This document shows positions 1 through 64,000 of a stretch of 64,000 nt of DNA, in pieces. Within the stretch, counting starts at the first letter, position 1. Each line of letters starts with the position of its first letter. The notes beneath the pieces were generated by a model, which was not told the DNA's origin, made no database searches, and worked only from the letters and a program-made list of their open reading frames with translations. This stretch comes from Mesaphorura yosii. Its lineage: Eukaryota > Arthropoda > Collembola > Poduromorpha > Tullbergiidae. Location: contig WIXG01000033.1 of the NCBI GenBank assembly GCA_009869945.1, positions 124,001-188,000 of the forward strand, written 5' to 3'. The position numbers were made by a program, and so were the translations under genes.

Positions 1-593
1 TCATGGACTACTGAGTGGAAATATTCCAACAAGGGTGGGACTTCCGATTATTGCACACGAAATTGTAATTAAATTACATTCTACCAATTTCAGATAAGAT
101 ACTGCGTATGGTTGTCCGAAATATGTACGCAAAAATACAAGACACAAGAGTATGTGAAACAAAACACAAGAAAGTGTTACGGGAATCTGAGCCTGGCTTG
201 TTTCCGAATGGGTTCAATTCAAGTTTGATTTGTGCCAAGTCGTCTCGAAAAGATGTATGTCAGGTTAGTGAAGACGAATCTTTTCGAGTTCTTTAATTCT
301 TTGCCATAAATATTGGTAAATAATATCGCACCTAACAGAGAAATGCTGGCATCTCACTCTTAACGAGAGACCGGCAATCGGAGAGGTCATACTTGCTTGG
401 AGTTGTGGTCAAAGGCGAGGATGACTGCACTGCTACTGCGGACGACGAAGAACTTCCAGGAATCTACACAAGAATATCACACTTTATTGACTGGATTTTT
501 GACACAATTATACCACCAACGCAAGCTCAGAGCCAGGGCCGTATTACGCAGAACAAACCAGAAGATACATCTTACTACTATTACGAAAACTAA
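1..593 (+). CDS. Serine protease homologue (trypsin fold, inactive), 3' part
   Basis: C-terminal part of a chymotrypsin/trypsin-fold (S1) protein; the 5' part lies outside the window. Three exons fit in phase: 1-34, 94-263 and 339-593, with introns GTGGGA..TTTCAG and GTTAGT..AACAG. Visible S1 landmarks are a Ser-Trp-Thr-Thr stretch like the GWGTT loop, a cysteine before the 180s loop, Lys-Asp-Val-Cys-Gln before the active-site serine, and a final PGIYTRISHFIDWI helix. The usual GDSGGP is read across the last junction as RNAGIS. The nucleophile Ser195 is therefore Ala, Gly193 is Arg and Asp194 is Asn, while the pocket residue Asp189 is kept. Ser214-Trp215 are also replaced. The product should be a secreted non-catalytic homologue; such proteins often act as cofactors in arthropod immune or clotting cascades (family knowledge). 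A polar Tyr-rich tail follows the domain. Confidence 0.8.
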
Positions 594-709
594 ATTTATA
601 TCTCATATTTGGTGAATATTGTAACAAGTGCGTCATATTTCAGCGAACCTGCAATTTATAACTTGCGAGCTGTTATCAACAAATCAATGACTTTCGCCAG
701 AATAACATC

Positions 710-1928
710 CTACGTAATTTGTATGAATGTACGCCGGTTGTACCTCAAGAGAAAAACAATTTTCATTTGAAAAGTTTGACATGCTTTAATTGAGCGCTGG
801 TTTTCAGGCGAGACCGGGGCCATGAGTGGGTTGTATGAATTTAGGAACTCTTGTGATGCGTCAATGTAGTCGTTAATGACGCTGCTGATGGTTCTGAAGC
901 CTATTATAATTAATGCGAAGCCCATCATGCACTGCATTCCAAAGAATGCGTTCAACTGCTGATTGAGATGAACGAGATTGAAGAGAAAAGAGATTGCCAT
1001 TATCCCTGCAGAGATGTGAATTGCTGGCAAGAGATACTTGCCGAAATTGTCTATGAGTTTGTGAATCAGTTGAATTGATCTGTAGATTTGAATGTATTGC
1101 GGTAGCACGTCGTTGCGGACATATTCGTTTCCTCTGAAACATTTAATGGAATCAGCACGGCAGGATAAATTTGGTGCATTACTTCCTCACCTCATTAAAC
1201 GAAGGAAATGATCTGAGCTCCTGAAATGAAGATATATTGCAGCTCCCCAGTAGCACAGCACGACCAAGTCACCATACAACCCAATTGCACCTATTGCCCC
1301 AAGTACAAAGTTTCGTTCTAGAGTCTGGAACCGTATGTTGTAGAATATCCCATCGAATCGCTGCACGAAGAACGCGGTGGATGGTATACTGCAGACAGTC
1401 ATGAACCCACATAAGACCTGGCCCATGAGGAGCACCTTCTCTGAACCGTCGGGAGTGTCCGGAGAGATTTTGAAGAACATTCCTGTAAAGTCATTTCGAA
1501 TATTGCTTGTTGGACATAATTTCAATAGTGCCAAGAGACAAGACTTACCTAGTTGTCTGTGAGTTGATATAATCTGATTAATGAAATATATGGATTCATT
1601 GAAGTGAGCCACGACAGTCAGTTCCATCGCAATAGACACAGCGTACAATGGGAACAGAAAGGAAACAATTAGTTGTCCGTCCCCTGCAAATGCTTGCTAA
1701 GTGCAGTCCGATCAGCACCAAACGTGCGACGATATTTCCAATTATATATATAAAATAATTAAGTCTGAGGAAGAAAGATGCCGCTTCGATTCTCTCCTCC
1801 TCCTTGTTCCATATTATAGGAGCCATTAAAAAGATTCTACCAAATTTCACAGGAGCCAGTAATGTGAGGGATATGTTAGAAATCATCCTGCCACAATTTT
1901 TAGAGACACTAAGAAACAACGGTGACAT
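710..1928 (-). pseudogene. 7TM chemoreceptor-like gene with one frame break
   Basis: Multi-pass membrane protein encoded by exons 1928-1549, 1482-1191 and 1133-710, with donor/acceptor phases 1/1 and 2/2. Length is about 364 residues, typical of arthropod gustatory/odorant-type receptors. Hydrophobic segments include YFIYIIGNIVARLVLIGLHL, VSFLFPLYAVSIAMEL, a long Gly/Ala/Ile-rich helix (FVLGAIGAIGLYG and onward), and two more in the last exon (PAIHISAGIMAISFLF, MMGFALIIIGF). Exon 1 is in two frames: the reading changes at the CCCC run 1681-1684. Removing one base there joins ..LASIC to ..GQLIVSFLFPLYA and also gives the phase needed by the next intron. This is either a pseudogenising 1-nt insertion or a homopolymer error. 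The classical TYhhhhhQF tail of gustatory receptors is not seen, so the family call is tentative. Confidence 0.5.
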
Positions 1929-4558
1929 TTTCCCAGGCTAGAGTTTGTAGGTAATATGACTCTTTCATCAAATATCAGATGGCCAAGTCTAATTTCTTAT
2001 TTGCTTCGGTATTCTTCTAGGCTCAAGCAACCAGTCAACATTGTCCTTGATGATTAACTTCATTTCGCACTAAAGTATGCATGAGACGTTCCTATAGGCT
2101 CTACCAATTGTCAATCTTGAGAACGACAAAATTTCGCTAGTAAACAGGCTTGAACTAAGCCTCGAGTCGAACCGAGGCTCGTCCTGGCGTTTGGTCAAAA
2201 TTGGTTTGAATTGAGATACGCATCAGTAAATATGAGAGCAGTAAAATTTCAAACTAGGAACCGAACTCGGATGCGAACATGAACCTGATATCAAAACAAT
2301 AATTGAGCAGACAGGTATTTGACTTAAAAACCTACTTGAGATGGGCAACCGACTTTCTACGCCCTAAAATAGTTTGTTCGAGTGGGAAATTATAATTTTC
2401 AAGGGATGCATCTGCAATTCGAAAACTATAATGGGTGAATTATTATTCCGAATTAAATAATATGCTTTGAAGCTTTTCTACACGTTATAAGCCAAGAACT
2501 CTTTGTAATATCCTGCTACTGAGAATTTTCTGGCCTTGAACTCCCTCATTTATGTTAAATATTGGTTTCAATGGACAGAGAACTCGTGTCCGCCTTTTGT
2601 TGTTGAAGTAAAGGGCTGTATCCCGATTGCATTCGGTAGTTCTTTTTCATTCGTAAAATGCGCAAATAAGCAAAGAACACTTGGGAGTAAATCTCCTGTA
2701 ACACGCACTGAAGTTAGCCACTGGAAACGCCGGATGGTGAAACATTGAAGTGAATTCCTTCGAAGGACATTGGTTTAGGAATAAGACGTAGTACAAGAGC
2801 AGATTACACTCGTGTCTGTCACGTTAAATTTGAAGATGCTTTCTTCTCGTATACTTTCTTGGCAGAAACAATTCGTCAAGTCATAAAGCACAATGGAATC
2901 TTTCCCGGTAGCAGAACGGCAGCAGAACGAAAGTACCATGAAATAATGAGCATGCATGAAACAATTGAGTGAGTTGAGTTGTAAAATCATCAGAATCCAA
3001 GTCAAGGCGAGGCAGTTTGTGCTACAAATTAAGAGACGAGTCTCATGCCGTTACATACGCTTATAAGGTAAGGTAGTACACGCAACTATTTACGAGGTAG
3101 GACAGTGTAGCTATGATTGGGAGAATCGTTCATTGTATTTCCGCAACAATGGGATTTTAATTTAATTTTGAACTGCGTCGAATTGGTGAAGTTGTCCAAC
3201 ATTTGATAAATACCCAGAAATTCCTACACCCAAGTAAATCTCGGTCGGATGAGCTGTGAAATGTGAAATGAAACCCAGAACCTACGAAGAAATTGAGAAA
3301 TCAAGACAAGCCTGCGTGGAAGTCGCAGTCTGTATGGGTTCTCTTTTCTTATCGGGCTCATTCCCTAAAAATCAACCCTGTTTTCATCTCATGCACAGCC
3401 CAATCTTGCTTTCTTACTCCATTTTAAAGCAGGCAAGAGGAAATTACAATTACCTGAGCCGATGATTTACCACTTACTATTTGCTCGGTGCGGGGTAGCG
3501 AGTAGCGACGATGATAATGACAATGTTTGTGCTGGTTGAAATGAATGAGTGAGCATCCGTCATAATAAGGCTCCATTATCAAGTTGCTGGTGCTGTGTTG
3601 TACTACGCGTATATCACCATTTACATGAATTTATTGTGTACAAAACGCTCATTTCTTGTAAAAGTACTGCTAAGCTGAACTTCGGCTCTAGCTTGTCAAA
3701 TCGCGCCGTTGCGCTGTTGTATTCTGTTCAAATGGTTCTTTTCTTCTGAATTTCAACACGTTGAATTACAGAAATCCTCCCATTATGTTATCCGTACTTT
3801 TTTGAACAAAAGTTACAAATTCTAGTTTCTGGTTAAATGTTGTGACTGCATGTTAATAGCATTGGTAATGGGCATTACCATATTCTTATTCTCAGTGAAA
3901 AGAATCCCGAAGCTCGAGGTTTACAATTTACACTTCACATTCGTCTTTTGTGTTCTCTTGGATCTTGCAGGAGTGCTGTGTTTATATTGCTCATCACTAA
4001 CACCACGTTTTACGATTTTACCCCATCAATTCATCCTCTTTTTCTGGTGTATTTTCTTTTGCCAAGTCATGCCAGATGCTGCGCCTTACCTTGCCATTGC
4101 TGCCGTGCGCCGCACCGTACTGTTTGTATTCACTAATTCGGATATTAAATAGTAAGGACCGAGATAGTCGTGGGAATTAACTCGTACACGTCACAATCAC
4201 AAAGCGAACATGCAAAACGGCAAATTGCTACTGTACTTGGAAGTTCTTAAATGAATGTCTTTTACACTTTGAGTGAAAATTGTCTAAGCTCACTAAGCTG
4301 AGGATAATTGCAATCCCAATGTTAATTAAATGTGTCACACAATGATGGATTTATTAGTTTTCAATTAAGTAGACATAGCTTTACTTTTCCACTCCGTGGA
4401 AAATTAACGATGAAAAAGCCCGAGAAAAAAAGCGACCGAGCTTTTTGCTAGATGGTATCGCTCTGTCACGGACAGAGTGACCATTTGCGCTTATAAAGCA
4501 GATTTGTTAGCCACTCATAATCTTAGACTTTGCTTACAATTTACGCACGCACACTTTC
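1929..4558. other. Intergenic, no gene recognised
   Basis: About 2.6 kb between the chemoreceptor-like gene and the 3' end of the F-box/LRR gene. Short open stretches exist (for example a hydrophobic 100-codon frame at 3850-4152), but they lack splice-site logic or recognisable domains. The part nearest 4558 is probably the 3' UTR of the F-box/LRR gene and contains two short perfect hairpins, listed separately. Confidence 0.5.
4385..4477. repeat. Pair of short perfect hairpins near the 3' end of the F-box/LRR gene
   Basis: Two perfect inverted repeats lie 57 bp apart. TTTTCCAC-tcc-GTGGAAAA is at 4385-4403 and CTCTGTC-acg-GACAGAG at 4461-4477. Both have three-base loops and lie 82-174 bp beyond the stop codon of the minus-strand F-box gene, so they would fall in its 3' UTR or just downstream. 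Function unknown. Confidence 0.6.
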
Positions 4559-7365
4559 TTAAGACAATACAAATCGCTTGAAGTCATCACCAGGAACAGT
4601 AAACGCAGAAGTTTGGGCGACAGCGGATGTGGAATCAACAATTTCATTGAAGTTGGGTGAGATTGCGTAATTGAAAACTTCGAGAGTACGACTAACCACC
4701 AGCTAATAGAAGAAAAACGTTCCAAGTAGGATTAGAGATTTATTTGAGACTTCGTCATAATTGCCAAAATAAATGCTTACCGGAGTTGTGTAGATTCGTC
4801 TCAAACGTTTGCACCCAAGGATCAATCGATTCAATCCGTATTTGCTCAGTTTTCGGCAATGTTTAAGATTGACTTCCTCCAAGTTTGGACAGAACACTCG
4901 TAAAAATTCCAGCCCGGTATCAGAAACCTAATAATAATAATTAGCTCTAAGCCCGTGCGCGCCTTACTGTCTGGTAATATATTTTGACTCACGTTATTGT
5001 CTGACATTAGCTCAAGCGTTTTTAGATTCTCAAATCGGAGTGCTTCGAACAAGGAAATGTCGGACACTTCAACGTTTCCACTCAAATCAAGGTGCTTTAA
5101 ATCTAAAACAGCCAATTTTTATACGGGCCTATATTTTGTTCCTGTGAAAATCGCATGGATTTGGTATTTACGTTTAAGCAATGACAAGTTTGGAAGAGAA
5201 GCCGATTGTTGGTATGTTATATGTTCACTAACGTGTTTGATGACGTCAGCGGCAGTCGGGTTTCTTAGAATTTCAAATGTTGAATTAACAAAGAGTCGAT
5301 TCCTGGTTCAATGGAATAAACTCACGGTCCAGCACTAATCAAAGCCAATCCAACAGTAAGACATCTGCGAATGTCAACAACGTTACGAACGTCAAGGCCG
5401 GTCAACTCCGCGTCACCAAGCGTGCAATAAGTGAGCGCAAGCGTCTCCAGGAGTGGCATGAGTTCCACCAGTGCAGGAATTAACCCGCGCGCAGATTGAG
5501 GCCATGGTCCTCGAAGTTGAAAATTTGTGATTAAACTGCAAGAAGTGAACCAGTCATTGTTAGCACTGACTTAAAGCACAGCGAATGATGATCACCGGCT
5601 CAATACGTACCTGTACCGTTCTCCATTGGGTCCCGCAACCATGGGAAGATTAAGTTGAAACGTGTCCAGGTTAAAGACGCACTGCTCGAATGCCAACGCG
5701 GATAAATGTTCTGTTGGCGGAAAATTTTGGAAGACGTTCCCATTTATATTCGAGATCAAACGGGCAGACTTTGGACTTTGGTATCCTCTCAATTTCTGAG
5801 TGCCGATTAGAGTTCGACCTTCTCGTCCACCAATAGACTACAAATGCAAGGAAAAACCAAGTCAATTAACGCTGGCAATGGGATCAGGTCCTCAGAGGAG
5901 GACGAGAAATACCTTTGAATCTCGAAATACAAGGCGTTTCAATCTTTGGAACTCGCGCACGCCCGAGACATCCAACGGTGTTCTGATGCTGAGGTTAATG
6001 CCAGAGAAGGTAAATGTAAAATCTTCCAGGGTCGGCTTGAATGACTGAATTACTTGATTAAAAACTTCATTGGCGATGTATCCCATGAAGTCCAGGTGCA
6101 GTTTTCGAACACTTGGGTGAGGTATTTGCATAAACTGAATAAATGGAACATATCCAACTGTTGCCTCTGCCACTGTCAATGCCAGTTTCAGATCCGAAAC
6201 TTGAAGCAGGTCCCGATTTTTGTCAGTGGTCAGTGATGCGAAGAACCTCATTTGGAAGCCATTTAGCTCAAAACTGAATCGCTCCAAGTGTTCGCGATTT
6301 ACTCTCAAAAGCCGCAAAATATTTCGCTCGAATTCGTTGTACATCGCCCCAAGAGAAGGTCGACCAGCTTTGGCAGCGATAATGGGATCTGCATTGACGA
6401 GACTGGGAACGAAACACTTGTGAATGCGAAGTGACTTCAAGTGACCATTTGTACGCCCAATTACGTAGTCCATGAAACATTGTTCGAATTTGTACATGTT
6501 CTCAATTGTCAAATGTTGGAGCGCCTTCTGGACTGGCAATTCTGGGTGATCACACTGAAAACAAAAGAGTAACATGTGAATAGCAACGTTACTTCGAAAG
6601 AGTGAACTTCTACTTTGGTTTGGTGAATACCGGGACTCCAACACGTGCCTTTCTACTTGGAGAGTGAAGATCGTCCAAATCACGCAATTTGCAACCATTC
6701 AGAACGAGAGTTTCCAAATTGGTGCAGCGACCGAGTAAGAAAAGGAAACCATCACATTCAAAAGCACAATTCCATAAGACAAACTTCGTGAGCGTCTCCG
6801 AGCATGAATGATGCCAGTAATTTTTGAAACTGAACGAATTGCGGTGGTACTGGAAATGTGTCAGCTGGAGCTCAGTCCAAAAGAAGGTGTGATCTAAGTT
6901 TATCGTAGCGACATATCTGTAAAGTCTTTCGCACAGTTTTCCTGAAAATGGTGAACAATCGTGATTTCAGGACAGCAAAACCACAGCACTGCATTTGGGT
7001 CTCCATTTTATTTACCTTTGTAAAGATTTTGGAATCTTGGATTACGCAACACAAATCTATTCCATCCGCGGGATGCTTGTCGACAACTCATTAAGTCACA
7101 ATAGCTTAAGAATCTTGTTACGTTTTTGAGCGCGACCTGGGAATGTCGAAAACATTGAATAAACATTGAATGACTGCTGGTTTCATCATTCTATCACGAA
7201 TTACGGAGAATCATTTACCGGGTTATGGAGGAAGTCCTGAGCAGCTGCGGCTGGAATTTGATTTTGGCCGTCTTGACCCACAGGCAGGGCTTGACCCGGA
7301 ATGTTTTGAGCCATGGGTTGTTGTGCTGGTGCTGCAGCGCCTGGATTTCGCCTTTGTATGTCCAT
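4559..7365 (-). CDS. F-box and leucine-rich-repeat protein
   Basis: Ten exons join without frame loss: 7365-7219, 7136-7016, 6941-6631, 6554-5913, 5837-5611, 5535-5326, 5263-5172, 5102-4993, 4927-4781 and 4702-4559. The total is 2151 nt (716 residues plus stop). The start is the first in-frame ATG after an in-frame stop. A Gln/Ala/Pro-rich N-terminus of about 35 residues is followed by an F-box-like segment (FLHNPVALKNVTRFLSYCDL, then CRQASRGWNRFV) near residues 45-75. Degenerate LRRs fill the rest, including LETLVLNGCKLRDLDDL, LKHLDLSGNVEVSDISL and LEEVNLKHCRKLSKYGLNRL. F-box/LRR proteins are usually substrate receptors of SCF (Skp1-Cullin-F-box) ubiquitin ligases; the substrate cannot be told here. 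No specific orthologue was recognised. Confidence 0.85.
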
Positions 7366-10300
7366 CCCAATACTTTCTCTGGATCTGGTTGTTGCTTGAC
7401 TCGAACTGTTACACGTCTTAATTTCTTAATTAACATAGAACATCTATAAAACGGACAGTCACTGATGAAATTTGCTTTCTGACCTGGTACGCTCTTGGAA
7501 GAATTGGAGTATAAGTATAAGTCTATAAGGTATTATCACTTCCCTGGGTACGCCGCAATCGAAAGGTAGATGGTTTGAATAATGCACGCTTCTTTTTCGA
7601 AAAGATGTGCAGCAAAGCTTCGATATCGAAAGGTGGCTCGCTTGACTTGGTGCGATGTGAAAATCGTGCAATAATTTGTTTCCAAAGAAACGTGCATGCT
7701 CACTCGAAAGAATTCCCGAGAAACACTTCTCTGGGAACAATTGTCTGGAAACAATTCTCTCTAGACCAGTAAATTTACCAAACTTCTAGGGAAAATGCTG
7801 TTTCTATACAACGTTCAAAGCCAATCAATTCAATGGCGTTTGTTTCAAAAACCAATAGGATCATTTTTTTTTCGCTTGATTGCAGTAATTTCTATGCACC
7901 GACCCTCATTTCGGCCGTTTAAATCCCTCATACGGTGAAATGAAAGAGATGAAATCGAAACCGGATGTTTAAGTGATTAGTCTCGTTTATTCTCGTTAAA
8001 GTCCCCAACTTGTCTGCTTGTTAAGTTGGAGAATGTCGCGGGCGGAAGCAAAACTGAAGTACAGAATACAGAATCGCATTCGGTGTTTTAGCTTCGCTTT
8101 TCTTTAAAAATTATGAAATATGGATTCAAAAGCTGTGAATCATTTTTTATTAAGGACACGAGCACGAATCGAAACGGGAAATTGAGCGTAGCTCGTGGCT
8201 CGTAAAAACTTTTTAATTAGCTTAGGTTTAACATTATAGGCTATTGGGCCCTTCACGCAGGACGAGAGCAAATGAACGTTCCGTGCTCCGTGTCCTTGCA
8301 TAATGCGAGCGGTGCACGTACTTTAATGCATGATGAGCGTATCATTTTTATTACACGTTGATGAGCTTCAGCTTGTGCCCCACTTTTCCTGGCCTGCAAA
8401 ATCCCTATTAGCCTTCTGTCACCGAATCCAGCTCAACTTCGACTTCTTCCCTCCTTTGCATTGTCGGAACATGAACATATAAACTGAAGAATTCGGAAGT
8501 GCTTATTTGGGGCATAGCCGAAATATGTAACGGTCTTCAGCGAGATCATTATATCACAACAGGCATCATGTGCACGGTGCTCTGCACGTGAAACTCATCC
8601 GAGCCCAACACAGAAACAACTTCACAATAATTACTGGTGATACCGTAGCCAGGTAGCCTGGTTGGTCATACATTTTACTGTTTACATGAGCATATGGTCT
8701 TCGTTCACGTTTGACGTCCTTTTAATGTAGATTCATGTAGATTGGTAATGGCAATTGTGAACTACATCATGCATCATGTGCTTGCAGCTCGTCTTGTTCC
8801 AGCTGAGCGATTTCGACTGCTCTGTGCAATGAGCAGGCAGGCCTTGGAGCTCTTCGAAAGTCCAATGCTCGCTAATTTAAACAGAATTTGTTTGCCATTT
8901 TTAAAGGTACGCCATTCTTCTTACTTCTGACTTCAACGTCTTCTTTCTCCTTTCATTGGCTATACGCTATACGTCTCAAAAATGGCTTGATTGGATTTTC
9001 CCGTTTAAAATATATCATATTGCTGAGTTTGCTCCTTCCGTACTGCATTAAATCCTTCAATTCCAGTTCAACGCCTCCTTCTCAGAAATCAATCTGTTCC
9101 AATTGTCGTCTTTGCACAAACGTCTCAATATTTACAACCCATTACAATTAAACTGGATTAATTTCCAGGAAACTCAATATGCCGATTCTTGTGTGCCATG
9201 TACGAAATACAATTCACAAATGATATCATTTGTATTAATTTCAGCATAAAAATCGTACATACCAATGCAGTAAAAGCACGAAAAGGATTCAATTTGTGGA
9301 TAATCAGCGAAACAAGATAATTTGCATGTGTGTTTGTATTCCATTGTTGGGTGCGTGAACGTGAAGAAGAATGAATGCAGAACGCAGTCGCCCAGTGCAA
9401 GTCGCAATCGCAGCGGATTCGAACATTAAAATGTCTTCATTATCCGTCCACAATGAGCTGAATTAAGAATCGTGTACATATGTTGTGTATTGTTCGACAC
9501 GAGTGAGCGAAGAAGTAGGCGACGATTCGCATTTCGCGTACTGTGCCGTAGAAATCTATGAATTGAGTTTTGATTGGAGAAAATGAGAAAAGTGGACGAT
9601 CAAACGACCAAGGCGAAACTTCGAAACAGAAAGCGTACGCACGATGAGATGACGAGTCGATCTGTAATTGCAGGAGATGGCACATGGTAATGATAATGAT
9701 ATTCTTATTTGTAATTCAATAATGACAGCGTACGTGGCAATTTATCTGCACTGCAACTCGACTCATCTTCTCTGCTTTTGATGATTAACGATAACGAGTT
9801 GCTATTCTCGCCTGCCACTGTTCAAGCTGCTGCAAGCTGAAGGAATGTGAAATACATTCTTGTCACGGTCATCACATTTTGTGTCGGTTGATACCGAAAA
9901 ACTCGAAAATGTCTTCAGAGATCATACTTCCCTCGCCCGTTAATGCTGTTACTCAAGTTCGGAGTTCGATGCTCGTATGACTCTTGCCTGTGGCTTCACT
10001 TCCTCAGCAGTCCCTTCGAGAACTGAAGAGCCGATACCTGGAAAACGAGACTTCTTATACTTGTGCATTTAAAGTACCTGTTTTTCTCCGAAATTTAGCT
10101 TTTGCTCTTGTTTTCTGGCGTAGCGTTGCTGTCTCAGCAAATTGCTCAGAATTAAGCCCACAATACGCACTCTGTAGACTCGGTGAGTATGTGATGCGAA
10201 GATGCGATGGCTAGAGGTAAGTGGTAATATGGTGAGGTCTGCAAAAGTAAAGTAAAGGAGTTACATTTTCAGGTGCAACTTGCGATTGCGATACACAAAA

Positions 10301-10773
10301 ATAAACTCTAAAGTCAGAGAAAAGATTCTACCGTGCAGTGCAATGCAACGCGGAGGAAATACAGAAATAAACAATTTCATACTCACTCATCATCAGTGAT
10401 CATTTCATCTCATTTTATATCTCATGCCTTTACCTTTACCCGTCTTTACCTCGTACTTCGGCCGTTCTGACGTGTGCGTACGCGTACCTTCGCCTTAGTC
10501 GAGTTCCTCAATCAGTCGGAATCAACCTTACGCTAGAACTCTTGTCTCAGGGGAAATTGAGACTTATGTACTGGTTGCTCTGAATTTATAGAATTTATCG
10601 CTGCAACAGTCAAGATTTCACGAACTCTTGAAGTAAAGTGTGATTTGTGACCATCGCACTCGTTATGTGTGCCTTTGATTTACTGGGTAATAGTGTGTAA
10701 AGTGAGTTACTTTCACTATGATTTGCTTCAAGTACGGCTGGATTTGTGATTGTGATTTCTGCTAATACCAATT
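7366..10773. other. Gene-poor region upstream of the atonal-family gene
   Basis: About 3.4 kb without a convincing coding exon. It separates the divergently oriented F-box/LRR gene (minus) and atonal-family gene (plus), so it holds both promoters. Stretches rich in CA, GAG and short A/T runs are present, but I see no transposon ends or RNA gene. Proneural genes commonly have large enhancer fields, which would fit here (inference). Confidence 0.4.
10690..10719. repeat. Imperfect hairpin just upstream of the bHLH start codon
   Basis: ATAGTG-tgt-AAAGT-gagtt-ACTTT-CACTAT pairs over 11 bp with a 3-nt bulge in one arm. It ends 54 bp before the ATG of the atonal-family gene, so it is in the 5' leader or core promoter. 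Role unknown. Confidence 0.55.
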
Positions 10774-11756
10774 ATGGAACAGTCCTGCTATCCACCAGAC
10801 GACTGTTATCAGCCGTCGTATCACAATAATTCGGTGCAGAACTTTTACTACAACCACGGCCACAGCCACAGCCCGGCTCTTCGTCATCAGCCCCATCAAG
10901 TCTACCATTCAACGCTTGCCAATGGCGGCTGGACGCCAAATCACCCATCGTCACATCCCAATTCACACTCACACTGGGTTCAGAAAGGATTGACCTACGT
11001 GGACGATGACGACGATTTGAAATCACTTCCAAGTTATAACAGCAGCAGCAATCACAGCCACCAGTCGGCGTCCAGCACATTGCTGTTTGAGTCGAAGAAC
11101 CCTTGCACCATTTCTGCGGGATTAAACAACAACAATGCAAATGTGTTTAATCTGAATCTGAGCAATAATAATGTGAATGCACCCGCGCCAGGAGATTGCG
11201 CGAACAATGACATCGAAAACAGTTACACATGCGGATACGCGAATTCCCTCAACACTGACACTGGCACTGGCCCTAATTGTAAACCAAAAGCGAACAATAC
11301 AAGTGTGAAGGGCAAGAAGAAAGGTCAAGTTCAGACACAGACAATAATTAGACGGGATGGGCAGGACATTGTTGTAGTGCGGAGAAAAGGTGTCGGAGGT
11401 CGACGGAAAAGTGAAAAGCCACCAAGTCCGATGGTTCTCAAGAAGCGACGCGTGGCTGCCAATGCGAGGTAAGAAAGCGCTTATGTTTTTGTAGATTTTG
11501 TCTTATAGTCCACACCTAATAGAATAGGTCAACTCTACAGTTATATACCGTTTCGTACAAGACTCAGTTTGCGCTTATTTTCATTTTCAGAGAGAGACGA
11601 AGAATGAATGGACTCAACGATGCTTTTGACCGCTTAAGAGAAGTCATTCCGTGCCTTGGATCGGATCATAAACTTTCCAAATACGAAACCCTGCAAATGG
11701 CTCAAACATACATTAATGCACTGAGGGAATTACTGAACGCACAAAAGTTAAAATAA
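10774..11756 (+). CDS. ato: Atonal-family bHLH transcription factor
   Basis: Two exons, 10774-11468 and 11591-11756, join in phase 2 to give 286 residues and a stop. The N-terminal 200 residues are low-complexity (His, Ser, Asn, Gln, Asp tract), as in many proneural proteins. A basic stretch rich in Lys/Arg precedes the bHLH. The bHLH lies at the extreme C-terminus: [19 protein letters not shown] in the basic region and helix 1, a loop with [20 protein letters not shown], and helix 2 ending in [11 protein letters not shown] before the stop. [14 protein letters not shown] is characteristic of the Atonal/Atoh1 group, which heterodimerises with Daughterless/E proteins, binds E-boxes and specifies sense organs and sensory neurons (family knowledge). 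The only intron cuts the basic region between Ala and Arg codons. Atonal itself, Amos and Cato are hard to separate without a tree. Confidence 0.9.
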
Positions 11757-11935
11757 CAGAGTATGAAATTGATAGCGATTTGCAACGAAATTTGAAGTCC
11801 CGACTCGACACCAAAGTGAGAATCGACTGTGCCTTGCCTGAATACTCCATGGTTATTCGTTCGTGGACACTCATAAGCGTGGATTCAGATATTTATTTAC
11901 GTTAGTAGAAAGTTAATTAAGTAATTGACGAACAC

Positions 11936-11941
11936 AATAAA
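11936..11941 (+). terminator. Poly(A) signal of the atonal-family gene
   Basis: AATAAA lies 180 nt after the stop codon and is followed by T-rich sequence, the expected arrangement for 3' end formation. Confidence 0.65.
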
Positions 11942-14900
11942 TTATATTTTATATTTTACGCGAGTTCCTGATGCAGGCTTTTTATTTGCAAGATTTCTAT
12001 GCCTTTGTCTTTGTCATTCGGCTTTGTTGGTTCATGTTAAGTAATTGCTGTTCTGCGACGGCGACTTTATAAGGCATTTCGATCGTAAAAGGTAAAATGT
12101 ACCGGAACAAAGTGCCACGCGACCAGCTCCAATTTACGACACGAAGGGTGTATCACCAGCCCAGCGAAGGAACAAAGAAGGGTTGACTTGATGATCCTCA
12201 CTCGACAAACAGGCAAAAAAGGCAAAAACTTCAAACTGGTTCTGCCGTCCATTAACATTGAATGAAGTTGTAATTATTCATGCTCAACCGTCGATCAGCG
12301 TGCAAGCAGGCCGTCGAGCAAACTGCGGCAATGTGTTGTCAGTTGTTTCAAATTCAGGTGGATGCGCCTGCGCACAAGGTCCATATGCTCTTCACAGTCA
12401 TCACGCTCACGCTACCTTAAAATTCGAAGGGCCAGAATTAGTATTTCATCCAATACATTGATGGCATTTTAAAAGTCAGAATATACAACCACACGTGAGG
12501 GCACTGAAAGTGAAATTAAGCAAGCCGAACTGAGAATGAGAAGTAAATACCTGGAAAAAGACCCTTCCCTTCAAATGATACCCTTTCTTGCACAAAGATG
12601 AGTCATTGCTGGTTCTTGTGGTCGTAGTCTGTCGGAGGCCAGTGCAGTGCAGGGAATGAAAATGAATAAACCAAGTAATCACCAGTATCATCGCCTAATG
12701 CTTAATTAAGTGGGAAATTAACAATAAAATTTAGATTTTTATACGCGCCCTGTTCCGTCGCCAGTCATTGTCTCTCTTTCCCCTCCCGCCTGCGTTATGC
12801 GATGAATTTGGGTTTGATACGCGAGAGCGAGAAGAAAGCCATGCAAGGTAGCCAGGACCAATTTTCCAATTATAAGTCCATAAATATGAGGAAGTGAGGT
12901 TCTGAAATGATACTTCGATCCAATTATGAAAGTATTTATTAGATGTATTCGTTAACGAGATCAATTTAATTTAATCCGATATTTTTGTTTATTAACCCCG
13001 TAATCAGTGCAATTCAATGCAAGAATCGAGGAATTACAGGTTAGATAACAAGGTGAGGGGAGAATCAGAATCGAAGCGTCGAGGAGCCAGAAGCAGACAC
13101 CCTTCAACCGGAAAATTATGCGGGTGAATGATTCAGATGAATTATTTGATGAGTAGAATGATACCAATGTACGATACAGATTTCTTGAAGGAGTCGTGAA
13201 TTCAACTGCCTGGCTCACAAGAAATAAAAACAGCTTCCCACATTTTCATGATTTATGGTTTACTTTATTCTTTAGCCTGGCTAACTCCAAACCGAAATCA
13301 TTTGTCATTTCTTAAATTCTTCTTGTAATTTGATGAAATGAATGTTGGTCTCATTATTTCACAATTTGTACGGATTAAAGAGTGTCAAAATACATCGTGC
13401 AATGAACGTAGTACGAATTTAAAGCCACAATTCACCAAAAATGGCTTTCGACGAACTACGAGTATTGGAGCAGAGAAAAGGCGACGAGGCGTGTGAAAAA
13501 GTGCATGTAAAAGACGAGGTGGCGATTAGGATTCATTAATATTATGTCCAGTTCTTGCGTCGTTGCTATTCCTTTTGTAGTGCTGGTGAATTAGCGCGGC
13601 AATTATTATTAAAGCATTATACGTCCCATTTTATCCATAATCCGAATAAAATCCTTTTGTACAGGCGCTGAGGTATGGATTGAACGGATTATAATGATAA
13701 ATCATTTATTGTGGTTACGGTTTGACTGATTTAAACGGGACTAAGAAGAAATTTCCTGTCACTTTTGTTAACTATCATAATGTCACTGTTGAATTTTATG
13801 CTGGAGAAGTTTCTGGAAATATTTACATGACTTCAGACGACTTCTGCAAGCTTTTCTGATTAATAGTAAGACGGAATCTTCTATTTTGTAGGAATCTTGT
13901 TGTCTAATGCATGTAGAGCGAAACTCGTTGACTGCTGCTGCCGTTCGATTTTGGGAATTCAATCTGAACAAAGGCTGAAATTCTTAAGATTCCAAGCCTT
14001 CATCGGTTTGAGTGAAGTCTGCGCCAAAATTGGCAGCACGATTTGTTGATTTTGATAATGAAATTATAATTTGAATGACATGGCTTGGCTTGGCTCCTGA
14101 TTATTCATATTTCAGCTTCTGATTATCCTCCTGGTTGTATGGAATTCATTGATAAAATCTTCTGATGAGCGAGCGTGCACGATGCGTGCACTGCAATTGC
14201 AATGCACACCTTTGGAGAATGATTCAGCAAATACGGTCACCATTACGAGCAGATCGTGTATGTGATACAAATTACGATATTATCCCCTGCCAGACCCATC
14301 AGCGAACACAGCAGTCAGGTGTGACCGGCTCCTGAATGACGCCGAGCAGTGATGATGAAGTGTTGTTTTGACTGCAGCATAATGCTGGATTGATGAAAGC
14401 TCAATCACAATGCCATTCCATGAACGACAGTGGCACCTTCTTCAGCAATTCAACGTCCATTCATTGTACTATTGTCCGTCAGTCAAAACCCAAATCCCGA
14501 GACCCTCTCATTCTAAAAGTCACACTTGCCCTTTCCAAGTCCAATAGAAACCGTAAATCTGAATTTAAAATTCCAGCATGTGAAAGAAGCCTTTCAGATA
14601 TGGAAGATCATGCCGGCAATTGACTTTTGCATTACCATTAGCAGACGTCTATTAAAATAGAATTAATATTGGATCTGTCCTATTCAGTGATTATTGATTC
14701 GGCTACGAAATTGCTTAAAATAAAAGATTTGAATCAAATCCTTTGCGTATATGTTTTCTTTAGCCCGATGCCCAATCTGTAGCAGAATACAAAATCAGAA
14801 CGCACTTTATGGGAGCCAAGCGTTCATGCAGGAGCCGTTATGCATGGTTATCTTTGTATAATCAACAATGAGTTTGCATTAAACGTAAGCTGTTTAGTAA

Positions 14901-17252
14901 ACAACCAATGACACTTAAGCCCGTGGTAAAATCTCAAGTTCAAGAGCAATATTCTATTATTGATAAGGTTGACTGCGGAATTGAAGCGTGGAAAGTCCAA
15001 GAGCTAGCACAATGCAGCTAAAAAGTGCTGACGCCAAAGCTGACAGAAGCTCACAAGTTGTAATTATAAAATTTTTGAATATTTTCAAGTCCAAAAATAT
15101 AATTACAGCGTTTGATTGCCCTCAGCCTATTCAAATTGACTCATGATCCGACATATCTTTATTTAACCCAAGCCTGAGCACGAAAGAGAAAGTAGCACAA
15201 CGAGACATGAAATACAGTTTGCGTGCAAGGCTTCGGAAAAATTTGAATATTCCAGTTTGAAATTCCGAATCGGTAAGAATAATTCAAAAAGAATGCATGA
15301 ATGCATAAAAATAGGTTCATGTGCTTGTTAAAGTTATTTTTAATAACTCGTCGAGCCCTTTGCCTTTGTTTCGGTTTGGCAGCAGCACGCGACCGACTGC
15401 ATGGCTCTCTGCTGCTTGTCATAATTTCTCCATTACAAGCATAGCCAGCAATTAATGACACGCAAAAGATGCAGTGCGGACAAGAGGAGAGGAGAATGCG
15501 AGTCGATGTTGATGGTAGCGGATTTGATGTCGAGATTGAGACTTCAAATTCATGACGATCTATTGAAATATTCCATCTCAGGCAAATATGAAGACAAGAT
15601 CCATCAGGAGAGTAATCTGGCATTTAGATATTCATTTGATGCAATCATAAATTGTACTTGAATTCTTTGTGAACTTGAATTTCTTGATTCTTTTTATTGA
15701 ATCGCTTAAGACTGTGAGACGCCACATTGGCACAGATACGCATGGCTGGCCAAAAACTGCAAAATTGTTAAATAAACGAGGACATTCTGGTGAAGTCTCA
15801 GGTGAACGTTGTGTAATGTTTTTTGGCAAATGCAATGCAGTTGACTTGCATTGAGATTGCTTTAACTTTGAGTATGACATCTAGTATTTAATAAGTCTCG
15901 AATTCTTGTCGAATCTAGATAGCCGATTTTAGCATGGACGTCTAGGATTTGTGCTGAACGCTGTACGCGCGTTTCATATCTGAGATAGGAAAGGCGGTAA
16001 TACAACGAATCATATAGAGATTGAAGGGTATCGAGAGTCTCAGCTCACATTCACATTCGAAGCATGCACTTTTCCTCTGTCTTCGTCTTCGATTCTTTTG
16101 TTGTAGAGTTTTGCCTAAAAGTATTTTTTGAAGTACTCACCTGAAGGCAGGTAAACAAAACTTTTTCATTGTTGCTTTGAACTTGTGATACCACTCGGCC
16201 ACTCGCACTCATTAAATAATTAATCCGTGATTTCTTACGAATTACGAAGAAAACCCGAATCTCGCTTTACTCGCTGTGTCCCATTCCATGTCAGCACGCA
16301 ATGTAAAGGCAATTGCAATGGCAAATGGCAATGGGTAATATCAACAATCTGGAAGGGGCTGCGATGCCGCACTGGAATGGCTACTGTTATTTGTTTCTTG
16401 AGAACCTGCTGGCTGGCTGGTCTTCTGTCCCAGATTCAGAAAAACATGCACATTGAGCATGAGCGCACGCAATGACTAATGCGATTAGGCTAGGACTTTT
16501 GGGAGCATCTTGGAGCTTCACCGATTTGCCATGCGACTTCATCGTAATTGGCAATAATTGTACAAATCGAGACGACACGCACTTGTATTGTGCGAATGAA
16601 CCCTTTTCTCGAACCAGCCGTAATTGTGGTTGCAATTTCTATCGATAAAATGGAGAAGTGTGGATCATGACTTTCGTCTGCTCCCGGCAGAGCAGTAGAC
16701 AGGCATTGAATTACGCAACTCGAAATGGACGGGCCTCTGTTGACTGTGCGAGAATGGGAAGTCCCTTTTTGTTGTGATCACAACCACGCGTGACTGATCA
16801 GACAAAATGAGAATTAAGAGTACGGAATACGAATGCTCAATTCCAAGTGCTCAAATTGTGATTTATTATCATTGTGTGGTTACTCGCGTATAACGCGCTT
16901 TTAATTCAACAAAGGAAGGGCAACGAACTGAATAATCGCTTAATTGGCATCTTGAAGCAAACTCTAAAAATAGAAAAACGGGCCAGAAGTGGCAGATTGC
17001 ATCAAACTCCAGTTAAAATATTGAAATTCAACAGCAATATAAATGACGAGAAGCCATTGAGGAGAGGCGTAGAAAGCGAAGCCCACGAGAAGAGAGATGA
17101 CGTGTTGGTAGATGACAATAAGAGGAGGATTTAGCTCTGTTAATTGTCAACTTAATCTTGCTTGCATAATTGATTCGAGGTAGGACCTGTTCGACCAGTG
17201 GGGCAAAAGTTCTGTTTGATTTGACACCTTGTCACTCTTTCAGTGTGCCCAA
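11942..17252. other. Gene-poor region downstream of the atonal-family gene
   Basis: About 5.3 kb in which no exon with matching splice sites and a recognisable protein was found. Short open frames occur on both strands but overlap one another and have no supporting domains. A 49-bp inverted repeat at 15059-15107 is listed separately. The region may carry distal regulatory sequence for the proneural gene (inference). Confidence 0.4.
15059..15107. repeat. AT-rich inverted repeat
   Basis: Left arm TGTAATTATA-aaa-TTTTTG and right arm CAAAAATATAATTACA are complementary over 16 bp apart from a 3-nt bulge, with a loop of about 14 nt. It could be a small hairpin, a decayed MITE (miniature inverted-repeat element) or chance in AT-rich DNA. 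No clear target-site duplication was seen. Confidence 0.6.
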
Positions 17253-18361
17253 ATGTCTGGGTGGAGACCTAAACCAAAGCCCGAACCCACATGGCAAAAT
17301 TTTAATCGTTTCCTTCTGGAGTATCAGAAGAACTGCGTGACAGTGGTGGAGAATTTTGTCAATCTGGGGTACGGATGCCTTTATTTGCTTAGGAATAGGT
17401 AAGTAAAGCAATCTCGTCCTATGTCTTTTCGTGGAATCAAGAATCAAAATCCACTCTTTTGCCAATTGTGTTTTTAGGGGTCTTCTTTGGAGAAACTTTC
17501 AGACAGAAACCGAAAAATTTGTGCCATTCTTGCATATGCAATCCTACCGAATCGTCAGTGATACTTCAAAGGGAAGTTATTTTCTGGTCGAAGTCAAAGT
17601 ACCAATTGTCGCTGCACACGACGGTGATCACATCGGTTCCCGTGTTCCGTAACGTTATACGTAAGTTTAATTACATTGCGAACTTCTTAACTGTTTGTGG
17701 TGTAGACAAGATGCAAGGCAAGCTGCAGACCGATCGGCGAATAATGAATGTTAATGGTGCCACGACAGAAGAAGATTTAATACAGCATAATCAAAGTTTA
17801 AGTGTTTCGATGCATTTTATCCTCGAGATTGAATGCGACTTGCGAGAGTTACAGTGGTTTGTCAGCATATACTGGTCATTATGGGTCCGGGAAGGAGGTG
17901 AAGTTCGACCCAGCGACGAAGAATTATATCCTCCTTGTCAATTCGATGACCCTGCCTGTAAGTAACGCAGTTTAACCTCAAAATCTCATAAAGGTTCTGA
18001 CCAAGTGTGCAAGGACAAATATGTTCGTTCTACGATAGTTCCCAAACGGATCGACTGGAATGGGGAAATCAGGAAACGGGAAGAAAGAACTCAAGCGAAA
18101 TACGAGGCTCGTGTTAAGTACTTTGGCCCGCCGAAGGTATGCAACGAGGGACTGACAGGACGTCATTTGGTGTACCAGGAATTTCGTGTCAAGCAGTTCA
18201 GCTACCGTGTGAATGGTGGTGGTGGAATGCAAGCTATTGTTGGTTTCTACGAGTCGCTGCCTCCAGGTGGGTACTGGTGGGGACCGCGGAAAGATAAGGA
18301 AGGCGGAATAGATCCGGACAGATTCGCTGACTCCTCTTGTGGCGCTCGTTCCAATGTCTGA
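17253..18361 (+). CDS. Unidentified arthropod protein, multi-exon
   Basis: The start codon at 17253 opens a clear coding exon (17253-17398, MSGWRPKPKPEPTWQNFNRF..) ending in a GTAAGT donor, phase 2. Further exons are 17478 to about 17660, 17706-17957 and 17994-18361. The last junction (phase 1) is unambiguous and the protein ends ..CGARSNV. The second exon is problematic. The frame continuing from exon 1 meets a stop at 17650 just before a strong GTAAGT donor at 17661, while exon 3 demands phase 1. A single surplus base in exon 2, or a weak donor near 17620-17645, would solve it. The C-terminal half has several cysteines (YPPCQFDDPAC, DQVCKDKY, KVCNEG, SSCGA) and a Gly/Trp-rich stretch (GGYWWGPRKDKEGG), suggesting a folded, possibly secreted domain; no signal peptide is evident. 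I do not recognise the family. Confidence 0.55.
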
Positions 18362-18631
18362 AGTCTTTCAAGGGGATTCAAAGTCGGAAGCTGAGCAGTA
18401 GTTTGGACAAAAACTCTAGACTCAGATTTCAGTCTTGTCATGGACTGTTTACGTGAATATGCTTGCTTGCTTTTAAATGTTATGCTCAGAGAATGACAGT
18501 TTTCATAAACTGTGTCGCTGTCGCTGTGCCTGATGAGGTTCGTCCGTTTGATTAAAACTAAAATATTATTACTATATAATATTATATTATATATTTGATT
18601 AAAATTCAAAAACATCACAGAACAGATGAAT

Positions 18632-21600
18632 TTAAGTCAGCTGGGTATAATAGCATTTGGCATTATCTCTATACATCAGTCGCTCAGACATGAGACATAC
18701 TGCGTATTGCTTTGCCCAGTGCTCTCGGATTAGATCCGACCCCTTTTCGCCCACCATTATTGTGGGAGCGTTGATGTTAGCGTTTGTGACGTCAGGAAAC
18801 ACGGATGCGTCGATCACTCTCAACTGCGAAACTCCACGTACCCTACCGGAAGGCAGCGATTGTCAGTAATTTGCTTAAATTAACCTCACACGCCTTCGGG
18901 ATTTTAGAATCTGGAACCTTACCTCAAGTGAGAGTCAACCACGGCCGTCGGATCGTTCTTTCTGCCCATCTTGCACGTTCCACAGTGGTGGAACATCGTC
19001 GTGAGAAACTGTCGGAATGTGCATTTCCAATACGCGTCGGTTCTGAATATGTAGTCCTCACAACCTGCCATCTTATCGTCTGGCAAGTAGGCGCCAAGTT
19101 CCTTGAACGTTTTTGAATTTTCCATGAGATTCAGAATTAGTTTAATTCCTGCAATACCGAAATGCAAGAGTTGAAGAAACGATTATTGGCTTGCATCAAT
19201 TTATTGTCAACAGAAAAAATGTGAATGTGTGAAGCTTTTACCATCCAGCATCAATTGAGTATCGTCAGGATGGCTCATGTACTTTGGGTCAATCGAAAGT
19301 GGTGCACTTGGGTCTTTGTCAGTCATCAACAGTTCGCCTATTGATTTGGGCCTCCCAACCGACACACCAAAGGCTAGAAATATTGAAAAATAATAACTTT
19401 TTAACGTTACAATTCAATTAACACTGTGACGAGTTCTTTTTTATGAAATAGTCGACATACCGAACGAGTCTCGTCCGGCATATTTGGCAAAAAGAGGCCA
19501 CAGAAAATCGTACGGAACGCCCATTAACCCTTCGAAGTCTTGAGCAAGCGTTTCTGACTCCCCGACTGGGCTGAAAAGGTAGAAAATGTCAGGCCATTTT
19601 GATTTGTCCAAAGAACTTGACGACACTCCTCCACCTGCGACGGTCGCGAACGTAAACAGGCCTGACGCACAGCAAATTGAAGCGGTACATTAAACTAATG
19701 GCACGAGCATTAACACTCAAATCAAGTTCTTACCTGTCCCGTTCTCTCTGTACTCCATTATCGCCTTGAGTGGGGACAAATCTCGAGTATCAACGAATGA
19801 TACAGGCTTGTTTAGCAGAAATGGTCCGATAAATCCGAAAATATGGTCCTGAAGATTCTTCCCGACAGACAAGTCGTGTCTGCACTTAATCTGTGAATGT
19901 GAAATAGCAGTGTCCTTTAAACCAATCACCAGTAAACAAAGTGTTGCCCATCAATTAATCACACACCCCGATTTTGTTCAAATGAGACTTGGGACCAATT
20001 CCTGAAAGCATCAACAGTCGTGGTGATTCTAGAGCTCCGGCACTAAGAATGATTTCCTTTCTAGCTCGTGCGAATTTCTTCACTCCATGTCTGACGTATG
20101 AGACGCCGTAAGCTCGATTCTTTTTGTCATAATGAATCTAGTAGAAAAATAGGTTGGAATTTTCGCATTACGTCTACGTGTAGTCCCCAAAACAAATGTC
20201 AAGATTACTTTTGTTGCGTGGGAGTAAATTGAGACTTCCAAATTTTCTCGGTGGATGACTGGCTTCAAGTATGCTTTGAAAGTGCCAAACCGTGATCCAT
20301 GCTTGATTGTGTAATCGAATGCTTGAAATCCTGCAAAGATGAAGTGCACAACTAAAGTATATTCATGATTCAAACTTCATGTTGTGTCAACATTTCTAAA
20401 TTGCTACCTTCTTCCTGGTAATAATTTGGGTCTACGACTACCTTGCCGATATCTCTAACTCCATTTAGGAAGTACTTTGTTGCTTCTTTCGTGATGTCAA
20501 AACGGGATGCTTCAATGTGGACCGGCCCTCCTTTAGCGTGTGCCTTTTCTGTAGAATAAAGCCTCAATTACGGACTCGACTACTTGAGCAAGCGGAGAAA
20601 GCAAAATTGTAGCAAAAAATCGCCATATTCAAGTTAAACTGATGAGACTTATTTGGATTTATTAAAATCTCCAAATCACAGCGCTTGATTAGGGTCTAAC
20701 AGATATAGTTCCATATTGAGTAAATTAGGCACGAGCACAGCTCGCCAAACTAGACACCAAATTTAACTAATTACTACAATGGTTACGATATTTCGGATGA
20801 TGGTTCAGATTCGTCAATGTTTCTTGCTTTAGTTAAAGCTTCATGTCTCCTAGATTGTACCAAAAATTTGTGCCCCACACAATCTAAATTCTCTCGATGG
20901 CATTTAGAATGACAGCAAGTTCTACAACATTTGAAGTCGCACTTGGCACTTCTTGGATTCACGCATAAACTACAGAGATCGATCATACATTTTGCCGATT
21001 TGGGTAGAAACACTTTATGATCAGCCGGATATCTTGCAAGTTTCTTCAGCAATTTTTTGGAAAGTGGTCTGCCGATTGAGTGGATGAATGTTTCAGGTAC
21101 TTTTTCAATTATTGAAGGAACTATCTCCATGTCTGTCACTGAATTACTGTTTGTGCCTGTATTGGTATCACTATTTTCTTTGGTACTGGACTTTGATGGT
21201 GGTCGAACGTAAGGCTGACATATCCACGGCGGAAAAAGTAGCTCAAGAGCATTATCAGCTTCGTTGGAACTCTGAGGACGAGTCCATACTAGTTCGCCTA
21301 AGTAGTATGGTTCGAATCTTCGTTTTAGCTGAAGTGACATATCTTCAAACTCTTCTAGGCTTGTCCCTTTGGCGAGCAAATTTCGCAAATCCTCATTTTC
21401 TTGTAGTGCTAGCAGATGATGATAAAGCTTGAATAGATGCCCTCTTGAGAATGACAATGGGCATTTGTATTTCTTTGCTAATTCGATGTATTCGAGTCCA
21501 AACTCCCACACGGGATGTTGCTCACCGGTGAATAACCCGGGGTCATGTAGGTTTCCCTCTGTAACCAAAGCAATAAATAGGATTTGCTGAGGTACAATCT

Positions 21601-23735
21601 ACAGAAAGCTGAGTTTACCAGCACTCATGACACCGTCGACGCCCGTAACTTCAATGCACCTCTCCACATCTCTCAAATACTGAATATTTCCGTTAGCCAC
21701 GACGGGCACTTTGACGGCACTCTTAACTGCCTTGATATGTTCCCAACTGGCAAGTCCTACGAGTGAATAAAATAAAAATAAGCGCTGGCATAGGTTTTAC
21801 TTGATCCTAGAATTCATCACATACCAGTCAGCATGCCCTTTTGATCAATCCTCCTTCCATGTACCGTCAGCATCCAGGCCCCAGCTGCCTCCAGCATTTT
21901 CGCATACTTGACTGTCTTATCAATATCTTCAAACACACGAATTTTACAGCTGATTGGAATGCCAACTTCTGTTGTTAACCTCCGTACTATTGTATCCAAG
22001 AGTGGCCATTCATTTTGCAAGAATGCACCATAATTCCCACGCTTAGCAATTGTTTGAGGACAACCCAAATTGATATCGACACCATCACAGACATCTTTGA
22101 CTAGCTGTGCCGCCTCCACCAGAATTGATGGATCGTTTCCACAAAATTGTGCAATCAGTCCTCTGTCTTCAGCGAGTACTTGTGGCATATTGTCTTTGCG
22201 GTATTTATGATCTTGCACAAAGTTCTTGGAGTGTATCATCGGCGTAAAACACAACTGGGCATTGTACCTCCGTGAAAGAATTCGCCAAGCTGCTTCTGAC
22301 GCGTCGACCATCGGTGCCACAACGTACTTTGGGCTTCCCAGCACATTCTTCCACCAGTTGTCAATTTCTGGCTTCGAGAACATGATTGCGACGAACTGAT
22401 GCCTGACGCACGATGCTCACCAGTGATGCGGGCAATCCCGAGTACCACACGCTTCCAACAATTAACTTATCAATTATCAGAAAGGGTCTTCAGTCCAGGA
22501 CCTCCAGAAGCGAAGTAGAGACCAGGTTAGCCAGAGAGATGTTTTACGTGCACAGTTATATCACGGAAAATCACTGATTGAGAATTAAGAACTGAGCTGC
22601 TTCTGACTTTATGTATTCAATAAATTGTAAAGCATCTGTACTTGAGGGTTGAAAATTTCGGACCGTTAATCAATCGTATCAATCGTTAATTTAACTTCAT
22701 TTCATCTGAACTAAAGCAATGTCACAACTGCACATTACACGAGGCGTAAGTTGAATTCTAATTTCGAGCGCGCAATCAACGAGTTGAGAGATTTGTGAGT
22801 CTCAACTCACTTCACCAACAAGACTACGCTGTAATGATTTATAAATTAATTAACTCACAGGACAAGTTGACCTTCATTCATTCTTGTTTGAAAGAAAGTA
22901 ATAGTTAGCATCATTCTGGATGTATTTCGAATATTAATCTTGACGTGTTGATGATTGTTCCGATGCACATTCAACAAGTGGTGAAGCTCTGATAATCATG
23001 GCCAGGCAAGCGGAAGCGCAAATACGCGAAATTAATGCAAAACTTTTGTCAATTACCGTTGGGGAAGCCACCGTGATAATCTTCCATCTTCCTAAAATAC
23101 GGAATCACATTCTCGTACGTCCACTGATCATCCCCCGTCTTGTTTGCCCAATTGTCGTAGTCCTTTGGATGACCTCGCATGTAAATCATGTAGTTAAGAT
23201 TTGATGTTCCACCAAGCATCTTGCCCCGTGGCCAAAGGACGCTCTGGACAGAAACACAAAGTGATACTGCTGGGAACACCAAAATCGTGTAACTCGCACT
23301 TAAAAATTTACCTGATCATAGAACGCATGACAGCAATCTTTCTGTGGGACAGTTTTGTGCATCCAATCAATCCAGCCCTGATTTGAGAAATGTGGGGCCA
23401 AAACAGGAACTGAGATTAAAGGATGCGGATAGCCACCAGCCTCCAGAAGCAGGACTCGGTTATTCGCTGACAGTCGATTGGCTACAACCGATCCAGCTGA
23501 GCCGGCTCCAACTGAGATCATACGAGAGAAAAATTGAGCAAACCGCAACTCCTATCACACGCGTGAAGCGGCTGACCAGGTTCAAGATGTACTCACTTAT
23601 GATGAAGTCGTAAGTCTCGACGTGGTTTGAATCGCTCGCACTTCCTCCAAACAGTCGAAATTGTAAGAAATCGAAATAATAGAAAAATGCCGAGTAAATT
23701 ACCACCAGGACCGTGATTATTACACGAGCCCCCAT
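18632..23735 (-). CDS. GMC-family FAD-dependent oxidoreductase
   Basis: Eleven exons: 23735-23597, 23511-23312, 23243-23057, 20548-20408, 20330-20209, 20137-19967, 19890-19734, 19661-19461, 19373-19242, 19148-18923 and 18842-18632. The total is 1887 nt (628 residues). A hydrophobic signal anchor (residues 5-25) precedes the FAD ADP-binding motif [20 protein letters not shown] (GxGxxG at 48-53) and LLLEAGG. Other GMC marks are [18 protein letters not shown], the GMC-2 signature [22 protein letters not shown], and near the C-terminus the active-site histidine region HHCGTCKMG and [10 protein letters not shown]. Insect GMC proteins include glucose dehydrogenase and ecdysone oxidase, which oxidise an alcohol group using FAD; the substrate is not deducible here. 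HPxGTC of many relatives reads HHCGTC, with the catalytic His kept. Its third intron (2.5 kb) contains the whole dihydrouridine synthase gene on the same strand. An alternative upstream start at 23798 is possible. Confidence 0.9.
20783..22383 (-). CDS. DUS1L: tRNA-dihydrouridine synthase, DUS1 type
   Basis: Three exons (22383-21825, 21756-21619, 21558-20783) give 1473 nt, 490 residues plus stop. An FMN-binding TIM barrel starts with [15 protein letters not shown]. The DUS signature [21 protein letters not shown] surrounds the catalytic cysteine at about residue 108, followed by [21 protein letters not shown] and GVMSAEGNL. The long C-terminal part (after about residue 235) ends in a Cys/His cluster ([27 protein letters not shown]) typical of metazoan DUS1L and likely metal-binding. 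The enzyme reduces uridine to dihydrouridine in the D-loop of tRNAs (positions 16/17 for Dus1) using NADPH. The gene sits wholly inside intron 3 of the GMC oxidoreductase, same orientation, so it must have its own promoter, probably in 22384-23056. Confidence 0.93.
22384..23056. other. Promoter-side part of the host intron
   Basis: Non-coding stretch between the DUS1 start codon and exon 3 of the host GMC gene. It must contain the start site and promoter of the nested gene. It has AT-rich runs but no textbook TATA box that I would commit to. Confidence 0.45.
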
Positions 23736-24315
23736 TTTTGGTGCTGAGGATCCAGGAGAAATGAAATTTGGGTAGACAATGAGGTACACAAAGCACAACT
23801 ACTGGAATCAGCAGCACAGATAATTCGACGTAGAATCGTCGAATGTCAGAGTTCACCGGGACAAAGACACGATGACGCTGCGGTGGCCGTTGCTCCCCGT
23901 TGCTGCCAAGTAGGAGATAAACTGATGAATGTTAGTTAATGAAGACTAAGCACATGGATTTTATAAACATCAGATGCGAAGAACGAAGATCATGATCATT
24001 CAAAGCTCAAAGAGGTACATCAACAGTGTTTACACGCAAAATGTTGGGCTGAAGGACGAGCAGTTAGCATATCAAAAGTGAGAGTAGTCAGTCAGTGGAC
24101 GAGGTGAATAACGCACGTAATGCATTGCAATGATTCAAAAGATAAAGGTATTTTCGCAAGATCATTATTACATAACGTACAACACTCTTCAGCGCAGCAT
24201 ACCAGGTACTTGCTTCGAAATGAAGCTTCCGCCACGTTGCTGGGAATGAACACACGTTGATCGTAGTGCATAGTCTCTCGCACTCAAACACGTTTTAATG
24301 AGTTCTGAATTGTTT

Positions 24316-24321
24316 TATAAA
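24316..24321 (+). promoter_or_regulatory. TATA box candidate for the micropeptide gene
   Basis: TATAAA within TTTTATAAAATCGG lies 77 bp upstream of the ATG at 24393, leaving room for a start site about 30 bp downstream and a short leader. Inferred from position only. Confidence 0.4.
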
Positions 24322-24392
24322 ATCGGACTTTCAATTGCACCGTTTGAGGATTTCCGTGTGAAATTCATTAGTGCGTGAGCGACGTCTCGAGT

Positions 24393-24560
24393 ATGGACGA
24401 TGTGTCTAATGCATTTAAAGCTTTCACTCTTTTACTCTTTATGTACTTTTATAGTTTGTGGTTCATTGATCAAATTGCCAGCCCTTTCTGGAGAAAGCTA
24501 AAAAAAACTGCCATGCAAATTTGGAGACATAAAAAACTCGTATCTTTAATGAACATTTAA
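24393..24560 (+). CDS. Candidate small one-TM peptide (55 aa)
   Basis: A 55-codon frame begins ATGGACGAT and ends at a TAA. The peptide has an acidic start (MDDVSNAFKA), one hydrophobic helix (FTLLLFMYFYSLWFIDQI, about residues 11-28) and a strongly basic tail (FWRKLKKTAMQIWRHKKL). This is the layout of an N-out, C-in single-pass membrane peptide. It stands alone between the GMC gene and the NUFIP1 homologue. TATAAA lies upstream and AATAAA at 24581-24586 follows the stop by 20 nt, so the unit looks like a compact intronless gene. No family was recognised. It could also be a chance frame or the last exon of something larger. Confidence 0.4.
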   Translation: MDDVSNAFKAFTLLLFMYFYSLWFIDQIASPFWRKLKKTAMQIWRHKKLVSLMNI

Positions 24561-24580
24561 ATCGTCATATAATAACTCTA

Positions 24581-24586
24581 AATAAA
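24581..24586 (+). terminator. Poly(A) signal candidate after the micropeptide frame
   Basis: AATAAA in CTCTAAATAAAAAATACATA, 20 nt after the stop codon of the 55-codon frame. Confidence 0.4.
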
Positions 24587-24807
24587 AAATACATATCATC
24601 TCGTCATGTCAAATTCAAACTTAGGAATTCTCTACATTCGGAAAACACGCAAGAAGGTTAACCGTGACAAAGGAGCTGACATAAACCCTATGTGGTCATT
24701 ACTAATGCTTCCACTCGTAAAACCACCGTAGTCTGATTTTAACCCAAGTTCACATGCGAGGTCGTTTATAAAATGTATTCCAAACTCCACTAATCTGTAT
24801 TCTGTTT

Positions 24808-24856
24808 ACACCTGAAGAAGGGTGAGGTGGTCACCCGAAAGCTTGTGTTAAATAAA
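24808..24856 (+). other. Hammerhead-like hairpin motif with AATAAA tail
   Basis: CTGAAGA (24812-24818) is followed by a perfect 6-bp hairpin GGGTGA-ggtgg-TCACCC (24820-24836) and directly by GAAA (24837-24840). This is the order CUGANGA, stem II, GAAA of the hammerhead ribozyme core. ACAC before the core (24808-24811) can pair with GTGT after it (24845-24848) as a short stem I. No proper stem III or cleavage triplet was found, so activity is doubtful. AATAAA follows at 24851. Similar CTGAAGA-hairpin-GAAA tails occur in Penelope-like and related retroelement 3' ends (recalled, not searched), so this may be a retroelement relic. Confidence 0.35.
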
Positions 24857-24910
24857 ACAGTGGTTTTATGGTAATGTTTCTCCATACATCCCGTCTAAAC
24901 AATGGAAAAC

Positions 24911-27464
24911 TCAGGAATCTTTCTTGGGGTTGATATCGTTGCCGTTGTCCTCTACTCCAAAGAAGTTGTTTTGGACAACGAACCTACATGCTTGGAGTAG
25001 ATAGTTGCCTTCCCTCTCAATGTCGTCAGCCAGTAACTGAAACAAACACAGCAAAGAAAGTTGAATTATTGTTTAATTGGAATAATAGCAGTGCTTGTTC
25101 GTGATTACAGATTATCTGACCTTACCCTTTCTAAAAGTGTTGGTGGGCGCCAGCGTGGACGCGGTTTTAGTTGAGGTTTCACTGCCTTGTTTCCCGTCCA
25201 CCCTTTTCCGCTTTTGCCAACGAGAGGCGACAAATTCTTTGCGTGAAGTGGTTTTCCCTCTTCTGGATTACATCCCACCGATTCTCCAATTTCCAACGAT
25301 TCGCCCTCAACTTCTTCGTCATTTGGACGCAGGGCAGCATTACTTAATTTCTTCTTAAGTGCCAGTTTTCTAAGTTTCTGTGCACGTTGATGTTGACGTC
25401 GCTTGTTTAATCTTTCTTTCAATACGCCAGGATCAGGCTGATTGTCCATTCGCTCTCCCTGTGCATTCTTTCCTTGTTTAGAGTTAACTTTAGTGGCAGT
25501 ATTAGATGACTTGGATTGTACAGGGCGACGCTGAGCTTTTTCTTGCACTTGAGCATTCTGCTGATAATCTCTTTCCGATGGGGATTTGTGTTCAATTTTC
25601 ATTTCATCTGGCGGCTCGTTATCTGAATCTGAATCGGCGATTTCTCCATCGGACTCAGAGCCTGATCCATACGTCAGCAGACCAGCAAGCCCTACTGATG
25701 TCTTATTGGCGGCAGTGGTCGAGGCCTCTGCAGTGATCGAAACTGATGATTCCTCCATAAGTTCACCTTGTTTTGGCGTCATATGTCCAGTAGTCGGAGT
25801 GTCCGTCCTCGTATCAGCCATTTCATCTTCCTCGTCAGTGATGGAAAGATTTGTTTCGTCATGCTGCTCTTCTTCATCAGCCGAATTATCAGAATTTTCT
25901 TCTGGAACAGCGACCTTTCTCACAGTCTCCGTCCACCGCGTCAGCTTTTTCCCGATCAGTTGTCGTTTCTCTCCGACTTTAACCAGTGCATAATAGTTTT
26001 CTAGCGTCACCATTGGCGATGTATTCTTGGAATGGATGTAGTCTTGGCCGTCATACTTGTTCACGTTCGTTAGCGAGTTATGCGTGCCTTGATACACTCC
26101 CTTCACGTTTCTCCTCCTGTTATCCTTGTTGTATTTATCCTTAACTTTCTGTGCTTGATTAATGGGGTATCTAAATTTTGGGATCCTAGGAAATCGTTCC
26201 CCACGTGCTTGCCTTTCTGAAGCAGCAGTCTTCTTTCGCTTTAAGTTCGTTGCGGTTGGAAAATTCTTTTTACGATCATCAATCCATTGCTTTATTTCAT
26301 CTTCTGTCTTGTATCCATTGATTCGGTGGAATAAGTTAGTTGCATGTTGCATTTGTATGTGCTTCAGCACAACCTTAGGATGCGCAGTGAACATACACCC
26401 GTCAAGTCTAAAGCCAAACACCGCTTAAATTAAGCATTTGAACATAACGACATAATGAATCCGAAAAACGACTTACTTGCAGACTATATGCTCAGCCTTA
26501 TGCTCGTCAAGTCCCTTTTGATTAAGACACGTCTTATCACAAGTATCACAGTAGAAGATTCGTTCTGACTTAGGTTGGGAACTTAGTTGCTGAATGAAAT
26601 CAATAAAAATTTAATCAATTATCGATCCCAAGGTTCGCATGCCTAAATATCAAGTTTTCCTTACAATTTCATAGTCGAATTTTGCGGCATTCAATAAGTT
26701 AGCGGTTTTCTGTCGCAATTCTTTGAACTCCTGCCATTCCTTAGGATTTCTTAACAGTTGCACCCTCTTTTGTAACACATTCCTTTGGCGAATCATTTCC
26801 TTTAACTCTGGAGTAACCCACGGCTTATCATTGTAGTGGTTCTGGAATCGGGGTCCTACATTATTATTGCGACAGTGACGAGGCTGGTAATTACTGGCGT
26901 GCGCTTGGTACGGCTGATAGCGATGGTTCTGTCTGCTTGGAAATCGCATGTTTCCAGCAAATTGGTCGAATCCGAATCTTTGGCGCATTCCATTGAAATT
27001 CCAATCGCGTGGTTCGTAATTACAACCATTATTTGGACGCCAAGCTCCACCATTTGCAGGAGGAGAAGTACAAGTTTGCTGTTGAGCCTCAACCTGGGGA
27101 GATTTTCTCTGCTGCTTGTGACCAGAATTGTTTCTGTCGTTCATACGTGGTTGTAAAGTTGTATTGTTACCAGGGCCATTTGTTAGTGCAGAGTTTGGTG
27201 CTGTTGCTGTCCACATACTTGACCTTGGCGGTGAATTGAACGCACCGTTCGTGTTCGGCTATGATTTATAACATTAGATAGCATTAGTCGTTAGTCTATC
27301 TAACACTTAACTTCATTCATTACTCCCATTATCATCATAATACTTACGCTCTTGATTACAAGTCTCAATTTGCCATTTTGGAAAGGATATCGAAATGTTG
27401 GGGCTGCAGGATGCATATGACGAAGTGGACCAACTCCAGGCCCACCAGCAGCAGGAGACCCCAT
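24911..27464 (-). CDS. NUFIP1: NUFIP1 homologue (box C/D snoRNP assembly factor)
   Basis: Five exons (27464-27348, 27258-26665, 26589-26477, 26407-25126, 25036-24911) total 2232 nt, 743 residues. A Gly/Pro/Asn/Gln-rich N-terminus leads to a C2H2 finger (YCDTCDKT..LDEHKAEH, Cys251/254 and His267/271), then a second C-x4-C/H-x4-H finger split by an intron (CKLDGCMFTAHPKVVLKHIQ and on). The NUFIP1 helix follows (DDRKKNFPTATNLKRKK), then the conserved PEP-type motif RIPKFRYPI, acidic and Lys-rich linkers, and the C-terminal block LLERLLADDIEREGNYLLQA with FVVQNNFF, as in vertebrate NUFIP1. The family (yeast Rsa1) bridges the R2TP/HSP90 machinery to SNU13/15.5K during snoRNP assembly in the nucleus; a ribophagy role is also reported in mammals. 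It is head-to-head with RhoGEF copy A, 1.1 kb apart. Confidence 0.9.
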
Positions 27465-28577
27465 AATTCCGCAATTCGGACTGGACGCCAGAGAGATTTT
27501 CTAGTTTGGATTTAGACTGAAAAATTAATAACAGATTTTGTAAAACGCTTTAACTTTGAATATTTGAATAGGTTAGGTTGAATAAATGAATACTCCATTA
27601 CCTGGTAGAACTGCTGAATTACACTGATTGGTTGACATTCAGTTGATTGTGGATCAGCGGGTTGGTGGACACAAAGCAGTACTTACAAAAGTAAAGTAAA
27701 TACAAAGTTAACTCCGAGCACTACAAAGAATGAAATGCAACGCACATGCGTCTGTTGAAGTTCGTGCTGAATAAATTCCGCCTCCGTGAAGAACCCAGAA
27801 AGGATGCAACACAGGCTCAGAAACAAAGGAAGAATCATTTACTGCATTCTTGTTAACAGCTAGTTTAATACGTTTCAAGCACGAGTTGTTTCACTGTTTC
27901 AGCTTCCCGTGCATTCAGCTAACAATCAAGAGGATCTGGACAATTAATTCTGAGTCCCTACATCGAAATTACAAAACAGAGTAAAATATTTGCAAGAGAA
28001 AAGCGACAGGTTGTGTTGCAGCATGCAAAGGCACAATTGTATCATCGCCGTAATTTTAACTTGCCATGAAACGGAAACGAACATTCATGTGTTCCCCTGC
28101 TGCTATGCTTTAAGCAGCTAAGTATCCATGAAGTTTTCAGAATGAATGAAAACAAGGTGGGCCAACTGTAACACTGAATTACCATTACAATTTGCAATGC
28201 AATATGTAAATCAATTGTGCACAGGAAAATGCTAGACTAGAAAGCAACAACGGAACAATGCAGTGGCAACAATGCAACTCAGCAAAATAATATGCGATCT
28301 CCTGAGTTGAATTCGACAGACAAGAATTTCATGAGAATCATTCAGTTATTCAGCAATGCGGAGTGCCGAGTAGCTTCGAGTTGCAGTTGTGATTTGACTT
28401 GAGAGTTGAGTGTTGTCCGATTTTAGTCTAAATGTGATGTGATTTCCACCAATTAGTTGAATTAAGGAGTCTGGAACATCGAACATGTGAGATTTTTGAC
28501 GGGCCGAGTGCGGTGTCCAAAATGATGGCAAATGATGTACAACGTAGGATTTGAAGCATTTACAGCCAAGGCTTGAA
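27465..28577. promoter_or_regulatory. Divergent promoter interval, NUFIP1 homologue / RhoGEF copy A
   Basis: A 1.1-kb interval between the start codons of two divergent genes. It contains both 5' leaders and start regions. No coding exon was seen and no clear TATA box was identified on either side. Confidence 0.5.
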
Positions 28578-31500
28578 ATGGACCGTCATCGCCACCGTCG
28601 GAAAGTCTTAAAGCGTAAGTTTTTCATAATCCCATGCCACCTTTTCTCAAACTATCCCGATTATTAATTACAACAACTCATTGCATGCAACAATGCTGTG
28701 CTTTGATTAGTTTGAACGCGTGAACAAGGAACTTGACACTTAACAGAATTCTTCAACGCGTCAAATTCATTTGGCCGTTTTGTCCTCGCGCAGCACTCAG
28801 CACCCCTTCCTGTCTTTGTCTTCTAAATCTCGAGTCCTAATCTGAATTGCGCAGATATTTTGCCTCTTCACCTGGATTACAATGCCAAACAGACAAGTTA
28901 CATGCGAGTATTATCTTTTAGGAGGTTAATCGGTATTGTCTTTCCACATATTGTTGTGTCCTGTTGAGATTCGCAACGGTGCGCATCAAGATCAGACAAC
29001 AATCAAATGCAAGTGACAGTTCACGATCAAGCAATACCAGAATTAGCGCAATACCGAACCGTGTTCATAGTTCATGGGCACGGTGACGATGCGTGCGCAC
29101 GGGATATTTTATTGGATTATATAACTCAACACTTTGTACGGAAGGACAGGAAAATACAATCAGACGAAAGGCAGAGTTCTGCCTGCGCTTTATAGCAGCA
29201 CAATTGAAAGCACTGGCTTGGGTTGTTGTTGTTGTTACGTACTGATTAGATGAGAGATTTCAATGTCGACACTACTGAAAAAGGACTCATGCATGTGCTC
29301 GAGATTCTTGGGAACGCATAGTCCAATCCGCATGAAGGATTTGAAGCAGAACGTGAATTTGCAAATTTGATTTCCTGTGTTAGTTGGACCTGAGCCTTTT
29401 ACGCATTGCTAGTTCAATCAGTTCAACGCTCGCCCAGCTAAGCTAATACTCATTACTTTTATTACTTTAGACAATTCAACGAATGATTGACCCTCGTACA
29501 GGAAAGGTGCGTTAGAGATGAAATACTGGAATTGTACAGCGGCGGTGAACATCCTTCCAGTTTTGGGTTTCGTTCTAGCCTACAACAATTAAATCCAGTT
29601 CATCCGCGCCACAATCCTGCGAAGGAAAAGCTAATTACTCCTCGCTCACGTGTATCATTAATGATCACTGATGCTCTCCTTTCTTTTTGAGATATAAGAT
29701 CAGATCAAATATCAATTCGAGTAGAATAGTTATAAATTCTTCGTTCCTTTATCAGTCTAACTTACAAGAAAAATGTAAACAGAGAGAAAAGCATGGCATG
29801 ATCCATGCTGGGCACGTCATTCTTGTTCGAATTTGTGTTTATTCATACAGGAATTAGTGCACATTGTTCGTGCCCGCAATCCGCGTCGTACCATCCCGCA
29901 AAACGCGAAAGAAATCAGCCTGCAGTCATCCTCCGTGTCGTCTCTTCCCGTCTTTTCTTCGCTCAGCTTTGTTATAATTAGAATTAAGGAAGACGAGCTC
30001 GTATACGCGAATAATGATTCTGATTCTGCTGCTACTGAGAACGCGTTCTCAGATTTCCTATCATTCCTGTAGGTAGAGTCGAGTGTTGTTGAAAAGACCT
30101 CAAGTACCATTGCCATTGTTGCATTGCCAAAATGAAACTTACTGTAATTATTCAATGCTTGAAATTCTTTGGTCTGTTTACTTTTATTTACCATTCACAT
30201 ACGCCCTTTGTCATTGGCCAATTGAATTACGACTGTGACTGCATACAAATTCTTAATTCGTTTCAGCGCTGATTCTGACGCCCTGTATGGAATTAAGTGC
30301 GTGGTTATTTTTTTTAGTGTCGATAGCCGTAGCACAGCAGATATCTTACCGTAAAAGTGTCAGTCTCACTCTGTCGATCGCGTATTTATCAGCTTCCACT
30401 TTTACGTTACAAAGCCAGGTTGGTTTATAGCAGATTCCATTTTGCAACCAGAAAATTAAGTGTCATCGGCAGATCATCGATTGTCGTTTTCACACTTCAA
30501 TGCCAGAGTTGTGTGAATTTTACGTGACACGCCGTGTGTGACCCCGCAGAATACAAGTGTGGCTGGCAGTTTTCGTTCGATTTGAAAACATGGAATGCGG
30601 AAAACCCAGAATAGGTTTTGTGAGTAAAGCATAGCGTTCTGCCTTTAATTCGGAAAAGTCAAGAATGCCTTTGGAGTCAGAAATCCAACTTCGATTTGGT
30701 GACAGGCAAAGGGTTAAGAAGAAACAGTGCTTAAAATGTGAGTCAAAACTAAAATCCAGTCCATTATCTCTTCGCCTTGATTAGAAGTTTGTTATTTGCA
30801 GTATCCCTACGAAAGCTCGTTAACTGTAGTAGTGAATTTTGGCATTTCAAGCAGAATGAAAATTATAGTTTACAGTTGCAAACTCATTGCTGAATGCATG
30901 ACAACGGCAAAATTTTGAAATGCCTGTCTATCCAAAATTAGCATCAAAATTGGGCATAAACGCCGATATACATTTGCTTAGAATAAGAAGTAGCAATTCA
31001 CAGAGAGACGTGGCTCATAATCGTAACGAAATTTTATGCTTATTTGCGAAATTGAAGCTATTAGGCATGAAAGTAACAATTTCATGGATGGGCGACGTTT
31101 AGCGACTTTTGTTGACGGTATTTATGTAGCAGTACATTTACTATTTACATTTTTCAATCTGCTTAGAGCTTGGCACTGCACTACACTGCGACTCTTCAAG
31201 GGGACCCTAGCCAATAAATTATAGTGAGCACGTGTATCTTACGAACGCGTACCGATTTCCGGCCTTGAATCGTTCTTGGCAGCATGTGGCCAATTACCAG
31301 AATGATTTTGATTCCAAAATTGGCTTTCTTTTGACGTCTTTTTTGTATTTCTTTGTCTTCAGTTTTAAACATAAACAACTTTCCATTTATGTTTACGCTT
31401 ACAGTTATGTTACACGGTCATATCCTTACAGTCCAGTACAATATACTTCCCTCTATATCCAATTTCCATTTCTAAGAATGGAACACAAATTCAGTCGCAC

Positions 31501-34500
31501 TGTTATTGGTTTATGTTTATGTTGCAGCTCACGCTTGCCCTGGCCATAATGGAGGTCGACCTTGCTTTCACCGAGTTTTGGAAGAAAGACAACGACAAAG
31601 ATCTTCTGAACAAGCAAGCATTCCGCAGACACGGACGGTGCAGAAATGCGTCGGTATTGAAGATGCTCTGCACCCAAACGCTTATTATCCACCCGAATTA
31701 CTCGGTATGCAATAGAAACGAGCCAGCCCTAAATGATCAATTAAAGTGACCACAGGGAAAATGTATCATGCTTCAGGTTTGATTGGCTTTGTTTCAGGTG
31801 TGGACAAAAATGTTGACCTTCTGCCAGTGCAGAGATTCACAACGGAGCCGAAAACGTCTGAAATGGTAAGTTGCTTGTCCACCTTATGCCATGCGGTCGA
31901 GATCATTCATACGCTTCTAGCCAAGCTTACAATGCCAGAATGCTAGGGCAGTCCAAGAGGAAACGAATTAACCCGTAATTGACATTGATTGTGAGCAAGC
32001 CAATTATGATAACTGTTATCGTATCTTGATCAAATCCGGGCCCTCCAGACTTTCGCCTTTCGTGCCTCAACTCAAGAGTTCATATTTCATCCAGCCAGTT
32101 ATTTTCTAAAGTGCTAAAAATGACAAGCGTAATCGCTGGACTTTCTACTGGCCCGATTTCTGGCACGCTTCAACGCTGGCACATAAGCTTTCTCCTTGAG
32201 ACACGAACGCAGTGATTATTTTTAACTTTCGTGGGACGTGCGTACACAAACGGCACGGCACTGCAAGGTTTTGACCTCCAGCTCAGGTTTTGCAGAGGAC
32301 GTGGCCAGTAATGACCATTTTTGCAAGCTGCACCTTTCAACTTGAATCTTGAGTTTTGCATCTCTGCGTCAGCGTCTAAACGAAATCATAGATGTGGTAA
32401 TATAATGTAATTACATTACCACGGTGGGTCATGGCAAAATGGATTACGCGGGATTTAACTGAATAAGACTCACGTTTTGAAAATGTACAATTGAATGATA
32501 AATTCATCTCACGTTTACGTAATGCCGATGCCGTCGGACCAAGTTCAAGTAAAAGCGAATTCAGGTGGGGTGAGAATAATGCCTGATAATGGCCATTGTA
32601 ACACGAAAGCTTTGCGAAACGAAACGGTTCTGCGAAGGAATTTCAAATGTTTGAAGTTTATACCTGCTCTCGCTCTGCCTAGCTTTTCTCGTCAAGTCGC
32701 ATTTTCTGTTCTGCCCGACTCTCTCGAGAAATTATGTAATGATCCAACGCAGCGCAGAACGTGGCTCTCCAGCCCTTTTCACTGCTTTTACTTTTGCCGC
32801 ATTTGTATTCTGCACGATCACTTGCTATGGCTTGAGGGAAGTTTTCTTTACTTTACGGGAATCTCATCTATCTAAATTTAGTGTGCCATGAATTTGCGGC
32901 GTACTTCATCAAACGTTGGTAACGCCTGTGGTTTTATATGTCCGTCTACGCTTCTACGCGTTTGTGTAACTTTGTGGCAGATAAAACGGGTCATTTAGTC
33001 TCTAAAAATGATTTTCCGATTCATAAACGCAATAATCAATGAAACTATTTTTGAAAGCGACGGAGAATCTCTTTTCTTATTCATGGGACTTTCCGCTAAA
33101 AGTATGTGACGGTGGCTGTTTACATTCAAAAGAATGAATGCGACCATGATCACGATAACGGCCATGGCAGGTAGACTTGGCCGGTAAACTGGACTCTGGA
33201 ATGAACTTTGGACACTAGCAGAAGGAAAGTTTCGCCGTAGATCTTCCTGATATCTGAAAAGAACCGTAGTATTGGCGTAGTATTGCACTGACATGATATG
33301 CGACAGCTTCGTAAGCTTTTAGGATAAATTCCTCAGCTTCTTTCGGAGCCTAGCCGGAGAAAGTGGAAAACTATTCCAATTTCAGTATGTTGCTGTTTTT
33401 CTTCTTGCAATTTGACTTTCTCGCTGTCTCGATGTTCGACAACTTAGAGCATAGAAGTGGGAATTCTTGAATGCTCAGGAAAGAATTTTAGGACAGGTAT
33501 CCGCCTGAGGAGTCTTTTGAACGTGGAGCTTAAAAACTAGCATTTATGTGCTGCCGTACCCCAAAACAGCGTTTAAAAGACAACCGAAAGTGAGCACTTG
33601 CAGTCACTTCAATTATCTTGATTAAGATCACTTCAATTCCCTTTACAAATAAAATATTTCATCAAAAATATGACAAGTGAAACTCAAGGTTTCGTTTGTC
33701 GGAAGTGGATGACAGGATCTCCTTAGTCGAAAGTGAATCATGTCAGAGAAGTGAAGGGAAGAAGTGGTGCACTCTCGGATTTTAGAAGTGTTGAAAGCCT
33801 CAATCAACTTAAAATGGACGATGCATTTCATAATTCGTATAATAAAAGTCAGTTTCTCAAGACGAAGCGTGTCAAATTCATTTTTCGTTACTAAAAACAC
33901 TAAAAAGCGACACAAATCACAAAAACCAAATGAGCTTTAACTATCTGAACACCGTTATAGCACTTACCACGCTGCACGCCTGGAAAGTTATAACCTGACT
34001 GTGATGGTCTTGTAGAAAGAAGAAATGAAGCGAGTAACAAGCTTACCTGATTTCCAAGAATAACAACGCCCGCTACGCAACCCGTACTTGGAGCCATTAA
34101 CGTGTAAAAGATAAGAGCGCAAGTTCGTTGCTTGCGACTTGCACTCATTCATGCATACAAACAGCAAGCAGTAGCAGTAGTAAACAGCACAGGAGCACCC
34201 TTGCATCATTCCCTACTTTCCACGACAGCCTACTGGACTACTTGCGAAAATCACGGCAATACTGCGATGATAAAGGGCTAAGACCGACTAGCAAAGCAAA
34301 GACATTCGCATTCCGTTACAAGCGCCGGAGAAAGAAAAAAGGTGAAAGTAGACCGACCAGTTCGTCTCTGCCCTGATTCAGGAAAAGTAAAGCGTGTTTT
34401 CGTTTTCGCCACGCCAACTTACGTATTCCACGTCGTGCTGTCTAATTTTGACAAGAGGTGCAGAACTCTCAGGTATTTGATACTTATCAACGACAGTGAT

Positions 34501-37500
34501 ATGAAATTGCAAGTAGGAAGTTTTTGTCGCACAAGTTTTGAGAAATCAAAAATGTGTTTGTGAGTTTGCTGTCTCCTGCTTCTGTTTTCTTTCCGCTGTG
34601 ATGCGAATAAGATTTTCGTACTTTTCTGGCGTACGCGTACTTTGACCGGAAATGGGAAAGTGAGACAAACAACTTCCCTTCACATCTTGGTGACGGAGCG
34701 TCTGTCAGTTCATGTACACAAATACACGTTTCATCTAATCTCTGCTACGCTCTGGTAGAGTGAAGTTATAGCTGGAAGACCCACATCGGAAGTTTAACTT
34801 ACTTGAATAGTTCTATTCTGCGTCGAATTTACAAATATTAAGTGGCGCATATTCGTACACACACCAAATTGAGGACCACCTAGGCGGGATAAAAATGTGC
34901 AAAATTATCGGAGTAATTGGGTGATCGCAGTGTCAGGTGAATAGTGAAATATTTCATGGACGTATTTATATTGGCAGTAGCAGAATGAGAACATGCACGA
35001 GGCTGTTTGTGCAATGCACTGGCGAGTGAGTCAAGGTAACATTTTATCTACCTGGGCTGAAACTGAACGGGCACGGCACGCGCATGCAGATTTGCGAATT
35101 TGCAGATTGAAGGTTAATACAGGCGGCCCAATCTGTAATTTCCGTGTTTTCCCAAAATAAAAATAAAAGTAGCACCATTTTCTCAAGGTGTAGTACGTCC
35201 TCCATTTCATTTACGGCGAGAACGCGGAGAACCGTTACTTCTTTATTCCAATTTTTACGAGTTTAATCAAATACACGTTAGATTCGCAAATTCTCAAACA
35301 TGCAAAGTCGTGCAGAGGCGCGCTGGTTGGAATCTTGGCTACTGATATCATGATACACCCTTTTCATGCATACTAGAGATTACATTAAAATTTTCGGTCA
35401 CGAATATTAAAGGTGATTAATCACCAGTTGTATCTTTTGAGAACCTTCATTTTATCAACGAATTGATTGGCAGACATGCGGAAACAGAACTCCAAGATTA
35501 AGATCAATTAATTTGAGCGCATGGAAAGGCCACGACGGCCGTGCCCAGTTAAAGGCACGGCCATAGCATTAGCTTGAATACCTTCAGTCTAAGAAATATC
35601 AGAGCAGTGACGGGGCACAAAATGCAAATTGAAATGACGCGATTTATGCAAGCTCCTCTGGATTCTGTTATAAAATGCTCAGGAATGGTTCTATGCATGA
35701 CCTTTTGGAGCAAAGCTCCATTATTCAAGTTTCGCTCGTGATAAAATGACCTTTCCATTTATTACTGGTACCCAAAAGACAGAGATGCATGCGGGAAAGG
35801 GCAAAGTACAGTTACCGGAATGGAGGACGAAGCGTCGAATTTACAGAGGGACAAGCGTCGCCGCGTCGGGAGTTTTGTTAGGCAGTGCTTTAAGTGCCTT
35901 TGGGAACAAAATCTATATGGGTGGCTCAAGATTTTCTGGACAGTAGAGAGTAGGAAAACTTATGCAAACTATGCATACTTAGCTTATTTTCATATTCATG
36001 TTTTTTCAGACAAGAGGTATGGCGGAGGATTTTACTGACATGACATTTTACATTAGCAAGACGTGAATCATGACTTTGTACGATAACAATAAGGCCCTGT
36101 TTTGTATTACCCAATTAATTTAGTCTTGCTTAACAGCTACTGACCAATGAGTGGTACGGTACAATTTGTTTGCACTGGCACGGCTGACGGGACTTTTGGT
36201 ACCGCGTATGCTGTAGACTCGGCATTGCGTGACTATAGCACTTTTTGTCTCAGACAGGCACTCCATAAAGCACGACGGGCAGTACATTACATAAATTATT
36301 ACAAGGCCTTATACATGGACGCTGGTTGGTGAAAGCTCTTCGGCAAAGTAAAATCATGCTTTTATGTTTCACCCAATCCAATTCCATTACACTGTCGTTG
36401 TTCATGTTTTTGTTGGCACTAATTGGTCATTTCACACTCAATTTGCATGCAGAGTGCAAGACTCAGGTTTTAAGTGTTGGAATAATAGTTTGCATGGTAT
36501 ACGCTTCAACTGCATGGCACCAGGGAGAAAGCCCCTGATGCCATTTACTCTTGTTTGTGAAACCAGTGTTTCACATTTGTGCAGGTCTTCAATGATGGAA
36601 GTGTTCATTAATGCATAAATTAATGATCTCATGGACTCTGCTCGTTGAGCTGTATTGATTTCCTTCAACTTTTACCTGCGACCGATTTATTGAGACGCCG
36701 TAAAGATTCTCAGTTTTTGTGACTTTTACGCATTGTCTAAGCTAGAGTTAAGTCTGCATGGAACATCCAAAAGTTTGTGATGGTGATATTAGCGTTAATG
36801 ACGCAGGTATCTGAAGATAATGACAAGTCTCTAAAAATACTGCACCGTATACCCGTAAACGAGACTCACGGCACCATTTCCACTTTCACTACAAATCATG
36901 CTAATTAGACGAGATGTCGCTTCCTCAGACAAAAGATTGAGAATCAATAAGGGACTACGCAACACAGCAAGCGCTCAAGGAATGGAAGAAATCGATGCAA
37001 CAGCTTGTTAAATCACACCGTTAACGGTGCAGGTGTGTTTGCAAGTCTGAAGCCTACACACGAAATGGAACTTGCTTTACCTGCCTGTAGTTTTCATGCT
37101 AATTTTGTTTTTGTAATTATTTTCAGGAATGTCAGCCAACTAACGCGCGACTGGATAAGGACAATGAAAACGGTGCCCAAGACGATTACGGATTTCTGTC
37201 AAGAAACGCGCGTCACACAATTGCATCAACATTGAAAGCAACCAAGCCAGGAGATAAGAAGTGCTCACCCTTTGATTCAACTCAAGGGCAGGTGCAGAAA
37301 CCAATTTCCACAGGTCAAGGCACTCAAGAATCGACAGCCCTCAAAGCAGTCAACAATTTGGAATATTCGTAAGCAGGCGTTCATTCCTTTCGTTTTGACA
37401 AACTGATGTAACGTTTAATTATGCAAAGAGGTTATGCGAGTGACTGTTTTTTTTTGCTGAAAAAAAAGTCAGGCGTGGTTCAACGTGGAATCCTACTTCA

Positions 37501-40500
37501 TACTTCAGGAAACCGCTTTAGGCTTCATAAGCTCACAATCCGCAATCCACATAAATGTGGAATTCGAATTCGGACGTCATAAAAAGACAGGAGCGAATAT
37601 TCGCAATTCGCGGTATTTGCTCTACTCACGTACTATTCACGTACATAAAGTTTTCTATTGTTCAAATATACCTTGACGCATACTTTCCACCTTACTTTTA
37701 CTGCCACAATCACAATCCCCTCATTCAATTGATTCATTCGAGTGAAAGCGAACTCGTGCGAATTTAGCAAATAGCAAAGTAAGATTTGCTTTTATATTCT
37801 ATTTTTATTCAGTGCCGCGTGAAAAGTGTCCGTCCATCCGTAGTCTTAGGCTTGTCCGTGTCCACATCCATTTCATTTCTTGTGTATTACGCAACGGACA
37901 GACAGCAGCTTTCAGATTTCAACCCGAACCCGGCTCAGGTTACTCATGCAAAGCATGGGCACGATGGTAATACTCCGCACGTCATAAGAAAGCTTTCTTA
38001 TGACTACTGACGTCGAAGATGCCATTACTCTCGCATTCAATTTTCTTGGCATTTCTTCCCGTACATTTGTCCATGACAATTGAATTCCTTTATCTCTATC
38101 CTGTGTCGTAATGCGCTTAACGCCTATTCACGCACGACAAAAGAAAGATATTTGAGCGGGAATTCCACCGTGAATTGTGAATACCTTCAAAGTATTACGA
38201 CATCGCTGTACGCTTTGCTCTGCGCTGCAAGCTTTCGGACTTAAACCCTGCTCCAAGTCAAGGTTTTAGTGGCCATTGAGTTCATTTCTGTTGTCTGTAC
38301 TTATAATTATTACACGTTCTCGTTCTGTTCTTTCAGCTGGTTGGGCATAGATTTAGACATAATTGATATTCCGATTGTGCAAAACTTTCACTTCCTTCTC
38401 CTTCGCCTGAAATTTCGCCTGCTTTGAGAGTTCGAGTCGAAGTGTAATGAATTGATCTACAAAGCTCGCACAATAATTTACAGGGCATTAGCATTTGAAG
38501 TTCCGGGACAGCTTGTACAAATTATGCATATGATTTACGCTTCTAACAAAGCAATATCGATTGACATGGCAAGCCTTCGGCAATGCGCATACGGCACGCT
38601 TGAGCAGGCACAGCTGGATTTTGTTACTCGGAACCCATAATTCAAATTCGCAAACTCTAAATTACAGAAAACTTTAACCCAGTCTTGGAAATCGGCTCAT
38701 TAATCTTGCGAGCTGTGAAATTATAACATGGATTCACATTCCCCTTTGCCTGCCCTTTGGATAATTTGTAGTTCTCGACTACTACGCAATACGCAATGGG
38801 CCTGGAGGACCGATTTTGTGTGGGCAAGGCCATGCTTAGAGAATCCTGCGATCATTTGGCAATTTCGTGAGTTTCAGTCACAGGGAATCTTTGTTTTTGC
38901 TTTCATTTCCCATGTATTCGTGAAGAACTTGATGGCAGTTCGAAAAGCCGAATTTAAATAAATATTCTCACGCTCTGAGTCGTTTCTGCCTTGTTTTGTT
39001 GTTGCTTAATGTATTTTTAATGCGATATGCGAATCAGGCAGGCACGGGGTTCCTCTTATAGAATTTGCATTAGAGAAAGTGCTCGCTTCCCGCTCTAGAA
39101 AAATACGAAATGCGAACGCGAAGGATTAAACGGACAGAAGCTTCCAGCTTAGGCTCGTGAAACGAGTTAATGCAGGTTGGCGTTCCGATTCGTGTAGAAA
39201 GCGGATCAGCTCCTGGCTGGCTTCCCTCAAGGGCTATGCTGTCCTCATAAGTGCATAATCTTATTTTGCTTGTCTGATTTGTGTGTTTTGGAATTTAGGA
39301 CGTCATCGGGCAGTCGCAGCGACAAGGAACTCGACAAAAGTACAAAATTACGTGGAAAATACTCGGGAAGATTGAGAAGAAAGGCGGCATGTTTTCAGGA
39401 GAAAAAGGACGTAAGTGTGCATTACTTTAAGCTCGAATGCCATAATTACTGAACGCGTAAAGCAAAGTTTCGCAGTCATTCGGATGGTTAACCTTCGAGA
39501 CCTCATTCATTTATCATTGATCATAAAACATTCAAATTATATGCAGAATCTAATGTAATAAGCGAGCACAGGGCAGGTTTAGCAATATGGAATATGGAAA
39601 TGTCTTTTTATCTTCCCGCAAGTCGCAGCTGACTCTTTTCCCTGTCTGCCGGTGAACTTTCGCCATAAATACATCAGCCTTGATGTTTATGTTGCTGTTC
39701 TGCATGTGCGACTCGATTCGATACGCGCGCTACTTTGCCTTTGCTTTGCTTTCGATTAATTTAATTTATTTACACGCGCTGAGGTCTAATGCTAACGCAC
39801 AATTGTTGCCTGGCTTCCTACGAAAGCCCGGGCCCATTCATAGCCAAGCTTAAGCTTGCACGAGGAGAGAAGGCCTCTACGTCTGTCTGCGAGTCTGAGC
39901 CGTCTGTCGTGCCCGTGCGTTGGCGGCTCGCCAAAAGTGTACTTTATGTTATTGGGAAACGAACGGGAAATTGGTATTGGTTCGTGGCTCATTGTTATTA
40001 GATTTGAGGCTCAAATATTATGAAAATATGCACTCTATGTATAAAATATCCAAGTCTCAGTCTGGGTCCTAATTTATTGGCAATTCCGCCAGGAATTAAG
40101 TGTCATATCCTTGTCTTTGTCCGTTTTGCAGGACAATGTCATTGCCACTTTGATTTGATGCATTGTCTCATTTTTTCGGCATGATTTCTACGTTGTTCTT
40201 TCCTGTCAATGATTAGCAGATCTCGTCATTCAAATACTTGATGGTCGAGGGTCAGACACAAAGGAAAGGTCATCCAAAGCATGCACACGTGCTGCATCAT
40301 TATTTTCATTATGCATAATCTCTCATTCATTTAGAGCACGAGCACAATGATTCTTTGTTCTCTAAGCACTCTTCATTAATTATCATCATGTACTTCTAAC
40401 ATCTTCAAATGTCTTGCCCTCTTCAACTGGTCCACTCTAGTCCCACAGTCCAAAGCAAAGTTTAAGCGCCTCGTGCTCAATCTTCATTGACACACACGTT

Positions 40501-43500
40501 TGATGACCGCCTGTGCCTGTTATGTCAAAGCTCTGCTCTACTGGGAGGACTCGCCTCCTCTTCTGCTCTTCGTGTTGTAAAATGGCTCAATTAATCGCGA
40601 AAGCTTTCATCCATCGAAATCGCGAATTTTGGGAGGCGCGAGCCTCGAGGCTTGCCAGGCACCAGGCACGGAATCTTCGTCAGCATGACGATCGCGACGT
40701 TGACTTATTTGCGTAATTGCTTTCTCAAGCATGATGGTGTGAAGTCTTCACTTGACTTGCCTTACATTTCAGAGTAAGACTGAACACTGCGCTACGCTTG
40801 ATGAAGTGAAAATTGTGAGAAAATTAGCCAAATTAGAAAGACTTTACGAAACGCTTGATTTTAAACGCACGAGATCAATTCAATCGGAACTGCGGCCGCG
40901 TTATTCGGCGTTTCATTGTGTTTGTAGTGTTTGTTAGCTGACACTGAACTCTTGTCTCCGTCGTTTCATCTGGTCATCTTTTGCATTATTATCGCATTCT
41001 AACTGACTCGGGTCAGTGCCCCCTTGGCAGAATCGGTGTTCATTGAAGCAAGCGTAAAGAAATTCAATCATTAAATTGAAGAAATTGCAATTGCTGATGA
41101 ACTAGGCGGAAGGCATTATACAGCCTACTCGTTTTTTTTCAATTTCGTTTTTTACAATCGGATAAAAACTTAATAAAGCATAAATGATAAAAAATTCTTC
41201 ATATTTTTCAGAGTTTTGTGCTTTGTGTTTAAAGGAGTACAGTTGAAATGTAATAAAACAGTAGCCCGACTGGTAACTGGTCTGTTGTGGTTTTAGCTCC
41301 TAAAGAAATAGCATAAGTAAGACCTACTATACATTCAACTTGTTTGTCCAGTTTTCTTTCATGTCCCGTCCTATCGTACTTTCTCATAGTTCCCCACGCG
41401 TGGTTCACTGCGTGGTGGAACAGCGTCCGTCCGTGTATTTGTGCTTGATCTCAGTCTCAGCGTGCGAGCACCGCGTGGAATCGATTTGAGCTCTGGACCT
41501 GGCCTGGACTGCTTTCGCTTTCTATTGCATCACGCGGGTTTCACATTCACGGCTCACACCACGTTTCGCTGGCGAAGAGAAAGTGAAATGTCAGTCACAT
41601 CAGTCGGCATTTGTAGGAGTTAGTGAAAGCATGTGTATAAACTGTACTGCTGGTTTTGTCAGTCTATCGTTTTCGGCTCGCAGCAGGAATACTAAATAGG
41701 GTCAATTGCAGATGGACGCGAAGGGGCACGCGGGTCCGTCTCCTGCATTTACGTTTACTCACACGTAACAAAATGCAAGGCACGTCGTGTAAATTAGGTC
41801 CATAGTGCACTAGGGTCGTGTAATCGTGGCGTGTTTTTGGAAATAATAGCATTAGTGTACCAATAGCTAATATTTTACTCCACTCCAATTCCAAGAGGCC
41901 AGCGTGCCGATGTGCCGAGGGTGAGCACGGTGACGATTACAAACATTGCGGTTTAGGATTCCTGCACGCAATTCAATTCCTCGAGAGGAAAGTGAGAATT
42001 TAACGACAGTCTTGCGAAACGTGGTCGGCCTTAAATTCTTTGGTTAACCATGCACTGCTTTTAAAGAAGAATATGAAAGATTCCACAGTCATATAGTGGA
42101 CTTCGTGCTGTGAACTGTGAATGTGATCAGGAAATACTAGTCATGCCTTCATCATCCTCGTGCAAAATTAGTCCAGACGGTGCTCGGGAGGATTTCATGC
42201 GATCAGCCATGCAAATCTTCCTCGTAGTTTCACCTCCAGGCACAAAAATCCAGGTTACGTTCGGTTCTTGTTTGCTAATTTGTTGTGAATCTTGATGTTG
42301 TATACCGTCACCGTGTACCGTGTTGACTGTTGACGTTGCATGATTAGAAATTGAATGTCAAGTGTTCAGTGTCCCGACTTCTCAATCTGCGTACGGAATT
42401 GAAAGCCAACTGTTGACCAGAATGGGCTTGTTGGATTTACCGCTGTTTACGTTCAACGTGAGTATTTGTGTCTTCTACCAATTTAATTACGCATTGTGCG
42501 CTTGCCTTGCGCATGGGTTGGCTTTTTGTAGCTGGATTAAGAGAAGATGCTTTCTTGAGGCCGCACAGTACTGACTCGTATAAGATGACCAGAAGAATGT
42601 GGCCTGCCTGTGCTTGAGGAAAAGTACTAAAATTCAATGTGGCATGATTTATTGGTTGTGCGGGGTTGCGTTGTTCCTAGAGAATGTCGACTGAGATAGC
42701 TGATGACTAATTACTGCACGAGACTTCACATCAGCGTATAGCGTAGATATAGACTGAAGAGTAACAAGGCACGGCACGAAGCTTCTAAATCTTCGAGATC
42801 TTGTCGTGTCGGACCAAACCGTCACGTCTCGTACAACCCCAATTTCCAGACACCAAGCTCTTGAGCAAAGAGCAGTGTCAGTGCCAAGTTGCCAAGTCCA
42901 ACTTGGAACTCGGCTGCATCTGCATGACCTCAGGCTTTCACTCTAACTTTTCCTCGCCATGGCCAAAGTCATTTGCCGAGAAAAAATTAGGCTAGCCATT
43001 TAAGACTTCGGGCTTGAGGGCTCTGATGCCTGTGGAGGATTCTTCTTCCTGAGCATGAGTTTCAAATCTGCTGCTGTTAGCCAAAACGCCAAAATGTGGC
43101 ACTCTTCAATGCTTGCTTTGCATTAATTGTAAGAAAAGCATAAATGAACCTTGCAATGATGCTGGAATATTTTTACATGAGTGATGACAATGGTGCTTCT
43201 CAATCTCTCTAGTGCCAGATTCTCGACTGCGCTGCGTAGTGCTAGAGAATTCGATTAAGCAATTGGCAATGGACTTAGCGGACAGTAGACACAGAGACAG
43301 TACATGTCTCGTGCACGTGCTGCCAGTGCCTTTGCACTCGCTCGATGACGCCGACGCGACCATTTATCTTGCTCACACGGCCGACCGTGACATATTGATA
43401 AAGTATTGTCACTAGCAATTTATTTGGTCAAAAAGTTGCTCTCAAGATGAAGATTCCACTGACTGAGATAACCCGGGCGGCACGAATTGTAAACTGGCCG

Positions 43501-46500
43501 ACCCAACTCGGTTACTCAAGTAGTGTTTCGTGCTCTGTTTTTGCTCGTTGCATGCTTGCCGCTTGAAATATTTGTAAATAACCGACTTCAAAAGCGAAAA
43601 CCAAAGTTGCAAAGGGAATCGCCAAATTAACTGGTCTTGTTTTGCTTGCACCTTGGTAGGGTCGCTCCCGAAGCCTGACCCACATTGACAATCTGGACCC
43701 GGCGATGCTTGTGCGAAATGAAGACATGGACAGTCGATCTGAACCCGATACATCGCACGACCAGTACTTGGACGTGCGGCATGACGCTGGCAGTGGCAGC
43801 AATGCCAGCAGTCGCGAAAACAGGAGAAAGAAATTGGCTCGATCTCAGGTAAAATATACGAAACGAATTAAATTTGCAATCTGCGCAGTGAGTTTGAACG
43901 CAGTGGAACAATTTAACACTCCAGAAATAGAAATCATTTGCTTTATTGCGTTCATATTTTTCATTTCAGGTCTCCAGTTCGGAATTTTTCAGCGTCTGTT
44001 TTCAAGGTCCAGGCTGCGGAGGTGGTGACGATGAAGGTGGAATCGAAGAATTTCTTCCCGTCACTCGTGGAATCTGTTTAGGGTGAGAGTTGGGTTAATT
44101 CGATTTCACAAAGAAAGACTTTGCACTCCTGTGCAATTTTCTTTTGCTCGGAATACTCGAAAGCATACAGCATAGCACAGTAGTAGCAGGTAGCAATTTT
44201 ATGAATGAGTTCCACTTCCACTTCAATTTCTCTAAAATCGCATTGGCACTTGCCGTTCACCTCGTCTTCATTTTCATCTCCGTCGTCTCGTCTCGCATTT
44301 TGTAGCGTGTATGATACAATTTATCAAGATTAACCGAAAGAAGGCAAACGCTACGACACTTTCACGAGTTCTTCTATCCCATCATCATGCTTAAAAGACG
44401 GAACCTTCTGTCTGCTCTAAAATTCATTGCTGGGACCGGTAGCAGCGCTAGTGTTTCAACTAATTTGATCACTGCACTCAACCAATCATATAAAACAAGA
44501 TTCAAGACAAGATTCACACCGCCGACGTGTTCGTCCCTCCTTATTTCCTCCAGGCCCGGTGCTCGAACCTTTACTCAATGCGGCTATTCAGACCGCTTCG
44601 GCAAAAATGTTAACGACGAAATCGTCGTGACGCTTCGACTTCTTTACATTCCAAAATCTTTAAAACAATTTCAGCTTGGAAATGTTTATTTGTTGACAAT
44701 CAGTGGTGATCTAGCATCTATTCTGAAAGCGTCTCGATTTCATTAACAAAAGTGGACACGCGCCTGAGACCCAGTTCGGTCCATCTAAAGGTCGAAGAAA
44801 TCTTAAAATATCGTGACCGGCCATCGCAGTTGACCGGCCAGAGTTGCTGCATGATAGGAATTAGGTACACACAAGCAGAACGAGCACGAACATAGCGATC
44901 CACTTCTGACTCCATAATTTCATTTCTATCGGCAAGAGGCTTTTGCTACTCGTTTCTGTGAACTCTGATATCACGTTTTATATTGAAACTCTTCGTGCGT
45001 AACCGCCGGCAGTGGATTCGAGCTGCAGCTCCATTTGGTCCACGAGTCCTCCCAAAAGTTTAACAACTTCTGTATGCCAAATTGGGATTAGAAATTTCGT
45101 AGAACAATAGATTAGCTCCGTTGCAAAATTTATTATACCGTACGCAAAGCCCTAGCAAAGCAAAGGAAGTGACTTGCCCCCAAATAGTACGATTTTGGTT
45201 TAAAGTCATGGACACGTCTGGCAACTAACAACTTCGCGGGAACCGAGAACCAGTAGCCAGACGCAATGACGCGAGAGGCGAGACTCGTACGTATTTTGTA
45301 GTAAACAAAGTTATCAAAACAAATACAGAAGAACTTGAGAAGAAAAATGAGAAACTCTTTCACATTCTTCGTCCACGCCCACTCAAATCAAAGTTTCGAT
45401 CATTCTCATTCATGCCCATGCAGAGCTCACGGGCAAAGTGAATGAAAGTGAAAGCGAAGGCAATGAATTCAGAGCAAAGGGGCTCGATGATGATGAGCTT
45501 CTTGTTTAGTTTACTTCTTTTCATGAACTTCTTTCATAAAAACGTGAAAGCAGCGGCAGCAGCAGAAATTGAGCGACGAATCCGAAAAGAGTAACTCGTA
45601 GACGGAAATGTAAAGCGATAGAAAAGAAAAATGGATTTGATGGATTATTTTCCCTGCCCCGCTTGTTTATTGTGAGCCGCGCTGCTGCTTTTGCGAACGC
45701 GTAGGCCTTTTCATTTACCTGCGCCGCTCCGTCGTGCTGACTCGTCAACATCGTCAACTTTAGTAACAATTCCGAAGGTGGCAGAGATCCGTGCCATGAA
45801 TCTGTGCGTACATGTCAGCATTCGTACAAAGTTGGAAACATCAGCAGCAAAATAAAACGAAGCAAATTTATATTCATAACGAACGCCTTCGCCTGCCAAT
45901 TCTCCTTCCCTTCCGCCAACGCCAAACAAACTCGCTTGGCTTAAATGTGCTGAGCCGTGCTGTGCTGGTGTTCCACTGTTCGAAATACTGTAATCAATAA
46001 TTCTGCCAAGTGCCAAAAAATGTATGGGCAATCTTAACAATACGGATCTGAATAATTGAAGTCGCCATTTTTATGTAGTAGTCTTTTGTAAAATCATAAG
46101 CTAAATGGACTGATCGATTTGGGAATTCGCGAGTTTGAGTTTGAATTCGCTTTACCTTTTATTGCATTACTCCAAGTACTTGACAGTTATACATATTTAT
46201 GATTTCTATAAGCATACATGACGAGAAAAAGACAGAAGGCGCGTTGTGGCGTGGCGTAAGCATTTGCGTACGGATTAAAGCAATGTTCAGTTCGTTCAGC
46301 GTTCGTGCTATGTTATAGATTCATAGGAAAATTCCCAAGATCACAACATTTGTTTAAATATTCATGCGAATTTCTCACTCTTGTCGTGCACCTTGCTGGA
46401 ATAAGAAATAAAAATTCTTATGTGCTCTTCAATGTCTTAAATAACCCAATTCAAGAAAAAGCATCACTCGATGGGAATTTTGAGTTTGGGTTTCTTATCT

Positions 46501-49500
46501 CGTCGTAGTTTCTACTATTCTATTCCAACAATACGAAAAGAGTCTGACAATAGCCAAGAGGACCACAATCTATGATGAGCGTGACGGCAATGTAATACCA
46601 TTGGCAATGGCAATGGCAGAGTAGTGGAAGGAGAAAGTGGCAATAATGTCAATAAATCATAATATATGTACACAATAGACTAACGTCCCACGTCATACGA
46701 CCGGCCGTTATGCGTTATCTACAACGGTATCATATAAATATTGCATTTATGTGCGAATGCGAACACGAGTGTGAGTGTGAGTACGAATGTCAAAATATTA
46801 CAAGTTCAAACAGCATGGATATTTGGGTAGATAGCAGATAAGAATGACAGGACAGGATCCGTCGCACGTTTACGTTTTATGACGTGGGCTGGGCTACGCT
46901 TACGTCGAGTCGAATGTACTCGTGAATTATAAATGGATTTACTGTACATTTTGCAAATTCTATGCACTTTTTAAGGTAACATGAATTACTCGTGCATTAT
47001 GCCTTTGTGCGTTGCGCATATCAAAAAATGTTTACGCGGGCAGACAGGCAGGCAACCCGTGCAAGTGGAAAGATATAAACTCCTCCGGTAGTAATTGACA
47101 AGAAGTACCATGCGCTTGACCAAAGTATGTATAAGAATGTATTCAGACCAAAATGAGATACAATTTACTGAATACTTGATTGCCATTATTGCAGGTTTAA
47201 TGTCCGCTTTTCCTGCAATCCATTTTTAAAGAGAAAGTGCATATTCCCAAGAGCATAGTACCATTTATATGATGCTATGCAAATTTGATGCAAGATACCA
47301 GTGTGCATAATAAGAATAGGAATCGTGGCGTGCCATTATGCCACGGGTTTCTACCCTTTGCCCTAAAATTTCGTGCGAGGTCTCACGTCACGCTATAGCT
47401 GTTCACTGGAGAGCTGTGCTCTGGGTATGATAGGACGAGTAAATTACCCTTATTTCATACCTTTCTTTTTACAGCGATGCACTTCGGCCTATATTCGACA
47501 AACGAAACTTGTCCATCTCAAACGTGAACATATTCGTGGACTCATCGAAGACACCGCTTCCGAGCCCAGCCAGCACAGACACTTACTTTGTCGCCGGAAA
47601 GAATCTAACTATCAAAGGTGAGTCTGAAATTCTCGACACTTCGTCTTTGATTCAATTACGAGCAAAGGAACACTACATGAACGATTAATTAAATTAACAC
47701 AAGTGAAAAAGACATCAGAGGAGAGCGACCACGCTTCAAATTCTGTAACGTTCTGTAACGACTTTCACTGTTTCATGCATTGTTGTACCTTGTACGCGGT
47801 TTAGAACTCTCACAAGAAAAAGGTTGATTCGTTTATACTTCGGGCTAGCTGCTGCTGCACCGCAGCCCCAAGTTGTGGTTTGATGTATGGTTTTCTCACT
47901 CTCAAGATATTTGGTATTTGTGCACATGATGGATGGCACGTGTTTCGTGTTTCGTGTGTTGGTATTAAAAGAGGAACCAAAATTAGATTTTAGGAAAGTC
48001 TTGGCTCTATTCTTTCACCATGCCGCTTTCCTTATTTAATTTGTTGGGGTTTGGCAGCTTGTTATGTAGTGCTTGGCTTTGACTCGGTGACACGGTCTCC
48101 TGGTCTCTCAGTCAGTGCCAATGCCGCTGGTGTCGGATCTCTTTAGGAAATGCAACGCGGGTCGGGGCTCGAGTGAGTGACGTTCGTTGAGATTGGGGCA
48201 GAGACAACAATAGAAGCGAAGACTATGATCCATGTAATGGAGAAAGGAAGCTTGAGCTTGTTTTGTGCCAGCGCCAGAACATTGGGTTTTTGGGTTGAAA
48301 TCCTGGTTGTTGCAAACTATAATATCAACCAGAACTGTTGTATTTTAAGTTCCTACCAGCGTCTATAGCATGGCATGATTTGATATATTATCTTGAGTAA
48401 TAATGGAATGGATTTGGCCAACACCACGCCACTTCTACGTAGTAATGCGAAAGAACACGGCAGCACAGAACGTTCACTCTCACGCGTAATTGAATATAGA
48501 TTCTCGATTCTGGATTACAAATTTAGGAGACACACGACTCACGAAACGACGAGGCACTAAGGTCTCCGGCTCTTTATTGTAGCCTTCGATGATTTTGAAG
48601 CTTTTCTTTACTTTACAGTGAAAGAACCCACTGATTCAAAATTCCATTCCCGATCATTCAAGCAACCGTCAAGAAAATCATCAGCCGTAAGTTCCCTTTT
48701 GAACTTCTTTGGTTTATGACTCAAGTTACATGCTCATCAAATAAAAATAAAAATATTGACACCGCAACCGCAATGCGCCAATGTAGTGCAAATGCAAAGT
48801 CAATGTCACATTTTGGCATGTATAAATTGCATACTTTAATAATAGAAATTCTCCCGTTACGTCACAATGACAAATCCTCCTTGTATTGACGAAAGACAGC
48901 GGAGCTGAATGAGTACCGACATTTTGGCAAAACGACAGACGAGAAGAAGGAAACTTTTTGTCTCGACAAAGTTTATTTTTGTTACAGATCCATTCTGTCT
49001 AGGATTTAGCTTATTGTGCGCTGTGTGGATGCGGAGGCTGAGCCTGAAACCCAATTCTGTATGTTGCCACGAAGATGTGGTGACCCTCCCGACTTTTCAC
49101 GTACGACGTGCGTAATGGACTTTGGCGAATCTCGTCGCGATTCGTGAATGAGGCGAATCTCATTCATTCCCATTCCCTTGATTTTGCCTTTGGCTTAGTT
49201 CGAACGCAAAAGCACCGCATAGGCATAAGCCTACAAAAGCCGTTGAAACGTATTCGAAAATCGGAGATGATAATAAAAGAAGATTTTTTTGTCTTTTGTC
49301 GGTGGGCTAGCTGGCTCAAAATAAAATTAGTTTATATTATCTGATCAAGAAAAGCAAGACACGCGCCGAACCCAACAAAATAATTACTTGTGACTGTGAT
49401 TGTGGTTCTTGTCTTTTGTTCATTCCAAAGGACAGAGATAAAGTTTCCCAGGCGGAACCCAAAGTCTGGCCGGCCGACGAAGCAATTCTGTCCTCTGTGC

Positions 49501-52500
49501 CTGAACTTATGACTTGTGGGCGTCCATGGCTCGCGTCCAGCTTATTGCTTGACTGATTTGCATACTTATTCCGTATTTTTCCGTGCTTCCAGAAACAGAA
49601 ACACAAGTTCTTCAGTGTGTCAGCCGAGGATACAAACAACTACTCCGACGTATCGACGCTGGGTTCGTCCACAACCCTCGAGCCAACTCAGCATGGAAGT
49701 CCAGGCCACCAATCTCACCATCCGCATCTGCAGCACTTGACTGGATCCGGGTCCATTTCACATGAAGGATCACTCAAAGTCAAGTCAACTGGAAAACAGA
49801 CAACGAAATGGGGCGGACTTTTCTCCAACTCATTCAAGGTACATTTAGACACATGCCCAAGCCCAAGAACCATGGAACCAGGAAACCTAATTCTAATGAG
49901 ATTATGGCTTTGACACGCACATGTCAAGCTCAATTAAGCCTCCACCCTTCATTTTGAGGAGCTTTTAATTAGTAAACAAGCAACCCATGCAATGTGGTTG
50001 AGGTTCAGGCACCTTGTAAATGCGAACCACACCGACCGAAATAACAGGCTTAATTTAAACAGTTTAAGAACAAAAGCTCTGTTTGAGATTGAAGTACCAG
50101 GAAGTCGAATTAACCTTGGAGTGCAAGGTTTCACTTTCTCTTTCGCATGGAGAAATTCAAAGAAGTTCAAAGTTCCCCCATGTATTCTACTCTTGTATGC
50201 CATTCATAGCATTATTTCTGCTGAGCCGAAGGTGAATAGTCTATAAGTTCACCGAGAAGCTGTGATAGTAGATAGAAATTAAGTTAATTTGAGAGTTTGT
50301 TTTTAAATTGTTTCGAATTAACATACCCGAGTATCTTTGTTCCACTGCATTGATGAGGCTGACATTAACACAAAAAAGGAATCAGGATTTGCCTTCTCAC
50401 GCCATTCCATATATATTTACATTGACTAGATATGATATCTTAATGAGATGTACTGGGTTTTACGACCTTGATGTAAAATGTTACTTACAGGACAAATCTA
50501 AAATGGAGCTTCTCGCCGAGCAACTAAACTCATACTCGCAGAATGGGACTCCGAAGCCAAGTTTCCTTCCAAGCGCCGATGAAAATGAATGTAAATCAAC
50601 AAAGCACACACTTTTCTATGCCGTCAGTGGCCCGCTGATTACAAAGCATATTTTGACACTGAGCTGTGATCGCAGTGAAAGCTCTTACGCATGGTTTCTT
50701 GAAAATTTTGTGGTAAAAAGTTTGTGATGCTGTCATTGCAGCTCAACTCACCCTCGAGAAAGATTGGAAATGCATTGTGCATGGTTGGAAGGACATGAGC
50801 GAGCGAAACATTCAGCAGCAGACTGCAATTTGGGAACTGGTTGAAACTGAAGTTGTGTACTTGCAAACGATCAGAGTCATCACAGACGTAAGTTATATGG
50901 GCTTTTGGACTTCGATTGTGAAAATGACAACGAAAGAAAGAAGTTTAACTTTGCGTCTCTGGCTTGTACTTCTTTTTCAGCTCTTTCTTGCGTGTATCTA
51001 CAATCTTCAAGCAGCCAATATCTTGAATGAGATTGATCGTGATCAACTGTTTAGCAACATTCCTGAAATTTACAAATCAAACCAGATTTTATGGCTCGAC
51101 TGCATTCTTCCAATGGTGCAAAAAGCACGCGAGACGCATCTGCCGTTGGAACCAATTGAACTACGGAATGGTTTTCGTAAGGTATGAAACTCATTTTCTA
51201 TTGCGATCGTTTCCAGTTGAACCTGACAAAATGTGTAATTGTAATTGGTTGTATGTTACGTTTCTTTACATAGTTTGGCACCATTTGTCAACCGTACACG
51301 AAGTACTGTCTCGATCAAACCAAATGTCAACGATATTGCCGAGAGAAGTATCAAGAAAATGAATACTTCAAGACGTACTTGGCGGTAAGTTTTCTATATT
51401 CGTGTGAATATTTTATCCATCTACAGTGTATCATTCGTGTGTTAAATATTAGCCAACTAACAAACTCACCGTGCTACCACTGGGCACCAGATAGAACTTT
51501 GATTAACTGGACCAGAAGGCATCTAATAATTAGTGCTTGCGAAAAAATTGTAGTTTTACCTGCGTCGTCTGTGCCCAGTGTCCATTCTGAAATTCCTTTG
51601 AATCCAAAAGTTTAATGGCAGTTTTTGGCTCTGGGATACGATGACACGAACACACAAACTACAGATCTTATAATTTACCGCAATTTTAACTTCCATGGCT
51701 AAATTAACCTCGTTGAATATTGATAGTTGATTTGACACATGTATTTACAGTCAAACATTCTGAGAGGATCATTTCGAGTTGGCTAGTTTGCTTAAGAAAA
51801 GAAAATCATCTCCACCATTCTCTTAACGTCATGAGGCTAGGCCGATGTAATAAATAGAATTTCAAATCTGGAAGTATAAATCTCGGTACTATTGAATTGA
51901 GCGCCGCGGTGACGTGAACTTTCGCCTTCACATTCTCCGCGTATGCGTCCTATGCCGCTGTTCTTCATAGAAAAGCCATGGGAAAAGGTCAAAGCCAGTG
52001 TAGTTAGTCTGAAGTGACTAAAATCTGTGGAAGAGCACAATACGCAGTGCCAGTACGTGATTCTGTCTGATTAAAACTTCATAAATATCCCCGTCATCGC
52101 TACCTTCTTACCAACGAGTTTCCATGCTGCACAAAATTTCGTTTTGTTTGCTAAAATTATATTAGACATTTTAGCGTCCATTCTCGGTGCTTCTAACAAT
52201 AGCTTCTTAACATGTCTTGCATTTCTCAGTGGTGTGAGACAAGAAAGGAGTGCAACAGACTGAGACTAATGGACATCCTGGTGCGACCTATGCAACGAAT
52301 GACCAAATACTCCCTACTTCTGAAAGCGATACTCAAGCACACAGAGGACCTGGAACAACGAAAATGTATCGAAGAAATGGTAAGCGTAAGCACTTCCAAA
52401 TTGCTCACGCATAAAACCGCGACGCAATTCAGAATTTACGTCACCGGCATTGATATGATTGAATTTGGTCTTGATAGATTTCAAGCGTGGAAAAATTCGT

Positions 52501-55500
52501 CCGCAGCGTCAACGGCGCACTGCGAAGTCGGCAGGACGCGGAGAGACTGCAAGGAATTGCGGAGCGCATTGAGGCATATGATGCAGTGGTGAGTTTCATC
52601 TTCATATTAATGAAGTATAGCAAGATCCGCCTTCACAAGAGGCTGGCTTTGATGATTTTTCACACGTGCGGCATAAATCTCTCCAAAACGCTTTCACCTT
52701 GCACAGATTTTCCAGATTTATTTCAATTTATCACATTTGGGAGACTACTTTACGGTTTTACCTCCTGAAACTGCTGACTATCACGGACGTGCGCGTGGAG
52801 AACGGATAGGCTTATAAATAGAACAGACTTGTTTATCACTTCAGCTGAGCTCAGAATGAACATATATCAGTTGTAACTGTAACGGTTTAGCCCTCATTTT
52901 ACCCATTCTAATTCAATTTGTATGAACGCTAATTCACTCGCAACTTACAATGTACTTTTCTACCTGTACAGGAAACTCGCGAAGATGAATTGGAGTCGTT
53001 AGTGAAGGCACATTCAAAATTAGATTTATTTCATCCCATGCCCGGCTGTTCTGCATCAAAACGATGGTTAATATTTGATGTTGATGTCAAAATAAAAGAC
53101 TCATTCACTTCCAAGGTAAGTGACGCGCTTTGCTGGTGCCAGAGCGTGCCTCTAAGCGCAGACACGAAGTTTATCCATGCTTAAAAGCGTAAATATACAT
53201 AGCCAGCAAAAGAAAAGATTAATTAGAATTAGACTCGAAATACCCAGAAAAAGGCCTTCGCCTTCGGCCTCTTTCGAATTAGAATCGCCTGCAGACTTGC
53301 TGTTCATTTAAATTCTGTTGGAACTCGAATTCCTTTTTACGCCTTAGAATTTTAGCGTAAATTAAAAACAGACGCAGATGTGTGACGCAAGTTTCTTTTA
53401 TACGAATAAGTCATAAAACATGGCTTTCTCCTACTCACTCTCAGAACCGTGAATATTTCTCGTCTCAAGGTTAGAGTAAGTGTAAGTTTACAACTTTTGA
53501 TGAAACGTGCTAAGTGTGTCTCTATCTCTGGCCCTGCCCCATAAACAAATGAACAGCCTAATTTAACGTAGGCATGTGCCGAATGCTGAAATTCTAAAGC
53601 ACAAAGGATTGTGACGACATTGAAAAGGCGTAGGGACTGAAAGCTTTCTTGAGTCTTGAAGTTTACGACCGTCTTTTTAAAATGCTTTCTTCTTTAAACC
53701 TGAATTTTATGTTATCTGGAATAAAACAACGCTTTTGTCTAAGAGAATTCACTTCTAAAAAGCCAATTAACTTAGAGCTTCAGGGTTTTTTCATAATTTA
53801 CCGTCTTAAGCACCCAAGCTAATTAACGCCATGAAATTGACGAACTGCGCAGCTTGAAAGAAAGCTGTCTCATGTTCCTTTGCAATGAGTAGCAAGGATT
53901 TGACTTCCTTCATATGTCAACGTCAATTTTCAGAGTAAACTGCGACTGCCCTTACAAATAAGTAATTAGTTTCAGTGAAAGTTCGTTCGTGCATAGAATT
54001 CTGTATTACCAGTATTACATGATTACGAGCCACAGGCACATTGCAGTTGTTAGCCTACGCCAGTGTCGCAAGTACCGATGTCGTGAAATGAAGGCGAAGT
54101 GAAAGAAAGCCACTACTTTTCATAAATGCGGAGGATTAAAATGTAATCCTCCTCCGCGGCCAAGTTTGTTTTGATTCTCCAGCCCAACGCTCAGCGACTT
54201 GGCTTTCGCCTTTCTGATCTTTTGATTACTGCAAGGATTTAAGTTTTATTGCTATTAAAAATGGTCTTGTCATGCTCGCGAGTTGCGAGACTGTAATTAC
54301 TTTTCTCAAATTGCGTGCCTCAACAAAGCGCGCGCGGCGCCTGCTGCTTCCAAGTCTAAAGCCTTGTTGTTTGTCCATTTTTCAGATGGATGCGCACTGC
54401 TTTCTTTTCACTGACATGCTCCTCATTTGTAAGCCACTGGGTCGGAGTAAAGGCGAGAAGATGAAAGTCATCAGGCAGCCATACATCGTGGATCGTCTCA
54501 TAATAAAAGAACTGAGCAAAGACCCATGCTCCGTCGGCCTGGTTTACCTTAATGAATTTGGGACAGCGTCAGCAGCACTCTCGCTCCATTTTAATGAACC
54601 GAAATTACTTAAAGTGACGTTAGATCATATTAAGAAGGCGCAGAGAATTTACAATGAGGTGAAAGAAAAGGTAAGGAATTAACAACTAAGAACTAAGGCC
54701 TTGCCTGAGGTGAATAGAATGTACAGGCTTTATAAATTAGCTAAAATGCCCAGACACGTCTCACGCCGTTGGAGCTTTTTGAAATTCTTTCATTAGTTCA
54801 AGTTGCTACTATTAGATTCAAACTCACTTGTAGGAATTCAGAGAAACATTTTCATCTCATTTTAGGAACAAATGGAGTATCAAGGTGATGAGGAGAATGG
54901 TGTGATGTTGTACCTGAATCACCATTTGGGTGGCTCCAGCAGAGGAAGTCAATTGTCCAGTCTTGTCCATTCGCACAGGTAAAATCTACGTTCACTTAAA
55001 GTCTGTTGGCATGCATATGACATGGCTTGGTTGTATTGTGATTTACAGTGGATCAGTGGAAATGGAAGCTTCAGTCCTTTCAAGCCAAGCCGTTAGTTTT
55101 GAGCACGAATTACGTGGATCAAGCTTAAGCTCCGATGAAGGTAACATCAGCGAAGCTGCGGGGATAAGCTTAGTGAAGTCACGTTCCATGAGCTCCGAGA
55201 CTGGGGCGGGAAGGCCGACTTCTCCCAGACGAGAAAGGTAATGAATGGGATTTGCATTGGGGCAAAAATCGACAGAAGCCAATAATGTTTAATTACTCTG
55301 TCTAGGCGTCTTTTTTTGTCAAAATCCCCAAGCCCGAGCCCCAATACGCTCACCGTGCAAATTCCTATCCCAAATTTGTCCGGACAGTCGTTGCCAAATC
55401 TCACAACCGCTTCAGAGACGTCTCCGCCCACGTACGCACACAATCTCTCCCTGACCGTCCCGAAATCGCTGCTGAGTCCTACGCATCGCGGGGTCTCTTA

Positions 55501-57177
55501 TCCGCCGCCATCTCCGAAAAGCTTAACAAGGTCCTACGCACTTCTCCAATCTCGAAATCCGCCCCTGCAGAAATCAAAGAACATTCTGGGCCCTGGGACA
55601 ATGAATCCGGAGAAGACTGTTAGTCTTGATGTGCAAGTTCCAGAGATTAGAGGTTAGACTTTCTTTTCTTTGTTTCTATTCACAGTTCACACTTTCACCA
55701 CACCACAATGAATTCTTTCTTCTCAGAGATTAAGACGCATAATAATAATAATCGTAAAGCTTTATGAAACAACGCAAAAGACATTCGCGCATTGTTTCGC
55801 CACAATCACACAGACGGATTTATTTTTATTAGGTCTGACGTATGAACCACAAGATGCTTACGCTGATTCAAGAGCCAACGACGGCATACCAAGCAGCAGC
55901 CCTACGAATTGCTATTCACCACACGAACTTAAAAGGCCTAAAGAGTTCTTTCCCTCCAACTTTGATGAGCACAATGTAAGTTGCCAAACTGAGACCGAGC
56001 CACAGCCGACGACGGATTATCACTTCACGCGCTACGACGTTTCGTTCCCCACGACCGCAAGCGAAAGTCCAGGCTTTGGAAATACGAAGCGATTATCTCG
56101 AAATGAGCGTGTTGAGTCGAAGCGCTATCATACTGCTGGAGCAATCGATGATATGAGGGTAAGATAGTCTAGTCGTATATTATCGTATATTATTACTTAT
56201 GCGAACTTGTGCCCTTCTTCAATTCGCAGAAGGAAACTAGCAAAGATCGTGATTCAGCAATATACAAGCGACTTTCTTGGAACTGTGGACCTCAAAAATT
56301 GCAGGAGCATCAATCCTCGATTCAGGGCCAGTACGATGCGTCAGTGCTGTCAATCAATTCTAAATCTACTTGGTAATTATTAATTACTATTCAATATCCG
56401 AGCTACTTGCCGAGTAGAGTTTTAAAACCAGTCGCTTCTAAGCGCCTAGCGCCTTGAATTTTAATTTGCTCATGAAAGCTTGATTTGATTATTTTAAAGG
56501 GCAATGCTATTTTTGCTTTTTTTTTTATTAGTGAAAGCATGGCCAGTATTCGTAGCTCTTCTGGAGTTTCGTCAACCAGTTCGCTTTTACATTGTATTAG
56601 TGATCTGGAATCTAATTCGACGTCAACCGCGTCGACCACAATCACAACTCCTTGCGGCGTGACCCCAACTCAACTGCCGTATCACCCGTTGCTTCCCGAA
56701 CACACACCGGGGCCTCCGTGCACGAGTCCGAGTGCTGCAAGTGGAAGTAACGCTAAGCAGCTGCCAAATGTCCGAATTGCGTTGTGTGAGCCTGGCGAAT
56801 CAGAACGAGTTTTACTCAACAATAAGCAGGATTTGGAGTCCCACCTGCAAGAAATTTCGAACCACATCGAGGCGCATTTTGCTGAGGGCGCCCAATGCAA
56901 GACGTGTTCCTCAACTCCTCAGAGCCCGAACCATAATCAGAAGGAGGGGGGTTTCAGAGTGCGGCCGTCGATGTCTCAGTCTTCGTCCTACACCGGTGCA
57001 ATTATGGGACAGGGCCCTAGCTCTTCGCCGGACAAAAACAACTCCCTCCTGGATTTCGTCCTGTTGGACTCCTCACAATCATCGTAAGTTGATAGTCGAG
57101 AAATATGGACCCTGGACCCTTTTTCATGCAATGCATGCTAATTATGACGTGTTTGTTTACATTGTAGGGAAGTTTGA
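28578..57177 (+). CDS. PLEKHG5: PLEKHG5/Syx-type RhoGEF, copy A
   Basis: Rho guanine-nucleotide exchange factor. Twenty-five coding exons keep phase throughout: 28578-28614, 31528-31704, 31798-31865, 37127-37368, 39299-39410, 43660-43848, 43970-44082, 47475-47617, 48619-48686, 49593-49838, 50491-50590, 50742-50887, 50981-51181, 51274-51384, 52230-52379, 52478-52588, 52972-53115, 54386-54670, 54866-54978, 55049-55237, 55306-55652, 55833-56158, 56230-56372, 56532-57083, 57168-57177. The total is 4323 nt, 1440 residues. A Cys/His N-terminus (HACPGHNGGRPCFH) leads to a ubiquitin-like RBD segment (ALRPIFDKRNLSISNVNIFV, about 313-361). The DH domain (about 520-740) includes AIWELVETEVVYL, DQLFSNIPEIY and MDILVRPMQRMTKYSLLLKA. 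The PH domain (about 745-875) has MDAHCFLFTDMLLICKP and LVYLNEFGTA. Ser/Pro-rich blocks follow. The C-terminus ..SSEV matches the PDZ-binding end of vertebrate PLEKHG5. Family members activate RhoA at membranes and junctions. The first five introns reach 5.3 kb. Confidence 0.9.
28615..31527 (+). other. First intron of RhoGEF copy A
   Basis: A 2.9-kb intron joining a 12-codon first exon to the Cys/His exon, both phase 1. No exon with usable sites was recognised inside. It holds a 10-bp perfect inverted repeat at 30350-30406. Additional promoters for shorter isoforms are possible but not visible. Confidence 0.5.
30350..30406. repeat. Perfect 10-bp inverted repeat
   Basis: CGTAAAAGTG (30350-30359) and CACTTTTACG (30397-30406) are exact reverse complements separated by 37 nt. 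Located in intron 1 of RhoGEF copy A. Role unknown. Confidence 0.6.
31866..47474 (+). other. Large introns of RhoGEF copy A
   Basis: Introns at 31866-37126 (5.3 kb), 37369-39298, 39411-43659 (4.2 kb) and 44083-47474 (3.4 kb) separate the N-terminal exons. I found no nested gene, transposon or RNA gene in them. Only short overlapping frames and simple-sequence patches are present, such as GTGAGTGTGAGT near 46770 and a TTCTGTAACG doublet near 47742. Confidence 0.45.
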
Positions 57178-58818
57178 CCGGAGTATCTGCCTCAATCTAC
57201 GCCGAAGACAAAGGTTCGGAATTGGTTGAGGAGCAAATTCGATAGCTTTAAGAATTCGGGTTAAATCTTGTACGCCAGCAATATTTTCGATGACTTTAAG
57301 TGCTAATAGAAGTTTATGCAAATATTTCGTCTCAGCGTTGAAATTATTATGAAGTAATTTTTGAAGAACGTAAATCAAGGAAGTAATGTGAGGCGTGTGA
57401 GCATATTATTACGATTATTATTCTGAGCCAGAGATTATTAGCAAAATGTGATATTCACGAAATACTGGTGTAAGTCTAAATTCTAATCATAGAGCACAAG
57501 AATGTATGTACAAATAGTGCTATTTTGTGATTAGATTCCTTGATGGTGCTGTGTCAAGTGTCTCCTAAATCATCGGCCTATTTCTTCTAAATGTACGCTA
57601 CATTTGCTAGTTTAGGTGTTCAACATGTAATAATTTGTTTGCTTTACGTTTTAAGCGACTATTACTCGTTACTCGTACTCTGCTTTTTAAAATGTGATCT
57701 AGCTATGCAAAACTACAGTATTAAAAACGTGACATATCCTTCGAAAAATGAATGGACAAGCCGGCAGTTTTTGCTCAATGGTTATTTTGATTTATTCGAA
57801 GAGCTATGAACGAGCATATGAACAAAGGACGTAGTGAGGCTTACAACCGTTGTTTTTATTCTTAAATGCTTAAAATACACAGCCCACTCTTACAAGTTTG
57901 GCAGTACCATCCGGTATGGTCCGTGTCTCCGCTAATTATTAGATTCACATCAACCTTAACTAAACTTTAGTGTTAGGTACTGTTAGCTTTATTTGCGATT
58001 TACAAAATACTACTTACAGCTACTATGCTTTGTCACAATTTACCCATTCAAATTCTTTTCCAACCGGAAATGAGACTTTGCGATATTATCATTACCTATG
58101 TTACATGGAAAAGTAATCGTTTTCGTTTCTCTTAGGCCAGACGTTCCAAATACGAGAGAAAGATGGCCGAGAACAAATTTCGATACAATGCGTTAAGATC
58201 TGACGAGTATGAATTTACACATTTGAACTTACACTATACTTAGCAAGCATGAAAACAGAATCAGAATGCGTCCATCTTATCGACATCTAAATTCCTGATT
58301 AAAGCTTTTGTAATAATAATACATTTTGTATCACATCTACTCGCTTCAATCACACACTTTAAATTAAGGTTCGAAGTATCACAACATTCACAGACGTTAA
58401 ATTCACAGGTTTCAATAGTACGGTTTGGAAGGTACATTATCTCTACTATGTAGTATCTCAGTTTGTGTGGTATGATTCGTTGGAAGTTTCCAGCAGTTCC
58501 AGGAATAAAAATTTCGAATAGCGACTTATCGGTTAGGTTAGTTTATCTTTCAATTTAAAACCTATAGATTATGTACAAAGCGAGCAGATCAATCGAATAT
58601 CGAAATCTCTCTGCACGGTTTTATAAGGATATCGTTTCCCCTTTTACAACTATGAATGAGTAACCTATACGAATAATTCCACAAAAGTGGTCGTAAACAA
58701 CAACAGCTAGTCTACTACTTAATAATTAGTAATTCGAAATTTTATTTAATCTATGGAATTTCTGGCGCATCCAAATCCTCAATTTTGTTTTGGGCGTAGC
58801 TTTAGGTAACTGATCAAT
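57178..58818. other. Convergent spacer between the two RhoGEF copies
   Basis: A 1.64-kb AT-rich interval bounded by the stop codons of two tail-to-tail genes. It must contain both 3' UTRs. AATAAA-like sites exist on both strands (plus near 58504, minus near 57855). If transcripts reach these, their 3' ends would overlap and could pair. No coding sequence or transposon was recognised. Confidence 0.5.
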
Positions 58819-61800
58819 TTAAACCTCACTGCAATGTTAAAAATGTGTTAATTACGCATCCCAATCAAACAGATCATGGAGTATTACAATTACAATAACT
58901 TACGAGGCTTCCATTGATGCGTCCGTTAGTATAAAGTCACGAATTAAGAACGGCTCTGATTTGCAATTTGTTGCGGTTGCAGTTCTTGTGTCCTCACGGT
59001 TGCATTCTGGGGATCGCTCCTCATCGTCTTCGCCTTCATGAACTGTATGATTCACTCTTTGGCCTGTAGTTGAGTTGCAATTCCTGCACTGATTCCCTTC
59101 CGCGAAGTGGACTTCGATATGGTTTGAAATTTCATGCAAATCGTTCTCAATTTTGCTTGGTTTGTTGGTCACGAACACCTTTGACGGATCCGAGGGCGAT
59201 TCACACAGCGCAATGCGAACGTTTGGCAATTGTTTACAGGACGCAGCCACAGTTGGGCTCTTGACCGCTACTTTTGGTTTCAAAGCCGGTGGGGGCGGTG
59301 GATCGTGCTCGGGTGGCTGCTGATGATGTGGCGGTATGTGCTTCCCAGATCCAATGGAGCCAACTGTGGTGGCGACAGATGACGAGCAAGGCTCCACGTC
59401 ACTAATGCAATGCAAGAGGGAACTGGTTGAAGAAACTCCGGATGAACTACGAACACTCGTCATGCTTTCACTACTACAAAAGTAAATCATGAACAGAAAA
59501 GAAAACAACATGTAAAAATGATTCGAATAAAACATCAAAACGCTTTCTAAGCACGCACACAACACAACATAAAGAACTCAACCTCAATTTACATCCTCTT
59601 AACTCAACAATAAAAAAGTGGCAATTGCATTATACCTGAAAAATTGCCTGCTTGATGGAATTGATGACTGATTCTGGAATTGTGCCTGCTGCTGTTGTGG
59701 GCCATAATTCCAGGATAATCTTTTGTGAATGGCTGCGTCACGATTGCTCTCTTTCTGTTGACGTACAATCAAACAATCGCTTTACTTCTATGCAAAGTGG
59801 GCGAAAATGGAAACCTACGCGCGCCAGGCGCCAATTAAAGTGAGAAATCGGACCTTGATGTCTTCAATGACTCCAGCCGTGTAGTAGCGTTTTGTGTCGG
59901 TGCGGTCATTTCTTGCGAGGCGTTTTGAAAGGGCAAAAGCCGTGTTACTACTGTTCATTGGATTCGAGGGGTCATGAGGGTGATAGTAATGATTGCCTTC
60001 AGATTTGTCACTCTGGTGCAAAATTAGAACTTCGTCGTCACCATCTTCGTTCTCGTGTTCGGCTTCATGCATGTCGTGGGTTTCCAAGTACTCCATGCTG
60101 CCATATTCTTCTGCACCGGAACCACAACCAGAAATAGCAGACGTCACGGAAGGCGTTGGCGGAGGTTGTGGGACCACAGGAGAAACATCATTGCTTGGTG
60201 GAATGCCTGAAGACAAAGAAAGGAATAAACACGTTATTAAGGTAATTATCGTGGACTTTCCATGTGCATAACGCACGGGCATTGAGTCAGAAGTGTAGTA
60301 AAATGGTGCTCATAAACCTTTACAGCCCGTTATAAATATTTATACGCAAAGAACAAGGGAATTGTTGCTTAACCGCAGCCAAGTTGCAACTATTCCCGAT
60401 GGTAGTTGTATTTATGACCTTGCTTTTAACCACTTTATGACAAGCAAGCAGACTTATGCTTAATGCTTTAGACACTCACCTCTAATCTCAGGAACTTGAA
60501 CATCAAGATTAACAGCTTTTTCCGGACTCGTGACAATATGTTTCGACTTTTGCAGCGGTGGGTTCCTGGATTGTAGCAGTGCGAAGGATCGGCGTAAGCT
60601 ACGTGGCGATGGCGGTGGATATGAGATGCCGCGATGAGTTGGGCTCAACAGCGACTTTGGAACCGTGAGTGAATGGTTGTGGTGTGTCATGGTAGGTGGG
60701 GATGATTCCGAGGCGGTGGGAATGTTGGGCAGCGACTGACCAGACAAGTTTGCAATTGGAATATTCACGGAAAGTGTGTTTGGGCTGGAAGCTTTCAAAA
60801 CCCTCCTGCAAATAGATACCACGTTATAGAATGTCTCTAAATTCGATCTGACTGCAAAAAATTGGGTCATTGGAATCTTACCTTGGCGAACCCGGGCCGG
60901 TGTCCGTGCTCATGGACCGTGACTTCATCAAGCTAGCTCCCGTATTACTGCCTCCAACTGATGATTCGTTCCCATTTCCATCGTCGGAGCTGAGACTTGA
61001 CCCTCGCAATTCGTTCTCGAAGCTGACTCCACGGGTAGAAATGGAAACTTCATTCATTTCAACGGATCCACTGAAAAAGAATGACGGCATTCTTGCTTTG
61101 TTTGAACCAACATCATATCGACAATAGAAAGAGCCAAGTTTACCTGTGGGAATGAATTAGACTTGACAGCTGGCTGGTTCGACTCGAACCAACGCGTCCA
61201 CTTCGGGAATTCAAGTAAACGTTGTCATCCTCATCGTCGGGATTCTCCATGTGCTCCTGAAACAAATTCATCAATAACTAAAAATGCAAAAATTTTAAGA
61301 GCATCGATTACAAACCTTTTCTCTGGCTTCCAAGAATAGCTTTTGTGCTTTTTTCATGTGATCAATGAAACCTTTTACCAGCTTAATTTCATTGAAATGT
61401 AAGGAGAGGGCTGCTGAGGCGGTGCCGTACTCGTTCAGATAAACCAGGCCAAAGGAACATGGATCTTTACTCAATTCTCGCGTGATGAGACGATCGACCA
61501 CGTATGGTTGGCGAATGACTTTTACCCGCTCGCCTTTACGACCGACAGGCTTACAAATGAGGAGCATGTCGGTGAAGAGAAAGCAATGTGCGTCCATCTG
61601 AAATAGAAAATTGGGCAAGTCGTGGTTCAATTTCTTGCTGTAGCTTAAATATTACATTTAGCCAGGACTGGTAAATTCTATTTTCAAGATGAAGAGACCA
61701 AATGAAGTACTCATTATTTTGATAGAAGGAGTTAATAGAAATAGCCAAAACAAAGGCGTTCATCCTCCTCCACATCGCCAAATGCGCTTGTCGCCAACAT

Positions 61801-64000
61801 CAAAGATCAACTTCAAGTATGTCTAGTCTCGTCTGTTGTTTTTCATCGTAATATGTACAGAATTAGCATTAGTGAAGCTGAATCCTGAATGGAGAAACTT
61901 TACACTTGATAATTTGAGATTTGACACCGTCGCAGCTGCCCGCAACGTAGAAAGGTGACAAAAACAAAACAAATAGGCAATTAAGGCAATGACGCCAGTC
62001 AATCCAGACATACTCAGGCTTAATCAAAGAGTGATTCAAATATAGACTGGATTGAAACGTTAATTATGCGGTGGTGTCACCAACAATGCCCACGCATTAT
62101 TGAATGTTTACGTGAAAGGTGAAATACTCGGCTGCTCTTTGGGCAATGCGTAGATGACTTCGCATCCACACTTGCACGTGTAGCACTCTAAAATATGTCA
62201 CGCAGTGGCGTGACATAAGAGAAAGATGCAAGCTGTTGACAACTGACAAGTTCAATTCTCAGAACCTTACATTAAGTTCAACTTTCTACGCGTGATACAA
62301 ATTAAAATTTTTCTCAGAACTTTTCTCATTTCGCTGTAGTACGACTGTGCTGTCCCTTGCGTAGCATTCGGCGCGGCGTATTCGTGAAAAGCCATAAAAA
62401 GCATGGCTCACGGTTCAATAAAACTTTACTCCACTTTCACAATCAAAAGATGGAGAATAAAGACTCGTAGACCCGTATTTAGATCATCGCCTTGGACAGA
62501 CGAAAAACTCGACGAGACCTCGAGACAGAAAATTGCCGCTAAAATTGTGGAAAATTGAGACTGCGTTTTAATAGAGTAATAAGAATTTGCTTAAAATACT
62601 CCGGAAATTCGTCTTTGAACCATGCCACTATTTATTGCCAGCCATCGACTTACCTTCTGCTTTCTTTACGGTATAAATCCAATTTCTCACTTAATTAAAC
62701 GGCGTATCGCGCACAAGCCATTTTACGTACCTTGGACGTAAACGAATCCTTAATTTTCAGGTCGCACTCAAATAAAAGCGACCGCCTCGCCGAAGTACAA
62801 CCTGGCATCGGTTGAAACAGATTTAATCGAGAATGTGACTTTACGATTGATTCCAATTCATCTTCACGAGTTTCCTTTAAATACGCAGTAAACGTTCCAA
62901 TAAATTTCAAATAAGTCGCATAAATATAAAGCGTGCAACTTTCTCCGCCGAAGGTCAACTAGAACTTACCACAACGTCATAAGCTTCAATACGCTCCGAA
63001 ATTCCCTGAAGACGTTCGTTGTCTTCCCGACTCCTTAGAGCGCCGTTCACACTGCGCACAAAGCGCTCCACACTCAAAATCTATATAATAAATTGGAAAT
63101 ACGTATAATTATAAAGATTTCTTCAAATCTGACATTTCCCCCAACGCCCAGCGCCACACATACCATCTCCTCCGTACACTTTCGTTGCTCCAGGTCCTCC
63201 GTGTGCTTGAGTATAGCCTTCAACAAGAGTGAATATTTGGTCATTCGTTGCATTGGTCGCACGAGAATGTCCATCAATCTCAGACGATTGCATTCCTTTC
63301 GAGTCTCGCACCACTTTAAAATACAAGCATAGTTCCTTTAGTATCCAGCCACGCTCAATTTTCTCATCAGAAGCCACGGGCACAAAGCCTTGCCAGAATG
63401 GAACTTACAACTAAATACGCTTTAAAATACTCATTTTCCTGATACTTCTCACGGCAATACTGTTGACATTTGGTTTGATCCAGACAATACTTTGTGTATG
63501 GCTGGCAGGTACTTCCAAACTGTATAGAACACAAATTTCAGTGTCAGTCGTAATTGCAGTGCCACCATTCAACATCGCCTTTCACTTACTCTAAGGAATC
63601 CATTTCTAAGCTCCGAGGGTTGAAGTGGCTGTTTGGTTTCACGTGCTTTTTGTACCATTGGCAGGAAACAATCGAGCCAGAGCAAATTGTTTGATTTGTA
63701 AATTTCAGGAATGTTGCTAAATAATTGATCACGGTCGATTTCGTTCAGGATGTTGGATGACTGCAGATTGTAGAGGCAAGCGAGGAAGAGCTGATGGGCA
63801 AATAACGAATTTAGATGTTAGCGCTAGCAATAGCAATAGCTTTATGCCTTTTTAGATTGGAGGTATTTTACAATATCAACCTCCTGACAATTGTAATTTT
63901 ATTCTATGCTATCTATGCACGGACTATTGGCTGCAGCGCAGTGACTTACATCAGTAATGACTTTCACAGTTCGTAGATAAACGACCTCGGTTTCCACGAG
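58819..64000 (-). CDS. PLEKHG5: PLEKHG5/Syx-type RhoGEF, copy B (5' part outside window)
   Basis: Paralogue of copy A on the opposite strand, entering the window in the exon encoding ..LVETEVVYLRTVKVITD. Exons: >64000-63950, 63790-63590, 63519-63409, 63313-63164, 63080-62970, 62874-62731, 61597 to about 61316, 61256-61144, 61070-60882, 60805-60480, 60206-59854, 59754-59636, 59470-58904 and 58828-58819. Phases match copy A throughout, and lengths of the DH/PH exons are identical apart from one codon in the PH exon. The exon with MDILVRPMQRMTKYSLLLKA differs from copy A at 1 of 50 residues; the exon with LFSNIPEIYKSN agrees at 55 of 67. The PH exon (MDAHCFLFTDMLLICKP) and the Ser/Pro-rich tail (SLTVPKSLLSPTHRG) are kept, and the last 10-nt exon gives Ser-Glu-Val. 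No stop or frameshift was seen, so it is probably functional. Confidence 0.9.

Follow-up and report, generated by a model that had tools for sequence, protein, structure and literature searches.

Two RhoGEF genes of Mesaphorura yosii, copy A on the + strand and copy B on the − strand, lie tail to tail in the window (the whole 64,000-nucleotide stretch analyzed), and both have kept an in-frame stretch beyond the stop codon, 28 codons long in A and 30 in B. It is very probable, judging from gene structure and divergence, that a complete ancestral RhoGEF gene of PLEKHG5 type was duplicated to give an inverted, tail-to-tail neighbor, and that the two have remained functional for a long time.

In the gene models, the coding region of copy A spans 42143 to 57177 (21 exons, 1265 aa) and that of copy B 58819 to extended coordinate 74605 (20 exons, 1250 aa), the 5′ part of B beyond the window end being covered by 49 kb of added right flank (contig coordinate = extended value + 124000); with this extension past 64000, B is complete. 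Each model has one terminal stop. The tail-to-tail arrangement given in the preliminary description is borne out, with 1641 bases between the stops, which end at 57177 in A and 58819 in B (spacer 57178..58818, 35% GC). The exons of A on the + strand are exon 1 (42143..42253, the first shared coding exon, with a conserved GTC-ATG start), 2 (43660..43848), 3 (43970..44082, start of the RBD-like region), 4 (47475..47617, RBD-like region), 5 (48619..48686), 6 (49593..49838, forming a single exon with exon 7 in copy B and less certain in its exact acceptor), 7 (50491..50590), 8 (50742..50887, where the DH domain begins), 9 (50981..51181) and 10 (51274..51384), both DH, 11 (52230..52379, DH core), 12 (52478..52588, DH end), 13 (52972..53115) and 14 (54386..54670), both PH region, 15 (54866..54978), 16 (55049..55237), 17 (55306..55652), 18 (55833..56158, the least conserved, 29/99), 19 (56230..56372), 20 (56532..57083), and the 10-nt exon 21 (57168..57177), which completes the C-terminal -SEV and carries the TGA stop. 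Those of B on the − strand are, in extended coordinates, exon 1 (74605-74495), 2 (71408-71226), 3 (71036-70942), 4 (68202-68060), 5 (67071-67007), 6 (66890-66557), and 7 (64095-63950, of which 63950..64000 is in the window), followed within the window by exons 8 (63590..63790) and 9 (63409..63519), both DH, 10 (63164..63313, DH core), 11 (62970..63080, DH end), 12 (62731..62874) and 13 (61316..61597), both PH region, 14 (61144..61256), 15 (60882..61070), 16 (60480..60805), 17 (59854..60206), 18 (59636..59754), 19 (58904..59470), and the 10-nt exon 20 (58819..58828), which completes -SEV and carries a TAA stop.

Nineteen of copy A's 20 introns are common to A and B in position and phase, the phases at the shared introns being equal in the two models; intron 6 of A (49839..50490) is missing in B, which may reflect a loss in B or a gain in A. 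All 13 A/B exon-length pairs listed earlier are reproduced, the 567 nt of B exon 19 depending on acceptor 59470, chosen over the also possible 59473 (570 nt), which scored slightly higher. The count of 14 shared exons given with them holds for these 13, the 14th being cut in B by the window end. All length differences are divisible by three, and this extends to the 5′ exons past 64000 when A exons 6 and 7 are summed; the counts of identical residues noted for three exons (49/50 in A exon 11, 55/67, and 32/37) are exact. The gene start placed at 28578 was not confirmed, the first coding exon common with B beginning at 42143.

The first coding exon of both copies is defined by the conserved ATG. 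When A 20001-51200 was compared with B-strand open frames to 113000, no match upstream of 42140 on A's strand fell below E 1e-3 among the best 40 matches listed, weak ones appearing at E 0.003 and above, and a codon-usage scan of the 5′ region of A gave no placeable exon (best 37103-37369 and 42789-42992, score 17). Exons at the 5′ end that are specific to one copy may exist, with a candidate for B at extended 80901-80416. A larger palindrome taking in the neighbors was sought and dropped: open frames of at least 25 residues in 74.7-113 kb gave no match at E 1e-3 between 10 kb left of the window and 42 kb.

Each copy, according to its gene model, comprises an N-terminal region, a DH domain, a PH-like region, and the C-terminal -SEV, a class I PDZ ligand motif contributed in both from the 10-nt last exon. 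A Pfam search with the first 798 (A) and 761 (B) residues found the RhoGEF (DH) domain PF00621 at 125.8 and 125.5 bits, respectively (cut-off 27.6; positions 1-180 of 180). PH families appear at the right place after DH below the cut-off (PH_5, 22/30 bits, in A; SOS1_NGEF_PH, 21/27.7, in B), and an RBD-like region (PF02196) is weakly shown before DH, at the same place in both copies and likewise below the cut-off (E 0.0047 in B, 0.044 in A). The nearest match among solved structures is ARHGEF11 (71.8 bits), a PLEKHG5 chain not being among the matches. The name PLEKHG5/Syx fits the architecture of A and B and is a putative, architecture-based assignment. By analogy with the family, each copy would catalyze GDP/GTP exchange on a RhoA- or Cdc42-like Rho-family GTPase, and a PDZ scaffold binding -SEV would place it. 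We take GEFmeso (number CG30115) to be the fly PLEKHG5 homologue. This Drosophila protein was identified with active RalA as bait in a two-hybrid screen (PMC8216719), and Cdc42 is added by the title of a paper by Blanke and Jackle (2006). The RBD-like region and the PDZ motif are given as traits of the PLEKHG5/Syx/Tech family (PMC3282746). As far as that latter source goes, family members and C. elegans RHGF-2 combine DH and PH with an RBD-like region before DH, a layout that A and B, with PH and RBD-like matches below the cut-offs, may share, and RHGF-2 ends in the class I motif SDV versus -SEV in A and B (PMC3282746); different here are the two mirror-image copies and the conserved in-frame stretch after their stops.

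This post-stop extension occupies 57178..57264 (+) in A and 58726..58818 (−) in B, 28 and 30 codons, respectively, each followed by a stop. An 18-codon core, chosen after inspection, is conserved at the protein level like coding sequence, with a score of 72 versus a best of 18 among 71,980 3′ pairs and 40,432 intron pairs used as controls; none of 20,000 column shuffles reaches the core score, and 1/20,000 reaches that of all 27 codons. The conservation between A and B is frame-specific, on evidence from two paralogues of one genome, and the 3′ regions beyond the extensions score no better than controls. Both matches (2/2) found in a genome search for further copies of the tail are A and B themselves. 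An amphipathic helix in the tail was considered and is unsupported (424/2000 and 1035/2000 shuffles do as well). The stop context is TGA-C in A, which is taken as leaky, and TAA-A in B. The RNA after the A stop shows a modest predicted fold, with 5/200 (113 nt) and 10/200 (69 nt) shuffles as good; after the B stop no fold was found (108/200 and 162/200 shuffles as good).

Readthrough of the stop codon is the likeliest route to the tail in A, considering the TGA-C context and the modest fold, and an uncertain one in B with its TAA-A. We speculate, granting the idea a little short of an even chance, that a leaky stop after the PDZ ligand pre-dated the duplication, that -SEV is exposed by termination and hidden by the readthrough tail, and that both copies kept this switch. 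Normal termination would leave -SEV accessible to a scaffold, and readthrough, in part of the product only, would append the conserved basic tail, 28-30 residues long, and so mask the ligand; a single gene would in this way supply a Rho activator both bound to its scaffold and free, with switch strengths perhaps differing between A (TGA-C and fold) and B (TAA-A). Readthrough genes of insects and crustaceans are described, in the parts of two sources consulted, as having an in-frame post-stop tail with protein-coding conservation (PMC5100048, PMC3840789); both copies resemble them in their coding-like tail, and A also in its TGA-C and modest predicted fold; B has TAA-A and no fold, and the conservation here comes from two paralogues of one genome, not from a species alignment. 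A literature search found no paper joining readthrough with a PDZ-binding motif and a C-terminal extension.

Unlikely, yet the foremost of the alternatives to readthrough, is that alternative splicing, with an AG shortly after the stop as acceptor, produces the tail. Such an AG stands directly before the conserved core in both copies (A 57184, B 58809, both phase 0), the three residues immediately ahead of the core are not conserved, and the B site, scoring −0.6, is no weaker than the poorest of B's modeled acceptors (−0.9); the A site, however, reads GAG and at −7.7 falls below every modeled acceptor of A (minimum 0.4). Phase-0 donors above 0 exist in the last seven exons, at A 55975, the end of A exon 18, and the internal B 59179, but those of A and B are not at matching places, the only one of B scores 0.3, and the B counterpart of the A exon end, the phase-0 end of exon 17, does not score above 0. 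Somewhat less probable again is a conserved 3′UTR element or chance resemblance without translation. The RNA after the A stop, folding better than most of its shuffles, would suit an RNA element; the lack of a fold after the B stop, the frame-specific, protein-level conservation, the shuffle counts, and the gap between the tail core and the best control pair all argue against this explanation.

As to the duplication itself, 817 of 1207 aligned residues are identical between A and B, with 88% identity in the DH window and 78% in the PH window, while pS is 0.754 and pN 0.214. At fourfold sites 221/347 differ (0.637; expectation for unrelated third bases, 0.749), the LWL85 estimate gives dS 1.77 and dN 0.25, and the NG86 silent distance is saturated. 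A blastn comparison of A 28001-58000 with B's strand 57501-95000 (E 0.01) gave 16 plus-strand blocks, all on exons, one of them continuing across the short exon 9/exon 10 intron; no A/B alignment was obtained for the spacer, the flanks, or the majority of introns. Near-saturated silent sites together with DNA similarity lying on exons indicate an ancient whole-gene inverted tandem duplication and not an artefact, which upholds this part of the initial reading of the locus. Both copies are, by these substitution patterns, under purifying selection, and rates look even in DH, where, over 176 sites, A has 1 change of its own and B has 3. Divided expression or dosage may have led to the retention of both.

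That A and B belong to separate ancient subfamilies (PLEKHG5 and PLEKHG6, for instance) and are neighbors by chance is very improbable. It would agree with the near-saturated silent sites, from which alone no upper age can be set, but the DH and PH identities and long conserved C-terminal stretches outside the domains speak against it. Of 43 RhoGEF matches in the genome, 30 were taken for comparison; among the loci compared, A and B are nearest to each other (499 and 515 summed bits), which, as far as their own genome tells, speaks against two ancient subfamilies, though the duplication is only possibly lineage-specific as first suggested, and the next locus, on contig C333, is far more distant (132-161 bits, 35-47% identity in matched DH pieces), the others reaching 55 bits or less. 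A 201-nt exon and an intron held in common with the C333 paralogue were considered and dropped, the AG beside the matching residues being in another phase. Pattern searches for relatives gave 30 matches in contigs of prokaryote genomes and 4 in viral contigs, none confirmed, and A exon 20 had no match among plasmids. Marker searches agree with an arthropod source: TTAGG repeats gave 40 pattern matches versus 0 for the reversed control, and exon matches numbered 3 for globin, 6 of arginine-kinase type, and 26 of hemocyanin type, a 107-aa kinase piece having a taurocyamine kinase chain as its first match, followed by many arginine kinase chains (24 sequences at E 1e-20). COX1 gave 0 matches, as did the insect odorant-receptor family in a search whose controls were equally silent. 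Inverted arms are able to convert each other, and repeated gene conversion could in principle have kept A and B alike; this is still less credible, as none of the 29 sliding windows (60 codons each) has a low pS, the values spanning 0.59-0.93. A misassembly, whether a plain artefact or a head-to-head joining of two haplotypes of a single gene, fits the palindromic placement, a known signature of such errors, but is practically dismissed by the near-saturated silent sites, by most introns, the spacer, and the flanks failing to align, and by the intron that differs between the copies; the uniformly high silent divergence leads to the rejection of artefact and conversion alike.

With exon-intron structure in common, diverged silent sites, opposite strands, and adjacent positions, the pair is an old inverted tandem duplicate, ordinary in kind: a whole gene is copied beside itself in opposite orientation, as in other such duplicates, and nothing beyond age and completeness is unusual. 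As a further example among old, intact tandem pairs, its main value is as an uncluttered setting in which to ask what keeps a Rho activator gene in duplicate. Of greater interest than the duplication itself is the tail after the stop: if translated, it would cap the PDZ ligand and act as a direct switch on the ligand that places such GEFs, and in A and B two stop contexts ahead of the same tail can be compared in a natural setting.

The convergent RhoGEF pair lies on a contig of 364,220 bases (C33) from a 93-Mb genome, the window being C33 positions 124001–188000; 49 kb of right and 10 kb of left flank were added for analysis, and coordinates above 64000 are extended window coordinates. Translated comparison of both strands aligns collinear blocks of copy A (42140–57240) with copy B (74608 down to 58756). 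With splice sites picked jointly, copy A (42143–57177, + strand) has 21 coding exons encoding 1265 residues and copy B (74605–58819, − strand) 20 coding exons encoding 1250 residues, each with one terminal stop; the 5′ exons of B, which the preliminary description had expected past 64000, are supplied by the right flank up to 74605. Intron place and phase are common for 19 of the 20 introns of A; the remaining intron (49839–50490, + strand) is absent from B, through loss in B or gain in A, and A exons 6 and 7 form a single exon in B. The 13 exon lengths listed previously agree with these models, the B length of 567 hinging on which of two acceptors, separated by three bases, is used; the residue-identity counts for three exons are exact. 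Elsewhere in the window are GMC oxidoreductase pieces of one or more genes within 20080–23315 on the − strand (PF00732 at 23049–23315 and, under cut-off, at 20080–20376), a dihydrouridine synthase frame (PF01207) between them (21817–22416, −), a NUFIP1-domain protein (25105–26424, −), and a bHLH protein (11523–11756, +), which presumably resembles the atonal group. TTAGG telomere-type repeats occur at G000:C1051:11606-11690 and on other short contigs, some as short blocks internal to contigs.

Within the N-terminal residues of A (798) and B (761), a full RhoGEF domain scores 125.8 and 125.5 bits, respectively, accompanied by PH-family matches at the expected place and an RBD match at the same place in both, all under cut-offs. 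The nearest solved chain is ARHGEF11. Both models end in -SEV, a class I PDZ ligand, and we take the copies, from their architecture, to be probable counterparts of PLEKHG5 and Drosophila GEFmeso. Their architecture matches that given for PLEKHG5/Syx/Tech in PMC3282746: GEFs specific for RhoA that have an RBD-like region and a PDZ-binding motif at the C-terminus (SDV in the worm member). By analogy with the family, the DH-PH unit would charge a Rho-family GTPase with GTP, a regulatory GTPase would bind to the RBD-like part, and a PDZ scaffold would anchor the protein through -SEV. With two active copies, one activity would come in two separately regulated doses.

For 30 of the 43 RhoGEF exon matches in the genome, the loci were retrieved and set against A and B; within this set, the partner locus scores highest (499 summed bits for A against B, 515 for B against A), followed by a third RhoGEF, L010 (G000:C333:7359-8373), with 132 and 161, and all others with at most 55. 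This distant paralogue has 35–47% identity in the DH pieces and also matches the stretch immediately N-terminal of DH. A and B share the residue at 817 of 1207 aligned codons, with identity of 88% in the DH window and 38% in the linker around exon 18. The synonymous divergence that the preliminary description had proposed to compute is far from zero (pS 0.754, pN 0.214; LWL85 dS 1.77, dN 0.25), the Nei–Gojobori dS being not correctable, and the copies disagree at 221 of 347 fourfold sites, a fraction of 0.637, where unrelated third bases would be expected to give 0.749. Since pS is 0.59–0.93 in all 29 sliding windows, there is no recently converted stretch. DNA-level alignment yields 16 blocks, every one on exons (one continues across the short intron that separates exons 9 and 10), and the sole opposite-strand match is the shared spacer against itself. 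The silent and protein divergence and the exon-limited blocks clearly disfavour an artefact of assembly or haplotypes, and clearly favour prolonged purifying selection acting on A and B alike. The earlier reading of an old duplication stands; the duplication is real, larger than first reported, and an ordinary type of event. Over 176 DH sites, with the C333 paralogue as outgroup, A alone has changed at one site and B alone at three (17 further sites differ in all three), and thus neither DH is running away. Both copies may have been retained through divided function or dosage. Candidate differences between them are the linker in exons 18–19, the intron that B lacks, and an open stretch of 162 codons located upstream of B (80901–80416, C33:204901–204416, − strand) with coding-like codon usage followed by a phase-0 GT. 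Its open frame scores highest of 34 in the right flank, narrowly (0.143 vs 0.135), in codon usage trained on A and B themselves, and no counterpart was found in A at 24001–50000 (best E 3.0); as a lead, it may be an initial coding exon unique to B or part of a different gene.

Beyond the stop codons, the frame continues for 28 codons in A (57178–57264, +) and 30 in B (58818–58726, −), and we regard these stretches as candidate readthrough tails. An 18-codon core, picked after inspection of the alignment, has 12 identical residues, its protein score being matched by 0 of 20,000 column shuffles (0 of 3274 stop-free ones), and that of the 27 paired codons by 1 of 20,000 (1 of 611). The core scores 72 in frame and at most 30 in each of the other five frames, whereas the top score is 18 in both control sets, one of 71,980 ungapped pairs from deeper in the 3′ regions (within 800 bases, shifted by at most 60), the other of 40,432 pairs from matching introns (shifted by at most 12); the median of 18-codon windows within coding sequence is 69. 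The core is thus conserved like coding sequence; given that silent sites are nearly saturated, this suggests that it is under constraint in A and B alike. Genome search for further tails matched only A and B, and the tail shows no amphipathic helix beyond chance.

The tail might instead be reached by splicing, a point for which is that an AG directly precedes the core in both copies and that the residues leading up to the core are unconserved; the alternative acceptor is passable in B (−0.6) but very poor in A (−7.7). In A, the latter, the TGA-C stop context, and a modest fold downstream of the stop (113 nt, z −2.45, 5 of 200 shuffles as good; 69 nt, z −1.81, 10 of 200) make readthrough the likelier route. 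Copy B, with TAA-A, its passable acceptor, and no fold relative to shuffles (z 0.18 and 0.96), speaks less for readthrough, although its TAA is not disqualifying because, according to PMC3840789, UGA makes up only 25% of the cases detected in flies. As reported in PMC5100048, readthrough is abundant in most insects tested and one crustacean, and in no tested species outside Pancrustacea. Among the open-licence papers listed by our literature searches, none dealt with a PDZ ligand followed by a conserved in-frame tail. It is this tail that is worth an experiment: if translated, it would cap or bury the -SEV PDZ ligand.
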